Source: a virus
Virus record (IMG/VR): IMGVR_UViG_3300044716_000844
Coordinates: 1-64,000 of that record
Length of the DNA stretch: 64,000 nucleotides
Strand: one strand, 5' to 3'
A program made the position numbers and the translations under genes. The number at the start of each line of letters is the position of its first letter. The first letter of the stretch is position 1. The notes below the pieces were generated by a model, which was given only the letters and a program-made list of their open reading frames with translations, was not told the origin of the DNA and made no database searches. Positions 1-64,000 of this stretch are shown one piece after another.

Positions 1-2
1 AG

Positions 3-3000
3 GTGTTTAAGAAAAACGATCCTATCGGCCACTTCTTTACTGTTGACAGTTATCCAGTCGATGATACATCCACTACACTTCCATCAAATGCTATTCGCAC
101 AGAAAATATTCCTTCTTACACCGCAGCGGATGGAAATAAGTACTACTTAAGAGATGTTATTGATCTTCGTCCATACGCTTCAAACACTGCAGCGTATTCT
201 GAAACTGCATCAAGCGCCACATCTAACCCTAGCGCTACTGAAACGTTTGATAATCTCGAATTCCCGGCTCCAAGACAAAAGATCAATACTAAGTATTCTT
301 ATTACTTAAGCAGAAAAGATCTTCTTGTCATTGATCAGAATGGTGACTTTGAATTAGTAAAGGGTCGGCCAGCTGAGAACTCTTCATATCCGCCAGAGCC
401 AACAAAGGGCATGTTACTGGCGCGTTTAGATATTCCGCCGTTCCCAACTCTTGATACTAATAGCGCAAATAGAATTGGTAAACCTGAATATGGTATAACC
501 ATCTCGTCGAATCAAACCCGTCGCTATACCATGAAAGATATTGGTGATATTGATAAACGTATTTCGAATCTTGAATATTACACATCGCTGTCGCTTCTTG
601 AGAACAACGCAAAAGACTTCCTCGTTACTGACGCCTCTGGTGCTGATCGTTTTAAGAACGGTATCTTTGTAGATAATTTTAAGAATTTGATATTAGCTGA
701 TGTCAACGGGGGAGAGTTCGCCGCCGCTATTGACAGAACTCTCGATAATATAACTCCAAAGATTCGCCAGTATAATCTTAATCTAAAATATTCTACTGGA
801 ACAAATGTTACAAGATTTGGAACTAAAGCTGTAACGCTTAACAAGACTGATTACGTTCTCGAATCAGCTTCTCAGCCATATGGTACTGCGCTGAAAAACT
901 GCACAACCAGTTTCTATAACTATGTTGGTAAGATGCAAATCAACCCTGCATACGATACTGGACCTGACACCGTGCGTGCGCCAGCTGTTAATTTCGAAAC
1001 TGATTTAGCTACTCCATTCATTGAATTTACTCAAGCACTAAATCAATTTATACCTCTCACGACAACTCAGCGTACTCAGCTCACTAGAAGAGTTACTGAG
1101 ATCACCACAAGAGAACTTGAAGTTGGAGCAGGCGAAGCGACTACTGAAAATCTTGGCGATTTTGTTACTGATGTAAACTTCCTTCCTTATATGAGAAGCC
1201 GTGATATTCAGATCCGTGTTGTCAGCTTACGACCAAATACTCGATTCTACTTTTACTTTGATGGTGTTGACGTTAACAATAGTGTAGTAAACGGAGCTGA
1301 TGCTGATGCTGCCCAACTCGCAGCAGGTGTAGTTGTAGAACGCACACAAGCGTTTGACGGAAGTGCTAGAGTAATTCAATCTGATTCAGACGGTGTTCTA
1401 CGAGCAGTATTTAGACTTCCAGCAAATAGATTCTTTGTTGGTGACAGAAAGTTAGAGATCCTTGATGTTCCAGATATTGCTGATAAGGATGCTGCTACTT
1501 CCTATGCATCTACGAACTACAGCGCTTTCAACTTTGCCGTAACTAAGACGAGCTTGTCAACAACGACTATACCTCCTCAGTTTAGTATTGATACGACGGT
1601 CACCACAGAAACTCGTGCGAGAGGTTCTGATCCTCTTGCCCAAACCTTTATCATTGATCCAGATGCTTCGTCAGACACTAATGTCTATATTACTAAGCTC
1701 GATCTATACTTTGCAAAAAAGAGTAGAGCTGGTAAAGGTGTCGGTATTCAGATTCGTGAAGTACAAAATGGATTCCCAACAGGACCAGCTTTACCATTCG
1801 CATCTGTTTATCTGAATGCAAGCCAAGTAAATGCTCCGACCACCACTCCTGCTTCAAACGCGTTAACCGCAACTACGATAACATTTGAAGCGCCGGTTGC
1901 TCTGCGCACTGATATTGAATATGCGATTGTCATTGCGCCAGATGGTAACGATCCAGATTACTTAATGTGGATATCACGAACTGGTGAAAGAGACGTAGAC
2001 ACAAACGTTGCAGTTACTGCAGACTCAAATGCCGGTGTTCTATTTACTTCAACTAACGCTAGAACATGGACACCTTATCAAAATGAGAACTTAAAGTTTA
2101 CTCTTTATGCAGCAAGATTTAGTACTGCATCAGGCAGCGCTACATTAACAAATGATAATCATGAGTTCTTTACAATCTCTAATCTGACCGGTACATTTGC
2201 CGATGCAGAAGATGTGTTCATCCAGAAAGGTTCTTTCCTTACAGGTACGGTAACGCTTGTAGAAGGAAGCAGCATTGTATCTGGCACTGGTACAGCGTTT
2301 AGTACTGAGTACTTTGGTCGTAGCCATATTATTACGTTTAATGGTTCTACGTATCAAACGCTTAAGATTAAGACGATTAACAGTGATACACAAATTACGC
2401 TATTTGAGCCATCTCGTTACTCTGTTTCTGCTCTTGCTGCACACTACACATCACCAGTTGGAAAGCTTAGTTACTTCGATGCAAATGAACCTGCAAAAAT
2501 GATTCTCGAAGGATCTACTGCAGTGCCTTCAAACATTTTTGCCGCCGGAAATACTGTTCGTGGAGAAACCTCGGGCGCTACAGTCAGTGTGGTAAGTGTA
2601 GATGATTTAAATATTAGCTACATGCAGCCAATGATTAACAGAGCAAACTTCTCGAAGACTCGTACAACTCTTACTGCGAGTAAGTTGTACGATGGTGCTA
2701 CAACCGCATCACGTGACATATCCTTTAACGCTATTAACTACTTGACAAATGACTCGTATGTTATTCAAAGTAGAAGTAATAACACCGGTGTCGCCTCCTT
2801 TACTCTTACCGTAGATATGTTAAATACTTCTACTACAACAAGAGATACTTCTCCTCTCGTCAATCTAGATGCATCATCGGTTATGATTGGCGAATATATG
2901 GTGAACAACACTGCGACAGATAGTCTAGAAAGAATTGGCCTCGGTGATGCAGATTCTAAATATGTTTCAAGAATGATTCAACTCGCAGATGGTATGGACG

Positions 3001-3380
3001 CCGAAGATATTCGTGTTCTACTTGGTGCGTATAGACCAACTGGTACAGACATTCGTGTTTATGCAAAGTTCTTGTCTTCTACCGATTCGCGTAACTTTAA
3101 AGAAGTTGAATGGACGAGATTATACATCAAGCCTGAAACAGATTCAACTTCATCCTCTGTTAACCGCGAAGATTATCGTGAGTTTGAATATCAGCTTGGT
3201 ACTACTACACTTGGAAATGGTCTAGGCGCCTATCTGAATGGTGATACTATTAACTACAAAGATCCATCTGGCGCACTTTACACTAACTACAAATACTTTG
3301 CAGTTAAGATTGTACTTCTCGCGAACTCTTACAGCCTTGTACCTCGTCTGAAAGATCTCAGAGTATTGGCGTTGTCATAA
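3..3380 (+). CDS. DUF4815-type virion structural protein, probably 5'-truncated
   Basis: The frame is open from the left edge; the GTG at position 3 is only the first possible start and the true N-terminus probably lies outside the window. The segment around residues 190-225 (YYTSLSLLENNAKDF, then DRFKNGIFVDNFKN) resembles the DUF4815 proteins that marine T4-like phages encode among baseplate and fibre genes. The remainder is beta-rich, Thr/Ser/Asn-rich and without membrane segments, as in an elongated virion protein. The stop codon shares its last A with the next ATG, so translation of the small downstream gene is likely coupled. A baseplate or fibre-attachment role is inferred from family and position; the exact function is unknown. 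Confidence 0.7.
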   Translation: MFKKNDPIGHFFTVDSYPVDDTSTTLPSNAIRTENIPSYTAADGNKYYLRDVIDLRPYASNTAAYSETASSATSNPSATETFDNLEFPAPRQKINTKYSYYLSRKDLLVIDQNGDFELVKGRPAENSSYPPEPTKGMLLARLDIPPFPTLDTNSANRIGKPEYGITISSNQTRRYTMKDIGDIDKRISNLEYYTSLSLLENNAKDFLVTDASGADRFKNGIFVDNFKNLILADVNGGEFAAAIDRTLDNITPKIRQYNLNLKYSTGTNVTRFGTKAVTLNKTDYVLESASQPYGTALKNCTTSFYNYVGKMQINPAYDTGPDTVRAPAVNFETDLATPFIEFTQALNQFIPLTTTQRTQLTRRVTEITTRELEVGAGEATTENLGDFVTDVNFLPYMRSRDIQIRVVSLRPNTRFYFYFDGVDVNNSVVNGADADAAQLAAGVVVERTQAFDGSARVIQSDSDGVLRAVFRLPANRFFVGDRKLEILDVPDIADKDAATSYASTNYSAFNFAVTKTSLSTTTIPPQFSIDTTVTTETRARGSDPLAQTFIIDPDASSDTNVYITKLDLYFAKKSRAGKGVGIQIREVQNGFPTGPALPFASVYLNASQVNAPTTTPASNALTATTITFEAPVALRTDIEYAIVIAPDGNDPDYLMWISRTGERDVDTNVAVTADSNAGVLFTSTNARTWTPYQNENLKFTLYAARFSTASGSATLTNDNHEFFTISNLTGTFADAEDVFIQKGSFLTGTVTLVEGSSIVSGTGTAFSTEYFGRSHIITFNGSTYQTLKIKTINSDTQITLFEPSRYSVSALAAHYTSPVGKLSYFDANEPAKMILEGSTAVPSNIFAAGNTVRGETSGATVSVVSVDDLNISYMQPMINRANFSKTRTTLTASKLYDGATTASRDISFNAINYLTNDSYVIQSRSNNTGVASFTLTVDMLNTSTTTRDTSPLVNLDASSVMIGEYMVNNTATDSLERIGLGDADSKYVSRMIQLADGMDAEDIRVLLGAYRPTGTDIRVYAKFLSSTDSRNFKEVEWTRLYIKPETDSTSSSVNREDYREFEYQLGTTTLGNGLGAYLNGDTINYKDPSGALYTNYKYFAVKIVLLANSYSLVPRLKDLRVLALS

Positions 3381-3595
3381 TGCAAGAACACATTCAAACT
3401 GAAGAAAAAGACTATTCTCGCGACATTACTACGAGAGCTCTAATAAATACAAATAGAAGAGCTCTCGCAGAGCACAAACGAAAGAAAGAAGATACATTGC
3501 GTCTGGATAAACTTGAGCGTAATGTGCAGGACATAATGGCGATGATGTTAGACATTCGTCAAGCAGTACTAGAATTAGGAGCGAGTAAGCAGTAA
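3380..3595 (+). CDS. Small charged coiled-coil protein
   Basis: A 71-residue protein, rich in Lys, Arg and Glu, without Cys or a signal peptide. Residues 25-68 look like one long amphipathic helix (heptad-like LDKLERNVQDIMAMML). Its start overlaps the upstream stop by one base and its stop overlaps the start of the giant fibre gene by one base, so it is co-translated between two virion genes. It could be a trimerising linker or a fibre-assembly helper; neither is demonstrated. No named family is recognised. Confidence 0.65.
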   Translation: MQEHIQTEEKDYSRDITTRALINTNRRALAEHKRKKEDTLRLDKLERNVQDIMAMMLDIRQAVLELGASKQ

Positions 3596-6500
3596 TGGCA
3601 AAGGCACACATCTATTTGGCTGCAGGCGCAAACGTTGAGGCAACGGACACTTTCGCCTCATGGATTGACACCACAAACGCTCTTGTGTTTGATATGGGTA
3701 CGGTCGTACTTACGTCAGTAAGTCAACCTCAGCCGAACGTAACAGTTGGTGGATACACTACTGGTAATGCTCATCTTCAGGGCATCCTTTCTGCAAATAC
3801 GTTAGTTGCTTCGAATAACTTACGAGGCGGATCTGTAAGTATTCCGGGTGATCTAACTGTCGTTTCGAATACAATCTTCTCTGAATCGCCACTCGTTCGT
3901 ATCTCGGCTAACACCGATAACTTTACTGTGAACTCGAACAATACTACATTCACAAGTAACGTTGCGATTAACTCGTCTAAGACTGTTCTCATCTCTGCAG
4001 CAAATACCACGATTAACGCTGGTCAGTTGTTTGTACGCACAAACTCAGAATTTACAGGAACTCGTGTAGATATCGATGGCACTACCTTTGATGTTACATC
4101 AAACACTATTTTCACGTCAGCAACATTTAACGCAAACGCTGATGTAATTACTCTTGGCTTCAATGGAAGCGATGCGCTTACGGTTAACGCTGTATCAGAC
4201 TTCAATGCTAACGTAAACATTGATGGCGTACTATTCACTGTAACATCTACTAATACTACGATCGGTGATTCCGGCACCGATAAGTTCAACGTAATTGCTG
4301 AATCAATCTTCTCTGCAAATGCGACCTTTAACGGCGCTCTTGTTAACATTACGAGTGCTAACACTACCATCGGTGATGCTCCTGCAGATAGATTGAATGT
4401 GAATGCTGTATCAGACTTCAATGCTAACGTAAACATTGACGGCATTCTAACTCAGACTGCTAACGCAATATTCTCTGGTGCTCTTGTCAATATTACTTCA
4501 GCTAATACTACGATTGGTGATGCACCTACCGACGTATTAAACGTGAACGCGACGTCAGACTTCAATGCTAACGTAAACATTGATGGTATCCTCACCCAGA
4601 CAGCGAATGCCATCTTTAGTGGTGCTCTTGTCAATATTACTTCAGCTAATACTACGATTGGTGATGCACCTACTGATGCACTCAACGTTAACGCGGTATC
4701 TGACTTTAATGCAAACGTGAATGTCGACGGTATCTTTACTGTGGCAAACTCTGCTACCGTTTCAAATACCCTTACTGTTAACGTTCAAGCAAATACTGCA
4801 TCTCTTATGGTCAGAGATCTTACTGCCACGAGAATCCCGTACGTTGGAGTTGCTGGAGAAATCGTCGATAGCGCGAACGTAACGTTCTCTGGAACTAACC
4901 TAAACATCATTGGTACTGCGAATGTCACCTCAAATGCGAACGTTGGCGGAACATTCGGTGTAACCGGGGCTGCTACTCTGGCTAGCACACTTGCTGTCAC
5001 TGGAGTCGCTACATTTAGTTCAAACGCAGTATTTTCTGATAATGACTATATCGTTGTTGGTACAGGTGCTGATCTACAAATCTATCATGATGGATCACAT
5101 AGCTATATCACTGATGCAGGAACTGGCAATCTTAAGATCGATGCTTCTCAATTAGACATTCAAACATCTAACTCAACTGCCACTGAGACAATGGCAACGT
5201 TTGTTCGCGATGGCGCAGTAACACTGTTCCACGATAACACTGCAAGATTAGCTACAAGCGGTACTGGTGTTTCGGTTACAGGTACGCTCGGAGTGTCGAC
5301 GAACGCGACTGTTTCAGGTACCCTTAACGTCGCGGGTGTTACCACTCTAGCAAACACTACAGTGGGCGCAGCACCGACAGATGTATTCAACGTAAATGCT
5401 GTATCAGATTTTAATGCGAACGTAAACGTTGATGGTATCCTTACAGTAGTAAACTCAGCTACTATTTCGAATACTCTTACTGTTAACACTCAGGCGAACA
5501 CTGCGTCACTTATGGTTCGCGACCTTACTGCTACAAGAATTCCTTATGTTGGAGTAGGCGGCGAGATTGTCGACAGCGCTAACGTCACTTTCTCTGGAAC
5601 TAATCTAAACGTTATCGGTACGGCTAACGTTACGTCGAATGCAAATGTCGGCGGAACATTTGGTGTCACTGGTGCTGCTACTCTTGCAAGTACGTTAAGT
5701 GTTACCGGTACAACTTCTACCACAGCAATCAATGCGAGTGGTTTAGTGGATGTCACGAATGCGACAGATGCGACTTCAACCACAGCCGCTGCGCTTAAAA
5801 CCGCAGGTGGCCTTGCAGTAGCGAAAAAGTTATATGTTGGCGGTATAGTTGAAGCTTCTGCTAACGTAAATATTACGGGAACCGGAAATCGTATTTCTGC
5901 TCCTGATGCTGCAATTACAAATAACATGACTGTTGGCGGTACGGCTACTATTAATAACCTCACTGTGACTGGTACAACAATACTTAACACCGGCGATGCT
6001 CAGCTATCTCTTAACAACGCGACAACAGCTCACTCTACAGTCACAGATGACCTAACTCTTACAAATGCTACTATTATTGGTAGTGTTGTACCTGACGTAA
6101 ACAACTCATATGATATCGGTACTGGTTCTCTCAATTGGAAAACTGTTTACGCGAATAACGTAGTAGCTAACGTTGCATGGTCAAGTATTACAGACAAACC
6201 GGATCCGGTTGTAACTGTCACACTAACCGGCGACGTCCAAGGTACTGCTAGCGCTACGCTCACAGATCTTTCTAGCAATACGATAAGCATTTCAACCACC
6301 ATTCAACCTAACTCAGTTGCTCTTGGCACTGATACTACCGGTAACTATGTCGGCACTCTTTCTGTGACAACTCCTGGTGTTGCTAACGGATCAAGCGGAC
6401 TTACCTTCACAGGTGTTGCTGGTGAAGGTACTATTGCTGCAATCGCTCACGCGAATACTTCAACAGTTACGAACCTATCAGTAGATAACTCTGCTGGTAA

Positions 6501-9054
6501 TGTGCTACAAGACATATCACTTACCTTTGACGCGTTTGGCCACGTAACCGGTCGTACTATTACGTCAACCGATCTAGATCTGAGATACCCACAAACATCA
6601 TTCACAAACATTGCAGTAGCTGGTCAAAGTACAGTTATCTCTGATAGTTTGACAGATACCCTTACTCTTGTTGGTGCTGGAATTACGACTATCACCACAA
6701 ATGCTACGACCGATACTATCACTATCACTGCGACTGAAGCTGATACTCTTGCTTCAGTAACATCAAGAGGCAATACGACTACAAATAGCATTACTGTGAA
6801 TGATATAAACGCTAATAACGCTGTTATCTCAGGTGGTCTTACAGTATCAGGTGGTCTTACAGTATCAGGCGATCTTACCGTATCAGGTACTACGACATAT
6901 ATTAATACTCAAACTCTAAATGTTGGAGATAATATTGTTACGCTTAATGCTGATGTAACCGGTGCTCCTAACCAAAATGCTGGCGTTGAAATCGAGCGGG
7001 GCGATGCGAATAACGCCGTAGTACTTTGGAATGAAAGTACTGATCGTTGGACGTTCACTAACAATGGCGTCAACTACTTCAATATTCCAGTATCAAGCGA
7101 ATACGATAACTATACTTCTTGGACTATTCAAGACGGTGGCGCTAACACATACACTATCACTTCTGGCGATACTCTGCAGATTGCATCTGGTACGTATATC
7201 ACATCTCTCTTAGCAGCAGACGACATACTTACCATTAGCCACAACAACACGACTCGGTCAGATACTACATCTACAGCTTCGTCAACCTATGCTGGTACTT
7301 TCACAGCGGTTGATGGTGTTACAACGAACGCGACAGGCCATATCACCGCAGTTAACGTTAAGACTGTAACTCTTCCAGCTGGTACAAGCCTTACTACAAC
7401 TGCAGGTACCACAGCAGGTCCAGTTATTAACTCTTCGACCGGTACTGGAGTTACTATTCCTTCTGCTTCGAATACTGCGTCTGGTATCATCACAACCGCC
7501 GCGCAAAATATCGCAGGAGCAAAAACTTTTGAATCAACCATTATTGGTTCGATCAATGGCAATGCGAACACAGCAACAGCGCTTCAAACACCAAGATTTA
7601 TTAACGCTGTAAGTTTCAATGGTACTGCAAACGTTGAGATTAATACACTTCGCACCACAAGTGGTGCGAATATTATTGACGGCACAGCACAATCTCTGCC
7701 TGTTAACCATCTACAAGTTCGAGCCGCGAATACTGCACAAGATGTTCTTATCACAACTGCCGGATCTGACACAAACGTTAACCTTAGTGTTCAGACAAAG
7801 GGTACTGGTTCAATTGCTCTTGATACCGGCGTCGGAGCTGGTAACATCGATATAAAACCTGGTACCGGTACACTTCGTGTTTGGGATAATACTGCCACGA
7901 ACTGGCATTCAGTTGTAGTCGGCGAACTTGCTGCAAACAGAACCATTACACTTCCAGATGGCAACGTAACACTTCAAACCGGTACAATGGCAATCACTGG
8001 TGGTACTCTAGCTCAGTTTGCAGCTACTACCTCATCTGCGCTTGCTGGTGTTATTTCAGATGAAACTGGTACTGGATCATTAGTATTCAGCGCGTCACCA
8101 ACATTTACTGGAACACCTCTAGCTCCAACTGCAGCTGTAGGCACGAACACTACTCAGATCGCTACAACTGCCTTTGTGAACGCAGAGATTGCTAATGATA
8201 TTGTAACTAAGGCTAATATCGCGTCACCGACATTTACTGGAACACCTCTAGCTCCAACCGCAGCAGTCGGGACAAATACCACACAGATTGCTACTACTGC
8301 CTTTGTGAACGCAGAGATTGCTGCTGACATTGTAGTTAAGGCTGATGTTGCTTCTCCAACCTTTACCGGTGTAGTAACTGCTCCAAGATTAAGCCTAACT
8401 TCTACGACTGAGGCAAACACTACTTCAACTGGCCACGCTTTGCAAATTGGCCTTTTCGATAATATTCATCTCGTTATGGATAATAATGAGATTCAAGCAC
8501 GTTTAGACGACACTGCATCAACACTTAACTTAAATGTTGATGGTGGAAATGTTACAATTGGAGCCTCGACTTCTAATATCGATCTAAGAGGAACTACTCA
8601 AGCTCTCGATATTATCCCATCTGTTAACAATACTTACGATCTTGGTTCGCCTTTATCGCGTTGGGCAGTTATGTATGGTACTGCTACATCTGCACGTTAC
8701 GCCGACCTTGCAGAAAAGTATCTTGCTGATGATGAATACCCAGTAGGTACAGTAATGAGCGTTGGTGGAGAAGCCGAAGTAACAGCAGCTACACCTGAAA
8801 CTGCTCATTCAGTCATCGGTGTTGTTTCGGAAAACCCAGCTTATCTTATGAACGATGGCTTAGAAGGCGGCACCGCAATTGCACTTAAGGGTAGAGTTCC
8901 AGTCAAGATTATTGGAACCGTGAAAAAGGGAGACAGATTGACTCCATCCTCTGAGAAAGGTTTTGCAGAAGTTAATAATTCATCTGCTGCATGGACCTTT
9001 GCAATCGCGCTAGCAGATAGCGACAACGGCTTGGTGGAAGCGATTATTTTATGA
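3595..9054 (+). CDS. Giant repeat-built tail fibre-like protein (1,819 aa)
   Basis: A very long Asn/Thr/Ala/Val-rich beta protein of tail-fibre type. The N-terminus (about 1-60, including DTFASWIDTTN) looks like an attachment domain. Residues about 190-400 hold tandem units around DFNANVNIDG and NITSANTTIGDAP. Residues about 403-465 and 638-700 are a duplicated module starting SLMVRDLTATRIPYVGV. Near residue 1500 there are two PTFTGTPLAPTAAVGTNTTQ repeats, the well-known phage fibre repeat. The C-terminus from about residue 1680 (NNTYDLGSPLSRWAVMYGTA, then a YPVGTVMSVGG region) looks like a globular tip domain. No chaperone autoprotease motif was recognised. It ends in a 4-base ATGA overlap with the first gene of the modification island. 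Confidence 0.85.
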   Translation: MAKAHIYLAAGANVEATDTFASWIDTTNALVFDMGTVVLTSVSQPQPNVTVGGYTTGNAHLQGILSANTLVASNNLRGGSVSIPGDLTVVSNTIFSESPLVRISANTDNFTVNSNNTTFTSNVAINSSKTVLISAANTTINAGQLFVRTNSEFTGTRVDIDGTTFDVTSNTIFTSATFNANADVITLGFNGSDALTVNAVSDFNANVNIDGVLFTVTSTNTTIGDSGTDKFNVIAESIFSANATFNGALVNITSANTTIGDAPADRLNVNAVSDFNANVNIDGILTQTANAIFSGALVNITSANTTIGDAPTDVLNVNATSDFNANVNIDGILTQTANAIFSGALVNITSANTTIGDAPTDALNVNAVSDFNANVNVDGIFTVANSATVSNTLTVNVQANTASLMVRDLTATRIPYVGVAGEIVDSANVTFSGTNLNIIGTANVTSNANVGGTFGVTGAATLASTLAVTGVATFSSNAVFSDNDYIVVGTGADLQIYHDGSHSYITDAGTGNLKIDASQLDIQTSNSTATETMATFVRDGAVTLFHDNTARLATSGTGVSVTGTLGVSTNATVSGTLNVAGVTTLANTTVGAAPTDVFNVNAVSDFNANVNVDGILTVVNSATISNTLTVNTQANTASLMVRDLTATRIPYVGVGGEIVDSANVTFSGTNLNVIGTANVTSNANVGGTFGVTGAATLASTLSVTGTTSTTAINASGLVDVTNATDATSTTAAALKTAGGLAVAKKLYVGGIVEASANVNITGTGNRISAPDAAITNNMTVGGTATINNLTVTGTTILNTGDAQLSLNNATTAHSTVTDDLTLTNATIIGSVVPDVNNSYDIGTGSLNWKTVYANNVVANVAWSSITDKPDPVVTVTLTGDVQGTASATLTDLSSNTISISTTIQPNSVALGTDTTGNYVGTLSVTTPGVANGSSGLTFTGVAGEGTIAAIAHANTSTVTNLSVDNSAGNVLQDISLTFDAFGHVTGRTITSTDLDLRYPQTSFTNIAVAGQSTVISDSLTDTLTLVGAGITTITTNATTDTITITATEADTLASVTSRGNTTTNSITVNDINANNAVISGGLTVSGGLTVSGDLTVSGTTTYINTQTLNVGDNIVTLNADVTGAPNQNAGVEIERGDANNAVVLWNESTDRWTFTNNGVNYFNIPVSSEYDNYTSWTIQDGGANTYTITSGDTLQIASGTYITSLLAADDILTISHNNTTRSDTTSTASSTYAGTFTAVDGVTTNATGHITAVNVKTVTLPAGTSLTTTAGTTAGPVINSSTGTGVTIPSASNTASGIITTAAQNIAGAKTFESTIIGSINGNANTATALQTPRFINAVSFNGTANVEINTLRTTSGANIIDGTAQSLPVNHLQVRAANTAQDVLITTAGSDTNVNLSVQTKGTGSIALDTGVGAGNIDIKPGTGTLRVWDNTATNWHSVVVGELAANRTITLPDGNVTLQTGTMAITGGTLAQFAATTSSALAGVISDETGTGSLVFSASPTFTGTPLAPTAAVGTNTTQIATTAFVNAEIANDIVTKANIASPTFTGTPLAPTAAVGTNTTQIATTAFVNAEIAADIVVKADVASPTFTGVVTAPRLSLTSTTEANTTSTGHALQIGLFDNIHLVMDNNEIQARLDDTASTLNLNVDGGNVTIGASTSNIDLRGTTQALDIIPSVNNTYDLGSPLSRWAVMYGTATSARYADLAEKYLADDEYPVGTVMSVGGEAEVTAATPETAHSVIGVVSENPAYLMNDGLEGGTAIALKGRVPVKIIGTVKKGDRLTPSSEKGFAEVNNSSAAWTFAIALADSDNGLVEAIIL
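4477..4673 (+). repeat. 53-bp exact direct repeat within fibre gene
   Basis: Positions 4477-4529 and 4621-4673 are identical over 53 bases and lie 144 bases (48 codons) apart. They encode the GALVNITSANTTIGDAPT part of the fibre repeat. Flanking units at 4195, 4411, 4555 and 4699 start further copies of SDFNANVN, spaced 216, 144 and 144 bases. The spacing is always a multiple of three, so unit gain or loss would keep the frame. Confidence 0.9.
8092..8322 (+). repeat. Two tandem PTFTGTP-type fibre repeats, 129-bp period
   Basis: Two copies of the classic phage fibre repeat are encoded 129 bases (43 codons) apart. Bases 8101-8129 equal 8230-8258 and bases 8171-8193 equal 8300-8322, with synonymous differences in between. 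The protein unit is SPTFTGTPLAPTAAVGTNTTQ followed by IATTAFVNAEIA. Confidence 0.9.
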
Positions 9055-9551
9055 TAACAACTGATCAAGCGTATGGGTTCCTTTCCCATACGCTTCTATA
9101 TGAACAAAAGCTTGTAAAAGCTATTGATGCACAACACTTACAACATGATGTATTTAACTTCGGCGATCTTATTCGTCACAGAGCAAATGGCAGTTCAATC
9201 AAAGTTGAAGGTATGGAAAGATTCTCAACTGAGATCTTTAACCAAGGCCGATTATACGCCAAGTCTTACTTACATGACGGACCAGTCACGTGCCACATGT
9301 TCATTTCTCCTGCTGGATCACCATCCTTTCCAATGCATACCGACCCAGACCACGTCGTGATTCATTGCTGTGAAGGTATTAAGAGGATGCAGATAGTAGA
9401 TAGTACTATTGATATTCATCCTGGGTCGTACGTATATATACCATATAATACTCCGCACATAGCACTAAATGAATATGATGCTCTTACACTGAGTTTTGGA
9501 TTAGAGCGATTTTTGAAGGATAAGATGAATGAACTGGATGTTCTATCTTAA
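9051..9551 (+). CDS. JmjC/cupin-like Fe(II) oxygenase, first gene of the island
   Basis: A 166-residue single-domain protein. The H96-x-D98 pair (FPMHTDPDH) followed by G-S-Y-V-Y-I-P and P135-H136 is the metal-binding layout of cupin/JmjC-like Fe(II)- and 2-oxoglutarate-dependent hydroxylases. Such enzymes commonly hydroxylate amino-acid side chains in proteins. The start overlaps the fibre stop by four bases and the C-terminus overlaps the next gene by 23 bases, which places it at the head of a coupled chain with radical SAM enzymes. Hydroxylation of a phage virion protein is inferred. An inactive cupin used for binding is the alternative. Confidence 0.65.
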   Translation: MITTDQAYGFLSHTLLYEQKLVKAIDAQHLQHDVFNFGDLIRHRANGSSIKVEGMERFSTEIFNQGRLYAKSYLHDGPVTCHMFISPAGSPSFPMHTDPDHVVIHCCEGIKRMQIVDSTIDIHPGSYVYIPYNTPHIALNEYDALTLSFGLERFLKDKMNELDVLS

Positions 9552-10548
9552 AACTACCGAAACATGTAATCTGAATTGCAGTCATTGTTTCACGAATGGT
9601 ATTAATGGTGCTAAGGTGTATTTTGATCCGGTCAAAGTATCTAACTGGATTCATGCATTCCATAAAGAAAAATTTAAACCAGATGATACTGCACACTATG
9701 AGTTCCATGGTGGCGAACCGTTTTTAGTACCAGTATCACAGATGAAATATGTCGTTGACTCTTGTAAGCATCTGTCACCGAATCAATCTTTTGGCGCAAC
9801 AACGAATCTTGTCTATAAGTTAAAACAAGAGCACATCGATTTTATCAAAAACGATCTTGGTGGTAGACTAGGTACGTCATGGGATCCTAAAATTAGATTC
9901 GCAAATTCTAAGCAATACAGGCTGTGGTACGATAACCTGAAAACTTTGCAGCGTGAAGGTATACATATCAAGCTGTTTATTAGTGTCACGAAACAGACGA
10001 TTGCTTACAAGCCTATCGTATTGCTGAGATGGATTCGCAGATTAGGTGTACAAGAAGTGTCATTCGAAAGGCTTACAAGCAACGGATCGGCAAAGCTATT
10101 TCCAGAGATATTTCCAACGAACATTGAACTCGACAACTGGTTCCTTGAGATGCACAATGATACAGTTAAATACGATGCTCGAGGCTGGTTCGACAACGAA
10201 AACCTAGAAAATGTATATGCAAAATTTGAAAACGGTTATAACTCATGCGGTACCTTTTGTCGTGATTGTGAAGAAAAGATTTTTACACTTAACGCAGACG
10301 GTACTATCTCAGGATGTCCAAATGCTGCACCCGAGTTTAACTTTGGATCGATAAACGATTCTATCACGAGTATTATAAATAGTCCAAGAAGGATTCTCAA
10401 TATCGTTGAAGAACGAAGTAGAAATCCTAAGTGCTATTCTTGTCCGGTGTTTAAATACTGTAACGGTGATTGTCACCAGCTTGAATGGCAAGGAGATGTT
10501 TGTGGAGCTCCGAAGAGTTTAATGAAGCTATTGGCTAAGGTAGGATAA
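9529..10548 (+). CDS. Radical SAM/SPASM protein 1
   Basis: A 339-residue radical SAM enzyme. C13-x3-C17-x2-C20 (CNLNCSHC) binds the catalytic 4Fe-4S cluster and GGEP at 61-64 is the SAM-binding motif. The C-terminal SPASM domain is complete, with Cys at 240, 244, 247, 263, 302, 305, 311, 315 and 325, as expected for two auxiliary 4Fe-4S clusters. This architecture is typical of RiPP maturases and anaerobic sulfatase-type peptide modifiers. The start at 9529 has AAGGA at 9516-9520; an in-frame ATG at 9538 is possible. The candidate substrate gene begins two bases after its stop. The substrate is inferred from neighbourhood only. Confidence 0.9.
   Translation: MNWMFYLKTTETCNLNCSHCFTNGINGAKVYFDPVKVSNWIHAFHKEKFKPDDTAHYEFHGGEPFLVPVSQMKYVVDSCKHLSPNQSFGATTNLVYKLKQEHIDFIKNDLGGRLGTSWDPKIRFANSKQYRLWYDNLKTLQREGIHIKLFISVTKQTIAYKPIVLLRWIRRLGVQEVSFERLTSNGSAKLFPEIFPTNIELDNWFLEMHNDTVKYDARGWFDNENLENVYAKFENGYNSCGTFCRDCEEKIFTLNADGTISGCPNAAPEFNFGSINDSITSIINSPRRILNIVEERSRNPKCYSCPVFKYCNGDCHQLEWQGDVCGAPKSLMKLLAKVG
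10374..10381 (+). promoter_or_regulatory. Intragenic TATAAATA late promoter candidate
   Basis: An exact match to the T4-type late promoter core lies inside radical SAM gene 1, about 170 bases before the CHxx-repeat gene. If used by gp55 polymerase it would give the candidate substrate its own late transcript. The match also spells in-frame codons (Ile-Ile-Asn), so chance is possible. Confidence 0.4.
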
Positions 10549-10550
10549 GT

Positions 10551-11201
10551 ATGGCAACCCTAACAGATAATATAAACGCCCAGAACATTGTTGACCGATT
10601 CGCTGATTACGTAGTTGCGAGCGGGAATGCTAGCATTGTATTCGGTACAAATGCTTTACCCTTTGGCACGTACTCATCGTATTTTCCAGCTATTTTTGGC
10701 GGTACTACAACCGCCGGTAGAGCTATAGCTATTACCGGCACAAACCTAGGCGGATCTGGTTCAGAAATTACTGCTGCTACTATTGTAAGTGTTCTTCGCA
10801 CAGAAACTGCTGCGTATACACGGCTTCGTAAATTAAGAGCAGTATTAAATATCACTGGAACCGGATTGCTTACGGGCCAGCCAAACGACGGCGTGTCTAG
10901 TGTCGACACCATCGTTAACACCCGTGATGATCTCGGGCCAATTTTCGGTCAAGGCCCAGGTATCATTTATGATGAAACATCAAAGGCTAACTTAAACACT
11001 ACCTATGTGCAAACACTCGCTGCAACTGCAAACACCGGTATAGTGACAAGCAGTAGTATTACTACGGCTAACCTAGAAACGTTCTTCACAAACCTAAGAA
11101 CTGCTTATGGCACAGCGAGGGATACCATCCATACAGAACAAGTCAACGTTTGTCACGCATCTTGCCATGCCAACTGCCATAGCTCTCGGGGCCGTAGATA
11201 A
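10551..11201 (+). CDS. Candidate modified virion protein with CHxx-repeat C-terminus
   Basis: A 216-residue protein with two unlike parts. Residues 1-195 are Thr/Ala/Gly/Asn-rich, contain no Cys and resemble a small phage structural or fibre protein. The last 19 residues, VNVCHASCHANCHSSRGRR, contain three consecutive CHxx units and then RGRR; all three Cys of the protein are there. It sits immediately after a radical SAM/SPASM gene and is followed by five more radical SAM genes. CXXX-repeat peptides matured by radical SAM enzymes are a known type, and the layout suggests a follower tail or core presented on a structural scaffold. Substrate status is inference. Alternatives are a metal-binding tail or an adhesin tip. 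Confidence 0.8.
   Translation: MATLTDNINAQNIVDRFADYVVASGNASIVFGTNALPFGTYSSYFPAIFGGTTTAGRAIAITGTNLGGSGSEITAATIVSVLRTETAAYTRLRKLRAVLNITGTGLLTGQPNDGVSSVDTIVNTRDDLGPIFGQGPGIIYDETSKANLNTTYVQTLAATANTGIVTSSSITTANLETFFTNLRTAYGTARDTIHTEQVNVCHASCHANCHSSRGRR
11151..11198 (+). other. Triple CHxx repeat plus RGRR: putative modification site
   Basis: Codons at 11151, 11163 and 11175 each begin a C-H-x-x unit (CHAS, CHAN, CHSS), followed by R-G-R-R and the stop at 11199-11201. The three units use different codons (TGT CAC, TGC CAT, TGC CAT, with different third and fourth codons), so the regularity is at the protein level rather than from a fresh DNA duplication. Confidence 0.6.
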
Positions 11202-11211
11202 GGATTATACT

Positions 11212-11940
11212 ATGAATATTATAACAACTAAAGCGCCTATTGGTATCGAAGACCTGAAAGTTTATTTTCAAGACAAAAACACCAAATATCTTATTGACTA
11301 TGCAGCGTCTGATTTAAAGGGCGAAAAGTTACTGATCTATTTAGGTAATCTAGATTTACCGTGCGATATTATCTACGATAACAATGAGTCTCTTTACGAG
11401 ATGGTTGAAGCTTATTTGAAATTTAACCATATCGTAAATATAGAGTCGCTTGAGATCAGAGTTATAGATATGCTATTACAAAGAAAAAATCTCAAGAAGC
11501 AATTTACTCCAGAGATTGTTGAAAAGTTGGGCGATTTACTTGATCAATGGACAAACAAACTCGAGTCATTACTGCTGTACAACATGTACATTCTCAATGA
11601 TGAGAATATCAAAGAGAGTATTCAAGAATATCAACACAATGATACAGACAGCACGGTAGGTATAAACTTTGTCAGTCTGTTAAAGCATGAAGAGTTTTAT
11701 GTATTCTTTGAATCCACCGATGAATCAAATTTGGCATACTACTCTAAATACTTCAACGACTATATGTTTAAGGGCCAAAATCTTTACTCCTACTGGGCAA
11801 ACGAGAATAATCCAATGTTCCTATTAACATGGGGTATAGCAAATGGAGTTGTGACTAAGGAAGAATATAATAACAGTATCATGTCATCGTTGATTGAAAT
11901 TCAAAACGACATTCAGGAGTTAGAAAAATGTTCCACTTAA
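11212..11940 (+). CDS. Unrecognised island protein A
   Basis: A 242-residue soluble protein, beginning MNIITTKAPIGIEDLKVYF. I chose the ATG at 11212 because TAAGGAT at 11199-11205 gives a well-spaced ribosome binding site; an upstream in-frame ATG at 11107 would overlap the CHxx region by almost 100 bases. The protein is acidic, predicted helical and rich in Tyr, Asn and Leu, with one Cys near the middle and one near the end. No family or catalytic motif is recognised. It overlaps the next gene by 13 bases. Its position between the candidate substrate and the other enzymes suggests an adaptor, substrate-recognition or chaperone role, but that is only context. Confidence 0.65.
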   Translation: MNIITTKAPIGIEDLKVYFQDKNTKYLIDYAASDLKGEKLLIYLGNLDLPCDIIYDNNESLYEMVEAYLKFNHIVNIESLEIRVIDMLLQRKNLKKQFTPEIVEKLGDLLDQWTNKLESLLLYNMYILNDENIKESIQEYQHNDTDSTVGINFVSLLKHEEFYVFFESTDESNLAYYSKYFNDYMFKGQNLYSYWANENNPMFLLTWGIANGVVTKEEYNNSIMSSLIEIQNDIQELEKCST

Positions 11941-13085
11941 TCGGCAAGGTATATCTTGCTCCAGATTTTACTATTGACATGGCACATGATCGAGTTATAA
12001 TTTCTGAAGAAAATGGATTTGCCGCCTTTGAGTTTATTGAAAAGATCATGGGTGGTACTTTACATAAGTTTGGCCACACGGTCGAAGACGTAGTTGGTGA
12101 AGACTTTGTTCAATTTTTCGAAGACCTAATCGAATCTTCAAGCCAAACCGGTAGATCTGTTTACATCTACGCGGATGCGGTGGCTCTTCCAAAAATACAA
12201 GCGTTATGGTTTAAGCTTACGCTCGCTAATATTGATGTTGACACTTGTTTTAAGATATATAACGCGAACGTGCAAAAGTATAACCTGTTTTATAAGACTT
12301 CTTTGATCTCGAGCTCAGGATCAAGATACATAACTCACTCTATTGATCCAGAGTTAATTAGACCTGAACTGAATAGTGTTATAGATCTAGACCTAGATGA
12401 ATCCGTCCGAACTGCATTTTGTGAGAAGCATAAGAATATTCTTGGTATCGAGTATTTGCTTGCCAACTATATTTACAATGGTACCTTTAAAGACGAGCTA
12501 AAAACTTCACTTAAAAGAATAATGAGAAAGCATTTTGACGGTATTCTCTTAGAATACAAGGGCACTTTCCTATCTTATTATACTAATGATGATTTTGCAG
12601 AAAGAGTTCAATTAGAGCATAGGTATTCGTTTGACAATCTTTCTGATTTGTCCGAGGATAATAGTGATATCGTAGAGTTCTTTTTGTCAAAACGTTTATA
12701 TAAGACCGTCGAGTTGGCGAAGCATTCTTCGAATAGCAACTTTGTATTTGAAAACATGACCGAAGATGACGTAGAAACACTTCGAATGTTCACCTCTGCT
12801 TTAGGGTCACATTATAGTTTTGATACTTCTACTCCAGATCATACAAGTGTGTCACCACTACTAAGAGATGGATATAAGTGGCAATTTTTAGATTGTATTC
12901 GTGGTGAATTCACTGATGCTTTGCTCGACAGCATGATAGAAGTTGAAGCTTCGATCAACTATGCAGATGGTATATTCTATAACGTTCTTCTCGAGACAGT
13001 AAACGGATTTACCATTCAACATATTCTACGACTCTACAAGAGTGGCGATACAGATAAGCTGAGAAAATTTATAGTTTTTGAATAA
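11928..13085 (+). CDS. Unrecognised island protein B
   Basis: A 385-residue soluble protein, N-terminus MFHLIGKVYLAPDF, followed by a region with a repeated GHTVEDVVGEDF-like character and a long helical remainder. It has few Cys and no visible nucleotide-binding, methyltransferase or metal motif. The start overlaps the upstream gene by 13 bases and the stop shares a base with the next radical SAM start, so it belongs to the same coupled chain. The N-terminal 130 residues look alpha/beta, which would suit a binding or scaffold domain. No function can be assigned. Confidence 0.65.
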   Translation: MFHLIGKVYLAPDFTIDMAHDRVIISEENGFAAFEFIEKIMGGTLHKFGHTVEDVVGEDFVQFFEDLIESSSQTGRSVYIYADAVALPKIQALWFKLTLANIDVDTCFKIYNANVQKYNLFYKTSLISSSGSRYITHSIDPELIRPELNSVIDLDLDESVRTAFCEKHKNILGIEYLLANYIYNGTFKDELKTSLKRIMRKHFDGILLEYKGTFLSYYTNDDFAERVQLEHRYSFDNLSDLSEDNSDIVEFFLSKRLYKTVELAKHSSNSNFVFENMTEDDVETLRMFTSALGSHYSFDTSTPDHTSVSPLLRDGYKWQFLDCIRGEFTDALLDSMIEVEASINYADGIFYNVLLETVNGFTIQHILRLYKSGDTDKLRKFIVFE

Positions 13086-14137
13086 TGCAAAGTGATATCT
13101 TAACAAGAAAAAGAGACTTCGAACAGGAGTACACACTCCATTTGTTTGAGTACTGTAATATATCATGTGCATTCTGCTGGCAAGACCACGACATAAAAGT
13201 TGGCATAGACACTATCACGAATAAGTTAGAGCCTATAGAAAAATTCTTGCAAAAAGAAAAAAGAGATTCGGTTATATTCAATGCTATGGGCGGAGAAGTA
13301 TTTGCGCCTGAACTCTTCGATGAGAGCATTCTCAACGCATACAAAGATCTTAGTATTGGTATTCGCGATCTATGTATGAAATATAATAAGAGCTTCAAAA
13401 TAAACTGGGTAACTAATCTTATCACTGATAAGTACGATTACATCGACGACTTATTCGAGTTTTCTCGTCTAAACAACATCGATGCACACCTTGTAACATC
13501 ATATGATCCACGTGGCCGATTCAACAAAACTACGTTTGAAACGTTTAAAAGAAGCATGGATTACTACAAAGACAAAGTGCAATGTATTAGTATGCTTATG
13601 TCTAAACCGAATGTGGAACACTTATTGAAGTACGGTGATCCGTACTTTGATGAACTATACAAAGCTGGAAAATATATTTACTTTGATTACTATATGCCAG
13701 ATCAATCAGCTCAGTATCAATTTGTATCCGACACGCTTTTGTATCAGTTCTTTAAACACTTGATAGACAAATATCCTAAGACAGAACCGGTGAATTCGTG
13801 GATTGAAAACGATTTTAACTATTTGACTTGCAGGACGAGTAAATTAGTTCTTGCAGACGGTACGATGTGTTTATGTGGCAATCTTGTCCAAGATGACAAG
13901 TCAATAAAGCAGTACTCCAGCAAAATAGAGAAGACTGATAACACAGGTATAGAACATAAATTTATAAGTAAGTATAACTGTTTGGCATGTGAGTATTTCG
14001 GTAGATGCGGCATGGGTTGTTTTATGAGACATGATTATAAGTTTATGGAGGAATTGGATGAGTGCGTCTACAAACTTACGCACAGATATATTGACGATGT
14101 ACGACTACACAGAGGCATCAAACCCGCTCAACGTTAA
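13085..14137 (+). CDS. Radical SAM protein 2 with SPASM-like tail
   Basis: A 350-residue radical SAM enzyme. The cluster motif is C24-x3-C28-x2-C31 (CNISCAFC), with a GGEVF motif at 69-73. The C-terminal Cys set at 249, 262, 264, 299, 302, 308, 312 and 327 resembles a SPASM or twitch domain, indicating at least one auxiliary iron-sulfur cluster. Such enzymes act on peptide side chains through a 5'-deoxyadenosyl radical. It starts on the last base of the preceding stop codon, and its end overlaps the next gene by 80 bases. Only low-level similarity to radical SAM protein 1 is visible, so a separate modification step is likely. Confidence 0.88.
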   Translation: MQSDILTRKRDFEQEYTLHLFEYCNISCAFCWQDHDIKVGIDTITNKLEPIEKFLQKEKRDSVIFNAMGGEVFAPELFDESILNAYKDLSIGIRDLCMKYNKSFKINWVTNLITDKYDYIDDLFEFSRLNNIDAHLVTSYDPRGRFNKTTFETFKRSMDYYKDKVQCISMLMSKPNVEHLLKYGDPYFDELYKAGKYIYFDYYMPDQSAQYQFVSDTLLYQFFKHLIDKYPKTEPVNSWIENDFNYLTCRTSKLVLADGTMCLCGNLVQDDKSIKQYSSKIEKTDNTGIEHKFISKYNCLACEYFGRCGMGCFMRHDYKFMEELDECVYKLTHRYIDDVRLHRGIKPAQR

Positions 14138-14648
14138 ACTACTCGATAATATTGATGTTGTTGCTGATGATATACCAACTGTGTATCCGTACGTTCCTCG
14201 ACTGTGCAAAGAAACCGGCCATATGTTAATATGGTGGGGAACACGAGATACTGATCCGGATATTGCTGATGACTGTTTCAAAGTAAAGTCAGAACCACAG
14301 TGGATTACTTGTAATGAATTGTGGAAGATTGAAAAAGCGGTTGTCTTAATTTGGCCGTATGAGGATGAGATTATCCTAGGAACCGTAAAATATCCTGGTT
14401 ACATGAAGAGGCGCTCGAGCGTAGAAATACGAAGATGGCTTCGAAAAGTATGGGCAGACGTTGTAGTCATGTTCGGTGACAAGAGAATGATATGTCCATC
14501 AGCTACTTATCTTAATTCTATACATATGTATATGAACCAAATGACAATATCACACGAAGCTTATCATCATAAAATGATGAAGAAGTATGGCTTTAAACGG
14601 TATAACGAAGATTTTTGGGTACGAGAAGCGAATGCAAAAACTAATTGA
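14058..14648 (+). CDS. Unrecognised island protein C, weakly GNAT-like
   Basis: A 196-residue protein. The ATG at 14058 is preferred because GGAGG at 14047-14051 lies six bases before it; an in-frame start at 14031 is less well placed. The C-terminus (HHKMMKKYGFKRYNEDFWVREA) has the flavour of the last strands of a GNAT acetyltransferase, where a KxGF element is common, and similar phage proteins occur. The acetyl-CoA binding loop is not clearly visible, so the assignment is weak. It overlaps both neighbours and is therefore translated with radical SAM proteins 2 and 3. Confidence 0.6.
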   Translation: MSASTNLRTDILTMYDYTEASNPLNVKLLDNIDVVADDIPTVYPYVPRLCKETGHMLIWWGTRDTDPDIADDCFKVKSEPQWITCNELWKIEKAVVLIWPYEDEIILGTVKYPGYMKRRSSVEIRRWLRKVWADVVVMFGDKRMICPSATYLNSIHMYMNQMTISHEAYHHKMMKKYGFKRYNEDFWVREANAKTN

Positions 14649-15684
14649 TTTTACACTTGATATCGCTCACGGCTGTAAATTCAGTTGCACGGGTTGTCAT
14701 ATCGATAAGATAAGCGGACGTTTGCCGTCTTCAGCAGAATTCGATCAGCTAGATAAACTTGTAGACGAAATGAATTCTAACGGCTTTAATGCTATGAATC
14801 TTGCAATCGGTCCAACAGATATCATGACTGCTGAAAACAGAGATGATATACTTCTGCATCCCAGAATCAAAAACTTTGCTAATAAATTTATGAAAACCAC
14901 AATCAACTGCGCCTTCTTAGAACCGCATGAAAGTGATTATGTAGATTTAGGCAAAAAGCTGGATTGGCTGCTTCATGGTAAGATGGTAAAATTTGTAATA
15001 CCATTTGAAGCATTTCACATTGATAACCAATCTTACATTGACAAGATCCGCGAAAAGGTCATGTTGACTGTAGAGAATATGCCGAACGTTATTCACACAA
15101 AAACATATCTCAATGTCAACTACGAAACAACGCAAATATACGACAGGCAGAATAACACTAATCTAACTGCTGAATTGATACTCAAACTATATAACTCAGA
15201 TTTGTTAGACGGACTTGATGTTGATCTAATCTTACCGCATCCACGTTCTAATCTAAGAAATAAGTTTATTGGTTCAGAATTTATCAAAGCAGCTAAGACG
15301 CTGAAACAAACTCTGATTGATGCCCGCGAAAAGTACGGTATAGATAATATATCGATAGCAGAAATAGATGCAGAAGAAGGTAAAGATTGGGATATAATTT
15401 ACAAAACTGGTAAGTTATACATGCCGCCGTTTCTACTTGAAGGCTTAGCATGTTTTGATAAAGTATTTGAGATAGACAGAGAGTGGAGTCTAGCTGGACT
15501 ATACGACTTTTACAACAACAGTTTTGTAAAGCAAGTTGATTGGGCATCTACGGTAACTGAATGCAAAGATTGCAGATTTGTGGGATTGTGTGCGGAGCGC
15601 GGTATACATAATCTTATGATGATAACCGGTACACAAGATTGTATCAGCCCAGCGAAAGATATAGGTGGAAATAGAATATGGTGA
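14632..15684 (+). CDS. Radical SAM protein 3
   Basis: A 350-residue radical SAM protein starting at the ATG at 14632, 17 bases before the upstream stop; an in-frame ATG at 14587 would make an implausible 62-base overlap. C15-x3-C19-x2-C22 (CKFSCTGC) binds the catalytic cluster. The usual GGE motif is replaced by the AIGPTD region. The C-terminus has a short Cys group (TECKDCRFVGLCAERG, then a final Cys about 20 residues on), which could bind one auxiliary cluster. The middle part is less like the SPASM enzymes nearby, so substrate or chemistry may differ. Function within the island is inferred. Confidence 0.85.
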   Translation: MQKLIDFTLDIAHGCKFSCTGCHIDKISGRLPSSAEFDQLDKLVDEMNSNGFNAMNLAIGPTDIMTAENRDDILLHPRIKNFANKFMKTTINCAFLEPHESDYVDLGKKLDWLLHGKMVKFVIPFEAFHIDNQSYIDKIREKVMLTVENMPNVIHTKTYLNVNYETTQIYDRQNNTNLTAELILKLYNSDLLDGLDVDLILPHPRSNLRNKFIGSEFIKAAKTLKQTLIDAREKYGIDNISIAEIDAEEGKDWDIIYKTGKLYMPPFLLEGLACFDKVFEIDREWSLAGLYDFYNNSFVKQVDWASTVTECKDCRFVGLCAERGIHNLMMITGTQDCISPAKDIGGNRIW

Positions 15685-16274
15685 ATGGTGACATGACTAA
15701 CATGAGATTTACCAAGGACACGATGCCTGTCTTTGAATACGAGATACCCAAAGAGCTTATTGACAACGCATTCTTAGGTGCAATCGAACTTTTTGTGGCA
15801 AACGAAACACTCAAAGAGAATTTAGATACTGAGAGTAGATACATCATCGCTAATAAAAACATTGACGGTTCGAAGATATCAACAAAGGTAAATTTCGTTT
15901 CGACTGTTAAAAGTCATATCAAGAATTCTAAGATAGGCGAACTTGCTAACTATATTGAAAAGCTTGTTAAGCAAATGTCGTTAGATCACTACTCAGCCGA
16001 CGTCAATTTTAAAGTACACAACTCGACAGTGTTGATGTATAAAGGCGGAGATAATATCGGAAAGCATAACCACTTTCCTTATTGTTTTGTGGTGGCGATC
16101 TACCTGAATATGCCAGAGAATGCTTCTCCTATTAGCTTAGGCGAGAGTTTAGAAATACACCCGAAAGCAGGGACGTGCTTAATATTTCCTGGTAATCTAT
16201 ATCACGAGGTCAAACAAACTGAGGCTGATCGCATCATGATTACTATGGATATAAAAGTCGTTATAGAGGATTAA
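15678..16274 (+). CDS. 2OG-Fe(II) oxygenase-like protein with HxH motif
   Basis: A 198-residue protein of the prolyl-4-hydroxylase-like fold. H130-x-H132 stands where HxD is usual, followed by the strand VVAIYLNMP, then GTCLIFPGNLYHEV with distal H176, and R185 for binding 2-oxoglutarate. HxH occurs in some phage and bacterial 2OG oxygenase families, so activity is not excluded. Starts at 15678 or 15693 are both possible; the first overlaps the upstream stop by 7 bases. It sits between radical SAM genes 3 and 4. Likely role: hydroxylation of a peptide or protein, by inference. Confidence 0.75.
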   Translation: MVNGDMTNMRFTKDTMPVFEYEIPKELIDNAFLGAIELFVANETLKENLDTESRYIIANKNIDGSKISTKVNFVSTVKSHIKNSKIGELANYIEKLVKQMSLDHYSADVNFKVHNSTVLMYKGGDNIGKHNHFPYCFVVAIYLNMPENASPISLGESLEIHPKAGTCLIFPGNLYHEVKQTEADRIMITMDIKVVIED

Positions 16275-16275
16275 A

Positions 16276-17940
16276 ATGCTTAATATCTATTGGTTAAATC
16301 CACCACTGTATACCAGAAACTATTATCCAGATATCGCGTGGATGAATTTCAACACCTATATGCCTGAATACAATTGGGTTAAGCCGATCATCGATTGGGA
16401 AAGTATAGTCACTGAAGAAATGATTTTAGACGACATTTTCAAACAAGACATTAGTGTTCTGTGTATCAGTACATACGAATGGAACACAAACCTATGTCAC
16501 GAGATTGCCAAACGAGTCAAGCAAAGAAATCCTAACATCGTCGTAATCAAAGGCGGGCCACAACAAGGGCACAACGAAAAATTCTTTGACGAACATCCGT
16601 ATATAGACTATCTATGCCATGCCACGGGTCATGGAGAGTTGTTCTTAAAAGAATTCTTGAAACAGTATGTGGAACATGGTAAGGTCGTTAGTCCTGAGAA
16701 GGTGACTCATCTAATATCAAGAGACTATGTTGGTCCTGAACTAAAAATAAAGTACTCGTATCCAGAAGAATCGTCAATAGAAAAGAATATGACATACTTG
16801 ATTGAAGTCGGTATGGCATGTGCTTCTCGTAATGCTCAGACAACTATGTTATATGAGACGACGAGAGGGTGCCCGTATTCGTGTGTTTACTGTGAGTGGG
16901 GTGGTGGAACTGGTAGTAAAGTATCAGCAAAATCTGTTGCGCAAATCAAAAAAGAATTGGAAATCATATCCCTTCTGCGATTTGAATCGTTAGAGATAAT
17001 TGACGCTAATTTTGGTATTCTCAAACGGGATGTCGAAGTTGCCGAGTATATCGTAGAGCTATCAAAGAAGTTTGGATATCCGAAAGAAGTGATGTTGTAT
17101 GGATTGGCTAAGACTACTTCAGAAAAGAAAGAAAAGATCTTAGACATCTTCCATGAAGCAGGATTGATGCAAGCTTATTTTATTGCCACGCAAACTCTAA
17201 ATCCTGACGTCATGGGCATAATCCAAAGAACTGACGTATCAGTTGATGAACACATGAGACTAGCTAAAAAGTACAACGAAAAATACAATAGTGCAGCATC
17301 ATTAGAGTTTATTCTAGGACTTCCAGGATTCACTATAGAAGAATTCTATGAACAGATGAACTATTTTCAAGAACTCCACAGTGTAAACGGGTGGAGAAAG
17401 ATGCGTAACATCCTTACAATGTTGCCCAATACTCCACTCGCAGATCCCGAATATATTAAAAAACATAGTATTAAGGTGTCATTTGCCGGGTCAATGGAAA
17501 ATGAAGAGAACGATACTGTTGGCATATCCAATAGCATTCTCAATAAACATAAGGGCCGTATGTCGTTTGTGACTGAAACGTTCAGTTTTAGTTCGGAAGA
17601 ATGGAAGGAAATGTTCATATTGAATAGACTGCAAAGAGAGATTGGTCCTCGGATTAAGAGTCATATCAAGGCAGATAAACTATTCAAATACGTTTATGAA
17701 CAATTCGAAAAAGACGAAAGTGGAGTGTTTAAGAGAGTAAAGCAACACCTTGATGACTTGGTGGACAACAAACTGGTTGACAAAGACGCTCTTATGGTAG
17801 ATAATAGGCTTATCGAAACCGTGATATACGAAGATTTTATACTGCCAAACAAAGAGCTATTCGCTGACATTGATTTTGATTACGAGATGGCGCATGATGG
17901 AAACACATTGATGCATTTGAAATTAGAAAATGACATATAA
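16276..17940 (+). CDS. B12-binding-domain radical SAM enzyme (radical SAM protein 4)
   Basis: A 554-residue protein with the architecture of class B (cobalamin-binding) radical SAM enzymes. Residues about 1-130 form a Rossmann-like B12-binding domain (VLCISTYEWN, IVVIKGGPQQGHNEKFF, IDYLCHATGHGELFLKEFL). The radical SAM core follows with C199-x3-C203-x2-C206 (CPYSCVYC). A C-terminal extension of about 150 residues is unassigned. Family members methylate unactivated carbons or do other chemistry on peptides and small molecules; some do not need the DxHxxG motif for cobalamin, and it is not seen here. The gene starts two bases after the oxygenase stop and ends in an 11-base overlap with the next. 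Confidence 0.85.
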   Translation: MLNIYWLNPPLYTRNYYPDIAWMNFNTYMPEYNWVKPIIDWESIVTEEMILDDIFKQDISVLCISTYEWNTNLCHEIAKRVKQRNPNIVVIKGGPQQGHNEKFFDEHPYIDYLCHATGHGELFLKEFLKQYVEHGKVVSPEKVTHLISRDYVGPELKIKYSYPEESSIEKNMTYLIEVGMACASRNAQTTMLYETTRGCPYSCVYCEWGGGTGSKVSAKSVAQIKKELEIISLLRFESLEIIDANFGILKRDVEVAEYIVELSKKFGYPKEVMLYGLAKTTSEKKEKILDIFHEAGLMQAYFIATQTLNPDVMGIIQRTDVSVDEHMRLAKKYNEKYNSAASLEFILGLPGFTIEEFYEQMNYFQELHSVNGWRKMRNILTMLPNTPLADPEYIKKHSIKVSFAGSMENEENDTVGISNSILNKHKGRMSFVTETFSFSSEEWKEMFILNRLQREIGPRIKSHIKADKLFKYVYEQFEKDESGVFKRVKQHLDDLVDNKLVDKDALMVDNRLIETVIYEDFILPNKELFADIDFDYEMAHDGNTLMHLKLENDI

Positions 17941-18526
17941 ACAATACGACTTATGGACTGCAAACATAGAAATTCATGATGACTTTATCACAGATAAGGT
18001 TCTATATGAGCAGCTGATCAAAGAATCATCTATCAGTAAAACGATAGATGGTCAAAATGTTTTGGGTCTAACACCAGCACAAAAACAAATCCACAATTTG
18101 GTTACGATGGTGGTCGTTAGTTATTGTATGCGGAATGGTATCGACTATGACAATCTGACGTTTACAGAACTGCAGAAGGGTTCTTTACACAAGTATGATC
18201 AAACCATGGTGAGTAATCACTTATATGAACCGCACGACGATCGAGTCGAGGGATCTTTCTTGACAGCTCTTTACTATATCGATAGTTCATATGATAAATA
18301 CTCTTCTAATTGGGTCGGAGGTGAACTGACCATTTACAAGAATCTGACGTTCGCTGAATACCCCAACAACTCTATCAATATCCTGCCCAAGCAAAACAGA
18401 TTGGTGATCTTCCCGGGATTCAATGTCCATAGGGTCAAACCGTACTTCGGTGACAAGCCAAGAACATCACTAGTGTTTGGATGGTCAGTTAACGATCAAC
18501 CACAAACCGAATCATTGACTGTATAA
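17930..18526 (+). CDS. 2OG-Fe(II) oxygenase, prolyl-4-hydroxylase-like
   Basis: A 198-residue protein with a complete facial triad: H102-x-D104 in YEPHDDRVEG, distal H167 in FPGFNVHRVK, and R178 for the 2-oxoglutarate carboxylate. The spacing and the GGELTIYKN strand match P4H-like phage hydroxylases. Members hydroxylate protein or free amino acids and need Fe(II), oxygen and 2-oxoglutarate. It overlaps the B12 radical SAM gene by 11 bases and is followed after one base by radical SAM gene 5. The target is unknown; the island's CHxx protein is a natural candidate. Confidence 0.85.
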   Translation: MTYKQYDLWTANIEIHDDFITDKVLYEQLIKESSISKTIDGQNVLGLTPAQKQIHNLVTMVVVSYCMRNGIDYDNLTFTELQKGSLHKYDQTMVSNHLYEPHDDRVEGSFLTALYYIDSSYDKYSSNWVGGELTIYKNLTFAEYPNNSINILPKQNRLVIFPGFNVHRVKPYFGDKPRTSLVFGWSVNDQPQTESLTV

Positions 18527-18527
18527 T

Positions 18528-19565
18528 ATGGACCTTATTATTAAGCCGACTGAAGTGTGTAACTTCAAATGCACATTCTGTTCATCAACGAAGATATCAG
18601 AAGAACATACGTCTCAACTTGATCTTGAACGCGTCTTTCGTTTTCTTAAACGATATCCGAACACAAGCACTATCATCGTGAATGGTGGTGATCCTCTGAT
18701 GATGAGTCCGGCATATTACTGGAGACTCATCAAACACCTGGATGATAATAACTATCCTGCTACTATATCTCTTACGACTAATCTTTGGCCGTTCTATAAG
18801 AATGTGTCAAAGTGGAAACAACTGTTCCTGCACCCGCGCATAGGTGTAGCCACGTCTTTTCAGTATGGGAATGGAAGACTCAAAGGTGATTACTCAGTGT
18901 TCACCGAAGAAGACTTCTGGAATGCTTCGAATGCAATGCTTGAGCATATCGGATACCGCCCAACCTTTCTTGCAGTGATTACGGAAGAGAATGAAGATAC
19001 TGTTATACAGACAGTTGAGTTAGCTAAAAGAATGGGTGTAGTCTGCAAAGTCAACTATGCCATGGCAAGCGGTGATCAAGATAAGCCATATAGACTATCA
19101 AAGATCTATGAGAAATATGTTGAGATCTGGAAAGCTGGTTTAGCGCCGTGGGAACATAATACTCAGCAAATGTTAAAGCGGCTGAAAGGCGAGAATACTA
19201 TATGCCCGCAAAGCCGAACATGTGACTCAAACATTCGTAACATTAATCCTGAGGGTGATTACTATTCATGTGGTGCTTTCGGTGACGATCGTGATAAGGA
19301 GATTGACTTCGAATACGAGATGGCCGGTGGATTTTCTACTCCTTTGACGGACGACCTGAATCTACTATCGCTTAAGAAGTCATGCTTTACTTGCCCGATG
19401 TTCGAGATATGTAATGGTTGCAGAAAGACTGTGAAAGACCTAAAGAACTTTGGAATGGTTGAAGATCATTGTAAACATATGAAACAACTTGCACCAGAGA
19501 TTATTCGTGCGAATGGTCTTAATTTAGAACCAACACCTTATGTTGACGAATCATGTATACAGTAA
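18528..19565 (+). CDS. Radical SAM/SPASM protein 5
   Basis: A 345-residue radical SAM enzyme. C11-x3-C15-x2-C18 (CNFKCTFC) and GGDP at 53-56 define the core, and SPASM-type Cys at 226, 232, 248, 286, 289, 295, 298 and 315 define auxiliary cluster sites. The DYYSCGAFGD and CFTCPMFEICNGC segments are the clearest SPASM signatures. It is a second full SPASM enzyme in the island and differs from protein 1 in almost all of its sequence, so a different residue or step is likely. It overlaps the next radical SAM gene by 13 bases. Confidence 0.9.
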   Translation: MDLIIKPTEVCNFKCTFCSSTKISEEHTSQLDLERVFRFLKRYPNTSTIIVNGGDPLMMSPAYYWRLIKHLDDNNYPATISLTTNLWPFYKNVSKWKQLFLHPRIGVATSFQYGNGRLKGDYSVFTEEDFWNASNAMLEHIGYRPTFLAVITEENEDTVIQTVELAKRMGVVCKVNYAMASGDQDKPYRLSKIYEKYVEIWKAGLAPWEHNTQQMLKRLKGENTICPQSRTCDSNIRNINPEGDYYSCGAFGDDRDKEIDFEYEMAGGFSTPLTDDLNLLSLKKSCFTCPMFEICNGCRKTVKDLKNFGMVEDHCKHMKQLAPEIIRANGLNLEPTPYVDESCIQ

Positions 19566-20464
19566 GTATCAATCCTTCTTACTTCTGCAACTTTAGCTGT
19601 GACTTCTGTTATCTGACTGAATCACAACTTCGTGATTCAAAGAAAATAGAATTGAACCGGCTTGACGAACTTTTGAGTCAAGTGCCGTCGATCGAGCATA
19701 TCGATTTATATGGCGGTGAGATTGGTGCTTTGAAAAAAGACTACTTCTATGCAATGAAAGATGTTATTCGAAAGCATTATAACGGAGAGATCAACGTAAT
19801 TACGAATTACTCTATGATTCATGAAGGGTTCTATGCCGACGATGTGTATCTTTCAGTGTCATACGACTTTGCTGCTCGTGAGAAGTCTGAGCTCGTTTAT
19901 AAGAACATGCTTATGTCTCCGGTTCCTATTGCTGTACTCATACTTGCATCGCCTCAAGTTCTGAAGATGGATGTGGAAGAGATGATTAGCATGCTAAATC
20001 TTTGTTCCTCTATCGATTCAGTTGAGATCAAACCATATTCAATTAATCAGGCAAACTCGTATAATGTTACTCATCGAGATTACGAGAACTTTGTTATAAA
20101 GTGGCTAACCGCGTCTACACCCAAACGGTTTCGTTTTATAAACGAGGATCATATTCAAGATTCGTACGAAGGACTGTATAATGCGTTCTCTGATAACCAC
20201 GTCTACATAACACCGAACGGAAAATTTGGTGTACTTGAGTTCGATAAATATGACAAGGAGTACTTCTTAGAACTCGAGTCTTGGAACGAATACATTCAAT
20301 GGACTCAGAAAGAAAAGAACGAACTCAGCGATATATGTAAACAGTGTAAGTATTACGGTGGCTGTTTAACAGAACATTACCGATATGTCGAGAATTTAGA
20401 AAATAGTTGCAATGGTTACAAGGGTCTTTTAGATTGGTACGGTGAATGCAAGAGTGGAAAATAA
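19553..20464 (+). CDS. Radical SAM protein 6
   Basis: A 303-residue radical SAM protein, the shortest of the six. C12-x3-C16-x2-C19 (CNFSCDFC) and YGGE at 53-56 are intact. The C-terminus has C262-x2-C265-x5-C271 and C286, a reduced SPASM or twitch pattern that would hold one auxiliary cluster. It follows radical SAM protein 5 in a 13-base overlap, so the two may be made in equal amounts or work together. Substrate is not evident from sequence. Confidence 0.87.
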   Translation: MYTVSINPSYFCNFSCDFCYLTESQLRDSKKIELNRLDELLSQVPSIEHIDLYGGEIGALKKDYFYAMKDVIRKHYNGEINVITNYSMIHEGFYADDVYLSVSYDFAAREKSELVYKNMLMSPVPIAVLILASPQVLKMDVEEMISMLNLCSSIDSVEIKPYSINQANSYNVTHRDYENFVIKWLTASTPKRFRFINEDHIQDSYEGLYNAFSDNHVYITPNGKFGVLEFDKYDKEYFLELESWNEYIQWTQKEKNELSDICKQCKYYGGCLTEHYRYVENLENSCNGYKGLLDWYGECKSGK

Positions 20465-20841
20465 AGCAAGAGATATATCACAGACTTAACAATGAATATC
20501 GAGATGATTTAAATAACGTTGATATCGTTATAAGTAATGAGTACAACAATATCATTCGTCACTTCCACGAAAAAGTCGATCAGTGGATATATCCGGCAAA
20601 GAGTTATTTTGTAGCTGTATGTTATGCCAGTTGGATAGCAGAAGATTATAACGAAGATCTCATTGAACTTCTTAGAGATCCCATGTTACTTGCAGGTAAT
20701 GATCCATACTTTAAAACATACGATGAAGATCCTGAGACTTATGATAAGATATTAAGAGATATTGAGTTGCCATTAAAAATGAATGGCATGGTGCCAGATG
20801 TAAAGGAATATTATGATGAAGAGATTGCCTTTCGGATTTAA
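20446..20841 (+). CDS. Unrecognised island protein D
   Basis: A 131-residue acidic, helix-rich protein (MQEWKIKQEIYHRL at the start, NDPYFKTYDEDPETYDKI further on). It has a single Cys and no visible catalytic motif. Its start lies within the last 19 bases of radical SAM gene 6 and its end overlaps the next oxygenase by 29 bases, so it is part of the coupled chain. Its size and charge would suit a peptide-recognition partner or chaperone, but nothing in the sequence proves it. Confidence 0.6.
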   Translation: MQEWKIKQEIYHRLNNEYRDDLNNVDIVISNEYNNIIRHFHEKVDQWIYPAKSYFVAVCYASWIAEDYNEDLIELLRDPMLLAGNDPYFKTYDEDPETYDKILRDIELPLKMNGMVPDVKEYYDEEIAFRI

Positions 20842-21385
20842 CGATCTTTACCCGACTTCTGTGTATCTTTCGAAGATTAGTAAAGAAGACTGTGATACTA
20901 TATTAACTGGTGTGATGTCGAATGAAGTTGTTACATCGCCAAGTGATGATGACGCGTCACTTATCATACATAAGATTCCGAGACTGAAAGAACTTGCTGA
21001 AGAAAAGTTTGCTGAGTATCTTGATAAGGTATATGGTATAAGCATATACGACTATAACTTTAAATTTAAGTCATGGTTAACTGGTAACGGCGATGGGTAT
21101 AGTATGGATACACATAACCACGCAGGTGCACCGTTCGTTTCAGTCTTTTACATTATGGCGGAACATACTGATAAGGGTGGAGAAATTGTTTTCAACGATC
21201 CTCGAGTAAATGCAAACCGCGGATATACACTTGAGTTTCAACCACAGTTTAAGCCAACTGTTCATATGCCACAGACTGGTGATGTTGTAATTTTTCCAGG
21301 GTTTCTTTATCATCAAGTGAGAAAATATAATGCAAACCTTCGTATCGCTCTTCCAGTAGATCTATTCTTATACCATCAAGACTAA
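20813..21385 (+). CDS. 2OG-Fe(II) oxygenase-like protein, HxH type, last gene of the island
   Basis: A 190-residue protein of the phage 2OG oxygenase family with the HNHAGAPFVSVFYI element: H101-x-H103, then KGGEIVFNDPR, then FPGFLYHQVRKY with distal H167 and R177. This resembles the family in which HxHP precedes a SGVYY strand. AAGGA at 20803-20807 precedes two adjacent ATG codons (20813 and 20816); either may be used. It closes the chain: 61 bases of noncoding DNA with a late promoter follow. It and the gene at 15678 are the two HxH members of the island. Confidence 0.8.
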   Translation: MMKRLPFGFNDLYPTSVYLSKISKEDCDTILTGVMSNEVVTSPSDDDASLIIHKIPRLKELAEEKFAEYLDKVYGISIYDYNFKFKSWLTGNGDGYSMDTHNHAGAPFVSVFYIMAEHTDKGGEIVFNDPRVNANRGYTLEFQPQFKPTVHMPQTGDVVIFPGFLYHQVRKYNANLRIALPVDLFLYHQD

Positions 21386-21414
21386 CGTACGATCTTTCAT
21401 ATACGGCGATAAAT

Positions 21415-21422
21415 TATAAATA
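21415..21422 (+). promoter_or_regulatory. TATAAATA late promoter
   Basis: An exact T4-type late promoter core in the 61-base gap after the modification island, 25 bases before the next ATG. A GAGGAG ribosome binding site follows. It starts the fibre operon. Confidence 0.8.
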
Positions 21423-21446
21423 GTCATAAGATTTGAGGAGATTTTC

Positions 21447-21779
21447 ATGGCTATTAAAGCAAACTTAGTTGTCGATCAAGGTACGACATTTACTGCTACT
21501 ATAGATCTAACAGATCCTAGTGGTGTAGTGTTTAATCTTACAAACTATACTGTAGCTGCGCAGATGAGAAAGAATTATACATCTTCAACTGCTACAACGT
21601 TCGTAGCAAACCATACTGGCGCTGGTGGTGAAATTAACTTATTGTTATCTGCTAATACGACGAGCGTATTAGCTCCAGGTAGATACCTCTACGACGTAGA
21701 AATTACTTCACCTGGTGGAGCCGTTACTCGTGTGGTAGAAGGTATTGTTACAGTAACTCCTGGAATAACGAGAGCTTAA
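21447..21779 (+). CDS. BppU-N-terminus-like baseplate or fibre protein
   Basis: A 110-residue all-beta protein with an Ig-like feel. The pattern VDQGTTFTATIDLTDPSGVVFNLTNYTVAAQMR matches the layout seen in the N-terminal domain of phage baseplate upper protein BppU and related marine phage proteins. It follows directly on a late promoter and is separated from the next gene by one base. Probably a small virion protein that links fibre to baseplate; this is inference from resemblance. Confidence 0.6.
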   Translation: MAIKANLVVDQGTTFTATIDLTDPSGVVFNLTNYTVAAQMRKNYTSSTATTFVANHTGAGGEINLLLSANTTSVLAPGRYLYDVEITSPGGAVTRVVEGIVTVTPGITRA

Positions 21780-21780
21780 C

Positions 21781-22026
21781 ATGACAATTAAAGCAGTTGT
21801 TAGACAAGGAACTACGACTACAGCTAAGGTGACTCCTCAGCAGAATATTCTAGTCACTAATTACCAAGTAAGTACAAGCAATATTACACTTGATGATCTT
21901 TCTGATGTCGTCGTCGGCAATTTGCAAGACGGCGCGCTTTTGACTTACGATCAAACGTCACAATCTTGGAGAGCTCAGACCGTGATCGAGAATCCAAATA
22001 CAGAAATTAATGGAGGATTCTTCTAA
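21781..22026 (+). CDS. Small fibre-associated protein
   Basis: An 81-residue protein. The segment LDDLSDVVVGNLQDGALLTYDQTSQSW is a common element of phage fibres, where it sits near the C-terminal end of large fibre proteins. Here it is a stand-alone gene that shares its stop base with the next fibre start. The N-terminus (MTIKAVVRQGTTTTAKVTP) resembles that of the preceding gene. Likely a structural connector. Confidence 0.6.
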   Translation: MTIKAVVRQGTTTTAKVTPQQNILVTNYQVSTSNITLDDLSDVVVGNLQDGALLTYDQTSQSWRAQTVIENPNTEINGGFF

Positions 22027-25000
22027 TGTCACTCATCAGAATCAAACGATCAGGATCTGGCGGCTCACCTGGTGCGCTTGCACAAGGTGAAATGGCATAT
22101 TCATTCCTCGGTGGAACACAATCAAACGGTGGTGATCGCCTTTACATCGGTACCGGAACTGAAACGTCAGGTGTTGCAGCAAATATTGAAGTGATTGGTG
22201 GTAAGTACTTTACTGCCATGCTTGATCATGTGCCAGGTACTCTAACCGCTACCTCTGCACTTATTGTCGATTCAAACAGCAAAATCGATATTTTAAATGT
22301 CGACAATATTACGATTAATGGCAATGCTATTACATCAACCGATACCAATGGTAACATTACTCTTGATCCAAATGGCACAGGAAATGTAGACGTTAACAGC
22401 CACAAGATCATTAACCTTGCTACTCCAACCACGAATACCGATGCTGCTACTAAGAAGTATGTCGATGACCAATTCGCAGGTGTTGCTGTTGCAGTTCGTA
22501 TTGCTGCAGATAGTGGTACTACTGATTCAGTTTTCACAAATGAAATTATTACATTTACTGGCGGAACTGCATTAACTTCAGCCGTATCAAATAACAATAT
22601 CACCATCAACCTCGACAACACCGCTGTGACTGCAGGCTCATATGGTAGCTCAAGTGCAATCCCTACGTTTACGGTTGACGCTCAAGGTAGATTGACTGCA
22701 GCAGGAACAGCAAGCCTTGAAACTAACCTTTCGATTGCCGGTGATTCTGGCACTGACACTGTTGCTCTTCTTACTGATACTCTTACGTTTACCGGTGGAA
22801 CAGCATTAACATCAGCTGTAACGAATAACACTGTTACTATCAACCTTGATAATACGGCTGTTACTGCTGGATCCTACGGCAGCTCAAGTGCAATCCCAAC
22901 ATTTACCGTAGATGCTCAAGGCCGACTCACAGCTGCTGGTACTGCAAGCCTTGCGACCAACCTTTCGATCGCCGGCGATTCCGGAACAGATACGGTTGCT
23001 CTTCTTACCGACACACTTACAGTTACTGGCGGAACTGGACTCACTTCAGCTGTAACAAATAACAATATCACCATCAATCTTGATAATACAGCCGTCACCG
23101 CTAGTTCTTATGGTAATGCAAACACTGTATCTACATTTACTGTTGACGCACAAGGTAGATTGACCGCGGCTGGAACAGCCACAATTGCGATTCCTTCGAC
23201 TCAAGTCACCGATTTTGTTGAAGCTGCTCAGGACGCTGTCGCGACAGCGTTTACAAATGGTACACAATCCGGTATCACTGTAACATATAACGATGTTGCT
23301 CATTCATTTAGTCTTAATGTTAACGACCCAACGATAACACTTTCAGGTGATGTTGCTGGTTCGGCTACAATGACTGACCTTGGCAACGTAACTATTACTA
23401 CCACCATTCAGGCAAACTCAGTCGCTCTTGGTACTGACACTACAGGTAACTATGTTGCCGGTGCGACGGGCGGTACAGGTGTTACAATTTCAGGTACTGC
23501 TGGTGAAGGCTGGTCACCAACTATTGCAATTGGACAAGACGTTGCAACAACTGCTAACGTAACTTTCCGTAACGTTACTTCAACAGGCGATGTTACTATT
23601 GATGGTAACTTGACTGTCTCTGGTAACACAATTACTATTGCTGCACAAACTCTTGCTATTCAAGACAACCTGATTTATTTAAATGAATCAGAAGCAGAAA
23701 CAATTAGTACCGTTACAGGTAACGGCACGACTGTAGTGTATACCGTTTCTGGTACAAACACATTTGACGTTGGCATGAGTGCTACTATCACAGGTGTTAA
23801 CCCAACTGCGTATAACTTATCTAATCAAACTATTACTGCTTCTAATAGTTCAACATTCAGTATTACAAATGCTGCTACTGGTTCTTATGTTTCTGGTGGT
23901 ACTGCTACTGCTAAAACTGCTGCTAACCCAGATCTGGGATTTGTCGGTAACTATAATGACGGCACATACGCTCACGCTGGTTTCTTCCGTGATGCTACAG
24001 ATGGTCGGTTTAAGGTCTTTAAAGGTTACGTACCAGAGCCGAGTGTATTCATTGATACCGCCAATAACACTTTCCAATATGCTGACTTCCAAGCAAATAC
24101 AGTATATGCAAACCTTTCTGGTACTGCAACAAGTGTATCAACTGATTTAACATTTAACGACGGTGGATCTGGTGCAGCATCAGGTACAACATTTAACGGC
24201 GGTACTGCTCGTACAGTTTCATATAACACGATTGGCGCGTCTCCTCTTGCTGGTTCTACCTCTCTTACCACATTAGGCACAATCGCAACTGGTACGTGGA
24301 ATGGATCATTAATTGCTGGTCAATATGGTGGCACTGGTGTCAATAATACCGGTCGTACGATTACGCTCGGAGGTAACATTTCTACTGCGAATAGTTTTAC
24401 AACGTCTGGTAACTTTGCTCTTACACTCACCTCTACTGCAGCGACTAACGTAACGTTACCAACAACTGGTACTCTTGCGACTCTTGCTGGAACAGAAACA
24501 TTTACTAACAAGACTCTGACTCTGCCAACCATTGGTGGAACCGGCGCAAGATTTAGTGGTTCTACTTCTGGTACAACTACATTGGTGGCATCTGCTGCAG
24601 CTGGCACAACTACGGTTACTCTTCCAGCTACGACTGGTACAGTGATCACAACTGGTGATACTGGTACAGTAACATCGACAATGATACTAGACGGTACGAT
24701 TGTTAACGCCGATATCAGCGCAAGTGCTGCTATTGTCGACACTAAACTAGCAACCATCTCGACCGCAGGTAAAGTATCTAACTCAGCAACAACTGCTACA
24801 AATCTCTCTACTGCATCAGCGATTGTAGCTCGTGATGCATCGAGCAACTTCTCTGCAAATACTATTACTGCAGCTCTTTCTGGAAATGCTACTACAGCTA
24901 CAACACTTCAAACCGGACGTACTATTACACTCTCGGGTGATGTTGCAGGTTCGGTATCATTCAATGGTAGTGCTGACGTCACAATCAACACGACAATTCA

Positions 25001-25235
25001 GTCTAACTCTGTTGCTCTTGGAACAGATACAACTGGCAACTATGCCGCAGATGTAAGTGTAGGAGCTGGTACTGGTCTGTCTATTACAGGCGCGGCCGGA
25101 GAAGGTATATCATATGTACTCTCTGGTGTTGATGCAACTACTACAACTAAGGGTGTAGCAAGCTTCAGCTCAACAAACTTTACTGTAACATCTGGAGCAG
25201 TGACAGTATCTACAATAGACGGTGGAACTTACTAA
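22026..25235 (+). CDS. Large tail fibre-like protein (1,069 aa)
   Basis: The N-terminus MSLIRIKRSGSGGSPGALAQGEMAYSF is a typical marine phage fibre start. Repeats of NLSIAGDSGTDTVALLTDTLT followed by TINLDNTAVTAGSYGSSSAIPTFTVDAQGRLTAAG occur three times in the first 400 residues. The centre has TLAIQDNLIYLNE and VGNYNDGTYAHAGFF modules, shared with the fibre at 28731. The C-terminus repeats TISTAGKVSNSATTATN units. No enzymatic domain is visible. Probably a trimeric fibre shaft. It starts on the stop of the upstream gene. Confidence 0.85.
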   Translation: MSLIRIKRSGSGGSPGALAQGEMAYSFLGGTQSNGGDRLYIGTGTETSGVAANIEVIGGKYFTAMLDHVPGTLTATSALIVDSNSKIDILNVDNITINGNAITSTDTNGNITLDPNGTGNVDVNSHKIINLATPTTNTDAATKKYVDDQFAGVAVAVRIAADSGTTDSVFTNEIITFTGGTALTSAVSNNNITINLDNTAVTAGSYGSSSAIPTFTVDAQGRLTAAGTASLETNLSIAGDSGTDTVALLTDTLTFTGGTALTSAVTNNTVTINLDNTAVTAGSYGSSSAIPTFTVDAQGRLTAAGTASLATNLSIAGDSGTDTVALLTDTLTVTGGTGLTSAVTNNNITINLDNTAVTASSYGNANTVSTFTVDAQGRLTAAGTATIAIPSTQVTDFVEAAQDAVATAFTNGTQSGITVTYNDVAHSFSLNVNDPTITLSGDVAGSATMTDLGNVTITTTIQANSVALGTDTTGNYVAGATGGTGVTISGTAGEGWSPTIAIGQDVATTANVTFRNVTSTGDVTIDGNLTVSGNTITIAAQTLAIQDNLIYLNESEAETISTVTGNGTTVVYTVSGTNTFDVGMSATITGVNPTAYNLSNQTITASNSSTFSITNAATGSYVSGGTATAKTAANPDLGFVGNYNDGTYAHAGFFRDATDGRFKVFKGYVPEPSVFIDTANNTFQYADFQANTVYANLSGTATSVSTDLTFNDGGSGAASGTTFNGGTARTVSYNTIGASPLAGSTSLTTLGTIATGTWNGSLIAGQYGGTGVNNTGRTITLGGNISTANSFTTSGNFALTLTSTAATNVTLPTTGTLATLAGTETFTNKTLTLPTIGGTGARFSGSTSGTTTLVASAAAGTTTVTLPATTGTVITTGDTGTVTSTMILDGTIVNADISASAAIVDTKLATISTAGKVSNSATTATNLSTASAIVARDASSNFSANTITAALSGNATTATTLQTGRTITLSGDVAGSVSFNGSADVTINTTIQSNSVALGTDTTGNYAADVSVGAGTGLSITGAAGEGISYVLSGVDATTTTKGVASFSSTNFTVTSGAVTVSTIDGGTY

Positions 25236-25252
25236 TACTATATACTCTCATA

Positions 25253-25264
25253 GGCTATATAGCC
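25253..25264. repeat. 12-bp perfect palindrome GGCTATATAGCC
   Basis: Self-complementary sequence in the 50-base gap between two fibre genes. It is too short and has no T-run, so a terminator is unlikely. Possibly an operator or a weak mRNA hairpin ahead of the GAGGA ribosome binding site. Confidence 0.6.
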
Positions 25265-25285
25265 ATTATACACAGATGAGGACAT

Positions 25286-26725
25286 ATGTCAACAATTATT
25301 AAAGCAAAAAGAAGTTCTGTTCAGGGTAAAGTCCCTCTTACGACTGACCTAGAACTTGGCGAGTTTGCTATCAACACATTCGACGGCAAGCTCTATATTA
25401 AGAAAAACGTTAACGGCACTGAAAGCATTGTTGACATCACAAGCGGTGGTGGAGCTAGCGCGTCATACGTAACTGACCAAGTAGTACTATCTACGACAAC
25501 TGCTAATCAAGTTGTAGATAGCTTCGCGCTCACAGCAGTACGAACTGTTAAATATTACGTAGAAGCAGCAACTTCAAGCTCATACCATGCTACAGAAATC
25601 CTGTTAACACATGATGGAACTGATTGCTACGTAACAGAATACGCAACCATTTTCTCGGGATCAAGCCTCATTTCGTTTAACGCTAATATTAGTAGCGGAA
25701 ACGTTAGATTATTAGCAACACCAGTAAATGCAAATACCACTGTAACTTTTGCAAGAATTGACGTACTTGAAGGTGGTGCAGTGGGTGGCGGTGGAAGCAC
25801 TTACACTCTTCCGACAGCAAATACAACTGTTCTTGGTGGTGTTAAAGTAGATGGGACGACCATTACGGTAGCCAATGGTGTTATTAGTTCTGCTGGCGGG
25901 GGCATAACGGCTGGTGACTATGTCGTAAGAGCTGTTAAGAACGGAACAGGACAAACTATTACAAACGGTACTGATACGGTTGTTACACTTGTTGATGATT
26001 TTGATCCTCAAAATTGGTTTGCGTCTAACAGATTCCAACCAACTATTGCAGGATATTATTCATTAACTGCGCAAATTTGGTGGGGCGCTGGTACTATAAA
26101 CAATAACCAAACCAATTTGCAATTAAGAAAAAATGGTAGTACTCAACTTGCGATTACACAAACTCCCGTTAACAATTCAACAGTTGGGGAATTTTTAAAC
26201 TTATCTACTATCGCATATTTTAACGGTACAACAGATTATGTTGAAGTTACAGCATATACTGCTAACCCAACTTCACAAGAGATCAACGGATCGCCAAACG
26301 GAACTTGGTTTACTGCAGCGTTGTACGCGTATGGATCAGCGGCAGGGTCAAGCAGTTTTTCCAACGAATATGTGCTTACCGGTACTACAACTGCTAATAC
26401 CGAAACCGAAATACTTGTCGGTGGTTCAACTCGAATTCCTGTACCAACAAATAAATCTGTAAACTATATTGTGAATATCGCAGCTAGAAGAACAGATACT
26501 CCCGGTGATTATGCTATGTTCGAACTTCAGGGTATAGCAGCAAACAGTAACGGAGCCGTAACTGATATCGGATCTGTTTATGAAGTCATTGTAGCAAGAA
26601 CAAATACTGGATATCTAGTTGACGCTCGAGCCGATGATACGAATAACACCATAAATATTTACGTGACAGGAGTGACTGGTCATACGATTAGTTGGAAAGC
26701 TTCGGCTCAGATAATAGAGGTTTAA
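25286..26725 (+). CDS. Fibre protein with C1q/TNF-like domain
   Basis: A 479-residue protein. The N-terminus (MSTIIKAKRSSVQGKVPLTTDLELGEFAINTFDGKLYIKK) is a standard fibre start with the ELGEFAINTFDGKLYIK motif. A Gly-rich linker near residue 165 leads to a second domain. Residues about 210-350 (FQPTIAGYYSLTAQIWWG, LQLRKNGSTQLA, TVGEFLNLSTIAYFNGTTDYVEV) look like a C1q/TNF jelly-roll head, common in fibre tips. A third beta domain ends the protein. Likely receptor-binding, inferred from fold. Confidence 0.75.
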   Translation: MSTIIKAKRSSVQGKVPLTTDLELGEFAINTFDGKLYIKKNVNGTESIVDITSGGGASASYVTDQVVLSTTTANQVVDSFALTAVRTVKYYVEAATSSSYHATEILLTHDGTDCYVTEYATIFSGSSLISFNANISSGNVRLLATPVNANTTVTFARIDVLEGGAVGGGGSTYTLPTANTTVLGGVKVDGTTITVANGVISSAGGGITAGDYVVRAVKNGTGQTITNGTDTVVTLVDDFDPQNWFASNRFQPTIAGYYSLTAQIWWGAGTINNNQTNLQLRKNGSTQLAITQTPVNNSTVGEFLNLSTIAYFNGTTDYVEVTAYTANPTSQEINGSPNGTWFTAALYAYGSAAGSSSFSNEYVLTGTTTANTETEILVGGSTRIPVPTNKSVNYIVNIAARRTDTPGDYAMFELQGIAANSNGAVTDIGSVYEVIVARTNTGYLVDARADDTNNTINIYVTGVTGHTISWKASAQIIEV

Positions 26726-26727
26726 CA

Positions 26728-27210
26728 ATGGCTAGAAGAACTCGTAAATTTCTTTTTGATAACACCACTGGAACAGCTTATACTAACATTAACAATGTTA
26801 TAGGCGCGCCCCTTTCAAGCGTTGCAGCTGGACTTAGACCTAGAACATCTAGAGTTGCTATATCTGCAGCTGGTAGACCGGTTGTAAAACTTTTAGGAAA
26901 TAAGGCTGTATTCACTCGAGCGGCGTTATTAATATCGTCGGTATATCTAGAAGTCACTGATGCGAAAGGCGCTAGAACCGCGATCGCTGCACCTGCAGGC
27001 GGGCCTATTGATATTAAATTAAGAAAAGTTGATTCACTAAATGCTCCATCGATTTTAGGAACATATTCAATTACAAGTGGAAATACTTCTAATACATATT
27101 CTACATCTCTCAATGTATTAAGCACCGATACCGTGTTTATTGATGTTACTGAGGTAGGAACCATACGTCCTGGCACAGGACTAAACGTTGTAATAACATT
27201 TTACGGATAA
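26728..27210 (+). CDS. Small beta-rich virion protein
   Basis: A 160-residue protein from the ATG at 26728, chosen because AGAGG at 26716-26720 is close by; a longer start at 26692 would overlap the fibre gene. N-terminus MARRTRKFLFDNTTGTAYTN. The rest is Ala/Thr/Ile/Val-rich and alternates beta-strand-like segments with small loops. No Cys-based or catalytic motif is seen. The position between two fibre genes suggests a fibre-tip or decoration protein. Confidence 0.6.
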   Translation: MARRTRKFLFDNTTGTAYTNINNVIGAPLSSVAAGLRPRTSRVAISAAGRPVVKLLGNKAVFTRAALLISSVYLEVTDAKGARTAIAAPAGGPIDIKLRKVDSLNAPSILGTYSITSGNTSNTYSTSLNVLSTDTVFIDVTEVGTIRPGTGLNVVITFYG

Positions 27211-27215
27211 AGAAA

Positions 27216-27416
27216 ATGACAAGAGAAGAAATAATAGCCCAGTTTCAAGGAAGAAGTGAAACAGTACCAACCGTGTATATTTTTAATGGAAGTTTAAGCG
27301 ATCTAGAACAAGTAGCTGCAACAAGTATTAAAACATTTGGTGTACAAGATACTTTATACTTTATGCCGTTTGATCCCGAATACGTTCCGACAGATTCAAG
27401 AATGGAGATTTTGTAA
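27216..27416 (+). CDS. Small hypothetical protein in fibre operon
   Basis: A 66-residue protein, start ATG at 27216 with AAGAAA nearby. It is acidic and mixed alpha/beta, with no Cys. Five bases separate it from the previous gene and one base from the next. No family is recognised. Confidence 0.5.
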   Translation: MTREEIIAQFQGRSETVPTVYIFNGSLSDLEQVAATSIKTFGVQDTLYFMPFDPEYVPTDSRMEIL

Positions 27417-27417
27417 T

Positions 27418-28509
27418 ATGTATGCAAAGTTAGTAACAGGCGGTTCTGGAGTCTTACCTTCACTCTTAATTAGAGATATTATAGCTCTGTGTACATCCGC
27501 AACTCCATCAACCAGTAATTTAAGCGGAACTGGATTTAGCACTACATCAAGTGTTGTGGTTGATAATACTCCAGCAGGATGGACATATGTTCATAGCAGC
27601 TTAGATGGAGCAACACTAGGAAGTGCTTCGACTCCTGCCGCATCTTTAAACGATTGGTGGGCAATGAAATCTCCGTGTCTTGCTCCAGCTGGAAAAGAAA
27701 AGTTTGCGGTTATAAGCATAATTTGGAATGATAGCACTACGCACGGAGGCTTTTGGTTATCTGGGGCTTCAAACGTAGTAACTACTACTCTTACAAACAG
27801 AGGAGCGTATGGATATGCAACCGGCACCGCGGGGGCCTCGACAATAACAGGTGACGCGTACAACGGTTTTAGTACTCTTGCAAACCAGACTTTTCATCTG
27901 ATTGCAAGTCCAAGATTTGTATTAATAATAAAAGAAGGTGTAAAGTATCACGGTGTATTTGAACATAGCGTCACAGAATTAAACGAGTTTTATAATACGG
28001 CACCTTTTTGCCAACTTAATATTGGATCAGCTACTAGCGCCGTCGGAACTTCTGGACCTGGTGTGCTCGGTGGGGCTCAAGCGACTTCGGTGCTTGGCTC
28101 AGGTAATGGCCACAATTTGGAAATATTTAATTATACTGATCCCAATACGAATATAAATTACGGTGTTTTAAGTTTTGGTGGCCCAGGTGAAAGTAACATT
28201 GCTGCGGCTGCTTCATTAGCACAACAGCCATTCATATGGTCATCTAGGATGTCTGCAACATTATCAACAACCGGAGCCTCAAGAAATATTGTTAAACCAA
28301 TGATTTTCCACGGATTTAGTTATGGACTGCCAACTTGTTGGATCACTGGCATCAGCGATGTTTGGATGACCCGAGGCAGTGCTGGTACAACTGGAGACAC
28401 TATGATTATTAATGGTGAAACCTATACATATTTTAACGCAATTTCTTCCGCACAGGTTTCCGGAAATAAAACTGCCGGGTTTGTGGTGAATACAGGACAG
28501 ACGGCGTAA
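27418..28509 (+). CDS. Adhesin-like virion protein (363 aa)
   Basis: The ATG at 27418 is chosen over an in-frame start at 27337 because GGAG at 27404-27407 fits and the longer form would overlap the preceding gene. N-terminus MYAKLVTGGSGVLPSLLIRDI. The protein is Thr/Ser/Gly-rich with Trp-containing strands (GTLNDWW-type and GGFWLSGASN regions) and ends with GDTMIINGETYTYFNAISS, a sequence style seen in phage tail and fibre proteins where small units end in a YxYF strand. Probably a host-contact protein; this is inference. Confidence 0.65.
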   Translation: MYAKLVTGGSGVLPSLLIRDIIALCTSATPSTSNLSGTGFSTTSSVVVDNTPAGWTYVHSSLDGATLGSASTPAASLNDWWAMKSPCLAPAGKEKFAVISIIWNDSTTHGGFWLSGASNVVTTTLTNRGAYGYATGTAGASTITGDAYNGFSTLANQTFHLIASPRFVLIIKEGVKYHGVFEHSVTELNEFYNTAPFCQLNIGSATSAVGTSGPGVLGGAQATSVLGSGNGHNLEIFNYTDPNTNINYGVLSFGGPGESNIAAAASLAQQPFIWSSRMSATLSTTGASRNIVKPMIFHGFSYGLPTCWITGISDVWMTRGSAGTTGDTMIINGETYTYFNAISSAQVSGNKTAGFVVNTGQTA

Positions 28510-28513
28510 AGAA

Positions 28514-28678
28514 ATGGCAGCAATAGCAGAAACTCCTATACAATCCGAATTAGACTTTTTTGCAGATCTAATAGAATATGATAGATTTGCTCCCATGACC
28601 CTTGGGTTTGTATATGATGGGCTTATTGATTTTAATGTCATTAGGCCAGAAAACGGCGTTCAAATCGTCGAAAGCTAA
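28514..28678 (+). CDS. Short ORF (54 aa) before giant fibre 2
   Basis: ATG at 28514, stop TAA at 28676-28678. The protein is MAAIAETPIQSELDFFADLI at the start and acidic throughout, with no Cys. It lies five bases after the adhesin-like gene and directly ahead of a late promoter. Coding is supported only by position, start and open frame, so it is tentative. Confidence 0.45.
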   Translation: MAAIAETPIQSELDFFADLIEYDRFAPMTLGFVYDGLIDFNVIRPENGVQIVES

Positions 28679-28691
28679 AATATTAAGTAGT

Positions 28692-28699
28692 TATAAATA
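28692..28699 (+). promoter_or_regulatory. TATAAATA late promoter
   Basis: Exact late promoter core, 32 bases before the GTG start of the 1,710-residue fibre. A GGGGAGAG ribosome binding site follows. Confidence 0.8.
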
Positions 28700-28730
28700 C
28701 TACAAGAAGCACCACAGGGGAGAGTGATCC

Positions 28731-31700
28731 GTGGCGGATAGAGATTTTCTAGTCAAAAATGGCTTAGTTGTAGCCAATGGCGATTTAACTATTGCCGATA
28801 AGATCGTACATTCTGGCGACACAAACACCTCCATTCGCTTCCCTGCTGCTGATACTGTGACTGTGGAAACTGCCGGAACGGAACGTATGCGTATTACCTC
28901 TGCCGGCAACGTGGGGATTGGAACAAATAATCCTACAACAACCCTAAGTGTCTATAACGCAACAACATCAATAATCTCGGTTTCAGGAGATAGTGGAACA
29001 GCCTTTATTGCCGCAAGAGCATCAAATGATACAACCGCACCGGGTGTAAACTTTAGAAAATACAGAGGTACTACTGCTACACCATTAACTGTAGCAACTG
29101 GAGACAATCTAGGTAATTCAAATTACATCGGTTATGATGGTTCGAGTTTAATAACCGCTGCACAGATAACTGGTATAGCAGAAGCAGTAGCCGGAACAGG
29201 GGATATAAGCGGTGCTCTTACGTTCTCTACTCGTCCAGCTGGAACTGGTACCACATCAACAGAACGCGTGAGGATTACTTCTGCTGGTAACGTGGGGATT
29301 GGGACAAATAACCCATCAACTAGATTAGATGTGAGTGGTACTGTTACAGCAACTGCTTTTGCTGGACCTCTTACAGGTGCAGTTACTGGTAATGCTTCTA
29401 CTGCTACTGCGTTGCAAACAGCTAGAACCATTTCTCTTGGCGGTGATCTTTCAGGTTCTGCCACATTTGACGGATCAGCTAACGTAACTATTACTGCTAC
29501 TATCGGCTCCAATTCAGTCGCTCTAGGTACTGATACCACTGGTAACTACGTCGCCTCTATCACGAACGGATCATATATTACTGGTGGTAATGGCGGTTCA
29601 GAAGGTGCAGCCCTCACTCTTGCAGTTGATGCCGCTACTGCTGCTACTGCATCAAAGGTAGTTGCTCGTGATGCAAGTGGTAACTTTTCTGCGAATACTA
29701 TTACTGCAGCTCTTTCTGGTAATGCTACTACAGCTACTACGTTGCAGAATGCTAGAACCATTGGTGGAGTTTCGTTTGACGGTTCGGCTAACATTAACCT
29801 TCCAGGGGTTAACGCCGTCGGCAACCAGAATACAACCGGAAGTGCAGCTACATTAACCACCGCAAGAACAATTGCGATTAGCGGAGACGTAACTGGTACT
29901 GCTACGTCGTTTAACGGCAGTGCTAATATTACAATCTCTGCAGATATCACTGCAAATACTATCGTAAATGCCGATATTAACTCTGCTGCAGCCATTGCTG
30001 ATACCAAACTTGCTACTATCTCAACTGCTGGTAAAGTGCTAAATTCTGCCACAACAGCCACAAGCGCAAATACCGCAAGTGCTATCGTAGCTAGAGATGC
30101 ATCAGGAAACTTTAGCGCTGGAACTATTACTGCTGCTCTTACTGGTAATGCTACAACTGCTACTGCGCTACAAACTTCTAGAACAATTGGTGGTGTTTCA
30201 TTTGACGGCTCAGCCAACATTAACTTGCCAGGCGTTAATACTACCGGTAACCAGAACACCACAGGGAGCGCTGCGACTCTTACTACCGCAAGAACTATTT
30301 CACTCGGCGGAGACGTAACCGGATCAGCATCGTTTAATGGCGGCTCGGATATAACTATAACAACTGAAATTTCGCCTACATCAGATATTGAATTCCGTAA
30401 CCTAGTTCTTTCGGGTAACCTTACCATTAATGGTACAACGACTACTGTTAGCGCAACTGAACTCGCGATTGAAGATAACCTTATCTATCTTAACGCTAAT
30501 AGCACTGTTACTAACCCAGATATTGGTATTGTTGGTAATTACAATGACGGCACATATGCCCATACTGGTGTATTCAGAGATGCAACCGATGGTCGTTGGA
30601 AATTCTTTAAAGGTTATGTTCCAGAACCAGGTCAGACAATTGATACTGCGAACAACACATTCCAATATGCAGATGTGCAGGCGAATACAGTTTATGCAGC
30701 TCTCAGTGGTAATGCTTCAACTGCTACTACGCTACAAACGGCAAGAACAATTGCAATTAGTGGGGATGTAACAGGAACGGCAACGTCGTTCAATGGTTCA
30801 GCTGACATTACCATCTCTGCCGGCATTACTGCAAATACTATTGTTAACGCTGATATTAATACTGCAGCTGCCATTGCTGACACTAAACTAGCAACTATAT
30901 CTACAGCAGGTAAGGTATCCAATTCGGCTACTACCGCAACAAACGCTTCGACCGCTAGCGCCATCGTGGCACGAGACGCTTCGAGTAACTTCTCGGCGAA
31001 TACTATCACCGCTGCATTAAGTGGTAATGCTACAACTGCAACTACGCTACAGACCGCAAGAACTATCGGCGGTGTATCATTCGATGGTTCAGCTAACATT
31101 AACCTTCCAGGTGTTAACGCTGTTGGTAACCAGAATACTACCGGCTCTGCTGCAACGCTTACTACTGCAAGAACCATCGCGATTGCTGGAGACGTATCTG
31201 GTACGGCTACATCATTTAACGGAAGCGCAGACATAACAATCTCTGCTGTAATTACTGCAGATTCAATCGTAAATGCTGATATCAATTCGGCTGCAGCGAT
31301 CGCTGATACGAAACTCGCTACAATTTCAACTGCTGGCAAAGTATCTAATTCAGCCACTACAGCAACCAATTTAAATACTGCTAGTGCTATTGTGGCTCGT
31401 GATGCAAGTGGCAACTTTACTGCAAATACCATCACTGCTGCATTAACTGGTGCTGCTTCAAGTAACGTGTTAAAAGCCGGTGATACGATGACCGGTAAAT
31501 TGAATCTTGCCGGTAATGATAGTGCTAGATTAATCGAAAGTCTAAACACCAGTGCTAGTAGTGCAGTACAGTTTTATGTCGAACATAACCTTGGCGCGAC
31601 AAATGTAGGAAACGCGAGGGGTGTACTCAATCTTGTAAGTACCGGCGCTCTAACAATTGGTGGAAGTGTTGCTCTTACTGCAAGCAACTTTAACACTTAT

Positions 31701-33863
31701 GCTCCAACGCTAACAGGTACAGGTGCTTCTGGTAACTGGGGCATCAATATTACTGGTAACGCCGCGACTGTTACCAACGGTGCTCTTACTACTGGAACAT
31801 TAGCTCAATTTGCCGCAACCACTTCTTCTCAACTTGCAGGCGTTATATCAGATGAAACAGGTAGTGGCGCATTAGTATTTGGTACCGCTCCAACATTTAC
31901 AACCACAATCGACGGTGGTGCGACATTCGGTGCATTTGCAAGTTCAACTGCGTTAACATTAGGTTATACTGGCACTGCAGCTTCTACAATTAATATTAGT
32001 ACAGGTGCAACAGCTACAGCCACAACAAAAACTGTTAACCTAGGTACTGGTGGTGCGGCAGGTTCCACCACAAACATCAATATTGGTTCAAATATTGCCG
32101 GCACCACAGCTATTTCATCGCCTACAATTACAATGGCAGGCGTAGTCGATACCGCTACAACGGCAACACACTACTATGTTGAAACATCTGGCGGTAATAT
32201 TGCACCAAAAACACTTGCGAATGCAAGAACTGAAATCGTTAATACTGCTGCGGTTAATGCCGCTGGAGCAACAACACTTGGTACGGTATCAGTTGGTACT
32301 TGGAACGGTAGTGTTATTAATGGCCAATATGGCGGCACCGGAGTTAACAATACTGGCCGCACAATCACGCTCGGCGGAAATATTTCAACTGCTAACTCGG
32401 TCACAACATCCGGCAACTTCGCTCTTACCCTAACAACAACTGCGGCTACGAACGTAACTCTGCCAACTACCGGCACTCTTGCGACTACTGACAACTTATC
32501 TCAATTTGCAGCCACCACTTCTGCTCAATTAGCTGGCGTTATCTCAGATGAAACTGGCACTGGTGTATTAGTATTTGGCACCTCCCCAACATTTACTACC
32601 GGCATCAATGCTGCTAGTACGACAATGGCGTTATTTGACACAACTGCAACTACTGTCAACTTTGCCGGTGCCGCTACTACAGGTAACTTCGGCTATGACG
32701 GCACAGCGGCTAGCACCACCAGACTTTCAACAGGAGCAACTGTTTCTGGTTCTACCAAAACTGTCAATATTGGTACTGGAGGAGCATCTGGTTCTACAAC
32801 AAATATTAATATTGGTTCAAGCACTCTCGGTGCATTAGGCACCACATACATTGACACTCCTATTGTACTGTTGTCGACCTCGACCGCGTTACCCGCGGCA
32901 AGACCCAAGGTAGGAGTTGGGGCGTACGCGCCGGCGACAATAGTCGGCGGAACCGACACCAGCGCCGTGCTTTCTATCGGCGGGACCGACTTGAGTCTAG
33001 GGGTCGGTGATAGCACTGGATCGCTTAGCTTCATCACCGAGAGTGCTTCTTACTTTGCGACGTATGCTGATGCTGTTACTGGTGAAATTGCTTCCATTTC
33101 GGAATCCGCTACAGGTGCTGCCTTTGGTCTTGCTTTCTATACCGGCACAACTACCGGTAGCAATCGCGGTGAACGGGTAAGGATCAGCGCCAATGGCAAC
33201 GTAGGCATTGGAACGACGAGTCCAGCCTCAAGATTAGATGTAAACGGTACAGCTAGAGCAACTTCCATAGTAATAAACGGTGGCACGCTTACAGCCAACT
33301 CTTCTGTAGGTACTGCTGGTCAAGTTCTAACATCGAATGGCACTGCAGTATATTGGTCAACGACAGGCGGCGCAGCTGTTTCTGATACTGCTCCAAGTAC
33401 TCCAACAAGCGGTCAACTCTGGTTTGATTCTTCTGATAACACAATAAACGTCTTCTATAATGATGGAACAAGTTCACAGTGGGTAAGCGCTGTGAGCAGT
33501 CAAGCAGACGCAGCATTTAGAATCAAGACTTCAAACTACACCGCATCAAACCGTGATAACATTATTGCAGACACCAGCGCTGGTGGCTTTACCGTTACTC
33601 TTCCGGCTTCTCCCACTGCAGGTCAATACGTTACGATTTACGATAATGCGAGTTGGGGAATTAACAATCTGACGATCGGAAGAAACGGCAGCACTATCGA
33701 AAGCCTTGCAGATGATTTTGTTATAGACGTCTCATCGATCAAAGTAGAGTTTATATATAATGGTAGCACTTGGCAAATCTATTCGTCTGTCGCACAGACC
33801 GGACCCGGAACAGCTGTTCCATCTCTCGATGAAGTCGCAGCAATAGCAATCGCACTAGGATAA
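28731..33863 (+). CDS. Giant repeat-built tail fibre-like protein 2 (1,710 aa)
   Basis: The start is GTG at 28731, supported by GGGGAGAG and the late promoter. N-terminus MADRDFLVKNGLVVANGDLTI, a common fibre start. Between about residues 300 and 900 the same sequence block recurs: IGGVSFDGSANINLPGVN, then TARTIAISGDVTGTATSFNGS, then NADINSAAAIADTKLATIS and IVARDASGNFSANTITAAL. NYNDGTYAHTGVFRDATDG sits between units. Towards the end are SGQLWFDSSDNTINVFYND and a C-terminal domain ending LDEVAAIAIALG. About 150 bases near 32.9 kb are much richer in G+C. Role: trimeric fibre shaft and tip. Confidence 0.87.
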   Translation: MADRDFLVKNGLVVANGDLTIADKIVHSGDTNTSIRFPAADTVTVETAGTERMRITSAGNVGIGTNNPTTTLSVYNATTSIISVSGDSGTAFIAARASNDTTAPGVNFRKYRGTTATPLTVATGDNLGNSNYIGYDGSSLITAAQITGIAEAVAGTGDISGALTFSTRPAGTGTTSTERVRITSAGNVGIGTNNPSTRLDVSGTVTATAFAGPLTGAVTGNASTATALQTARTISLGGDLSGSATFDGSANVTITATIGSNSVALGTDTTGNYVASITNGSYITGGNGGSEGAALTLAVDAATAATASKVVARDASGNFSANTITAALSGNATTATTLQNARTIGGVSFDGSANINLPGVNAVGNQNTTGSAATLTTARTIAISGDVTGTATSFNGSANITISADITANTIVNADINSAAAIADTKLATISTAGKVLNSATTATSANTASAIVARDASGNFSAGTITAALTGNATTATALQTSRTIGGVSFDGSANINLPGVNTTGNQNTTGSAATLTTARTISLGGDVTGSASFNGGSDITITTEISPTSDIEFRNLVLSGNLTINGTTTTVSATELAIEDNLIYLNANSTVTNPDIGIVGNYNDGTYAHTGVFRDATDGRWKFFKGYVPEPGQTIDTANNTFQYADVQANTVYAALSGNASTATTLQTARTIAISGDVTGTATSFNGSADITISAGITANTIVNADINTAAAIADTKLATISTAGKVSNSATTATNASTASAIVARDASSNFSANTITAALSGNATTATTLQTARTIGGVSFDGSANINLPGVNAVGNQNTTGSAATLTTARTIAIAGDVSGTATSFNGSADITISAVITADSIVNADINSAAAIADTKLATISTAGKVSNSATTATNLNTASAIVARDASGNFTANTITAALTGAASSNVLKAGDTMTGKLNLAGNDSARLIESLNTSASSAVQFYVEHNLGATNVGNARGVLNLVSTGALTIGGSVALTASNFNTYAPTLTGTGASGNWGINITGNAATVTNGALTTGTLAQFAATTSSQLAGVISDETGSGALVFGTAPTFTTTIDGGATFGAFASSTALTLGYTGTAASTINISTGATATATTKTVNLGTGGAAGSTTNINIGSNIAGTTAISSPTITMAGVVDTATTATHYYVETSGGNIAPKTLANARTEIVNTAAVNAAGATTLGTVSVGTWNGSVINGQYGGTGVNNTGRTITLGGNISTANSVTTSGNFALTLTTTAATNVTLPTTGTLATTDNLSQFAATTSAQLAGVISDETGTGVLVFGTSPTFTTGINAASTTMALFDTTATTVNFAGAATTGNFGYDGTAASTTRLSTGATVSGSTKTVNIGTGGASGSTTNINIGSSTLGALGTTYIDTPIVLLSTSTALPAARPKVGVGAYAPATIVGGTDTSAVLSIGGTDLSLGVGDSTGSLSFITESASYFATYADAVTGEIASISESATGAAFGLAFYTGTTTGSNRGERVRISANGNVGIGTTSPASRLDVNGTARATSIVINGGTLTANSSVGTAGQVLTSNGTAVYWSTTGGAAVSDTAPSTPTSGQLWFDSSDNTINVFYNDGTSSQWVSAVSSQADAAFRIKTSNYTASNRDNIIADTSAGGFTVTLPASPTAGQYVTIYDNASWGINNLTIGRNGSTIESLADDFVIDVSSIKVEFIYNGSTWQIYSSVAQTGPGTAVPSLDEVAAIAIALG
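29760..31118 (+). repeat. Codon-shuffled protein repeats in giant fibre 2
   Basis: The 18-residue string IGGVSFDGSANINLPGVN is encoded identically at the protein level at 29760-29813, 30186-30239 and 31065-31118. Copies 1 and 2 differ in 8 codons, and copies 1 and 3 in 9, all synonymously. Larger flanking blocks repeat similarly. Confidence 0.95.
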
Positions 33864-33873
33864 TGAGGAAATA

Positions 33874-36786
33874 ATGGGAAAGAAGCTTATTACAGATTAT
33901 GTGTTTACTCCAGGTTCAGCTGGAGTTGGTACTATCAGAATTCCTGGTAGATTCACACTTGAGAAATTTCTCGTAATCACTAACGTTACTCGCAACAAAG
34001 TTATTTACAACTTCGCGAGTACAGAATACTTTGGCACAGCCACTTCGTTCGTTACTGGAAACGATTCAGTTAACTTTCCAGTGATAACTGACAGACACGA
34101 CGGGTATACAGTCCTTACTCTTGCAGTCAGCACTTCGACACATAATGCTGCTGACCGACTACAGATCTTCATTGAAGATACCGAAAAGCACGTACAGATT
34201 AAACCATGGGACTTCGGTACTGACGCGATTGAAAGAATGCGAGTATCAAATCCAGAGTCACTCATCGACGCTGACTTTGAATACGGCCTTCAGCCAACGA
34301 AATGGGCTGGATACGGTACTGTTCGTGGTTATCCATCTGCGTATGAATTGCCAGGCGTGGATTTGATTACAACTGCAGTTACTACAGACTTTCAAACTAC
34401 AAGTACAACGAACAGCTTAATTACCGTATCTACATCTACAGCTCATGGTATTTCTGCCGGTCAAGTAATCAACATTTCAGCTCTCAACTCTGGAATTGCA
34501 GGATTTAGTAGAGCTGACGGTACATTCATTGTTAACTCTGCTCCATCTGGAAATACCGTCACGTATTTCGCGAGAGGTGTTGTTGGCGCATCAAGTGGTC
34601 AGTCGTTGCTTACAGATGCGACTGTGATGAAGCGAGGCGCGCTCTATTCAGGAGCATCGATACCAGTCGCTTCTGCAGCGAGTAACGGTGCTAACCCATC
34701 AGTAATTACCTTGACATTTACTAATCCACACGGATTAATTCCAGGTACAGCTATTCATGCTATCGTTGCATCTGGCACTAACGCTGCCCTTGCTTCCGGG
34801 CCGTTTGTTGTCACAAGCGTCCCGAGCTTAACCACGCTGACATATACGGCAAGAGCCGGTGGTGTTGTCGCAACCCCAGCGACTGTTACGTTGTACGCAT
34901 TTACAAATTCTACTATTATACATAGATCACAAGACGGTGGCGTTATTCTTTCAACTAAAACTCCAACTTACGGCGCGACTGTTGCGCGTCAGAGTAAAAG
35001 ATACTTCCGTTATCAATCCGGTAAAGGTTTCCTTTGGTCAACTGGAACTTTATTCAGACCAAACTATGATATTCGAAGTATGACTGCTTCTGGAACAACT
35101 GTCGGTTCCACAATTACCGTCACAACTGATGATATCGATCATGGTTTACAAATCGGTGCAGTTATACAAATAGCTGGATCAACCACTTCCGGTTATAACG
35201 GCACGTATACAGTAGCGTCTATTGTAAGTGACTACCAATTTACTGTAACGGCGACAAGTGTGCTTGGCGCAACTACTGCAGTACTAAACATTACCCCAAA
35301 GGTGTATGTAATAACGTGGGACGGCGCGGCGGTAAGAGCTGGATTATTTGACGAACAGAACGGGCTGTTCTGGGAATATGACGGTAGCATTCTATCGGTT
35401 GTAAAAAGAAACGCTACTGCTCAATTAAGTGGAACGCTTACGATTACACAAAACTCAAATGCTGTAACTGGCGCAAATACAAGATTTACTCAACAATTAC
35501 GAGCAGGTGATAGAATCGTCATTCGCGGTATGACTCATCACGTCATACAAGTAGTAAGTGATACGTCCATGTTCGTGTCGCCTGATTACAGAGGTGTTAA
35601 CGCTGCTGGTGTAAAGGGTAATTTAATTCAAGAAACACGAATTAGACAAGAACAATTTAACATTGATACGATTGACGGCACTGGACCAAGCGGATTCAAT
35701 ATTAATCTAAGCAAGATGCACATGGTAGGTCTACAGTATTCATGGTACGGTGCAGGCTTTGTTGATTTTATGGTCCGCGGTAGTGATGGTAATTGGATTT
35801 TTGTGCATCGCATGAAAAACAATAACGTCAATGACGAAGCTTACATGAGATCTGGTAACCTTCCAGTCCGGTATTCTATCGAAAACGACACGCCGGTAAC
35901 ATCTCTCACCTCTACCATTAACAGCTCAGTTACATCAATACCAGTTGCAGAACTAGCACACTTCCCAACGGCAGGAACGTTATACATTGATAACGAAATC
36001 ATTCGCTATAGCGGTAAATCTGCAGCGACTGGTGCTGGTAACTTGACTGGAGCTACTCGGGCAGCAACGCTGACCCAATGGCAAGCTGGTACTTCGTCCA
36101 ACTTTACTGCTGCAGCTGCAGCGAGCCATACCGCAGGCACGGGTGTAATTCTGATCAGTAACACATGTTCTCCAACATTGAGTCACTGGGGTTCTGCGTT
36201 GATCATGGACGGTGGATTCACAAAGGACCGCGGTTACATCTTTAACTATCAGCGGATCGGCTTGAGTCTTACGACTGCGAACCAAACAGCGTTCCTCATT
36301 CGCCTTGCGCCATCTGTGTCAAACAGCCAGGTTGGTGGTCTTGGGGTAAGAGATCTATTGAATCGTTCTCAGCTTCTTCTACAAGCGGTTGGTGTATCTG
36401 TTTCCGGTGGTACAAACCCTGGTGCTTGTGTTGTTGAAGGTGTGTTGAATCCTAAGAATTTCGCTAACGCGACATGGCTTCCATTAAACGTAGAATCTGC
36501 GGGTGGACAACCAAGTCTTGCACAAGTCGCGACTGCTGTGACTTATAGTGCGGGCACTGTTGCAGTACCTGGAGAACAGGTCTTCGCTTTTGCTGCTCCT
36601 TCTACCGCGTCCGGAGCCGTGAACGACAGATTAGAACTTACAGAATTGAAGGAATTGACCGGTGCTCCACTCGGTGGTGACTTCCAGTATCCAGACGGAT
36701 CTGATATTCTTGCGATCAATATTCGTTTAACCGCTGGTACTGGTCAAGGTCACGTTCTTCTTCGTTGGTCAGAAGCTCAAGCATAA
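33874..36786 (+). CDS. Virion structural protein (970 aa), fibre or baseplate type
   Basis: N-terminus MGKKLITDYVFTPGSAGVGTI, then KFLVITNVTRNKVIYNFAS and IKPWDFGTDAIERMRVSNPESLIDADFEYG, which resembles large marine T4-like virion proteins. The middle has repeated units of SVPSLTTLTYTA, beta sandwiches separated by Ser/Thr linkers. The C-terminus (AVNDRLELTELKELTGAPLGGDFQYPDGSDILAINI) is a folded domain. No enzyme motif is visible. Its length and place in the array suggest a fibre-attachment or baseplate-surface protein. Confidence 0.7.
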   Translation: MGKKLITDYVFTPGSAGVGTIRIPGRFTLEKFLVITNVTRNKVIYNFASTEYFGTATSFVTGNDSVNFPVITDRHDGYTVLTLAVSTSTHNAADRLQIFIEDTEKHVQIKPWDFGTDAIERMRVSNPESLIDADFEYGLQPTKWAGYGTVRGYPSAYELPGVDLITTAVTTDFQTTSTTNSLITVSTSTAHGISAGQVINISALNSGIAGFSRADGTFIVNSAPSGNTVTYFARGVVGASSGQSLLTDATVMKRGALYSGASIPVASAASNGANPSVITLTFTNPHGLIPGTAIHAIVASGTNAALASGPFVVTSVPSLTTLTYTARAGGVVATPATVTLYAFTNSTIIHRSQDGGVILSTKTPTYGATVARQSKRYFRYQSGKGFLWSTGTLFRPNYDIRSMTASGTTVGSTITVTTDDIDHGLQIGAVIQIAGSTTSGYNGTYTVASIVSDYQFTVTATSVLGATTAVLNITPKVYVITWDGAAVRAGLFDEQNGLFWEYDGSILSVVKRNATAQLSGTLTITQNSNAVTGANTRFTQQLRAGDRIVIRGMTHHVIQVVSDTSMFVSPDYRGVNAAGVKGNLIQETRIRQEQFNIDTIDGTGPSGFNINLSKMHMVGLQYSWYGAGFVDFMVRGSDGNWIFVHRMKNNNVNDEAYMRSGNLPVRYSIENDTPVTSLTSTINSSVTSIPVAELAHFPTAGTLYIDNEIIRYSGKSAATGAGNLTGATRAATLTQWQAGTSSNFTAAAAASHTAGTGVILISNTCSPTLSHWGSALIMDGGFTKDRGYIFNYQRIGLSLTTANQTAFLIRLAPSVSNSQVGGLGVRDLLNRSQLLLQAVGVSVSGGTNPGACVVEGVLNPKNFANATWLPLNVESAGGQPSLAQVATAVTYSAGTVAVPGEQVFAFAAPSTASGAVNDRLELTELKELTGAPLGGDFQYPDGSDILAINIRLTAGTGQGHVLLRWSEAQA

Positions 36787-36795
36787 GGAAATACT

Positions 36796-37011
36796 ATGCC
36801 AACTAGACTTAGTACGTTTATCACTGCAACGTCTCCAATCGGTGGAGCGACCGGAGGAGACGGCGATCGGGTATTTTTTGAGAACGACCAAACTGTTACT
36901 TCAAACTATACTTTAGGTACGAACAAAAACGCTCTTACAGCTGGTCCAGTAACTGTTGCAAATAGTGTAGTAGTAACTGTACCAACCGGTTCTTCTTGGA
37001 CGATTGTGTGA
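36796..37011 (+). CDS. Small fibre-associated protein
   Basis: A 71-residue protein, with VFFENDQTVTSNYTLGTNKNA in the middle and ending VVVTVPTGSSWTIV. The FFENDQTVTSNYT element is a frequent fibre-tip fragment; here it is a separate gene. Eight bases separate it from the next start. Likely a small tip or capping domain. Confidence 0.65.
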   Translation: MPTRLSTFITATSPIGGATGGDGDRVFFENDQTVTSNYTLGTNKNALTAGPVTVANSVVVTVPTGSSWTIV

Positions 37012-37019
37012 GGTGACAT

Positions 37020-37709
37020 ATGCCAATTAAAATCGAATCTCATCCATCTGCTTCTGGCATTTTTACGATTACAAATCCTAATAGTTCAACGCCAAGAGGT
37101 ATTACACTTCCTGATGCTACAACTACTTTGGTTGGTACTGATACAACTCAGACCCTGACTAACAAGACGCTTTCCGGTGGGACTGTGACAGGGGCGACGA
37201 TCTCTGGTAGCACTATCCAAGGCGGTGGGCTTACGCTTGGAACGGCTGTAGCTTCCACCTCTGGCACCTTTATAGACTTTACGGGTGTTCCTTCGTGGGC
37301 AAAGCGTGTGACTGTCATGTTTAACGAAGTTTCGACTAATGGAACAAGTCCCATAATAGTGCAGCTTGGGGATTCTGGAGGCGTTGAAACGACCGGATAT
37401 CTGTCAATGGTTGGGGCAAGAGACCCATCAGGCGGGGTTCTTGGCGCGCTTACCAGCACAGCAGGTTTTGCGACCCAGTATATTGGAGCAGCCACATCGG
37501 TCTTTAATGGAACCCTTCAACTTTCAAACCTGACCTCAAACACATGGGTTGGCTCCGGTGTTGGTAACAACAATACCACCACAGCATATGTGTACTTCTA
37601 CTCTGGCTCAAAGACGCTTTCAGCGACTCTCGACCGCGTCCGCATTACTATGTCAAACGGCACCGACACCTTCGATGCTGGCCTTATCAACGTCATGTGG
37701 GAGGGCTGA
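37020..37709 (+). CDS. Fibre-tip-like protein
   Basis: A 229-residue protein. N-terminus MPIKIESHPSASGIFTITNP, then the TNKTLSGGTVTGATISGSTI beta-helix-like repeats typical of phage fibres. A C-terminal beta-sandwich follows (FIDFTGVPSWAKRVTVMFNEVS, later KTLSATLDRVRITMSNGTDTFDAG). Bases 37160-37700 are visibly richer in G and C than neighbouring genes, suggesting that this tip was acquired as a module. Probably a receptor-binding tip. Confidence 0.7.
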   Translation: MPIKIESHPSASGIFTITNPNSSTPRGITLPDATTTLVGTDTTQTLTNKTLSGGTVTGATISGSTIQGGGLTLGTAVASTSGTFIDFTGVPSWAKRVTVMFNEVSTNGTSPIIVQLGDSGGVETTGYLSMVGARDPSGGVLGALTSTAGFATQYIGAATSVFNGTLQLSNLTSNTWVGSGVGNNNTTTAYVYFYSGSKTLSATLDRVRITMSNGTDTFDAGLINVMWEG

Positions 37710-37711
37710 GA

Positions 37712-38119
37712 ATGTCTACGCTAAGAGCTGATCAAATAACTAATTCTGCTGGTACCGGTGCTCCGTTATTTCCAAATGGTGCGAACCTTTCAGGCGGTGT
37801 ATCTATCGGTTATAGAAACATTCCTCCAGTTGGAACAAAAACATCTAGTTATACTCTAGCAGTAGGTGATGTAGGAAAGTATGTCCAAGTTGGAACTAGT
37901 GGTAGCATAACAATACCAAACGCTACTTTTAGCGAAGGTGACGCAATCACTATTTTTAATAACACTACAGGGAATATTACTGTTACATGTACCATTACAA
38001 CAGCTTATATAGCTGGAACAGATACAGATAAAAACTCTGTCACATTAGCAACCCGCGGAATAGCGAATATCTTTTTCATCAGTGGCACAGTATGTGTGAT
38101 TACAGGAAACGTTACATAA
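37712..38119 (+). CDS. Small fibre or adhesin-associated protein
   Basis: A 135-residue protein starting at 37712, preceded by GGGAGGG at 37699-37705. N-terminus MSTLRADQITNSAGTGAPLF, a common fibre start. The centre has GYRNIPPVGTKTSSYTLAVGD and GKYVQVGTSGSITIPNATFSEGD, a beta-roll of a type seen in phage fibres where it caps the shaft. Its stop shares a base with the start of the gp38-like adhesin. It probably carries or connects the adhesin. Confidence 0.65.
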   Translation: MSTLRADQITNSAGTGAPLFPNGANLSGGVSIGYRNIPPVGTKTSSYTLAVGDVGKYVQVGTSGSITIPNATFSEGDAITIFNNTTGNITVTCTITTAYIAGTDTDKNSVTLATRGIANIFFISGTVCVITGNVT

Positions 38120-38898
38120 TGTCAGGTATTATACAAATGATGTTAGGTGCGCCATTTGCCTCTGCAGCATTTTTGGCGACAATCTCTTCTAACCAAACAG
38201 ATCTCAATTTACGAACATGGGCTCTTGCAAATGGTTGGAATGGAACCGCACAAGCTACTATCACTGTCGGCTCAGGTGTTATTATATCTGGAAGTGTTCA
38301 GGGCAACAGCACTGCAGCATTGACGATTGATGGATCTTGGCCAGGCGGGATTACTCTTATCAATAGTGGAGTAATCGCTGGTAGAGGTGGAACAGGAGGC
38401 GCCGGCGGCAGTGCCTCTAGTACTAACGGTGTAAATGGAAATATTGGTGGCACCGCTTTGACTGTTAGTGTCTCTGCATCTGTAAACAACGCTGGGACAA
38501 TTGCTGGAGGAGGCGGAGGCGGGGGTGGTGGGGGCCTATCGCTTGGCGGAGCACCTGGCGGTGATGATAGTGTTATCTCGTATTATGGTGGTTGTGGTGG
38601 TGGCGGGGGTGCTTCTAGCAATACAACTGCTGCCGGAGGCGCTGCAGGTAGCAATGATGGCCTTCCAGGTGCCAGTGGCAATGCTGGTGGATCAGGAACA
38701 TATAATTCTGCGGGACTTGGTGGGACCAAGACACTACATGCTTCTGGAGGAAACGGTGGGTCTTGGGGTGCAACAGGGTCGAATGGCGGCGCTGGTAATT
38801 ATACAGCAGGTCTAGGCGGTGCGGGTGGTAGAGCTGTTAATGGTAATGCTAGCATAACTTGGATTGCGACTGGAACAAGATTAGGTTCTATAGTATAA
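38119..38898 (+). CDS. gp38-like polyglycine adhesin
   Basis: A 259-residue protein of the T2/S16 gp38 type. The N-terminal attachment region (about 25-80) has TWALANGWNGTAQATITVGSGV and ITLINSGVIAGRGGTGGAGG, as in gp38 proteins. Residues 88-240 are packed with Gly, including ten in a row at 130-139 and GGCGGGGGASS at 158-167. In known relatives such Gly stretches form a polyglycine-II sandwich that displays receptor-binding loops. The match is by motif and layout. It starts on the base shared with the upstream stop. Confidence 0.75.
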   Translation: MSGIIQMMLGAPFASAAFLATISSNQTDLNLRTWALANGWNGTAQATITVGSGVIISGSVQGNSTAALTIDGSWPGGITLINSGVIAGRGGTGGAGGSASSTNGVNGNIGGTALTVSVSASVNNAGTIAGGGGGGGGGGLSLGGAPGGDDSVISYYGGCGGGGGASSNTTAAGGAAGSNDGLPGASGNAGGSGTYNSAGLGGTKTLHASGGNGGSWGATGSNGGAGNYTAGLGGAGGRAVNGNASITWIATGTRLGSIV

Positions 38899-38908
38899 GG
38901 ATAAAAAA

Positions 38909-39157
38909 ATGGATTTGCAATACAATTATAAAATAATCAAAGTAGATGAAGAAAATAAAGTGATGGAGATAGTATATACTCCCCAAGAACCTTCACATCT
39001 AGGAGAATATACTGTCGGCGCAAGGCTGCCGTATGTAGGTGAGAGTTTAGAGTCTGTAGTACAGATGTATGCACCCCTAGGGTTGTGGCATCAACAAATA
39101 TACGAATTTGATACAGTAATTGAAGGATCTGAAGGATCTCTTATCTGCACTGTTTAA
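38909..39157 (+). CDS. Small conserved-style protein next to adhesin
   Basis: An 82-residue soluble alpha/beta protein: VMEIVYTPQEPSHLGEYTVGARLPYVGESLESVVQMYAP. Proteins with this MEI-YTP and RLP-GE pattern occur as short genes beside fibre genes in phages and may help assembly, but I cannot name the family. It starts ten bases after the adhesin. Confidence 0.55.
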   Translation: MDLQYNYKIIKVDEENKVMEIVYTPQEPSHLGEYTVGARLPYVGESLESVVQMYAPLGLWHQQIYEFDTVIEGSEGSLICTV

Positions 39158-39161
39158 AATT

Positions 39162-39785
39162 ATGAATATACATTTATTGAACCATCCGTTTCCTCACGTT
39201 GTGATATATGACTTTTACACTGAAAAAGAGTTAGAAGATATTAAGCACGAATTGAAGTTCTTGACTAAGCCCGATAAGTTGATGCCCCCGGGTATTATGC
39301 ATGGCGGAGGAGGACCGACTAATCATCACGCTCTATTGTTAGAGGATGCTTACACAAACAGAAAAATTTCAGACATACTTACTATATTCAAAAGAAAGTA
39401 TGATAAAAATCTTGTAGATTTAATAGTTGATAAGTTTCCTGAGTTTATGAAAATCAAACACATAAACAGTAGAATAACAAAAGTCAGATATTACTACAAT
39501 GATGATGCTTATCCTCCACATATTGATATTACTAGAGACTTTCTAGCATTTTCATATTTCCATTCTCACCCACGCAAATTTAGCGGCGGTGAATTACATT
39601 GCACTGATTACAATTATACTTTAGATTGTTCTGATAACGTATTTGTGCTACTACCGTCATATGTAAAACACGAAGTTTTGAAAGTACAAATAGAAGATGA
39701 CGCATATTTTAATGGTAATGGGCGATACTGCGTATCGCAATTCCTCGACGTGATCCCGCACCAAATTGATAAAAAAATTGCATGA
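39162..39785 (+). CDS. 2OG-Fe(II) oxygenase, P4H-like, beside adhesin
   Basis: A 207-residue protein from the ATG at 39162; an in-frame TTG at 39120 overlaps the upstream gene. The facial triad is intact: H120-x-D122 in PPHIDITRD, distal H170 in YVKHEV, and R188 in NGRYCVSQF. GGELHCTDY is the expected strand after HxD. It differs in sequence from the four island oxygenase-like proteins, and sits between the gp38-like adhesin and a sulfotransferase-like gene. Likely hydroxylates a virion protein or a glycan-linked residue; this is inference. Confidence 0.8.
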   Translation: MNIHLLNHPFPHVVIYDFYTEKELEDIKHELKFLTKPDKLMPPGIMHGGGGPTNHHALLLEDAYTNRKISDILTIFKRKYDKNLVDLIVDKFPEFMKIKHINSRITKVRYYYNDDAYPPHIDITRDFLAFSYFHSHPRKFSGGELHCTDYNYTLDCSDNVFVLLPSYVKHEVLKVQIEDDAYFNGNGRYCVSQFLDVIPHQIDKKIA

Positions 39786-40485
39786 GATTAAGCAAATATA
39801 TCACGTAGCAAGATGCGGATCCACTCTCATGGGTTCGCTTCTTTCAACAGTTTCTAAGACCTATCTCGAGCCTGAACATGGTATTGAGATGGCTAATACT
39901 GGAAAGATATACGATCAATACGAAGGTTCTGTAGTAAAATTTCAAAGCTTGTCTTTAATGAAACCTATACTGTTAAATGGACCAAAAGTATTTCTGTATC
40001 GGCCACTCGCTCAACACTTACACAAAATATCCAACGTACAGTCATATTGGTTAACCTTTCGGGCTGAATACTTAAGGACAAACTACAAGGAATATGACGT
40101 ATGGACTCCAACTTCTGATATAGAAATGATAGCTTATCACTGGATTCGATCAGTTCATGAGATGTCTCAACATACCAATGTGTTATGGATTGAATCGAAC
40201 AATTTGTTTATGCAACCAAAAATGACTATGGATTCTGTTTGTGACCATTTTAATTTTCCTAAGATTAGTGATTTTTCATTATCGCAAGTTGATGTTAAGA
40301 AAATGATGATCAACGGTAGATCTAGTGCGTGTGAGATAAATATAGCAGAAGCAACTCGTGTTTCAGTTGATCATGGCGTCATTCATACAAATGAAGCATC
40401 TACTGAAATTTTTAGTTTATGTAATATGATCGGAGAAACGTATAAGGTTTCTAATTCACTATTATACGGCAACAACGAATATTAG
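39766..40485 (+). CDS. Sulfotransferase-like protein
   Basis: A 239-residue protein with ARCGSTLMGSLLSTV at about residues 15-29, the 5'-phosphosulfate loop of PAPS-dependent sulfotransferases (the RSGSTLL type). Further on are HWIRSVHEMS and a C-terminal region like the 3'-phosphate binding part, but the last catalytic details are weak. The start is a TTG at 39766 or 39778, since no ATG fits. Its start lies inside the end of the upstream oxygenase gene, suggesting coupled expression. A sulfotransferase acting on a hydroxylated side chain would be a logical pair, but this is speculation. Confidence 0.6.
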   Translation: MIKKLHEIKQIYHVARCGSTLMGSLLSTVSKTYLEPEHGIEMANTGKIYDQYEGSVVKFQSLSLMKPILLNGPKVFLYRPLAQHLHKISNVQSYWLTFRAEYLRTNYKEYDVWTPTSDIEMIAYHWIRSVHEMSQHTNVLWIESNNLFMQPKMTMDSVCDHFNFPKISDFSLSQVDVKKMMINGRSSACEINIAEATRVSVDHGVIHTNEASTEIFSLCNMIGETYKVSNSLLYGNNEY

Positions 40486-40496
40486 GAATGTATTAA

Positions 40497-41462
40497 ATGC
40501 CAGTTACAATCAATGGAACAACAGGTATTGCTGGAGCAAACGGCTCTGCTACCACTCCAGCCGTGCAGGGCGGGGACAATAACACTGGTATCTTCTTCCC
40601 AGCAGCTGACACAATTGCTTTTGCTGAGGGTGGGTCCGAGGTCGCGCGGTTTGACAGTAGCGGGAACCTTGTTATTGGTACGACTACCGCACTCAAAAGA
40701 TTGACTACTGCTAGTAGTACTGATGGCGAAGGTATTGCCATTTGGAATCCAAGTACAGGTGCCACCACCGCCAAAAACACAAACCTCGCATTCTATTCAA
40801 CAGACACTGTTGGTACAACAAAAGAAACTGCTAGTATTATTACGGTTCTTGCTGATAGTAACGCTGTCAACAGTGCCCTTTCTTTTAGAACAAGAGGGTC
40901 TGACTCTAATACAGAACGCATGAGGATCGCCTCTACTGGTGATATAACTCAACTTAACGCTACATCTGGGGCTGGTGCTATTGTAGGCGAACAGACGTTC
41001 CGCCGGACGGCTGATGGAACTGCAATTGGACCTGCTATCGCTGACTTCTTTGGTGCTACTTCGGCGATATCATTAGAAGCATTGTCAGTTTACGAGATCA
41101 TAGCTTATCTAGTGTTTACGAAAACTACTGCCGGCACGATTACCCTTACTATGGCTGCATCATCTGCGCAGAATCGTATGGCAGGAATTTATATAGGATC
41201 GCCTCTAACTGGTATTGGTGCAGGCAGCCCACAGTGGGGCTCTGCAGGATCACAAGGAGCCACTACAGCCCCGTTTGTCACAACTGGTTCTCTTACTACT
41301 GGAGTTAACCATGTATTCCAATTAAATATGCAAGTACAAACGATACTTACATCAAGCTGGAGATTACAAATTACTAGCTCTGCTGGTACTGTAACACCTT
41401 TAGCTGGTTCATATTACACCGTGAAGAAGATTAGCGCCACAACCGGCACGTTTGTATCATAA
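40497..41462 (+). CDS. Tail fibre-like protein (321 aa)
   Basis: N-terminus MPVTINGTTGIAGANGSATT, then the NNTGIFFPAADTIAFAEGGSEVARFDS element and SNTERMRIASTGDI, standard fibre pieces. A C-terminal domain (about 200-321) is beta-rich (SVYEIIAYLVFTKTTAGTITLTMA, LTTGVNHVFQLNMQVQ) and looks like a lectin or C1q-like head. The gene starts eleven bases after the sulfotransferase-like gene. Confidence 0.75.
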   Translation: MPVTINGTTGIAGANGSATTPAVQGGDNNTGIFFPAADTIAFAEGGSEVARFDSSGNLVIGTTTALKRLTTASSTDGEGIAIWNPSTGATTAKNTNLAFYSTDTVGTTKETASIITVLADSNAVNSALSFRTRGSDSNTERMRIASTGDITQLNATSGAGAIVGEQTFRRTADGTAIGPAIADFFGATSAISLEALSVYEIIAYLVFTKTTAGTITLTMAASSAQNRMAGIYIGSPLTGIGAGSPQWGSAGSQGATTAPFVTTGSLTTGVNHVFQLNMQVQTILTSSWRLQITSSAGTVTPLAGSYYTVKKISATTGTFVS

Positions 41463-41471
41463 GGAATAATC

Positions 41472-43145
41472 ATGCCAATCAATTTTCCAAATACACCAGC
41501 AACAAATGACGTGTATCTCGCTCCAAACGGGATCGAATACATTTACACAGGTGCTAAGTGGACGCCCTTTAAACCGGTTGAGCCAACAATTGGTGTAATC
41601 ACTGCTTCGAGCCAACTAGACCTGTCTGCAGGTGGTACAAACCAAAACGTCGTGATCTCTCCATCTGGTTCTGGCAATATTCAACTTGCTGGAAATGTTG
41701 GCATCGGCACCATCACTCCAGCGACCAAGATGGAAGTTTCAGGCGATACGTCTCTCGCCTGCGTCTTTACGGCCACGGTCACGGACACAACCCTTGACGT
41801 AACCGCAGTCTCCAGCGGCGCTTTGGCTGTCGGTCAGTATCTGGGTTCTGCAAACGGTCGCGTCCGCATCACTGCGCTCGGCACGGGTACGGGTGGTGTC
41901 GGTACCTACACCATCGACACCAACCAGAATGGTCTTACGTTCAACAGAAGCTACGTTGCTGACCCCACGACAACGCGCTTGGGGAACTCGCAGGCATCCA
42001 TTTTCTCTAACATGCCACACGGGACGCTCGAGTTTGCTTCGGGTGTATCTACCGCCGGGCCGCGGGCCTACATTCAGGCTCAGGTGGGGCCAAGTACCCT
42101 CCCGACCCAGCTGGCAACTATGCTTTTCGGCGTCGGGGCCAATAACGGGGCTGCTCCTCCAAGAACTGCACTGAGCCTTGCTGCAACAGGCAGCTTGTTC
42201 CCAAGCGGCATATCCCTCGGTCAACCGTCTCTATCTCCACGCAATCTGAACATCGCCCCGGCTACGATTGTATTTGGCGGTCGTTCCCAGTCCATCTACA
42301 CGTCAGGTGCCAGCCTTTCCAGCCTCAACTTCAGCACCAGCTACATCGACGCCAGCGTGGAGACCACTGCCGCCTACGGCCAGATCGGCTACGTCGTAGA
42401 CAGCTCGATCACCTCGGGCCAGCTCCCGGCGAACTTCTACATCCAGACTCGCAACTCTGGTGGCGTACTAGCTGAACGCTTCCGTATCACTGCCACCGGC
42501 GATGTAGGTATTGGCACAACATTACCGACTGAAAAACTGGAAGTAGCTGGTAATATCCAAGCAATCGTCAATGGAGGAGCCTCATCTGTCCTCGCAGTGT
42601 CTGGAACATCAACAGACTACTCTTTTCTTCGTCTTCGTCAGACGGCTACAGAAAGTCGCATCGAGAGTGCTGCTGTCGGAACTGGTACGGCCTCTCCTAT
42701 TACATTTTTTGCTGGTGCCAGTGAACGATTACGTATCGCCTTGGCCGGGCAGCTAGGCATCGGCGGGGAGAACTATGGTACGTCGGGCCAAGTGCTGACA
42801 TCTGGTGGACCAAGCGCAGCACCGAGTTGGACTACATTGTCATCAGCAGCTCCAACAACTGCTCAAGTTGGTACTGCCACGGCGGGTTTAGCGGTTGGTG
42901 ATGTTGGTTCTTATGCACTCCTTTGGCATAATACTACTGCCGCAGAAACTCCAGGGACCACCGTTGCAGGATCAACCCTGCGCTATGCTAGTACTACCAC
43001 AGATGCAACAAACCCACTCGTCGGCTATGGCCCAACAGCTCCCGCTGGTACTTGGAGATGTATGGGCCATACCGCGGTGCAAGGCGGGGGCACCGCTTAT
43101 GCATTCACCATATCAAACGTAACAGTCTGGTTAAGGATATCTTAA
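41472..43145 (+). CDS. Tail fibre-like protein with GC-rich central module
   Basis: A 557-residue protein. N-terminus MPINFPNTPATNDVYLAPNG. A VGIGTITPATKMEVSGD element leads to about 230 residues encoded by bases 41740-42430 in clearly higher-G+C codons (GCC, GGC, CAG, CTC endings) than either flank. This central block (SNMPHGTLEFASGVSTAGPRAY and following) may be an imported module. The C-terminus returns to fibre-like repeats (FRITATGDVGIGTTLPTEKLEV) and a small tip domain (YGPTAPAGTWRCMGHTA). Confidence 0.75.
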   Translation: MPINFPNTPATNDVYLAPNGIEYIYTGAKWTPFKPVEPTIGVITASSQLDLSAGGTNQNVVISPSGSGNIQLAGNVGIGTITPATKMEVSGDTSLACVFTATVTDTTLDVTAVSSGALAVGQYLGSANGRVRITALGTGTGGVGTYTIDTNQNGLTFNRSYVADPTTTRLGNSQASIFSNMPHGTLEFASGVSTAGPRAYIQAQVGPSTLPTQLATMLFGVGANNGAAPPRTALSLAATGSLFPSGISLGQPSLSPRNLNIAPATIVFGGRSQSIYTSGASLSSLNFSTSYIDASVETTAAYGQIGYVVDSSITSGQLPANFYIQTRNSGGVLAERFRITATGDVGIGTTLPTEKLEVAGNIQAIVNGGASSVLAVSGTSTDYSFLRLRQTATESRIESAAVGTGTASPITFFAGASERLRIALAGQLGIGGENYGTSGQVLTSGGPSAAPSWTTLSSAAPTTAQVGTATAGLAVGDVGSYALLWHNTTAAETPGTTVAGSTLRYASTTTDATNPLVGYGPTAPAGTWRCMGHTAVQGGGTAYAFTISNVTVWLRIS

Positions 43146-43146
43146 T

Positions 43147-43548
43147 ATGAATTATAGAAACGCAAAAAAATTAGCAAATAATCGCATAGACTGTGAGATC
43201 GAACATGAGAAATTCGGGTGGATACCGTTCACCTGCGATCCTAACGACACTGGGGCCTTGTTTGATGCTGCTGCGCTTCACGCTACGATGGATGCAGACC
43301 CTGCGACCGAAGCTTATGTTCCGCCAACGCAAGCAGAGCTTGATGCGGCAGCAGGCGCTGCAGTGAGGGTGCAACGGGACTACCTGCTGTCAGCAGAGGT
43401 TGACCCTATCGTCAGCAACCCTCTCCGTTGGGCCGATCTAAGCGCAGAGAAGCAGGCCGAGTGGACCGCATATCGCCGCGCGCTGCTCGACATCACAGTG
43501 CAGTCGGGCTTCCCGCACTCAGTAATCTGGCCCATCAAACCAGAGTAA
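43147..43548 (+). CDS. Phage tail assembly chaperone-like protein
   Basis: A 133-residue protein. The second half has AVRVQRDYLLSAEVDPIVSN, WTAYRRALLDITVQ and FPHSVIWPIKPE, the arrangement typical of small phage tail or fibre assembly chaperones (RDxLLxxxD, YRxxLLD, FPxxVxWP). The codons from about 43260 onward are G+C-rich. It starts one base after the fibre gene, which is what a dedicated fibre chaperone would do. Confidence 0.75.
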   Translation: MNYRNAKKLANNRIDCEIEHEKFGWIPFTCDPNDTGALFDAAALHATMDADPATEAYVPPTQAELDAAAGAAVRVQRDYLLSAEVDPIVSNPLRWADLSAEKQAEWTAYRRALLDITVQSGFPHSVIWPIKPE

Positions 43549-43557
43549 AACTATTGT

Positions 43558-43565
43558 TATAAATA
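43558..43565 (+). promoter_or_regulatory. TATAAATA late promoter before gp13
   Basis: Exact late promoter core, 32 bases before the ATG of gp13. An imperfect hairpin (ATATCT at 43563-43568 and AGATAT at 43572-43577) overlaps it. AAAGGA precedes the start. Confidence 0.85.
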
Positions 43566-43596
43566 TCTAATAGATATTCATCAAAGGATCTGTCCC

Positions 43597-44337
43597 ATGG
43601 CACAACCAACGACTAGAGCAGAATTTAAAGAGTGGTGCCTACGTAAGTTAGGTAAGCCTGTTATTGAAATCAACGTTGATGACGATCAGATCGATGATCG
43701 TATCGACGAAGCGCTCACGTATTACTGGGACTATCACTTCGATGGTACCGAAAAGATGTATGTCAAGCGCCAGGTCACTCAACAAGATAAAGATAACGGA
43801 TATGTTCCAGTCGCAGATAATATCATTGGTGTTGTAAACTTGTTCCCGATTCAAGGTAATTTGACCGGGTCCGGTATTTTTAGCGCGACATATCAATTTG
43901 TTCTGAACAACCTCCATGACTTTGTTAACTATGATCTAATCAACTATTATATGTCTTTCCAGTATCTTGCGTTCATGCAAGAGATTCTAACTGGGCGTCA
44001 ACCTATTCGCTATAATCGTCATATGAACAAATTATACATCGATATGAATAAAGACAAGATTGAAGTGGGAGACTTTATTGTATACGAATGCTATCAGGTT
44101 GTAGACCCTGCGGTGTATACAGATGTTTGGAAAGATCGTTGGTTGCAGAACTATGCAACAGCAAAGATCAAGTATCAGTGGGGTTCAAACCTCACGAAAT
44201 TCATCGGAATGAATTTACCAGGAAACGTTCAATTCAACGGCGAGAGAATTCTTCAAGACGCTCAAGAAGAAATCCAGAGAATGGAACAAGAGATGATTAG
44301 CTCATACTCACTTCCTGTCCATGACCTTGTAGGATAA
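43597..44337 (+). CDS. gp13: Neck protein gp13
   Basis: A 246-residue protein (T4 gp13 is 309). N-terminus MAQPTTRAEFKEWCLRKLGK and DDDQIDDRIDEALTYYWDYHFDGTEK match marine gp13 homologues; in T4, gp13 forms the neck with gp14 and closes the filled head. It leads the gp13-14-15-16-17 block, whose order is diagnostic. The gene comes right after a late promoter and ends four bases before gp14. Confidence 0.9.
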   Translation: MAQPTTRAEFKEWCLRKLGKPVIEINVDDDQIDDRIDEALTYYWDYHFDGTEKMYVKRQVTQQDKDNGYVPVADNIIGVVNLFPIQGNLTGSGIFSATYQFVLNNLHDFVNYDLINYYMSFQYLAFMQEILTGRQPIRYNRHMNKLYIDMNKDKIEVGDFIVYECYQVVDPAVYTDVWKDRWLQNYATAKIKYQWGSNLTKFIGMNLPGNVQFNGERILQDAQEEIQRMEQEMISSYSLPVHDLVG

Positions 44338-44341
44338 TGAA

Positions 44342-45001
44342 GTGGCTACAAATTTTTACTTCAACAACTTTACGAACTCGGGTGAGCAACGTCTTATTGA
44401 AGACTTGATCATTGAAAGCATTCGTATCCATGGTATTGATGTATGGTACATCCCGCATAAGTTCGGAGCTCTTGATGATCTCTTAAACGAAGATGATCTT
44501 CCTTACTACGATGATGCTTATATGGTTGAAATGTACATCAAGAATGTCGAAGGATTCCAGGGTGACGGCGACTTCTTGAGCAAGTTTGGTCTACAGATCA
44601 ATGACTCAATGACTCTTACAATCTCGATGAGAAAGTTTCTTGAAGATGTTGCGTTGTTTAACGAAAAGGTTAGACCAAACGAAGGCGATCTGATCTACTT
44701 CCCGCTCAACAATAAGATCTTTGAGATTAAACACGTTGAGCATGAAGCGATCTTCTATCAAATGGGTTCGCTTCAGACGTATGATCTTCGTGTTGAACTC
44801 TTTGAATACTCAAACGAAAGATTCAATACTGGTATTCTAGAGATTGATACTTGGGCGAATCAGTTCAAGACGACTTCGAATACTTCGATTCAGGCAATTG
44901 ATCTGTTTGATCCTCTTGCAGATAACTTTACGATTGAGACTGAGGCAAACACTATTCTAGATTTTACCGAGGCAAATCCATTCGGGGATGATATCTACTA
45001 A
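44342..45001 (+). CDS. gp14: Neck protein gp14
   Basis: A 219-residue protein (T4 gp14 is 256) starting at GTG 44342. MATNFYFNNFTNSGEQRLIEDLI at the start and the HGIDVWYIPHK segment are typical of gp14. It forms the neck with gp13 and is needed for head-tail joining in T4. Its stop shares a base with the start of gp15. Confidence 0.9.
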   Translation: MATNFYFNNFTNSGEQRLIEDLIIESIRIHGIDVWYIPHKFGALDDLLNEDDLPYYDDAYMVEMYIKNVEGFQGDGDFLSKFGLQINDSMTLTISMRKFLEDVALFNEKVRPNEGDLIYFPLNNKIFEIKHVEHEAIFYQMGSLQTYDLRVELFEYSNERFNTGILEIDTWANQFKTTSNTSIQAIDLFDPLADNFTIETEANTILDFTEANPFGDDIY

Positions 45002-45804
45002 TGTTCGGTACTCAATTTTACAATCAAACAACTCGTCGGTACGTAGCAATATTTGGTACGCTCTTCAATGATATTACAATTGATAGAAGAGACTCGAATG
45101 GTGCAGTCGTTCAAGCAATGAAGGTGCCATTAAACTACGGGCCAATGGAACGATTCCTTGCTCGGATTCAGCAAGATCCTGACCTTACTGCTCCAGCGAT
45201 TCGACTCCCTCGTATGTCATTTGAAATGGTATCGATGTCTTACGATCCAGAACGTAAGCTAACTCCTACGACGTACTCTGTAAAGGGTATAGCGAATAAC
45301 GATAGCGCAGTAAAGACTCAATATACTCCTGCTCCGTACGACCTCGAATTTCAACTGAATATTATGGTCAAGTATGCAGAAGATGGCACAAAGATCATCG
45401 AACAGATCCTTCCATTCTTTAAACCGGAGTTTACTGTTACTGCGAGATTAGTTGATGGAATGGATGTTCTTGTGGATATTCCCATTGTACTTAATTCAAT
45501 AAACGTTGAGGACACGTATGAGGGGTCTTATGAAGAAAGACGTGCTATCATATGGACACTTAACTTTACGCTAAAGGGCTATTACTATGGACCAGTCACT
45601 CAGCGCAAGATTATTAAGTTTGCGAATACTGACATTTACTCTACAATGGCTGCGACTGATCCTATTTCGAGAGTCATAGTTCGACCGGGCTTAACCGCAA
45701 ATGGCCAGCCTACAACAGATATTAATCAAACTGTAGCTTATTCTGCTATTAACATAGATGATGATTGGGACTACATAGTGCAAATAGTGGATCCAAATGA
45801 CTAA
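45001..45804 (+). CDS. gp15: Proximal tail sheath stabiliser gp15
   Basis: A 267-residue protein (T4 gp15 is 272). MFGTQFYNQTTRRYVAIFGTLFNDI, the MKVPLNYGPMERF region and EERRAIIWTLNFTLKGYYYGP are recognisable gp15 sequence. In T4 it caps the sheath and the tube at the head-proximal end. It overlaps gp16 by eight bases. Confidence 0.93.
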   Translation: MFGTQFYNQTTRRYVAIFGTLFNDITIDRRDSNGAVVQAMKVPLNYGPMERFLARIQQDPDLTAPAIRLPRMSFEMVSMSYDPERKLTPTTYSVKGIANNDSAVKTQYTPAPYDLEFQLNIMVKYAEDGTKIIEQILPFFKPEFTVTARLVDGMDVLVDIPIVLNSINVEDTYEGSYEERRAIIWTLNFTLKGYYYGPVTQRKIIKFANTDIYSTMAATDPISRVIVRPGLTANGQPTTDINQTVAYSAINIDDDWDYIVQIVDPND

Positions 45805-46309
45805 AGATGTGCTTGGAAAGTATCTCGGATTGCCTCCTATTGGCGCAGTTGAAGATGCCGAAATTGTTGAAGATAAACCTATCGTGAAAAAGATGTCACC
45901 TGATGCTTCTCACCTTTCAAAGAAGCTATCATCGAATCTTCCAAAGGAACCAGAGAAACCTTTGACACGCAGTGAACAGGCTGAGAATGATTACGACTAT
46001 GCTCGTGAGAACATGTACAACGTAATTGAAAAGGGAACTAGCGCGCTTGAAGATCTACTTGGTGTAGCTACTCAATCACAGCACCCTCGTGCTTACGAGG
46101 TATTAGCTACGACGATGAAAACTCTTGTTGATGCTAATAAAGAACTTGTTCAACTATCAAAGAAAAAAGTTGAAGAAGAAAAGAATAATGATGAACCTCA
46201 GAGTGGATCTGGTGGTAACGTGACAAATAACAATCTATTCGTCGGTACTACGCATGATCTGCTGAAGGTTTTAGCGGACATGAGGAAAAATGGACAACCA
46301 AACTCCTAA
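45797..46309 (+). CDS. gp16: Small terminase subunit gp16
   Basis: A 170-residue protein (T4 gp16 is 164). The central helical pair (ENDYDYARENMYNVIEKGTSALEDLLGVA, then TMKTLVDANKELVQLSKKK) forms the ring-building coiled-coil region and the tails are charged and flexible. It stimulates the gp17 ATPase and recognises DNA in T4. It overlaps gp17 by 20 bases. Confidence 0.9.
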   Translation: MTKDVLGKYLGLPPIGAVEDAEIVEDKPIVKKMSPDASHLSKKLSSNLPKEPEKPLTRSEQAENDYDYARENMYNVIEKGTSALEDLLGVATQSQHPRAYEVLATTMKTLVDANKELVQLSKKKVEEEKNNDEPQSGSGGNVTNNNLFVGTTHDLLKVLADMRKNGQPNS

Positions 46310-47927
46310 ATCAGAGAAGGGTTACTTAGGTAATAACCTTCTTAAACGCATTGGTCAAGAACAAAATTGGACTTCTGAGCAACTAGCTGAAATGGCTAAG
46401 TGTATGATGGATCCTATTTACTTTGCTGAGAATTACATTAAAATTGTACATGTTGACCGTGGTTTGATTCCTCTTCAGATGTATGATTACCAGAAAGATA
46501 TCGCTACGAAGATCTTCAACAGTCGTCGTGTCGCTGTACTTACTGCACGTCAGGCTGGTAAGACTACTACTGCAGTCGCTATCATTCTACACTATATCAT
46601 CTTTAATGAACACAAAAATGTTGGTATTCTTTCAAATAAAGGCGAAGGTTCAAAGGAAGTTCTTGAGCGTATTAAGTTAGCATACGAAAATTTACCGAAG
46701 TGGATGCAGCACGGAATCCTTGAATGGAATAAGAACTCAATTGAACTTGAGAACGGATGTAAGATCTACGCAGGTACAACCACATCAAGCTCAATTCGTG
46801 GTAAGTCAATTGCTTTCCTTTACATTGACGAATGTGCTTTCGTAGAAGGATACGATGAATTCTTCGCTTCAGTTTATCCTACTATCTCATCTGGTACTGA
46901 AACTAAGCTACTCATGACTTCTACACCAAATGGTCTCAATCACTTCTTCAAGATCTGTGAAGGTGCAAAGCAAGGTACAAATGGTTATCAATACACCGAA
47001 GTTACATGGGATCTTGTACCTGGTCGTGGTGAGGCATGGAAGCAAGAGACTCTTGAAGCACTGAACTTCGACCAAGAGAAGTTCGCGCAAGAATATGAGT
47101 GTCAGTTCCTTGGTTCATCTGGTACTCTTATCGACGGTGCAACGCTCAAGTATCTTCAGTCAGCATATCGAGAACCATTACACGAGTCACAAGGCCTTGC
47201 GCTTTACGAGAGACCTGAAAAAGGAAAGACTTATGTATGTATTGCTGACGTCTCTCGTGGAAAGGGATTAGACTATTCAGCATTCCATATTATTGATGTA
47301 TCGAGTATGCCGTATAAACAAGTAGCAAGATACCGCAATAATTACGTAACACCTGTTGATTATGCAGATGTTATTTTTAGAACAACTAAATCATATAATG
47401 ATGCCTACGTACTTATCGAAATCAACGACATTGGTGGTCAAGTTTCTGATACTCTGCACTTTGACTTCGAGGTTGAAACACTGTTATATACTGAATCTGC
47501 TGGTAGATCGGGTAAACGAATCTCAGGCGGTTTTGGATCAAACGTAGATAAAGGTATTCGTACGACCAAACAAGTAAAAGCGATGGGTTGTTCTGTTTTA
47601 AAACTGTTGTGCGAACAGAAACAACTCCAGGTTGTAGACTTCAATACGATCAACGAACTATCGACGTTCTCACGTAGAGGAGTTTCTTATGAAGCAGAAG
47701 CAGGATGCCATGACGATCTGGTCATGGGCTTAGTTCTGTTTTCATGGTTAACTACACAAACATTCTTTAAAGAGATTACCGATATTAATACTATGATGAG
47801 GCTTCGAGAAAAAACTGATGAACAAATTATGGATGAGTTGCTGCCATTTGGTTTAACCTATGACGATATTGAGCATGTAGAAGAAGTAAGGATGCCGTCG
47901 AGAGACGCGTGGCTAAGTGATTGGTAA
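46290..47927 (+). CDS. gp17: Large terminase subunit gp17
   Basis: A 545-residue protein (T4 gp17 is 610). Walker A is TARQAGKTT at 85-93 and Walker B is FLYIDE at 176-181, followed by MTSTPNG at 209-215 as the coupling motif. The nuclease domain has D320, the IEIND acid at 377 and HDD at 474-476, fitting the RNase H-like triad. It packages DNA into the prohead and cuts concatemers. ATPase and nuclease appear intact. Confidence 0.96.
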   Translation: MDNQTPKSEKGYLGNNLLKRIGQEQNWTSEQLAEMAKCMMDPIYFAENYIKIVHVDRGLIPLQMYDYQKDIATKIFNSRRVAVLTARQAGKTTTAVAIILHYIIFNEHKNVGILSNKGEGSKEVLERIKLAYENLPKWMQHGILEWNKNSIELENGCKIYAGTTTSSSIRGKSIAFLYIDECAFVEGYDEFFASVYPTISSGTETKLLMTSTPNGLNHFFKICEGAKQGTNGYQYTEVTWDLVPGRGEAWKQETLEALNFDQEKFAQEYECQFLGSSGTLIDGATLKYLQSAYREPLHESQGLALYERPEKGKTYVCIADVSRGKGLDYSAFHIIDVSSMPYKQVARYRNNYVTPVDYADVIFRTTKSYNDAYVLIEINDIGGQVSDTLHFDFEVETLLYTESAGRSGKRISGGFGSNVDKGIRTTKQVKAMGCSVLKLLCEQKQLQVVDFNTINELSTFSRRGVSYEAEAGCHDDLVMGLVLFSWLTTQTFFKEITDINTMMRLREKTDEQIMDELLPFGLTYDDIEHVEEVRMPSRDAWLSDW

Positions 47928-47937
47928 TTACTATTCT

Positions 47938-47945
47938 TATAAATA
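47938..47945 (+). promoter_or_regulatory. TATAAATA late promoter before gp18
   Basis: Exact core in the gap after gp17, followed by AAGGAGAT at 47978-47985. The mRNA would start about 40 bases before the gp18 ATG. Confidence 0.87.
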
Positions 47946-47991
47946 GAAAGAACAATTCTCTAAAATAATGCTCACAAAAGGAGATAACAAT

Positions 47992-49569
47992 ATGGCATTT
48001 CAACTAAGTCCAGGAATCAATGTATCTGAAATTGATTTAACAACAGTTGTGCCTGCGGTGTCGTCTACAACCGGCGCAATTGCTGGTGTTTTCACATGGG
48101 GTCCAACTGATGTTGCAACATTGGTTACGTCAGAGACTGATCTAGTAAATCGTTTTGGTAAGCCAGTAATCGGCTTTAACGAAGAAACATTTTTTACTGC
48201 TGCAGACTTTCTAGCATATGGTAATTCATTATACGTTGTACGTATATCAAGCGGTAATACCGCAACAACCGCTGTTGGATCTCCGGTTGGTGCTGGAGTA
48301 ACAGCAAAGCACAAAGGAACTTACGGTAATAGTCTAGCAATTGCAGTAGTTGGTTCATCTGGTGCTGCACTGTCAAACGCAGGCGCGGCTGCTGCTGCAG
48401 CTAAGCTACGTACACCAGCTACTGGTACCTATAACGTAATCGTTATGGATACTACTGCTAACGTTGCACTAGAAGCGTATGAGTCACTTTCTACAACGAG
48501 TACTGCGAAAAACGCTGATGGCTCCACTAACTATATTACAGAAGTAATTAGTCAAAAGTCTAAGTACATTGTTGCTCCTGCTGACGTCTCAGTCGCTATT
48601 GCTGGTGTTGGAGCATCTGCATCCATATACGCAGCTCTTTCTGGTGGAACAAACGGTTTAGACGAGAGTTCTTTATCTGTAGGCGCACTACAAGCTGGAT
48701 ATGCCCTATTCGCTTCTCCAGAAGATATTGATGTTTCACTTATTCTTGCCGGAGAAGCTAGAGGTACTGGAAACGGTACAGAGCTTGCAAACTGGATTGC
48801 TGACAACGTTGTTAGCGTAAGAAAAGATTGTGTACTCTTCGTTTCTCCAGAAAAAGCAGACGTAGTAAACAATGCTGGCAACGAAGTTACAGCAGTGAAA
48901 GCTTTCTCAGATGCACTACGCGATTCCTCATATATCGTTCTTGACTCTGGTTACAAGTACCGTTATGACCGTTACAACGACGTTTACATTCACACACCTT
49001 TGAATGGTGATGTCGCTGGTCTTTGCGCAAGAACTGATACCACACGTGATCCATGGTTCTCCCCTGCTGGATATAGCAGAGGTAACATCAAGAACATCAT
49101 TAAGCTAGCTTTCAATCCAAATAAGGCTCAGCGCGATGAACTTTACAAAAACTCGATCAACCCGATTATTACTCAACCGGGTCAAGGTACGATCTTGTTT
49201 GGAGATAAGACTCACTTGAATCAATCTTCAGCGTTTGACCGTATTAATGTACGTCGTCTATTCATTGTGCTTGAGAAAGCAATCTCTCGTGCATCACGCT
49301 CAACTCTCTTTGAATTCAACGACGAATTTACTCGCGCACAATTCAGAAACCTAATCGAGCCATTCCTTCGCGACGTACAGGGCCGCAGAGGTATCTTCGA
49401 CTTTAAAGTAGTTTGCGACGAAACAAATAACACATCAGAGGTTATCGATCGCAATGAATTTATCGGCGATATCTATATTAAGCCAGCACGTTCAATCAAC
49501 TTCATTCAACTTAACTTTATCGCTGTTAGAAGCGGTGTTGAGTTTGAAGAAATCATTGGTCAGCGCTAA
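47992..49569 (+). CDS. gp18: Tail sheath protein gp18
   Basis: A 525-residue protein (T4 gp18 is 659). The ATG at 47992 is taken because AAGGAGAT at 47978-47985 precedes it; an in-frame ATG at 47968 would swallow that site. MAFQLSPGINVSEIDLTTVVPAVSSTTGAIAG is the conserved N-terminus, and the C-terminus (QGRRGIFDFKVVCDETNNTSEVIDRNEFIGDIYIKPARSINFI) is the universal contractile sheath end. Contracts around the tube. The central insert is shorter than in T4. Confidence 0.95.
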   Translation: MAFQLSPGINVSEIDLTTVVPAVSSTTGAIAGVFTWGPTDVATLVTSETDLVNRFGKPVIGFNEETFFTAADFLAYGNSLYVVRISSGNTATTAVGSPVGAGVTAKHKGTYGNSLAIAVVGSSGAALSNAGAAAAAAKLRTPATGTYNVIVMDTTANVALEAYESLSTTSTAKNADGSTNYITEVISQKSKYIVAPADVSVAIAGVGASASIYAALSGGTNGLDESSLSVGALQAGYALFASPEDIDVSLILAGEARGTGNGTELANWIADNVVSVRKDCVLFVSPEKADVVNNAGNEVTAVKAFSDALRDSSYIVLDSGYKYRYDRYNDVYIHTPLNGDVAGLCARTDTTRDPWFSPAGYSRGNIKNIIKLAFNPNKAQRDELYKNSINPIITQPGQGTILFGDKTHLNQSSAFDRINVRRLFIVLEKAISRASRSTLFEFNDEFTRAQFRNLIEPFLRDVQGRRGIFDFKVVCDETNNTSEVIDRNEFIGDIYIKPARSINFIQLNFIAVRSGVEFEEIIGQR

Positions 49570-49571
49570 GG

Positions 49572-49579
49572 TATAAATA
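49572..49579 (+). promoter_or_regulatory. TATAAATA late promoter before gp19
   Basis: Exact core three bases after the gp18 stop, followed by AAGAAGGAGAT before the gp19 ATG. Confidence 0.87.
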
Positions 49580-49600
49580 TCAGAAAGAAGGAGATAAAAA

Positions 49601-50155
49601 ATGGCTTTCAATATTAATGACCTTAGATCACAACTAACATTTGGAGGAGCGAAGACTACGCTCTTCCAAGTGCAGATCACGAACCCGATCAACGGTATCG
49701 CTGATATTAAAGTTCCGTTCATGGTTAAAGCAGCTCAGCTTCCAGGTTCTACTCTTGGTAACATCGAAGTTCCATACTTTGGCCGTAAGATTAAGATTGC
49801 TGGAGACAGAACGTTTGAACCATGGACTGTTACTGTAATCAATGACGAAGACTTCCTTGTCAGAAATGCTATGGAGTCTTGGATGTCGGCGATTAACTCA
49901 CACCAAGGTAACTTAACTGCACTTGGTAGCGCATCGCCACTTCAGTATAAGACTCAAGCACAAATCACACAGTTCTCTAAGACTGGTGTTCCACTTCGTG
50001 TATACAACTTTAACGGCCTATTCCCAACTGAAGTATCACCTATCGATATGTCATGGGAAGACACTGACCGTATTGAAGAATTCAGCGTAACGTTCCAGTA
50101 CGATTGGTGGGATATTAATGGTGGAATTACTGGGGATGCTGGCACTCGTGCTTAA
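49601..50155 (+). CDS. gp19: Tail tube protein gp19
   Basis: A 184-residue protein (T4 gp19 is 163). MAFNINDLRSQLTFGGAKTTLFQVQI, the VKAAQLPGSTLGNIEVPYFGRKIKIAGDRTFEPWTVTVI core and EEFSVTFQYDWWDING are clear gp19 features. Subunits stack into the inner tail tube. The gene has its own late promoter, in line with the high copy number. Confidence 0.95.
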   Translation: MAFNINDLRSQLTFGGAKTTLFQVQITNPINGIADIKVPFMVKAAQLPGSTLGNIEVPYFGRKIKIAGDRTFEPWTVTVINDEDFLVRNAMESWMSAINSHQGNLTALGSASPLQYKTQAQITQFSKTGVPLRVYNFNGLFPTEVSPIDMSWEDTDRIEEFSVTFQYDWWDINGGITGDAGTRA

Positions 50156-50191
50156 TAGCTAAGCCAGTAACCACAGGAAAAGGAATTTATA

Positions 50192-51769
50192 ATGCAGCTA
50201 TTTGGCTTTGAGATCAAACGTAAAGAAGAAGCAAAGGATACAGTGCGATCCTTTGCTGAACCTATTAATGACGACGGTGCAGTATCTATTGCTTCCGGCG
50301 GTTCTCAGAGTACTTTCGTTGATCTTGATGGAACTGCAAAAACTGAAGCAGAACTTGTTAACAGATATCGTTCAATGTTGCAACAACCAGAGGTTCAAGC
50401 AGCCGTAGACGATATCGTTAACGAAGCGATTACGATTGCCGACGACAAACCTCCGGTCGAGTGTGTAACTGACGACTTAGAGATGCCAGACTCAATCAAG
50501 AAAAAGATTCGTGAAGAGTTTGATAACGTATTAAAGCTCCTTGACTTTAGTAATCAGGGATATGAGATCTTTACTCGTTGGTATGTTGACGGTAGACTCC
50601 ATTATCATGTGATGATCGATGAGTCTTCTCCTCGTCGTGGTATTGTTGAACTTCGTTCTATAGACCCTCGTAAATTGAGAAAAGTGCGTGAGTACGAAAA
50701 AGAGAAGGTAACACCTGGCTCTCAATTCGCGTTCAGAAAGTTAAAGAACGAGTACTACATGTACTCAGAACGTGGGTATGACGCGGCGTCAGTAACGAAT
50801 AGTATTGGTACTATTGACTCTATTCAGGGTCTTAAGATCGCAAAAGATTCCATCATTAGCTGTAACTCTGGTGTGCTGAATGAAAGGAATACAATCGTTC
50901 TTTCTCATTTGCACAAAGCGTATAAACCACTTAACCAACTTCGTATGATGGAAGACGCAGTCGTTATCTATCGTATCTCTCGTGCTCCTGAACGTCGTAT
51001 CTTTTATATCGATGTTGGTAACCTTCCGAAGGTAAAGGCAGAACAGTATCTTCGTGAGATGATGGTTAACCATAAGAACAAACTTGTATACGATGCATCA
51101 ACTGGCGAGATGAGAGATGATCGTAAGTTTATGACGATCACTGATGACTTCTGGCTTCCACGCCGTGAAGGCAACCGCGGCACTGAGATCACGTCTCTTC
51201 CAGGTGGCCAGAACCTTGGTGAGATGGATGACGTTGTTTACTTTCAACGTAAACTATATAAGTCTTTAAACGTTCCTATCTCTCGTCTCGAACCTGAAAC
51301 CGGGTTCTCACTCGGAAGATCATCTGAAATTTCTCGTGATGAAGTAAAGTTCGCTAAGTTTATTCGTAGATTGCGTTCGCGGTTCTCAAACATCTTTGAC
51401 AAAGCTCTAGAAAAGCAACTCATTCTAAAAGGTATCATCAAGCCAGAAGAGTGGGATATAATTAAGGATAAGCTTCGTTATAACTTCCAACTCGATAACC
51501 ATTTCGAAGAGTTGAAGCAAGCAGAAATTGTTCGCGACAGATTGAGTGTTCTTGCTGATATTAATAATTATGCTGGAGACTACTACTCAAAAGCGTGGAT
51601 TCGTAAGAACGTACTACATATGTCTGAAGATGAAATCGAAGACATCAAGAAACAAATTGATCAAGAAGCAAAAGATGAACCGCCTGAAGATAATCAACAA
51701 GATGGTCCTGGCGTAGTTCCACAACAAATTGATTCAAATCCTCAGAATGAACCAAATAAAGGAGACTAA
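50192..51769 (+). CDS. gp20: Portal protein gp20
   Basis: A 525-residue protein, virtually the T4 length (524). N-terminal MQLFGFEIKRKEEAKDTV, the VQAAVDDIVNEAITI and RIFYIDVGNLPKVKAEQYLREMM segments, LPGGQNLGEMDDV and SSEISRDEVKFAKFIRRLR are conserved gp20 blocks. The dodecamer forms the packaging vertex. An AAAAGGAAT ribosome binding site precedes it, and there is no late promoter in the 36-base gap. Confidence 0.96.
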   Translation: MQLFGFEIKRKEEAKDTVRSFAEPINDDGAVSIASGGSQSTFVDLDGTAKTEAELVNRYRSMLQQPEVQAAVDDIVNEAITIADDKPPVECVTDDLEMPDSIKKKIREEFDNVLKLLDFSNQGYEIFTRWYVDGRLHYHVMIDESSPRRGIVELRSIDPRKLRKVREYEKEKVTPGSQFAFRKLKNEYYMYSERGYDAASVTNSIGTIDSIQGLKIAKDSIISCNSGVLNERNTIVLSHLHKAYKPLNQLRMMEDAVVIYRISRAPERRIFYIDVGNLPKVKAEQYLREMMVNHKNKLVYDASTGEMRDDRKFMTITDDFWLPRREGNRGTEITSLPGGQNLGEMDDVVYFQRKLYKSLNVPISRLEPETGFSLGRSSEISRDEVKFAKFIRRLRSRFSNIFDKALEKQLILKGIIKPEEWDIIKDKLRYNFQLDNHFEELKQAEIVRDRLSVLADINNYAGDYYSKAWIRKNVLHMSEDEIEDIKKQIDQEAKDEPPEDNQQDGPGVVPQQIDSNPQNEPNKGD

Positions 51770-51771
51770 AT

Positions 51772-52239
51772 ATGTCAATTAAAGATCTTATTTCAGCAGC
51801 TATCTATAAAGATGCGTCTGCCTTTGAATCCACTTTTGCTGATATCATGCAAGCAAAAGTGTCTGCAGCTATTGAAGCTCGCTTCTCACCTGTCGCAGAA
51901 GAGCTCGACCTCGAAGAATCAAAAGATGAAGATGAAGACGAGGAAGACGAAGAAGAAGAAGATGATGAAGACGAGGATGAAGATGAAGACGAGGATGAAG
52001 ATGAAGATGAAGATATGAAAGAAGAAGCCGATCAAATCGACGAAATTTCAGACGACAAGCTTCGTAGCTACCACGCAGCAGCTGGTGCTGACCGCAAGAA
52101 AGCAAAGGCTGAAGTCGAAAAAGGTATGGCTGCGAAAAAGTTCACTCCTGCAAGTGTTCAAAAAACTTCAGACTCGTACAAGCGTTTTGTTAAGCGTGGC
52201 AAAGGTATGACCACTGCTGCAAACAAGATGTCAGAATAA
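51772..52239 (+). CDS. gp67-like prohead core protein with long acidic tract
   Basis: A 155-residue protein. The helical N-terminus (MSIKDLISAAIYKDASAFESTFADIMQAK) followed by about 30 consecutive acidic residues (roughly 51-82) is the T4 gp67 plan, though T4 gp67 is only 80 residues. The C-terminal 70 residues (KLRSYHAAAGADRKKAKAEVEKGM) are basic and absent from T4 gp67. The position directly after gp20 is where gp67 lies in T4. Role as prohead core component is inferred from layout. Confidence 0.75.
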   Translation: MSIKDLISAAIYKDASAFESTFADIMQAKVSAAIEARFSPVAEELDLEESKDEDEDEEDEEEEDDEDEDEDEDEDEDEDEDMKEEADQIDEISDDKLRSYHAAAGADRKKAKAEVEKGMAAKKFTPASVQKTSDSYKRFVKRGKGMTTAANKMSE

Positions 52240-52250
52240 TAGGTACTAAA

Positions 52251-53402
52251 ATGAAATCATTTAAAAAAATCCTAGAAACTGTTTACCGCCCAAAAGGCGG
52301 AGATGAACAGGCTTTTCTTGACAAACATGTCATTAATGTTCTAGCTCATCCAACTGCTACTGAGTTTCAGTTCAAAGGTGCTAAGCCGCCAAAGGCTAAG
52401 CGCAAAGCTGACTATGATGAAAAAGAAGATCAAAAGGTTTATGAAGCAGCTGAGGTACACACCAAGCGCGCTGACAAAGAACCAGTCATTGTTCGTGCAG
52501 TAGATCCTAAGACGGGTGCTAGCAAGACAAAGGCCGTCATGCGTCGTGCTGGAGAGATTAAAATTGGTGAAGAAGTCGAGCTTGACGAATCTATCACAAA
52601 GATGTCCGATGCACGTCTAAAGTTTCATGCTACAAAAAACGTACCACACGGCAGCTATACTCGTAAAGAAGTAGAAGATGAACATAAACGCCGGATGAAA
52701 ACTGGTGGTATTTCATATACTTCTGTTAAGCCTTCATTGAACGAAGATGCCGATCTTGACGAGAAAGTAGATAATCCATACGCAGTCGGCATGGCTGCTG
52801 CTATGAAGTCAACTGGTGATACACCTCCTTTGAAGAAATCAACTATCGTTAAAGGTCATGAGATCGCAAAGAGCATCAAGAAAGAAGCAATGGATCCAGT
52901 CGGTAAGCACGATGCTGATATCGACAACGACGGTGACACTGACAAGTCTGACAAGTACTTAATCGCTCGTCGTAAGGCGATTGGCAAAGCACTTCGTAAA
53001 GAAGAAGCAGATCTTGAAGAAGCTACAGACTGGATTGTACATGTTCATAAGCCAGTGAATAAACTAAAGGCTGGTCAGTTTGTAAAAGTAAAAGCGCGTA
53101 ACCAAGCAGAAGCAATTCGCAAAGGTGCTGCGAAGCATGGTGACGATTCAGCAAGACATGGTGACTTTCTTCGTGCAAAGAAGATGAACGAAGAAACCGA
53201 AGAACTTGATGAAGCTTTCAAGATTGGTGCGATGAAACTCAAAGATGGTTCTTCTGTAACACTTACTCGTGAAGATGTTGATGCGTTAAACAGTTTGTCT
53301 AAACTTCTTAATAGCGCTAATCAATCCAAAATGCAGGATCAAGTGACATCTAGTAAAAAAGAATTTAATCAAATCCTAGCATTTGCAAAGGAAGCAGTGT
53401 AA
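52251..53402 (+). CDS. Prohead core-type protein with Ca-binding-like loop
   Basis: A 383-residue, Lys/Glu-rich protein located where T4 has gp68. Residues 223-234 (DIDNDGDTDKSD and surroundings) form an EF-hand or dockerin-like calcium loop: D at 223, 225, 227, 229, 231 and 234, with G228. The C-terminus has GAMKLKDGSSVTLTREDVDALNSL, a compact helical domain seen in related marine phages. Probably a scaffold or core protein cleaved by gp21; no exact family name can be given. Confidence 0.65.
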   Translation: MKSFKKILETVYRPKGGDEQAFLDKHVINVLAHPTATEFQFKGAKPPKAKRKADYDEKEDQKVYEAAEVHTKRADKEPVIVRAVDPKTGASKTKAVMRRAGEIKIGEEVELDESITKMSDARLKFHATKNVPHGSYTRKEVEDEHKRRMKTGGISYTSVKPSLNEDADLDEKVDNPYAVGMAAAMKSTGDTPPLKKSTIVKGHEIAKSIKKEAMDPVGKHDADIDNDGDTDKSDKYLIARRKAIGKALRKEEADLEEATDWIVHVHKPVNKLKAGQFVKVKARNQAEAIRKGAAKHGDDSARHGDFLRAKKMNEETEELDEAFKIGAMKLKDGSSVTLTREDVDALNSLSKLLNSANQSKMQDQVTSSKKEFNQILAFAKEAV

Positions 53403-53650
53403 TGGTTGATATTATTCTTAAGCCAACTGGTACTCAGGTAAATATTTCTACCGCGAATACCGTTCATAACTCAACGTTGGTGCGGGTTTACGCACCAACT
53501 GAAGCCCTTGTTACATACTCTGATTCTACTAATGCTACAATTGGTACTATCACGATTCCTGCTGGATTTGTTGAAATTATGGAGAAACTCCGTACGGATA
53601 AACTCTCGGCGAACACGACAGTCTGGGCTACTCCATTGGCTTATAAATAA
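53402..53650 (+). CDS. Small beta-rich virion protein
   Basis: An 82-residue protein that starts on the last base of the preceding stop. Sequence is beta-strand-like (ILKPTGTQVNISTANTVHNSTLVRVYAP). Its stop codon lies inside the TATAAATA box that serves gp21. Possibly a capsid-decorating or head stabiliser protein; no motif proves it. Confidence 0.6.
   Translation: MVDIILKPTGTQVNISTANTVHNSTLVRVYAPTEALVTYSDSTNATIGTITIPAGFVEIMEKLRTDKLSANTTVWATPLAYK
53642..53649 (+). promoter_or_regulatory. TATAAATA late promoter overlapping a stop codon, before gp21
   Basis: Exact core whose last six bases form the final Lys codon and part of the stop region of the upstream gene (GCT TAT AAA TAA). gp21 begins 18 bases later, after AAAAGGAG. 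Confidence 0.75.
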
Positions 53651-53667
53651 AGAAAAAGGAGATTAAT

Positions 53668-54327
53668 ATGGCCTTACTTATTAAAGATATCGTCGAAGAG
53701 GTTCAGTATATTACTGAAGCTACCGAAAAGGGTGAAAAGAACTATTACATCGAAGGTATCATCATGCAAGGTGATATTAAGAATCGTAATGGCCGTATTT
53801 ACCCGTCAAACGTTTTAATGCGCGAAATGAATCGTTATAACGAGAACTATGTGTCAAAGAATCGTGCATTTGGCGAACTTGGCCACCCACAGGGGCCAAC
53901 CATTAATCTTGATAGAGTTTCACACCTATTTACAGAATTAAGAGCCGATGGTTCAAACGTTGTAGGTAAAGCTAAAATTACTAAAACTCCTATGGGTGAT
54001 GTTGTTAAAGGACTCATCGATAGCGGTGCTCAATTAGGAATTTCTTCCCGTGGAATGGGATCTGTGAAGCCAAATGAAAAGGGCATCATGGAAGTACAAA
54101 ATGACTTTATGCTTGCTACGGCAGGTGATATTGTCGCAGACCCATCAGCTCCAGATGCTTTTGTAAAAGGTATTATGGAAGGTGTTGAATGGATCTACGA
54201 CGTTGCGGCTTCTTCATGGACAGTGGCAAACACTTTTGATCAAATTGAAGAAGAAGTAAAAAAATCGAAGCAGATCGATGAAGCCGCTGCTTTAAAGATG
54301 TTCGAAAAGTTCTTAAAGAGCATGTAA
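53668..54327 (+). CDS. gp21: Prohead core protein protease gp21
   Basis: A 219-residue serine protease (T4 gp21 is 212). The catalytic His is H73 in FGELGHPQGP and the nucleophile lies in GISSRG at 124-129 (S126 or S127). It cleaves core and shell proteins during head maturation. The N-terminus MALLIKDIVEEVQYITEATEKG matches relatives. It has its own late promoter. Confidence 0.95.
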   Translation: MALLIKDIVEEVQYITEATEKGEKNYYIEGIIMQGDIKNRNGRIYPSNVLMREMNRYNENYVSKNRAFGELGHPQGPTINLDRVSHLFTELRADGSNVVGKAKITKTPMGDVVKGLIDSGAQLGISSRGMGSVKPNEKGIMEVQNDFMLATAGDIVADPSAPDAFVKGIMEGVEWIYDVAASSWTVANTFDQIEEEVKKSKQIDEAAALKMFEKFLKSM

Positions 54328-54346
54328 TTAACAAAATTTGAAATAT

Positions 54347-54354
54347 TATAAATA
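54347..54354 (+). promoter_or_regulatory. TATAAATA late promoter before gp22
   Basis: Exact core in the 65-base gap between gp21 and gp22, followed by AAAGGAGAA. Confidence 0.87.
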
Positions 54355-54392
54355 ATATTGATTATTTGAATCATCACAAAGGAGAACCTTAA

Positions 54393-55310
54393 ATGGATGT
54401 AAATCTAGAAAAAGGGTTAGAGGAAGCAAAAGCAACTGGCGAAGACTCAATGTCAACCGATCCAGTTACACCAGCTGGCGGCGCAGTAAAGAAGCGCAAA
54501 GCAGATGCTTTCAAATCTGACTCGACTGCGCAAGCAGACAACGTTGAAAAGAACGTTAAGACCCCACAGGGCAGCAACAATGCTGGTCTACATGAAATGA
54601 TCGAAGCTATCTTTGGTGATGCAGATCTTTCAGAGGACTTCAAGAGCAAAACCACAACATTGTTTGAAGCAGCTCTCCATGAGAAAGCTGAAGCAATTCG
54701 TGCAGAGCTTGAAGAGCAGTTTGAAGCTGATCTTAATGAGCAAGTTGAAGCTATTGTAGAAGACCTTACCGACAAAGTTGATTCATACCTTGACTACGTC
54801 GTTGAGAACTGGATGAAAGAAAACGAAGTCGCTCTTGAGTCTGGTTTCAAAGTTGAAGTTGCTGAGTCAATCATCGCTGGCCTTAAGTCACTTGTCGAAG
54901 ATCATAAGATTGATATCGAAGACGAAGAGCTCGAAGCACTTGCAGCAATGGAAGAAGAAGTTGCTCAGTCTACTGCTAAGTACAATGCTCTATTCGAAGA
55001 GCTTCTTGCAGAGCGTGCAGAGAAGGAAGAGCTTCAGAAGAATGCAGCGCTTTCACACTTCACTGAAGGCATGGTAGCAACTGATGCAGAGCGCTTCAAG
55101 GTTCTTGCAGAAGGCGTTTCTTATGAGTCAGTTGATGACTTTGCTAAGAAGCTTGAGACCATCAAAGAGTCATACTTCACTGAGCAAGTTGTTCGTGCAG
55201 AAGATCAAGCAGAAGTCCTCGAGGAAGAAGTAGAAGAAGTAAAGGCTCCTGTACTTGAACCTTCGGTTTCGGCTTACGTCGCATCACTAAACAAATTTAG
55301 TAAATCTTAA
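54393..55310 (+). CDS. gp22: Major prohead scaffold protein gp22
   Basis: A 305-residue acidic, helical protein (T4 gp22 is 269). It is rich in Glu and Ala with long coiled-coil segments (HEKAEAIRAELEEQFEADLNEQ, EELLAERAEKEELQKNAALS), as in gp22 scaffolds. It assembles inside the prohead and is degraded by gp21. Position between gp21 and gp23 and its own late promoter support the call. Confidence 0.93.
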   Translation: MDVNLEKGLEEAKATGEDSMSTDPVTPAGGAVKKRKADAFKSDSTAQADNVEKNVKTPQGSNNAGLHEMIEAIFGDADLSEDFKSKTTTLFEAALHEKAEAIRAELEEQFEADLNEQVEAIVEDLTDKVDSYLDYVVENWMKENEVALESGFKVEVAESIIAGLKSLVEDHKIDIEDEELEALAAMEEEVAQSTAKYNALFEELLAERAEKEELQKNAALSHFTEGMVATDAERFKVLAEGVSYESVDDFAKKLETIKESYFTEQVVRAEDQAEVLEEEVEEVKAPVLEPSVSAYVASLNKFSKS

Positions 55311-55314
55311 TTTA

Positions 55315-55322
55315 TATAAATA
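55315..55322 (+). promoter_or_regulatory. TATAAATA late promoter before gp23
   Basis: Exact core five bases after the gp22 stop, followed by AAAGGAGAT before the gp23 ATG. Confidence 0.9.
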
Positions 55323-55357
55323 TACTAGATTAAATCCATCAAAGGAGATCATAAAAA

Positions 55358-56641
55358 ATGAGAAACGAAGAACTATTGAAGAAGTGGGGCCCAGTGCTTG
55401 AGCACACCGCTCTTCCATCGATCAAGGATGCACATCGTAAAGCTGTCACCGCTCAGCTTCTCGAGAACACCGAAGTCGCTATCCGGGAAGGTCAGACATA
55501 CGGTTCTGGTTCTTTCCTTACAGAAACCCCAGTGAACAACACTGGCGTTGCTGCAAACTACGATCCAGTGCTTATTAGCCTTGTTCGTCGTGCAATGCCT
55601 AACTTGATCGCATACGACATTGCTGGCGTTCAGCCAATGACTGGCCCAACCGGCTTGATCTTCGCAATGCGTTCAAACTACGCAAACACCACCGCCGCAA
55701 CAGCAGAAGCTTTCTACGGCGAAGCTGACACTGACTTCTCAGGCACCGGCACAATGGCTGGTTCAACCGGTAACGTTGCTACTGCAAACACTGGTACTGG
55801 TATGTCAACAGCAGCTGCTGAAGCTCTTGGTGACGGTGCTGGAACTGACTTCGCACAAATGTCATTCGACATTTCGAAGGTTACAGTTTCTGCTAAGAGC
55901 CGTGCGCTTAAAGCAGAATACACCAGTGAACTTGCACAGGACTTGAAAGCAATTCACGGCCTTGACGCTGAGACTGAGCTTGCAAACATGCTTCAGGCTG
56001 AGCTTCTTGCAGAAATCAACCGTGAAGTTGTTCGTACAGTCTACAACACTGCAGTCACCGGTGCACAAACTGGTACAGCAACCGCTGGTATCTTCGACCT
56101 TGACGTTGACGCAAATGGCCGTTGGTCAGTTGAGAAGTTCAAGGGTCTTATGTTCCAGATCGAGCGCGAAGCTAACCAGCTCGCAAAAGACACCCGTCGT
56201 GGTAAGGGTAACATCATCATCTGCTCGTCAGATGTTGCATCTGCTCTTCAAATGGCTGGTATCCTTGACTACACCCCAGCGCTTAACAGCAATGCTCTTA
56301 ACGTAGACGACACCGGCAACACCTTCGCAGGTGTTCTCAATGGTCGCTTCCGCGTATACATTGACCCATATGCTGGCGCAAACTACATGGTTGTCGGCTA
56401 CAAAGGTTCTTCACCTTTCGACGCTGGTATGTTCTACTGCCCATACGTTCCACTACAGATGGTACGTGCAGTTGGTGAGAACAGCTTCCAGGCTAAAATC
56501 GGCTTCAAAACCCGTTACGGCATGGTTGCTAACCCATTCGCAAAAGGCGCGACCAGATGGGTTGACGGCGATAACGATTCGGGTCTTACCAATAACTCGA
56601 ACAGATACTACCGTCGCGTTCGCGTCACCAACATCCTCTAA
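55358..56641 (+). CDS. gp23: Major capsid protein gp23
   Basis: A 427-residue protein, shorter than T4 gp23 (521). MRNEELLKKWGPVLEHTALPSI, GSFLTETPV, LVRRAMPNLIAYDIAGVQPMTGPTGLIFAMR and KTRYGMVANPFAKG are conserved gp23 blocks. It builds the hexameric shell after gp21 removes the N-terminus. No gp24 gene is seen in this window. A strong terminator follows. Confidence 0.97.
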   Translation: MRNEELLKKWGPVLEHTALPSIKDAHRKAVTAQLLENTEVAIREGQTYGSGSFLTETPVNNTGVAANYDPVLISLVRRAMPNLIAYDIAGVQPMTGPTGLIFAMRSNYANTTAATAEAFYGEADTDFSGTGTMAGSTGNVATANTGTGMSTAAAEALGDGAGTDFAQMSFDISKVTVSAKSRALKAEYTSELAQDLKAIHGLDAETELANMLQAELLAEINREVVRTVYNTAVTGAQTGTATAGIFDLDVDANGRWSVEKFKGLMFQIEREANQLAKDTRRGKGNIIICSSDVASALQMAGILDYTPALNSNALNVDDTGNTFAGVLNGRFRVYIDPYAGANYMVVGYKGSSPFDAGMFYCPYVPLQMVRAVGENSFQAKIGFKTRYGMVANPFAKGATRWVDGDNDSGLTNNSNRYYRRVRVTNIL

Positions 56642-56670
56642 TAAAAAGAGTAGGGATAACCTACCAGAAC

Positions 56671-56694
56671 TGGGAGCCTTCGGGCTCCCATTTT
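56671..56694 (+). terminator. Rho-independent terminator after gp23
   Basis: Perfect 8-bp stem TGGGAGCC / GGCTCCCA around a TTCG tetraloop (56671-56690), then TTTT at 56691-56694. A smaller hairpin (GTAGG, loop, CCTAC at 56650-56664) lies just upstream. Confidence 0.9.
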
Positions 56695-56703
56695 CGTTGG
56701 TGC

Positions 56704-56711
56704 TATAAATA
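56704..56711 (+). promoter_or_regulatory. TATAAATA late promoter before gp3
   Basis: Exact core ten bases after the terminator, 26 bases before the gp3 ATG. Confidence 0.87.
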
Positions 56712-56736
56712 TAGTAGGTATCAACTGAGGTAATTC

Positions 56737-57228
56737 ATGCAACAGAATTTTCTTTCTCCTACTGGATTTAGATTCATAGTCAAAAGGCTACCAAACGTTT
56801 CGTTCTACGTACAGTCAGCAAGTATTCCAGGCATTAACATGGGATTTACACCAAACGCTACGCCGTTTAGAACCCTCAAATATGCTGGTGACAAATTAAA
56901 CCACGAGTCGTTTACTATCACCATGCGTGTAGATGAATACATGGAATCTTATAATGAGATATATAACTGGATGGTTGCGCTTACAAAGAATGAATCATAT
57001 TCGCAGTTTGCAGATCTAAAGGCGAGTGAATACGGTTTGTACTCAGATGCTTCTCTCGTTGTTCTAAACAGCCGTCAAAATCCTTCGCTCGAAGTTACTC
57101 TCAAAGATGTATTTCCGGTATCGCTTAGTGAAATTCGATTTGATACAACTCAATCAAGTATCAACTACGTTACCTGTGATGTCACGTTCGAACACAACGG
57201 ACATACAGTGAACCGAATAAACGGTTGA
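56737..57228 (+). CDS. gp3: Tail completion protein gp3 (tail tube fold)
   Basis: A 163-residue protein (T4 gp3 is 176). MQQNFLSPTGFRFIVKRLPNVSFYVQSASIPGINMG, then EIYNWMVALT and DVFPVSLSEIRFDTTQSSINYVTCDVTF, match the gp3 pattern of tail tube terminators. It caps the tube end and stabilises the sheath. Its position between gp23 and uvsY is the order in marine T4-like phages. A gp19-like or gp54-like tube protein is the alternative. Confidence 0.75.
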   Translation: MQQNFLSPTGFRFIVKRLPNVSFYVQSASIPGINMGFTPNATPFRTLKYAGDKLNHESFTITMRVDEYMESYNEIYNWMVALTKNESYSQFADLKASEYGLYSDASLVVLNSRQNPSLEVTLKDVFPVSLSEIRFDTTQSSINYVTCDVTFEHNGHTVNRING

Positions 57229-57253
57229 CATTTCCCTTCATCTGTAATATTAT
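57225..57253 (+). promoter_or_regulatory. Sigma70-type early promoter before uvsY
   Basis: TTGACA at 57225-57230, a 17-base spacer and TATTAT at 57248-57253. The -35 starts in the last codons of gp3. A GAAGGAG ribosome binding site follows. Confidence 0.85.
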
Positions 57254-57279
57254 AGTATGAAAACGTGAAGGAGATGATG

Positions 57280-57714
57280 ATGGATATTGAAACACTTTAT
57301 AACGAATGGGCTAAGGACGGAGAAATTGATCAATCAAACATCTCCAAGTCAACCACAGACATCCCGAAGCTTCACAATAAATACTTCAGATGGTATGTCG
57401 AAGAAGGCTTGAAACTCAAGAAGCTGAAAGCCGAATACAAAGTTCTCTACAAGCGCAAAGGCGAATGGTACCGTGGAGAACTTGACGACGAGGAATTAAA
57501 GGAACACGGTTGGAAACCACAGCCCCTCAAAATTCTTCGAGCTGACGTGCCGTCATATCTTGAAGCCGATGCCGACGTTATTAGGTTGTCGCTGAAGATT
57601 GGACTTCAAGAAGAGATTGTAGCATATCTCGAATCAATCATTAAACATATTAGTAATAGAAACTTTCTGCTTAAAACAATCGTAGATTGGGAGAAGTTCA
57701 GAACAGGGGCATAA
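57280..57714 (+). CDS. uvsY: Recombination mediator UvsY
   Basis: A 144-residue protein (T4 UvsY is 137). The ATG at 57280 follows AAGGAG by six bases; in-frame codons at 57265, 57274 and 57277 also fit. MDIETLYNEWAKDGEID, LKLKKLKAEYKVLYKRKGEWYRGEL and LESIIKHISNRNFLLKTIVDWEKF are typical UvsY blocks. It loads UvsX recombinase on ssDNA. It overlaps uvsW by one base. Confidence 0.92.
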   Translation: MDIETLYNEWAKDGEIDQSNISKSTTDIPKLHNKYFRWYVEEGLKLKKLKAEYKVLYKRKGEWYRGELDDEELKEHGWKPQPLKILRADVPSYLEADADVIRLSLKIGLQEEIVAYLESIIKHISNRNFLLKTIVDWEKFRTGA

Positions 57715-59171
57715 TGGATTTAGTAACTGTTGAAAAAGTGAATGAGGTGTTTGTTCGTGTTCTAGCAGAACCTTCGTTGAAGATGGAAATGTCTGAGCAC
57801 TTTACTTTTGAAGTGCCAGGAGCTAAGTTTATGCCTGCAGTCCGAAATAAAGTTTGGGACGGCAAAGTGCGTTTGTTAAATACCATGACTGGATATATCT
57901 ATGCGGGCTTGGTTCCATACATCAAAAAATTCTGTGACCAGCGCGGTTATGAATGTTCCGTATCAAAAGAGCTTGGTGAAACAGAAGCTGTACCAGATGA
58001 TTACGGCTATGACTTAGCGCAACAAGTAGATGCTGCATTCGAAGTTCGTGATTACCAGAACGATGCTATTGTACATGCCATTCGTCAAAACCGTGCCTTG
58101 TTCTTATCACCAACAGCATCCGGTAAGTCATTCATCATCTACCTGATTATGGCTCACCATCTTATGCTTGATCGTAAAATTCTTATTGTCGTCCCTACTA
58201 CTTCACTAGTAGATCAAATGGCTTCAGATTTTGTTGAGTATAACAAAGGAAAGAAGCTAGACATCCATAAGATCCGTGGCGGTATGGAAAAGAACGTTGA
58301 TGCAGAGATTACTATTACTACTTGGCAATCTGTCTATAAGATGCCTAAAACTTTCTTTGAAAAATTTGACGTAGTCTTTGGTGATGAAGCCCACAACTTT
58401 AAAGCAAAGTCTCTTACATCCATCCTTGAGAAGATGCCGCATGTGAAGTATCGTTACGGTCTCACTGGTACGCTCGATGGTACACAGACACACAAGCTTG
58501 TTCTTGAAGGTTTGTTTGGAACGGTGTTTACAGTAACGAAGACAAAGAAACTTATCGACGATAATGTTCTCTCTAGCTTTAAAATTAAAGCGCTAGTACT
58601 TAAATATCCAGATGATATTAAGAAAGCAAATAAGGGTAAGTCATATCAAGAAGAAATCGATTGGATAGTTCGAAATCAATCACGAAACATGTTCATTCGA
58701 AATCTAGCTTGGAATCTTCCTGGTAACACACTTATTCTTTTCCAATATGTTGACAAACATGGCCAAGCTTTGTTCGATATGCTCAATAAGTCTGAAGAGC
58801 ATAGCGTGTACTTTGTTCACGGCGGCGTGAAAACCGATGAACGAGAAACCATACGCCATGATGTAAGAAAGACAAAAGGTAACATCATTTGTGCTTCTTA
58901 CGGTACGTTTTCTACAGGTATAAATATTCCAGAGTTGGACAACCTTATCTTTGCTTCTCCTTCTAAAGGTCGTATTCGAAATCTTCAGTCTATCGGACGA
59001 GTACTTCGTAAAGGCAAAGACAAATCATCTGCAGTACTATATGATGTAGTTGACGACTTACAGTGGAAGAATACTCAGAACTTTGCAGTTAAGCACTTCA
59101 TGGAAAGAGTCAAGATCTATAGTGAAGAAGGTTTTGAATTTAAGATCTATAATGTAGATGTGAAAGGATAA
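57714..59171 (+). CDS. uvsW: Helicase UvsW
   Basis: A 485-residue SF2 helicase (T4 UvsW is about 500). Walker A is SPTASGKS at 132-139 and the DEAH box is at 224-227. TGTLDGT, GTFSTGINIPELDN and QSIGRVLRKGKDK are motifs III, V and VI. The N-terminal domain (FEVPGAKFMPAVRNKVWDGKVRLLN) is the UvsW-specific DNA-binding part. It unwinds branched DNA and R-loops and helps switch origin use in T4. The ATG overlaps the uvsY stop. Confidence 0.95.
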   Translation: MDLVTVEKVNEVFVRVLAEPSLKMEMSEHFTFEVPGAKFMPAVRNKVWDGKVRLLNTMTGYIYAGLVPYIKKFCDQRGYECSVSKELGETEAVPDDYGYDLAQQVDAAFEVRDYQNDAIVHAIRQNRALFLSPTASGKSFIIYLIMAHHLMLDRKILIVVPTTSLVDQMASDFVEYNKGKKLDIHKIRGGMEKNVDAEITITTWQSVYKMPKTFFEKFDVVFGDEAHNFKAKSLTSILEKMPHVKYRYGLTGTLDGTQTHKLVLEGLFGTVFTVTKTKKLIDDNVLSSFKIKALVLKYPDDIKKANKGKSYQEEIDWIVRNQSRNMFIRNLAWNLPGNTLILFQYVDKHGQALFDMLNKSEEHSVYFVHGGVKTDERETIRHDVRKTKGNIICASYGTFSTGINIPELDNLIFASPSKGRIRNLQSIGRVLRKGKDKSSAVLYDVVDDLQWKNTQNFAVKHFMERVKIYSEEGFEFKIYNVDVKG

Positions 59172-59173
59172 AC

Positions 59174-59539
59174 ATGAAAGATCAAGTTTTACACCACGTC
59201 AAGTTAAAGAACGGAGAAGATCTTCTTTCGTTTGTAAACTACAATGACAACCAAGTAGAGTTGCATGCTCCCATCTCAGTACAGATCGATCCATCTCTTG
59301 GCATCTTCGCGAAGAGTTGGTTGTTACTTACCGAAGGGAACAGCGTAGTGATAGCTACAGACTTTGTAGTCTTTGCAAGCAAAGCTTCGAATAAAGCGGT
59401 TAACTACTACGAAGAATTCATGCACCGCATTAACGAAAGATCACAGATCAAACAGATGGAAGAAGACTCAGAATTTACTTCTGAGCTGGAAGAGCTCTTT
59501 GCAGCCTTAGTAGAATCCAAAACAGCTACTAAGAACTAA
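59174..59539 (+). CDS. Small conserved-position protein after uvsW
   Basis: A 121-residue protein. The beta-strand pattern VLHHVKLKNGEDLLSFVNYNDNQVELHAPISVQIDP resembles an Sm-like small beta-barrel. The C-terminal half is acidic and helical. It lies two bases after uvsW, so it is in the uvsY-uvsW operon. No function is named; a role linked to the replication or recombination genes is only context. Confidence 0.6.
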   Translation: MKDQVLHHVKLKNGEDLLSFVNYNDNQVELHAPISVQIDPSLGIFAKSWLLLTEGNSVVIATDFVVFASKASNKAVNYYEEFMHRINERSQIKQMEEDSEFTSELEELFAALVESKTATKN

Positions 59540-59580
59540 TATTTCAATACCATAAATTCATTATACCCACTTCTACGCAG

Positions 59581-59642
59581 ATGTCAACCAAAAAGTTGAA
59601 CTGAAAAGACTTGTTGACATTTTTGTACAGATATGATATACT
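59581..59642 (+). promoter_or_regulatory. Early promoter of gp55 with inverted repeat
   Basis: TTGACA at 59614-59619, a 17-base spacer and TATACT at 59637-59642 form a near-consensus sigma70 promoter in the 132-base gap. An 8-bp inverted repeat, ATGTCAAC at 59581-59588 and GTTGACAT at 59613-59620, has its right arm over the -35. It could be an operator or a regulatory hairpin. AAAAGGAGGGAG precedes the start. Confidence 0.8.
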
Positions 59643-59671
59643 TAGTCAATAACACATGAAAAGGAGGGAGA

Positions 59672-60232
59672 ATGACCCTTACACCGAGAAAAAAGCGGAA
59701 CTATGTGAACAACGCAGAGTTCCTTGAAGCAATGATCAAGTACAAAAAGGCTGTACGAGAGGCAGAAGACAGTGGCGAAGAACCACCTCGCATTCCAAAC
59801 TACATTGGTGAATGCCTCTATCAAATTGCTAACAGATTAGCATATAAGCCAAACTTCATTAACTACACATACCGTGACGACATGATCGCTGATGGTCTTG
59901 AAAATGCGATCATGTGTGTTAACAACTTTGATCCAGAGAAGTCGAGCAACCCATTTGCGTACTTCACTCAGGTCATTTGGTTCGCATTCATCCGTCGTAT
60001 TCATAAGGAAAAGAAGCAAACCTATATTCGCCATAAAGTTATGGAAAACTCCCTCATTTCTGATACTGCCTTTGAACGCGGTGTTGATAGTGACTTCAAT
60101 GCTGCTTCCATGCGAGAGATGACAAACGACCGCATGAATGACTTTGTTGAAAAGTATGAAGCCAACATTCAAAGCAAAAAGAAGCCATCAGCAAAGAAAA
60201 AGGGTCTTGAGAAGTTTATGGGTGAAGAATGA
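59672..60232 (+). CDS. gp55: Late-transcription sigma factor gp55
   Basis: A 186-residue protein, T4 length (185). The sigma region 2-like core (YQIANRLAYKPNFINYTYRDDMIADGLENAIMCVNNFDPEKSSNPFAYFTQVIWFAFIRRI) recognises the TATAAATA late promoter. Its gene is read from an early sigma70 promoter, in keeping with a regulatory order of host polymerase first and gp55 polymerase later. It overlaps gp47 by four bases. Confidence 0.95.
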   Translation: MTLTPRKKRNYVNNAEFLEAMIKYKKAVREAEDSGEEPPRIPNYIGECLYQIANRLAYKPNFINYTYRDDMIADGLENAIMCVNNFDPEKSSNPFAYFTQVIWFAFIRRIHKEKKQTYIRHKVMENSLISDTAFERGVDSDFNAASMREMTNDRMNDFVEKYEANIQSKKKPSAKKKGLEKFMGEE

Positions 60233-61290
60233 AAGTAGCGGTTATTACTGACCAACACTTCGGAGTTCGAGGTGATAGTATCATATTCCTCGATTACTAC
60301 GAAAAATTCTATCGTGATGTATTCTTTCCTGCACTTGAAGCCCGTGGAATCGATACTGTTCTAGATCTTGGTGATACCTTCGATCGTCGTAAGTATGTTA
60401 ACTTTGTTACGCTTCGCCGTGCTAAACAGATGTACTTCACACCACTCAAGGAGCGTGGCATCACCGTTCATTCAGTAGTAGGTAACCACACTACCTATTT
60501 TAAGAATACGAACGAGATCAACACAATGGAACTACTACTCAAGGAGTATGACAACTATCATGTTTACACTCATGAGCCCGTTACTGTTACTCTTGGAAGT
60601 TGCGATATTCTGTTATCGCCTTGGATCTGCCCCAGCAACGCAGAAGTTTCTTTCAAAACTTTTAAGGAAACGACAGCAAAAATAGTAATGGGTCACTTTG
60701 AGTTTGCTGGATTCGAGATGATGAAAGGTCAAGTATCTGATCATGGTCTAGAACGTAGCGAATTCAAGAAGTTCCTTGCAGTATACTCAGGCCACTATCA
60801 CCACCCGTCAAGCCACGAGAACATCACATACCTTGGTGCTCCATATGAGATGACCTGGACTGACTACGCAGGTAAGCGTGGATTCCACATCTTCGACACT
60901 GAGACCCTTGAGATGGAGTTCATTGCTAATCCGTTCTCTATCTTCCACAAACTGGATTATGATGATGCTGACCTCACTGTAGAAGATATTGAGTCTCTTG
61001 ATGTTTCTATGTTGACATCTGCCTACGTTAAGGTTATAGTTAAGAAGAAGAACAATCCATACATCTTCGACTTGTTTATAGACAAGTTACAATCTGCAGG
61101 TGCAGCTGACATCAAGGTAGTCGAAGACCATTTGAACTTCGACATCATAGATGAAGGTGAACTCGTGGATGAAGCACAGGATACTTTGTCTCTACTTCGT
61201 GTGTATGTAGATAGTCTAGAAGTCAAAACAAACAAAGAACGAATCAATACGTTTTTGCGTGATCTTTACCAGGAAGCAGTGAGTCTTTAA
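60229..61290 (+). CDS. gp47: Recombination nuclease subunit gp47
   Basis: A 353-residue Mre11-type phosphoesterase (T4 gp47 is 339). The metal and active-site motifs are D8 and H10 in TDQHFG, GD49, N86 and H87 in VGNHT, GH156, and GHYHH at 188-192. With gp46 it resects DNA ends for recombination-dependent replication. It overlaps both gp55 and gp46. Confidence 0.96.
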   Translation: MKVAVITDQHFGVRGDSIIFLDYYEKFYRDVFFPALEARGIDTVLDLGDTFDRRKYVNFVTLRRAKQMYFTPLKERGITVHSVVGNHTTYFKNTNEINTMELLLKEYDNYHVYTHEPVTVTLGSCDILLSPWICPSNAEVSFKTFKETTAKIVMGHFEFAGFEMMKGQVSDHGLERSEFKKFLAVYSGHYHHPSSHENITYLGAPYEMTWTDYAGKRGFHIFDTETLEMEFIANPFSIFHKLDYDDADLTVEDIESLDVSMLTSAYVKVIVKKKNNPYIFDLFIDKLQSAGAADIKVVEDHLNFDIIDEGELVDEAQDTLSLLRVYVDSLEVKTNKERINTFLRDLYQEAVSL

Positions 61291-62999
61291 TGTTAACATT
61301 TACCCAAGTAAAATATAAAAACATTCTGTCGACAGGTAATGCTTGGACTACTATTGAGCTTAACCGTAACAAAAGTACTTTGATCGTCGGCGAGAATGGT
61401 GCAGGAAAGTCGACCATTCTCGATGCAATTTCATTTGCGTTGTATGGTAAAGCGTTTCGTAAGATTAACAAACCACAGCTCATGAACTCTATCAACCAGA
61501 GAGATCTTTCAGTTGAAGTTTACTTTCAATCGAACGGCGCTGAGTTTGTTATCAAGCGGGGTATGAAGCCAAATCTCTTTGAGATCTGGAAGAACGGCGA
61601 GTTACTCAACCAAGATGCTTCTGCTCGTGACTACCAAGCTTATCTTGAAGATAGCATTCTCAAGATGAACTACAAGTCATTCGGTCAAGTTGTCGTTCTT
61701 GGCAGTTCCACCTTTGTCCCATTCATGCAACTTCCGGCTCAACACCGTCGTGAAGTGATCGAAGACCTTCTTGATATTCAGATCTTCAGCACAATGAATA
61801 ACCTTCTCAAAGAAAAGGTGAACACAAACAAATCTGACCTGGTGCAGATCAAATACGATGTTGATCTTGTAAAGACGAAGATTGATTCTGCGAAGGAACA
61901 CAACGAGTCTATTCGTAAGCTGAAAGAAAGCGAAGTGTCTCGTATTAAGACGAAGATGCAAGAACGCTTCGAGTTTATTGACGGCGAAGAAAGCAGAGCT
62001 GAAGAACTTGAAGAGCAGATAACCGCTCTCATCGGAACAATCTCTGATAAAGCTGAAGCATCTAGCAAACTTCAGCAGTTTAAGACTCTCAGAGGCGATC
62101 TGAATACGAAGCTTGGTACTCTTCATAAAGACGTCAAGTTCTATCATGCGCATGACAATTGTCCAACATGCCGGCAAGGAATCGAGCACGACTTTAAAGC
62201 ATCAACCATCAACGAGAAGTCTGGAAAAATTTCTGAGATCGAAAACGCCATTCTAGTTCTTGATGACAAAGCAGCGAAAGTCGAAGAACGGTTGTCCAAT
62301 ATTGCTAATACTGAGACTGAAATACATAAACTCAGTCTCGCAAGGAATGAGCATACCGCGAACATACGAATCGCAAAGTCAACGATTGTTGGACTTAAAA
62401 AAGAACTCGATGAAGCAGAAAAGAACGTTGCTGAAATCGATACAAGTAAGATCGTTGGATACAAGGAAGAGCTAAAAATTCTTATGGATAAGGCGAAAGA
62501 CCTTTCTGAAGACAAAGAGACTCTTGCTGTGGTTGGGTCTATGCTAAAAGACGGCGGTATCAAGACTCGTATCATCAAGCAGTACGTTCCTATCATGAAT
62601 AAGCTGATCAATAAATATCTCGCAGCAATGGAGTTCTTTGTTGACTTTCAGCTCGATGAAAGCTTTAACGAGAAGATCTTGTCTCGTTTCCGCGATGAGT
62701 TCTCCTATGCTTCTTTTAGTGAAGGTGAAAAGCTTCGTATTGACTTGGCTTTGATGTTTACGTGGCGTGCAGTATCTAAGCTTCGTAACTCAGTGACTAC
62801 AAATCTGTTGATTATGGACGAAGTTCTCGACGGTTCTCTTGACCAAGCTGGTACCGATGAGTTCCTAAAGATCGTCAACGAGATTACTGCTGACTCGAAC
62901 GTCTTCATCATCAGCCACAAAGGCGACTCTCTTCACGATAAGTTTGATCATGTGATTAAGTTTGAAAAGAAAAAGAACTTTAGCCAGATAGCAGCATGA
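61290..62999 (+). CDS. gp46: Recombination nuclease subunit gp46
   Basis: A 569-residue Rad50/SMC-type ATPase (T4 gp46 is 560). Walker A is GENGAGKST at about 34-42, the signature YASFSEGEKLRIDLAL is near residue 475, and Walker B LLIMDEVLDGS near 506. The coiled coil holds a zinc hook, C291-P-T-C294. It works with gp47. Start overlaps the gp47 stop by one base. Confidence 0.96.
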   Translation: MLTFTQVKYKNILSTGNAWTTIELNRNKSTLIVGENGAGKSTILDAISFALYGKAFRKINKPQLMNSINQRDLSVEVYFQSNGAEFVIKRGMKPNLFEIWKNGELLNQDASARDYQAYLEDSILKMNYKSFGQVVVLGSSTFVPFMQLPAQHRREVIEDLLDIQIFSTMNNLLKEKVNTNKSDLVQIKYDVDLVKTKIDSAKEHNESIRKLKESEVSRIKTKMQERFEFIDGEESRAEELEEQITALIGTISDKAEASSKLQQFKTLRGDLNTKLGTLHKDVKFYHAHDNCPTCRQGIEHDFKASTINEKSGKISEIENAILVLDDKAAKVEERLSNIANTETEIHKLSLARNEHTANIRIAKSTIVGLKKELDEAEKNVAEIDTSKIVGYKEELKILMDKAKDLSEDKETLAVVGSMLKDGGIKTRIIKQYVPIMNKLINKYLAAMEFFVDFQLDESFNEKILSRFRDEFSYASFSEGEKLRIDLALMFTWRAVSKLRNSVTTNLLIMDEVLDGSLDQAGTDEFLKIVNEITADSNVFIISHKGDSLHDKFDHVIKFEKKKNFSQIAA

Positions 63000-63006
63000 G
63001 GGTAGC

Positions 63007-63156
63007 ATGTCGAGGAAACATCTTGAAGAAGAACTCAAAAAAATCGCAGATCGTATTATAGTCCTCGAATCTGAGAAGGTAGATGAGAAATATATTAAGC
63101 CGCTTTATACTGAGCGGTCAAAAATGATTCAAAAGTGGTGGGAGATTGATGAATAG
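63007..63156 (+). CDS. Short coiled-coil protein (49 aa)
   Basis: ATG at 63007, stop TAG at 63154-63156. MSRKHLEEELKKIADRIIVL then a Lys/Glu-rich helix ending KMIQKWWEIDE. It fits between gp46 (seven bases upstream) and the HAD gene it overlaps. Function unknown. Confidence 0.5.
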   Translation: MSRKHLEEELKKIADRIIVLESEKVDEKYIKPLYTERSKMIQKWWEIDE

Positions 63157-63850
63157 ATTTATTTTTGATGTTGATGGTACACTTACACCATCTCGTGATG
63201 TGATTGACCCTATCTTTAAGACTTGGTTTCTACGATTTTGTTCGAACAACCCAGTCTATATCGTAACCGGAAGCGATAAGGCAAAGACTATTGAGCAAAT
63301 CGGGCAAGACGTATGGGACGCTTGTGCTCGAGTGTATCAATGTTCAGGTAACGATGTATGGGAAAACGGTGAAAGCATTCGAGTTAACTCGTTTGAACCT
63401 ACGGACGACATGAACAAGTTCTTCTCAATTTGGCTTAACTTAAGTAACTACAAGATAAGAACTGGACAACATGTAGATGTACGTCCAGGTCTGATTAACT
63501 TCAGTATCATCGGCCGCGGAGCCACAAAGGGCGAACGAGCCGATTATGTAAAATACGATGAAGAGAACGGTGATCGCCGTACTATCGCTGAAGCATTCAA
63601 TAACTACTTTAGACCTGGTTACGTTGCTCAGGTGGCTGGTGAGACGGGTATCGATATTATGAGAGCCGGAGAAGATAAGTCACAGATCATTCGTGACTTT
63701 ACTTCAGGCGATAGACTACACTTCTTTGGTGATAAGATTATGCCTGGCGGTAATGATTACACCCTTGCGGCTGAAGTAATTAAAAGAAGTGGAAGTGTTT
63801 ATAGTGTAAGAGATTGGAGAGAGACATGGCAGCACCTGAAAAGATCATAG
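63149..63850 (+). CDS. HAD-family phosphatase, phosphomannomutase-like
   Basis: A 233-residue protein from the ATG at 63149. D7-V-D-G-T-L (FDVDGTLTPSRD) is the HAD nucleophile motif; YIVTGSDKAK is motif II, while GDKIMPGGNDYTLAAEV is the motif III-IV region with the acidic residues. The layout resembles eukaryotic-type phosphomannomutase. A sugar-phosphate role is suggested by the following cytidylyltransferase. It could act on other phosphomonoesters. Confidence 0.7.
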   Translation: MNRFIFDVDGTLTPSRDVIDPIFKTWFLRFCSNNPVYIVTGSDKAKTIEQIGQDVWDACARVYQCSGNDVWENGESIRVNSFEPTDDMNKFFSIWLNLSNYKIRTGQHVDVRPGLINFSIIGRGATKGERADYVKYDEENGDRRTIAEAFNNYFRPGYVAQVAGETGIDIMRAGEDKSQIIRDFTSGDRLHFFGDKIMPGGNDYTLAAEVIKRSGSVYSVRDWRETWQHLKRS

Positions 63851-64000
63851 GATTTACTGCATCAACGTTTGACCTTCTTCATGCTGGTCATATCTCAATG
63901 CTGCGTGAAGCAAAAGAGCACTGTACCTATCTTATCGCTGCTTTGCAGGTAGATCCGTCTATCGACCGCAAAGAGAAGAACAAACCGGTTCAAACACTCG
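63826..64000 (+). CDS. Cytidylyltransferase-like protein, 3'-truncated
   Basis: Runs off the right edge after 58 codons. FTASTFDLLHAGHISMLREAKEHC carries the HAGH (HxGH) nucleotidyl-transfer motif of the glycerol-3-phosphate or ADP-heptose cytidylyltransferase family. It overlaps the HAD gene by 25 bases, so the two may supply an activated sugar or alcohol. The substrate cannot be set from this fragment. Confidence 0.8.
   Translation, partial: MAAPEKIIGFTASTFDLLHAGHISMLREAKEHCTYLIAALQVDPSIDRKEKNKPVQTL

What the first reader, a model, noticed from the sequence alone, without database searches (positions are those of the whole stretch)
9051..21385. Phage-encoded protein-modification island with six radical SAM enzymes
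Seen: six proteins with intact CxxxCxxC motifs, at least two with full SPASM cysteine sets and one with a B12-type domain, interleaved with a JmjC-like and three 2OG-oxygenase-like proteins, all in one coupled chain. Known: such enzyme sets mature RiPPs. Inference: the phage modifies a protein of its own, probably in the virion, as the island lies between fibre genes. I know of no described phage system of this size, but I could not search.
Basis: partly seen in the sequence, partly recalled or inferred. Interest (0 to 1): 0.93.

Follow-up and report, generated by a model that had tools for sequence, protein, structure and literature searches.

The report
Phage enzymes that modify a fibre-linked protein
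A virus of bacteria carries a set of radical enzymes next to a small protein of its own whose tail end is an almost unchanging cysteine-histidine repeat, almost certainly what they modify; the same set sits beside attachment-fibre genes in hundreds of phage contigs and in predatory bacteria, which suggests an undescribed way of chemically finishing a part used to attack bacterial cells.

Summary
The island is real and intact: six radical SAM (rSAM) proteins, a cupin/JmjC protein and three 2OG oxygenases, all coupled. Its only cysteines form the C-terminus CHASCHANCHSSRGRR, which makes it the likely substrate. A DNA-pattern scan of viral contigs hit its limit at 119 loci; nearly all matches end exactly at a stop codon, on 168 distinct proteins of 10 sequence families. 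In the reverse test, 74 of 74 rSAM1 loci with enough DNA carry this gene. The core is four rSAMs plus an unknown helper; other enzymes are optional, and the middle of the island is swapped even between close relatives. A fibre gene lies just upstream in 72 of 75 phage loci. The module is also chromosomal in about 10% of Bacteriovoracia genomes (predatory group), beside prepilin-S74 and fibre-tip-like genes (co-occurrence p = 4e-11). In phage Atu_ph07 the substrate is the first gene of an MS-defined virion-protein cluster. No paper found describes this. Best reading: a RiPP-like C-terminal modification of a fibre-associated protein used in attachment or entry. The chemistry, virion location and role are inferred.

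The parts
3595..9054 (+). long repetitive tail-fibre-like protein (1819 aa), directly upstream; its stop overlaps the start of the cupin gene (ATGA)
   Evidence: PHROG tail fibre 4549, E 8e-4; a homologue of its C-terminal 220 aa ends just upstream of rSAM1 in 72/75 phage loci
9051..9551 (+). cupin / JmjC-like protein, putative tailoring oxygenase
   Evidence: Pfam Cupin_2 30.5 bits and JmjC_2 26.3 bits, both above cut-off; found in 34/54 loci
9529..10548 (+). rSAM1, radical SAM/SPASM enzyme, core member
   Evidence: CxxxCxxC and full SPASM cysteines; TIGR04085 above cut-off; nearest NCBIfam PapB / DynA / anaerobic sulfatase maturase, none near cut-off; 54/54 loci
10551..11201 (+). putative substrate protein (216 aa): folded body plus disordered modified tail
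   Evidence: only Cys are 201, 205, 209; C-terminal motif conserved in 168 distinct homologues; AF2 pLDDT 82 with last two 10-residue blocks 57 and 49
11151..11198 (+). C-terminal core CHASCHANCHSSRGRR (residues 201-216), predicted modification site
   Evidence: C/H/R columns invariant in all pattern-found members; unconstrained columns also conserved (S/N -13, S/N -9, S -5, G -3); TGT/TGC and CAT/CAC used about equally at invariant positions; all 74 loci chosen by rSAM1 alone carry it
11212..11940 (+). helper protein B (phrog_20767), always directly after the substrate; listed ORF 11107 is probably mis-started
   Evidence: 54/54 loci; AF2 pLDDT 90, no significant PDB fold match
11928..13085 (+). 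unknown protein C385
   Evidence: 47/54 loci; no Pfam family above cut-off
13085..14137 (+). rSAM2, radical SAM enzyme, core member
   Evidence: 54/54 loci; only 31% identical to the L214 copy although flanking genes are 85-94%
14031..14648 (+). unknown protein D205 (start uncertain)
   Evidence: 24/54 loci; part of the swapped middle cassette
14587..15684 (+). rSAM3, optional radical SAM enzyme (start possibly 14632)
   Evidence: CxxxCxxC and CxxCx5C; 6/54 close relatives, but repeated several times in other module types
15678..16274 (+). 2OG-Fe(II) oxygenase a, optional
   Evidence: PF13759 27.6 bits (cut-off 27); 1/54 loci
16276..17940 (+). B12-binding radical SAM, putative C-methyltransferase, optional
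   Evidence: Radical_SAM 41.5 bits, B12-binding 30.1 bits; KedN5 family 3e-49; 24/54 loci
17930..18526 (+). 2OG-Fe(II) oxygenase b, optional
   Evidence: PF13640 37.1 bits; 17/54 loci
18528..19565 (+). rSAM5, radical SAM enzyme with SPASM-like C-terminus, most conserved core member
   Evidence: 53-62% identical in Burkholderia, Agrobacterium, Sinorhizobium and Pseudomonas phages; 52/54 loci
19553..20464 (+). rSAM6, radical SAM enzyme, core member
   Evidence: 52/54 loci
20446..20841 (+). unknown protein E131 (phrog_20737)
   Evidence: 44/54 loci
20813..21385 (+). 2OG-Fe(II) oxygenase c, optional
   Evidence: PF13759 40.5 bits; 28/54 loci
21447..25235 (+). tail genes downstream: fibre-assembly-like protein (21447-21779), small protein, fibre (22026-25235)
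   Evidence: PHROG 3304 'L-shaped tail fiber protein assembly' 4e-25; PHROG 356 and 11011

Best explanation
The island is a self-contained protein-finishing module. Its substrate is the 216-aa protein 10551-11201: a cysteine-free folded body (carrier/leader) with a disordered C-terminal core, CHxS-CHxS-CHxS-RGRR. rSAM1 (SPASM), rSAM2, rSAM5 and rSAM6, helped by protein B, install radical modifications on the Cys/His/Ser array (most likely thioether or C-C crosslinks; inferred). Swappable enzymes (B12-rSAM, rSAM3, 2OG oxygenases, cupin) add methyl or hydroxyl groups (inferred). The finished protein joins the attachment-fibre apparatus, where the modified tail contacts or helps breach the envelope of the Gram-negative target cell (inferred). 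Bacteriovoracia use the same module beside prepilin-type fibre proteins. Shown: substrate motif, constant linkage, core enzyme set, fibre linkage. Inferred: the chemistry, virion location and role in entry.
For: Forward scan for CHxxCHxxCHxxRxRR, with no stop in the pattern: nearly all hits end exactly at the stop codon; only about 4 of 119 loci look like chance. Reverse test by rSAM1 alone: 74/74 loci with enough downstream DNA have the motif gene; the 6 others end at most about 300 bp after rSAM1. 168 distinct substrates in 10 sequence families share the tail, with conservation at the protein level. In the isolate collection the same phages carry rSAM1, rSAM2, rSAM5 and the substrate (Phosso's substrate read). 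Tail predicted disordered, body folded. Fibre gene directly upstream in 72/75 phage loci. Bacteriovoracia: rSAM1 in 13/129 genomes, fibre-tip-like protein in 15/129 as a single copy, 11 shared, p = 4e-11, adjacent. S74 and N_methyl domains confirmed by Pfam. Atu_ph07 gp170 is the first gene of the MS-defined virion cluster CDS 170-215. dN/dS below 0.1 where measurable.
Against: No chemistry is shown; the rSAMs are far below the cut-off of every curated maturase family. No RRE, protease or exporter is seen in the phage module. The substrate body has no PDB fold match. Virion presence rests on a cluster boundary quoted in the text of one paper; its supplementary table could not be read. Some Bacteriovoracia cores lack internal cysteines (CHSSHSSHSSHSSRGRR), so a purely Cys-based chemistry cannot be general. 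The bacterial substrates show no obvious signal peptide, so their route outside the cell is unclear.
Confidence: 0.72

Rival explanations
1. The Cys/His tail is a metal-binding fibre tip (as HxH motifs bind iron in known phage spikes). The enzymes load or protect it or act elsewhere, and the tail itself is not covalently modified.
For: CHxxCHxxCH and the variant CHSSHSSHSSHSS are good metal ligands; known phage tips bind Fe through HxH (from memory, not tested). Fibre genes adjoin the module.
Against: Metal loading does not need four conserved rSAMs plus tailoring oxygenases. The SRGRR end and the small spacer residues are conserved as well as the ligands. rSAM1 and the motif gene are linked in 74/74 loci. 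Metal binding after modification remains possible.
Confidence: 0.15
2. A classical secreted RiPP: the core is cleaved off and released as a small toxin or signal acting on competitors or neighbouring cells.
For: rSAM/SPASM enzymes next to a Cys-rich C-terminal core; methyltransferase-like and oxygenase tailoring; an ABC transporter pair follows the module in one bacterial locus.
Against: No protease or exporter in the phage module or in the other bacterial loci examined. The carrier body is large (124-364 aa), folded and retained. The location is inside tail-fibre genes.
Confidence: 0.08
3. An auxiliary metabolic island acting on a host small molecule, as suggested for the rSAM cluster of Campylobacter phages.
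For: PMC2853527 suggests metabolic benefit for CP220; the B12-rSAM resembles KedN5, a natural-product methyltransferase.
Against: B12-rSAM is absent from 30/54 loci while substrate and core rSAMs are constant. The substrate motif is under protein-level selection independent of its body.
Confidence: 0.04
4. Anti-defence or antiviral radical enzymes (viperin-like).
For: Weak pVip matches, up to 32 bits.
Against: Viperin scores are 25-29 bits against a cut-off of 180; no kinase partner seen; the constant linkage to a Cys/His-tailed protein and fibres is unexplained.
Confidence: 0.01

Closest known systems
CXXX-repeat peptide radical SAM maturase systems (NCBIfam TIGR04115)
   Same: Target with Cys at every fourth residue next to a radical SAM enzyme.
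   Different: TIGR04115 is not among the best matches of the window's enzymes. Here the repeat is CHxS with a fixed SRGRR end on a folded carrier, four or more different rSAMs, in lytic phages. The family's targets are known to me from the family name and memory only.
SPASM peptide maturases (PapB ranthipeptide, DynA dynobactin, anaerobic sulfatase maturase)
   Same: Same enzyme superfamily; best HMM matches of rSAM1; nearest solved structure anSME 4k37.
   Different: 55 bits against a PapB cut-off of 340; different substrate and several rSAMs per substrate.
Campylobacter phages CP220/CPt10 and Aeromonas phage 332-Vera rSAM clusters
   Same: Many rSAM genes in a myovirus, in 332-Vera within the structural cluster (PMC2853527, PMC12390700).
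   Different: No substrate was reported in the passages read. CP220 gave no tblastn match to rSAM1, rSAM2, rSAM5 or the substrate, although it is in that collection. 332-Vera did not appear in those searches and may belong to this system.
Bdellovibrio MAT chimeric fibres (PMC10769870)
   Same: Predator surface fibres built from phage-tail parts, some ending in S74 domains, used in prey recognition.
   Different: MATs start with a signal peptide and beta-rich domain; the passages searched do not mention radical SAM enzymes. Here the fibre proteins have prepilin N-termini and sit beside the rSAM module.

Membership tests
RiPP (ribosomally made, post-translationally modified peptide) | Gene-encoded precursor with a conserved core, adjacent to modifying enzymes | tested here: met
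   C-terminal core in 168 distinct precursors; next to rSAM1 in 74/74 loci
RiPP (ribosomally made, post-translationally modified peptide) | Covalent modification of the core | not testable with these tools
   needs mass spectrometry
RiPP (ribosomally made, post-translationally modified peptide) | RRE / PqqD-like recognition domain | tested here: not met
   no such Pfam or NCBIfam match in the island proteins scanned; protein B has no significant PDB fold match; common but not required in RiPPs
RiPP (ribosomally made, post-translationally modified peptide) | Leader cleavage and export genes | tested here: not met
   none in the phage module; ABC pair in only one bacterial locus
SPASM radical SAM | CxxxCxxC plus C-terminal SPASM cysteines | tested here: met
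   rSAM1 TIGR04085 38.3 bits above cut-off 27; other members partial
CXXX-repeat maturase (TIGR04115) or PapB ranthipeptide maturase | Score above curated cut-off | tested here: not met
   PapB 55 of 340 bits; TIGR04115 not in the top 25 for any window protein scanned
Viperin / pVip | Score above NCBIfam viperin cut-off | tested here: not met
   25-29 of 180 bits
Virion protein | Detected in purified particles | tested here: inconclusive
   Atu_ph07 gp170 is the first gene of MS-defined virion cluster CDS 170-215; peptide table not readable

The most novel reading that the evidence does not exclude
Lytic phages and predatory bacteria share a modular machine that builds a radically modified Cys/His tail on a fibre-associated protein and uses it to bind or breach Gram-negative envelopes: a post-translationally synthesised chemical tip on a virus, diversified by swapping tailoring enzymes.
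Probability: 0.42. Interest if true: 0.95.

Novelty: new variant of a known kind. Interest (0 to 1): 0.88.

Why it matters
It offers a concrete, testable answer to why some phages carry clusters of radical SAM genes, called 'highly unusual' in 2010 and 2025 papers: they finish one specific phage protein. Relatives of rSAM1 occur on at least 361 viral contigs, so it is widespread. Radical chemistry on a virion-associated protein, shared with predatory bacteria, would add a new layer to host recognition and entry and a source of new peptide-modifying enzymes. Isolated phages carry it, so the test is feasible now.

Tried and rejected
A 25-aa core alone as a tblastn query found nothing, probably because of the low-complexity filter, so patterns were used instead. 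The 257-aa and 126-aa substrate classes had no match in the phage collection. Ralstonia phage records tried by accession (AP017925, AP014927, NC_028899) are not held. The substrate body and helper B have no significant PDB fold match; body matches in BFVD are phage proteins of unknown function, including Atu_ph07 (296 aa, the length of gp170) and a 178-aa protein of the same length as the pPa_SNUABM_DT01 substrate. A profile of the bacterial fibre tip did not match the phage fibres, so fibre linkage in phages and bacteria is by context, not proven homology. Viperin/defence and small-molecule readings were rejected as above. CP220 was read only over its first 50 kb; whether its cluster has a Cys/His-tailed substrate was not settled. 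ABC transporters beside one bacterial module were absent from the others and set aside.
Full report
What is there. The island at 9051-21385 reads as described. Six intact radical SAM (rSAM) ORFs carry CxxxCxxC, and five of them also carry a C-terminal CxxCx5C of SPASM/twitch type; one has a B12-binding domain. A cupin/JmjC protein and three 2OG oxygenases are interleaved, with overlapping or abutting genes throughout. The window is a T4-like myovirus (sheath, portal, major head protein, terminase), 64 kb of a 95.6-kb virus record. The genes are not decaying: against the nearest relative L214, measurable genes have dN/dS of 0.03-0.08 with synonymous sites near saturation.

The missing piece. 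Directly after rSAM1 lies ORF 10551-11201 (216 aa). Its only three cysteines are in the last 16 residues, CHASCHANCHSSRGRR. No Pfam or NCBIfam model matches it. Four other isolate phages read here, with very different bodies (178-306 aa), carry the same end in the gene after cupin and rSAM1: Burkholderia S13, Agrobacterium Atu_ph07, Sinorhizobium Phosso and Pseudomonas pPa_SNUABM_DT01. Burkholderia FLC6 and FLC8 have close homologues.

Forward test. All but about four loci place the motif at the exact C-terminus of an ORF. Together with later loci this gives 168 distinct proteins in ten families by blastp of their bodies. Positions left free in the pattern are conserved too: S or N at -13 and -9, S at -5, G at -3. 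Cys and His codons at invariant positions vary freely between synonyms, so selection acts on the protein. Bodies are cysteine-poor (0.25% of residues).

Reverse test. Eighty loci chosen only by similarity to rSAM1 (361 contigs encode a relative) were searched for the motif. 74 have it. The other six end at most about 300 bp after rSAM1.

Core and accessories. In 54 loci with at least 9 kb downstream, rSAM1, rSAM2 and helper B occur in 54, rSAM5 and rSAM6 in 52, C385 in 47, E131 in 44, cupin in 34, 2OGc in 28, B12-rSAM in 24, 2OGb in 17, rSAM3 in 6 and 2OGa in 1; rSAM counts are 4 to 6. Between the window and L214 the outer genes are 84-94% identical (the substrate itself 74%), while C385, rSAM2 and the B12-rSAM are 25-31% and four genes (D205, rSAM3, 2OGa, 2OGb) have no counterpart. 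So the middle cassette is swapped. A second arrangement has tandem ~126-aa substrates and several rSAM3-like enzymes.

Structure. AlphaFold2 on 52 sequences gives a confident body (mean pLDDT 82) and a low-confidence C-terminal tail (last two blocks 57 and 49). No PDB fold matches; the matches in the viral library are phage proteins, among them Atu_ph07 and a 178-aa protein. Helper B is confidently predicted (pLDDT 90) with no significant PDB match.

Link to fibres. A homologue of the C-terminal part of the window's upstream fibre ends within 2.5 kb upstream of rSAM1 in 72 of 75 phage loci. Tail-fibre genes follow downstream. In Atu_ph07 the authors report that most virion proteins found by MS are encoded in three clusters, one being CDS 170-215 (PMC6102473). 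The motif protein is gp170 and 215 is the major capsid protein. The numbering agrees with the record (gp141 is the lysin in both). That gp170 itself was detected is an inference.

Predatory bacteria. The scan of bacterial genomes gave mostly chance hits but also about a dozen real ones, several in Bdellovibrionota. Three full regions are chromosomal: flanking genes include thiolase and acyl-CoA dehydrogenase, pyruvate kinase and QueG-like protein, and cytochrome c oxidase (assigned by eye). rSAM1 occurs in 13 of 129 Bacteriovoracia genomes, one on a 4.15-Mb contig. Beside the module sits a prepilin-like protein ending in Peptidase_S74, the tail-spike chaperone (N_methyl also detected in several), and a 180-220-aa fibre-tip-like protein. 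The tip-like protein is single copy, occurs in 15 of 129 genomes and shares 11 with rSAM1 (Fisher p = 4e-11). In three of the four genomes that have the tip without rSAM1, the tip sits beside another multi-rSAM array; two of these were read and carry a different Cys-rich protein ending CNCHNNCGCHY or CTCHNDCGCHY. Bacterial cores vary: CHGNFPPPCHGSRGRR, CHTNVPTPPPCHASRGRR, CHSNHCSHSNHGSRGRR, CHSSHSSHSSHSSRGRR. The constants are the first Cys-His and the H-x-S-R-G-R-R end. On a midpoint-rooted rSAM5 tree the phage sequences form one clade inside bacterial diversity (V_L298 and V_L206 there are bacterial). That suggests transfer from predators to phages, but the root is uncertain.

Mechanism. Shown: a conserved substrate tail, its constant linkage to rSAM1, a four-rSAM core, and a fibre context in two unrelated settings. 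Inferred: the enzymes crosslink or otherwise modify the Cys/His/Ser array; the optional B12-rSAM and oxygenases methylate or hydroxylate it; SRGRR is a recognition or follower element; the product serves attachment or envelope penetration. The nearest solved relatives of rSAM1 are anaerobic sulfatase maturases and peptide-modifying rSAMs. All curated maturase families are far from their cut-offs, so the chemistry cannot be named.

What is known. rSAM clusters in phages were noted as highly unusual without a substrate in the passages read (PMC2853527, PMC12390700, PMC7029224). Literature searches for phage rSAM, RiPP, SPASM and Bdellovibrio found no description of this system. The library is open-access only and holds no bioRxiv preprints, so absence is not proof.

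Noticed in passing
L334 12364-12927, L336 6805-7314: A second type of multi-rSAM array (seven rSAM-like ORFs in L334) beside the same fibre-tip-like gene in Bacteriovoracia, with a different Cys-rich protein ending ...CICNSDCNCNAVCNCHNNCGCHY.
   Followed up: partly
L310 14447-18115, L305 12654-14323, L324 11575-13298: Prepilin-like proteins ending in the Peptidase_S74 tail-spike chaperone domain, paired with a fibre-tip-like protein: apparently pilus-displayed phage-type fibres in predatory bacteria.
   Followed up: partly
L006, L030, L038, L072, L074 and others: Tandem pairs of ~126-aa substrates with identical tails, followed by several rSAM3-like enzymes: a distinct module class.
   Followed up: partly
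window 11928-18526 versus L214: The middle cassette of the module is replaced while the outer genes are 84-94% identical, as expected for diversification of tailoring chemistry.
   Followed up: yes
L331 4310-4918, L325 13561-14169: Substrates whose tails have one or two Cys and mostly His (CHSSHSSHSSHSSRGRR, CHSNHCSHSNHGSRGRR), so Cys is not needed at every repeat.
   Followed up: no
window 11107-11940: Mechanical ORF start is too early; the likely start of helper B is 11212.
   Followed up: yes
L036 (257-aa ORF): Substrate with four CH repeats (CHSNCHSNCHSNCHTNRSRR) instead of three.
   Followed up: no
rSAM5 tree: Phage rSAM5 sequences form one clade nested among Bdellovibrionota sequences with midpoint rooting, suggesting transfer between predatory bacteria and phages.
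   Followed up: partly

Follow-up and report, generated by a model that had tools for sequence, protein, structure and literature searches.

The radical SAM cassette and its place in the tail-fibre module

The window, the 64,000-nt stretch of DNA analysed here (positions 1 to 64,000 of IMG/VR record IMGVR_UViG_3300044716_000844), is part of a 95.6-kb virus contig. The contig encodes a major head protein, portal, tail sheath and large terminase and represents a T4-like myovirus; among isolates, Sinorhizobium phage phiM12 has the portal nearest to its own (61.5%). Six radical SAM (rSAM) genes, which account for six PF04055 matches at 9550-19822, belong to an operon of 12 kb in the window. From the cupin gene (9051) to the last 2OG-Fe(II) oxygenase gene (21385) one strand is used throughout and the genes mostly overlap. 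The features are:

3595..9054, + strand: long repetitive fibre-type protein, directly upstream of the cassette (context from sequence, outside the enzyme set)
9051..9551, + strand: cupin/JmjC-like protein, in most loci the second gene before the tail gene
9529..10548, + strand: rSAM_A, radical SAM enzyme with a full 7-Cys SPASM domain, upstream neighbour of the tail gene in nearly all loci
10551..11201, + strand: tail-bearing protein, the proposed substrate; all Cys of its 216 aa lie in the tail (sequence and homologues)
11151..11198, + strand: invariant C-terminal module CHASCHANCHSSRGRR, then TAA; proposed modified segment and/or enzyme recognition tag
11212..11940, + strand: protein D (PHROG 20767, uncharacterised), first gene downstream; start at 11107 in the ORF caller, homology from about 11212
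11928..13085, + strand: protein E, uncharacterised, second gene downstream
13085..14137, + strand: rSAM_B, second SPASM-type radical SAM enzyme
14031..14648, + strand: accessory protein F, uncharacterised, overlapping the end of rSAM_B
14587..15684, + strand: rSAM_C (CKFSCTGC)
15678..16274, + strand: 2OG-Fe(II) oxygenase
16276..17940, + strand: B12-binding domain radical SAM enzyme; nearest NCBIfam model a KedN5-type C-methyltransferase, below cut-off
17930..18526, + strand: 2OG-Fe(II) oxygenase
18528..19565, + strand: rSAM_E
19553..20464, + strand: rSAM_F
20446..20841, + strand: accessory protein G, uncharacterised
20813..21385, + strand: 2OG-Fe(II) oxygenase

A gap of 2 bp separates rSAM_A from the tail gene, and the adjoining rSAM/SPASM gene and the cluster of six rSAM genes are as a previous reading of the sequence alone had described them. 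Near its N-terminus rSAM_A carries the rSAM triad CxxxCxxC, with C13, C17 and C20 invariant in A1, and the triad together with the 7-Cys SPASM motif (Cx9-15Gx4C...CX2CX5CX3C...C) is present in 19/19 diverse rSAM_A sequences. The TIGR04085 SPASM domain is found at 38.3 bits (cut-off 27). Among NCBIfam models rSAM_A comes closest to PapB, DynA and the anaerobic sulfatase maturase (anSME), all well below cut-off, and the nearest solved relatives are 8vpo, 5wgg, anSME (4k36-4k39) and ChlB. Thus by family resemblance rSAM_A appears to be a peptide/protein maturase that belongs to no named family. Distant rSAM relatives with approximately 26% identity are also found in Pseudomonas megaplasmids, e.g. 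NZ_CP097104.1:393150-394118; they occur in many plasmids and at times in two places per plasmid.

In each lineage examined, fibre-type or virion structural genes are situated upstream of the cupin, and the minimal unit of cupin, rSAM/SPASM enzyme and tail protein lies downstream of tail-fibre genes. In pelagimyophages, the island between VrlC and gp14 is described as a host-recognition cluster to which rSAM cassettes are variable additions (PMC7029224). Accession offsets anchored on the portal (gp198) and the prohead core (gp204) identify the tail protein of phage Atu_ph07 as gp170, and PMC6102473 lists mass spectrometry-based virion-protein clusters that include CDS 170-215. As all three clusters listed there are exactly 46 CDS wide, the boundary place of gp170 may reflect how the clusters were drawn. 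The sequence-only reading had placed the tail on a virion-type scaffold; position in the tail-fibre module and, indirectly, the Atu_ph07 cluster favour this without proving it.

A close relative of the window phage (IMG/VR 3300021963_006667, L381:2902-13744; portal 81%) carries a different rSAM cassette at the corresponding position, ahead of the downstream fibre genes that both phages share; this cassette has no rSAM_A, D or E and no CHxS tail. A 123-aa structural-type protein ending in HSHTWDDAIV lies there directly before a SPASM-type rSAM gene, possibly a second, unrelated pairing of rSAM enzyme and virion protein.

The C-terminal tail and the proteins that carry it

The open reading frame at 10551-11201 ends in VCHASCHANCHSSRGRR-stop, and its C-terminus is also given as ...TEQVNVCHASCHANCHSSRGRR followed by the stop. 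Its translation confirms three consecutive CHxx units at the C-terminus and no other Cys. The tail is 16 residues long and consists of C-H-x-[S/N] repeated three times, then R-x-R-R-stop. Three units were correctly recognised in the first reading, but the repeat is better written CHx[S/N] than CHxx: the fourth position, unfixed by the search, is S or N in 170, 172 and 165 of 176 homologous tails at repeats 1, 2 and 3. All 176 terminate in R-[GSNA]-R-R-stop, with C, H and R fixed by the search pattern for most of them and unfixed in the enzyme-selected and body-selected sets. As a degenerate DNA pattern, the tail with its stop gives one match in the window (11151-11201) and none in 100 shuffles. 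Synonymous codons vary at every invariant tail position, thus selection acts on the protein. Within the body family of the window, the mean frequency of the commonest residue is 0.90 in the tail versus 0.61 in the body.

A degenerate DNA scan of IMG/VR for the tail yields at least 119 stretches. Among the matches listed for viral and phage loci, the motif ends exactly at the stop after RxRR in 140 of 142 in-frame occurrences. The proteins that carry it are of structural type and 120-360 aa long. By their bodies, the 176 distinct tail proteins can be sorted into at least 13 groups that show no mutual similarity at E 1e-4, the biggest containing 120 and 39 of them. In jumbo phages of Pseudomonas, Agrobacterium and Burkholderia, tblastn matches are confined to the C-terminal part, and full-length jumbo-phage relatives display almost no likeness outside it. 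Judged from these sequences, conservation is confined to the tail and the bodies are not conserved. Profile searches of the body and of protein D against PDB sequences gave nothing convincing, and a short chimeric tail used as tblastn query gave 0 matches, the query being too short.

Variants of the arrangement occur. In L053, L063, L079, L088 and roughly 20 loci like them, the single larger protein is replaced by two tail proteins in tandem, each of 125-140 aa and with the same CHxS tail. A 231-kb jumbo-phage contig (L041:290-8878) encodes a tail protein with four CHx[N] units (CHSNCHSNCHSNCHTNRSRR); seven consecutive rSAM-type genes come after it, with one other gene in between. Candidates for a true bacterial version were rejected: the C-terminal genome_contigs occurrences with titles shown are from metagenome-derived bins or uncultured assemblies and are likely phage contigs, and the isolate match whose end position is correct arises by chance from poly-Arg.

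Association of the tail with rSAM_A and the accessory genes

The cassette is distributed among T4-like metagenomic phages, Atu_ph07, Phosso and jumbo phages of Pseudomonas and Burkholderia. When loci are selected by rSAM_A (the best 80 of 371 relatives), six are cut at the contig end and the other 74/74 show the exact tail, on a gene just downstream. Searches with the body alone, from which the tail had been cut off, select loci that have the tail in 47/47 intact genes and rSAM_A upstream in 50/50. The sequence-only reading had proposed to see whether homologues of the tail always sit beside radical SAM genes, and 50/50 records selected by the tail encode rSAM enzymes, mostly 4-6 each. The three selections overlap in part because some contigs were found by more than one query. 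A control of 26 records selected by the portal shows both tail and rSAM_A in one and neither in 25, where single absences are weakened because many of these records are fragments.

Isolates with rSAM_A, which reach down to 43% identity, comprise seven records from six jumbo phages (DT01, Atu_ph07, Phosso, SURPRISE13, FLC6 and FLC8), and all have the tail. In FLC8 a full-length 88% tblastn match extends to the last residue and the tail matches too. Homologues lacking the tail in genomes that keep the enzymes, which the first reading had named as the result that would count against it, were sought and did not appear in the 74/74 and 47/47 loci or in any of the rSAM_A isolates. Together these loci fit the genetic side of a RiPP-like pathway, in which a precursor that contains a conserved recognition/core segment is genetically coupled to enzymes dedicated to its modification.

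Sixty-one loci have enough flanking sequence to count the neighbouring genes: rSAM_A and D are found in 61, rSAM_B in 60, the cupin in 59, E in 55 and the B12-rSAM gene in 28. Approximately 25 loci have two tandem tail proteins and a rearranged order; the D homologue is present, as are the cupin and rSAM_A where the flank reaches. Profiles for D and E did not detect either protein in the locus of Burkholderia phage SURPRISE13, which has the smallest gene set, therefore D and E are not universal, and the common core from these counts is thus the cupin, rSAM_A and the tail protein. The other rSAM enzymes, the B12-rSAM enzyme and the 2OG oxygenases vary among loci, as tailoring enzymes would be expected to do. 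Inside the rSAM cassette of the Burkholderia phages SURPRISE13 and FLC6 lies a pair of adjacent genes with dihydrofolate reductase annotation (L009:19957-21134); a reductase role in the modification is possible.

A proposed maturation line, its alternatives and known systems

The association argues strongly for the tail protein as substrate of the cassette enzymes, and with it the earlier proposal of the C-terminal tail as the rSAM target gains support as a prediction from sequence. We consider it highly probable that the phage encodes a RiPP-like line whose target is the Cys/His tail on a virion protein with a role in the fibre or host recognition. During infection rSAM_A and the co-conserved cupin, usually with D, E and rSAM_B, would recognise the neighbouring structural protein by its tail, CHx[S/N]-CHx[S/N]-CHx[S/N]-RxRR. 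rSAM_A would then modify tail Cys, His or Ser, most likely by a cross-link or a carbon/sulphur bond of the kind SPASM maturases make, with conversion of Cys to formylglycine as an alternative product. Candidate products would be a Cys-linked cross-link (PapB-like), a carbon-carbon cyclophane and formylglycine (anSME-like), and in some phages the extra rSAM, B12-rSAM and 2OG oxygenase enzymes may add further changes. The mature protein would then become part of the tail-fibre/baseplate apparatus, with the modified tail as the possible tip or anchor of a host-recognition part. Because bodies diverge fast, a common anchor with the variable body as receptor binder is slightly favoured over a tail that forms the tip with the body as mount. 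Location of the tail on a structural body suggests that no peptide is released.

Formylglycine formation at one or more tail Cys by an anSME-like rSAM_A is a variant of this maturation line that we regard as unlikely. CHxSR, the last repeat, is similar to the CxPSR/CxAxR motif of sulfatases, an invariant Arg follows it, and rSAM_A aligns at full length with anSME (TIGR03942 7.8e-14; PDB 4k36-4k39, profile positions 10-317). However, the Arg follows only the last of the three repeats, the scores are far below the anSME cut-off, and the cross-linkers PapB and DynA score as well or better. In other contractile-tail phages metal is known to sit in the spike tip. The three Cys and three His of the tail are invariant and are classic metal ligands, which fits a rival reading in which the tail binds metal as a tip (Zn, Fe or an Fe-S site formed by these residues), assembled through Fe-handling enzymes, with no covalent change. 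This appears improbable, as it leaves unexplained the SPASM rSAM maturase that is adjacent in every case, the conserved RxRR end and the S/N at the fourth repeat position. The tail could also be an assembly tag that merely coexists with the enzymes.

A further alternative, which we judge very unlikely, has the enzymes make a small molecule or modify the host surface or other proteins, the tail protein being an unrelated fibre component of the same host-recognition island. In PMC7029224, pelagimyophage rSAM cassettes come and go in a host-recognition cluster with glycosyltransferases, and in PMC5332604 the rSAM genes of T4-like viral genomes are read as Fe-S metabolism; both agree with such an arrangement. 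But chance co-location would often break, and tail and rSAM_A stay together in all 74+47 loci (the former from the best 80 of 371 rSAM_A relatives). The coupling also spans T4-like and other jumbo phages, with the tail conserved and the body not. Thus a pure metal site, or enzymes that act elsewhere, explain the strict coupling less well than modification of the tail.

The open literature, a scope that largely leaves out subscription journals and preprint servers, gave no description of a CHx[S/N] tail, nor of a virion protein matured by rSAM enzymes. Open literature that joins RiPP-type topics with jumbo phages held nothing useful, and searches for the tail letters as text in papers returned noise. 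The word 'radical' is absent from the text of a jumbo-phage overview (PMC7824862), and published genomes list the cassette enzymes only as accessory or other genes. If modification of the tail is correct, phages bring their own RiPP-type chemistry for a structural protein, which is unreported in the open literature searched, and the rSAM clusters of T4-like and jumbo phages that were noted without a substrate or read as Fe-S metabolism acquire one. The tail tag, shared by 13 body groups, may then target different proteins for rSAM chemistry, and the tail protein would be an undescribed host-recognition component. The reading suggests a chemically remodelled tip or anchor on the particle of many large bacterial viruses. 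The broader proposal is that a horizontally spread multi-enzyme radical SAM line rebuilds an invariant Cys/His tail on unrelated phage host-recognition proteins, which would give a non-standard virion tip or anchor and a categorically new virus maturation; for this proposal we see the chances as evenly balanced. The chemistry may be conventional, with novelty confined to the target and the setting. Because six cultured phages carry the cassette, the modification is directly testable.

The cassettes of pelagimyophages and T4-like environmental phages, as far as the available text of PMC7029224 and PMC5332604 goes, likewise have multiple rSAM genes in T4-like phages, and those of PMC7029224 lie inside a variable fibre island; unlike the present case, no substrate or conserved tail is identified there. 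Among enzyme families, anSME shows a full-length alignment with rSAM_A, including the SPASM domain, and acts on protein Cys or Ser. However, the motif here is another, with three repeats and a C-terminal position, and rSAM_A gives 51.5 bits with TIGR03942 (cut-off 349), which places it outside the family. PapB of the ranthipeptides and the SCIFF-type thioether maturases are rSAM/SPASM enzymes that act on Cys-rich precursors and are among the nearest NCBIfam and PDB matches to rSAM_A. In contrast, the substrate here is a virion-type protein rather than a short peptide, and rSAM_A is below all curated cut-offs; with the PapB model it gives 55.1 bits (cut-off 340) and is not a member.

The His-Xaa-Ser (Hxs) system combines C-terminal H-x-S repeats with two or more rSAM enzymes, and the tail and its cassette share both traits, but the unit here is CHx[S/N]. 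HxsB gives 33.6 bits with rSAM_A (cut-off 370), HxsC 27.4 bits with rSAM_E (cut-off 268), and the substrate has no HxsA-type match, so the cassette does not belong to the Hxs system. Likeness to CXXX-repeat peptides, suggested in the sequence-only reading, stands as an analogy; substrate and enzymes fall below the cut-off of every named family. None of the NCBIfam models matched the substrate, and the CXXX-repeat maturase is absent from the best 25 families of rSAM_A. As in the CXXX-repeat peptide/radical SAM maturase systems of NCBIfam, a Cys recurs every four residues at the C-terminus beside an rSAM gene. Unlike those systems, the tail has exactly three repeats (four in one contig), an invariant His and an RxRR end, and is carried on a structural-type protein of 120-360 aa.

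Follow-up and report, generated by a model that had tools for sequence, protein, structure and literature searches.

The stretch of DNA analyzed here (the window) comprises bases 1–64,000 of a 95,586-base IMG/VR virus record. The virus reads as a T4-like myovirus of bacteria; the ORF at 43597–44337, judged from its translation, looks like the neck protein gp13. Photosystem genes were not found in the window's own record, and a cyanobacterial host for this phage is thus without support. Fiber-like genes form a run from 28731 to 43145, within which lie, in this order, a polyglycine adhesin, an 82-aa ORF, an oxygenase, and a protein carrying the motif ARCGSTL. A sequence-only reading of this DNA had placed these four ORFs at 38119–40485, and the ORF list contains all of them there. 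They are preceded by two fiber-like ORFs (37020–37709 and 37697–38119, with PHROG matches to structural or unknown families) and followed by two more (40497–41462, with PHROG tail fiber matches, and 41472–43145, assigned by reading only). These eight ORFs and the features located within them lie on the + strand.

The first of the four genes (38119–38898) encodes a 259-aa protein that had been called a gp38-type adhesin followed by a small protein. Both parts of that description stand: the protein scores 27.2 bits against Pfam GP38 (PF05268; cut-off 25), contains the glycine-rich motifs, and matches PHROG 2056 (“tail fiber protein; host specificity”), and the 82-aa ORF (38909–39157) comes next. 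Between the adhesin's glycine runs is the loop LSLGGAPGGDDSVISYYGGC (38536–38595); a script located an Asp-Asp in it, and the DDSV codons (38563–38574), which align with the pattern DDx[FWYVLI], mark a candidate modification or recognition site. In solved gp38 structures, receptor contact has been proposed for, or demonstrated at, the loops that separate the glycine-rich motifs (PMC6851490; PMC12892980). The 82-aa ORF has no family match in Pfam or PHROGs; a protein of a Limnohabitans phage resembles it weakly. In relatives, its slot holds a small protein of the MAHFAELD type, which is widespread near polyglycine adhesins or fibers (at least 592 confirmed matches, e.g., at loci L180–L259 and L173–L179).

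For the third gene, we prefer the ATG at 39162 as the start (39162–39785), which gives a 2OG-Fe(II) oxygenase of 207 aa; a TTG start at 39120 was considered and set aside. Consistent with its earlier description as a P4H-like enzyme with an intact HxD...H...R signature, H120 and D122 (the HxD) and the distal H170 are invariant in a 38-member family alignment, and R188 is present. The window's protein scores 21.9 bits against PF13640, below the curated cut-off of 27; all 38 members of the alignment match this family, with E values of up to 0.01. Relatives of the oxygenase occur in 125 phage records.

The fourth gene (39766–40485; TTG start, with an alternative TTG at 39778) overlaps the oxygenase gene by 20 bp and encodes 239 aa. 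As a single query, the protein found no significant match in Pfam, NCBIfam, PHROGs, the PDB, or 50,697 phage records; single-sequence searches are blind to it, and it was detected only via a family alignment. A scan of viral contigs with the oxygenase alignment showed that the closest oxygenase relatives mostly have an ARCGSTL homolog directly downstream (phmmer E values of 1e-24 to 1e-32), and two further rounds of scanning with the sulfotransferase family itself reached 46 and then 79 viral loci. Twelve residues are invariant among 32 sequences: C17, G18, S19, T20, L26, E35, P36, F76, R79, L81, W126, and K178. Pfam Sulfotransfer_1 matches 8 of the 32 homologs (best E value, 6.4e-7; none for the window's protein) and Sulfotransfer_3 matches three, while a profile search of the PDB with the family returned a sole, weak match, the CurM sulfotransferase. 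An AlphaFold2 model built from the window's protein and 31 relatives has a pLDDT of 91.7 and a pTM of 0.89 (with ten sequences only, the pLDDT was 61.9). Each of the best 50 Foldseek matches of this model in the PDB is a PAPS-type sulfotransferase or a close structural relative of one, and VIA-align Z scores are 13.8 for CurM and about 12 for tyrosylprotein sulfotransferases (12.1 for TPST1). Values of dN/dS between pairs of relatives are ~0.11–0.24 for this gene and ~0.07–0.11 for the oxygenase, indicating purifying selection on both.

The sequence-only reading had recognized a PAPS loop in the ARCGSTL motif; the homologs, the fold, and the selection together rule out a chance motif. We regard the protein as established to be a PAPS-type sulfotransferase at the level of motif and modeled fold, and the enzyme class assigned to each member of the pair is almost certainly correct. 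By analogy to the family, RCGSTL (39811–39828), with its invariant CGST, is the predicted 5'-phosphosulfate-binding loop, Arg79 in FLYRxL (40000–40002) is proposed to bind the 3'-phosphate, and E35-P36 (39868–39873) is proposed as the catalytic-base region by analogy to TPST. The enzyme would thus be expected to use PAPS.

How regularly do the two enzymes occur together? Among 65 distinct sulfotransferase sequences, 61 are viral; two of the viral genes sit at a contig start, and the remaining 59 have a readable upstream ORF. From our reading of the gene tables, this ORF is an oxygenase in all but two cases: locus L107 has no oxygenase, and at L160 it lies one gene further up. Pfam detects PF13640 in 38 of 38 members of the window-type neighbor set (35 of which adjoin a sulfotransferase, the other three being cyanophage outgroups) and, in a second neighbor set, in 24 of 27, with one JmjC_2 protein in addition. 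The upstream oxygenases span several families, which fits the need for a hydroxyl-making step better than mere co-inheritance, and the overlapping or abutting genes suggest co-translation. At L090–L095 and L118, the oxygenase frame (~5457–6023) seems to be without its usual N-terminal start and lies beside an extended small protein, possibly reflecting a frameshift or truncation. No convincing match to the sulfotransferase family was found in GenBank phages, so the carriers appear to be uncultured.

At nine loci (L124, L129, L131, L132, L133, L134, L159, L167, and L169), the sulfotransferase gene is immediately followed by an APS-kinase-like P-loop ORF, and both of the two that were compared with the Pfam APS_kinase model pass its cut-off. 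These genes point to PAPS as the cofactor. L132, L134, and L159 also carry a nucleotidyltransferase-like ORF, and the two kinds of ORF suggest a phage-encoded supply of PAPS. An APS kinase was not found in the window's own record, and PAPS would therefore come from the host or be made by a missing part of the genome.

The genomic surroundings of the pair bear on what it modifies. The earlier reading had asked whether the pair travels with polyglycine adhesins in other phages or is absent from their adhesin loci. It is present on dozens of uncultured phage contigs and recurs beside such adhesins, in the group to which the window belongs, so that this much of the expectation stands; the association is not general, because another clade has the pair at the gp59/gp32 replication locus, and further copies lie among podovirus- or siphovirus-like genes. 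In the replication-locus clade (L112, L105, L050, L017, L103, L110, L114, and relatives, on cyanophage-like contigs annotated by reading), the pair is flanked by gp59 and the gene of a Cas4-like nuclease, with no adjacent adhesin. This clade is one reason to entertain an auxiliary metabolic role, in which the pair modifies a glycan or lipid of the host or phage surface, or a small metabolite, and the fiber genes are simply a hot spot of insertion. Glycan and small-molecule sulfotransferases are among the structural neighbors, and cyanophage 2OG oxygenases, for which large counts have been published (PMC9602691), have been interpreted as genes of nitrogen or 2OG metabolism (PMC3037559; PMC9602691). 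The genome scan also found sulfotransferase homologs in four Prochlorococcus single-cell contigs (L086–L089). Against such a role, most loci outside the gp59 clade sit among fiber or tail genes, and a DD motif in the adhesin loop, described below, tracks the pair; we consider the metabolic explanation unlikely, albeit the strongest of the alternatives weighed here. The four Prochlorococcus contigs look cellular by reading, and L088 has its homolog near psbC/psbD-like and cobQ-like genes.

The adhesins themselves were then compared. All 20 polyglycine ORFs directly upstream of the pair contain Asp-Asp, nearly all of them in the variable loop between glycine runs, and D41 and D42 are invariant within the loop in an alignment of 11 pair-adjacent adhesins. 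When 19 such adhesins, the window's included, were aligned on this position, DD was present in all 19 and a hydrophobic residue stood at +3, with a mean identity of 25% elsewhere; DD and +3 belong to the search pattern, and the informative part of this result is the universal occurrence of the motif in the group despite its varying surroundings. Among adhesins retrieved with one model, DDx[FWYVLI] occurs in 18 of 18 pair-adjacent proteins but in only 1 of the 34 that lack the pair, this single instance lying outside the loop. The associated Fisher p value of 4e-13 overstates the independence of the data: the adhesins share ancestry, and the motif was chosen with the data already in view. Four contigs allow a comparison within a contig: the loop of the pair-adjacent adhesin contains the motif, whereas the loops of the further polyglycine adhesins lack it.

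Searches with whole polyglycine proteins found little, probably owing to low-complexity filtering, and were replaced by searches with the small protein and with a DNA pattern. The latter, which was blind to the enzymes, yielded about eight distinct glycine-rich adhesins in which a DDDF loop precedes a glycine run; about six of these are on contigs with the pair. For the other two types (L281 and L265/L291), the pair was not detected near the adhesin in the DNA examined; their loops may carry another modification or be plain binding sites. The A7 adhesin model had no match on seven of eight further records, which included gp59-locus and podovirus contigs, and fibers of the L124/L129 type lack the motif next to glycine runs. 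The L115 adhesin, which adjoins the sulfotransferase paired with a JmjC_2 protein, reads DDNE rather than DDx[hydrophobic].

The two DDDF-loop types without the pair raise the question of whether the DD loop simply binds a metal or the receptor, with no modification, in an adhesin lineage that travels with the pair by chance, as adhesin lineages can be co-inherited with their neighbors. We judge this improbable: the context of the loop is otherwise saturated with change, and the motif is common to unlike adhesin types, the window's among them. Nonetheless, those two types, the replication-locus clade, and the DDNE of L115 call for caution in reading the loop as the target, and the motif-free L124/L129-type fibers and the oxygenase-free L107 limit our confidence further.

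The explanation we prefer, to which we assign about an even chance, is that the pair is a two-enzyme tailoring cassette for a receptor-binding protein of the virion. In the first step, the 2OG-Fe(II) oxygenase would hydroxylate a side chain; in the second, the PAPS-dependent sulfotransferase would sulfate the new hydroxyl. Sulfation requires a hydroxyl group, which Asp lacks and would gain only through the action of an oxygenase. Such a dependence would explain both the near-constant pairing and the variable family of the oxygenase, and it favors the order oxygenase first, sulfotransferase second. The parts of this proposal differ in strength. The two enzymes probably share a common substrate, and this substrate is somewhat more likely than its alternatives to be the adhesin or fiber. 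For pairs located downstream of a polyglycine adhesin, the likeliest site would be DDx[hydrophobic] in the hypervariable loop, an assignment that is plausible at a little below even chances. The modified residue may be Asp, hydroxylated and then O-sulfated, but sulfo-hydroxyaspartate as the product is a tentative suggestion. The outcome would be a charged, sulfated tip with altered receptor binding. The present analysis supports the fold of the sulfotransferase, the intact ligands of the oxygenase, the conserved adjacency of their genes, and the link with the adhesin loop; we infer that both enzymes are active, which of them acts first, that the adhesin is modified and at which residue, and that adsorption changes as a result.

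Could the sulfotransferase instead act on tyrosine in the acidic loop, in the manner of TPST, with the oxygenase modifying a separate residue? TPST1 and TPST2 are among its best structural matches (Z ~12), and many loops have Tyr near acidic residues, the window's loop having YY. However, it is DD and not Tyr that is conserved in the loops, and in those of L016 and L010 the stretch from DD to the glycine run is free of Tyr. Tyrosine sulfation would also leave the strict pairing with an oxygenase unexplained, and we consider it a poor prospect, on a par with, or slightly behind, the unmodified binding site. In its fullest form, the tailoring proposal gives uncultured phages a pathway devoted to hydroxylation and sulfation, which in some includes APS kinase. 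Its product, a sulfated hydroxy-amino acid and possibly sulfo-hydroxyaspartate, would occupy a fixed acidic position within the hypervariable receptor-binding loop of their adhesins. In this complete form, the proposal is speculative.

Cyanophages and their relatives carry many 2OG oxygenases, which are usually read as metabolic genes. Together with the acidic adhesin site, their tight pairing with a sulfotransferase beside fiber genes suggests an alternative that can be tested directly: phages chemically tailor their own receptor-binding proteins. If true, protein hydroxylation and sulfation would join the means by which phages alter adsorption. Other oxygenase-rich regions were also seen. 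At 9051–21385, the window has an array in which six radical-SAM-like ORFs, one of them with a B12-binding domain, are interspersed with oxygenases of the cupin/JmjC and 2OG types; all ten of the ORFs tested in this array match Pfam Radical_SAM or a 2OG/cupin family. The ORF at 10551–11201 ends in CHASCHANCHSSRGRR, which resembles the tail of a modified-peptide substrate. The fiber-region genes of isolated cyanophages and a pelagiphage (L173, L174, L179, and L176) adjoin series of 2OG- and PhyH-type oxygenase genes and a ferrochelatase-like gene.

The sequence-only reading was aware of no known case, and the literature that we searched likewise describes neither the pair nor the sulfation of tail fibers by phages, an absence that the partial coverage makes weak. 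The enzyme folds and the adhesin are known already, and it is the conserved arrangement that we have not found described. Like the CurM ST domain (4gbm), TPST1/2, and the Pfam families Sulfotransfer_1 and Sulfotransfer_3, the phage sulfotransferase has the PAPS-dependent fold across nearly the whole model, a G-S-T 5'-phosphosulfate loop, and an invariant Glu and an invariant Arg whose positions would suit an active site. It differs in being shorter (~240 aa) and only ~8–16% identical; the residue before CGST in relatives is usually His, Tyr, Gln, Phe, Asn, or Ser instead of Arg, and a Lys stands where a Ser that binds the 3'-phosphate would be expected. Phage-encoded sulfotransferases have been noted before, with their function called unclear (PMC10580990). 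Those of OM43 phages are of the Sulfotransfer_3 type, unlike the present family, and others are encoded by S-SRM01 and S-SCSM1; the S-SCSM1 protein is the best BFVD fold match of the window-type protein, but shares only 13% identity with it. The oxygenase has the same HxD...H ligands as the PF13640 oxygenases of cyanomyoviruses (~27–42% identity among the matches listed), yet in the isolates inspected no sulfotransferase of the window's family follows those genes. Finally, the adhesin shares with the gp38 proteins of T2/S16/PP01-type phages a place at the tail-fiber tip and polyglycine runs split by hypervariable loops. The portions of the gp38 literature available to us report no enzyme pair with those adhesins, and the pair-linked adhesins described here are set apart by their aligned DD motif.
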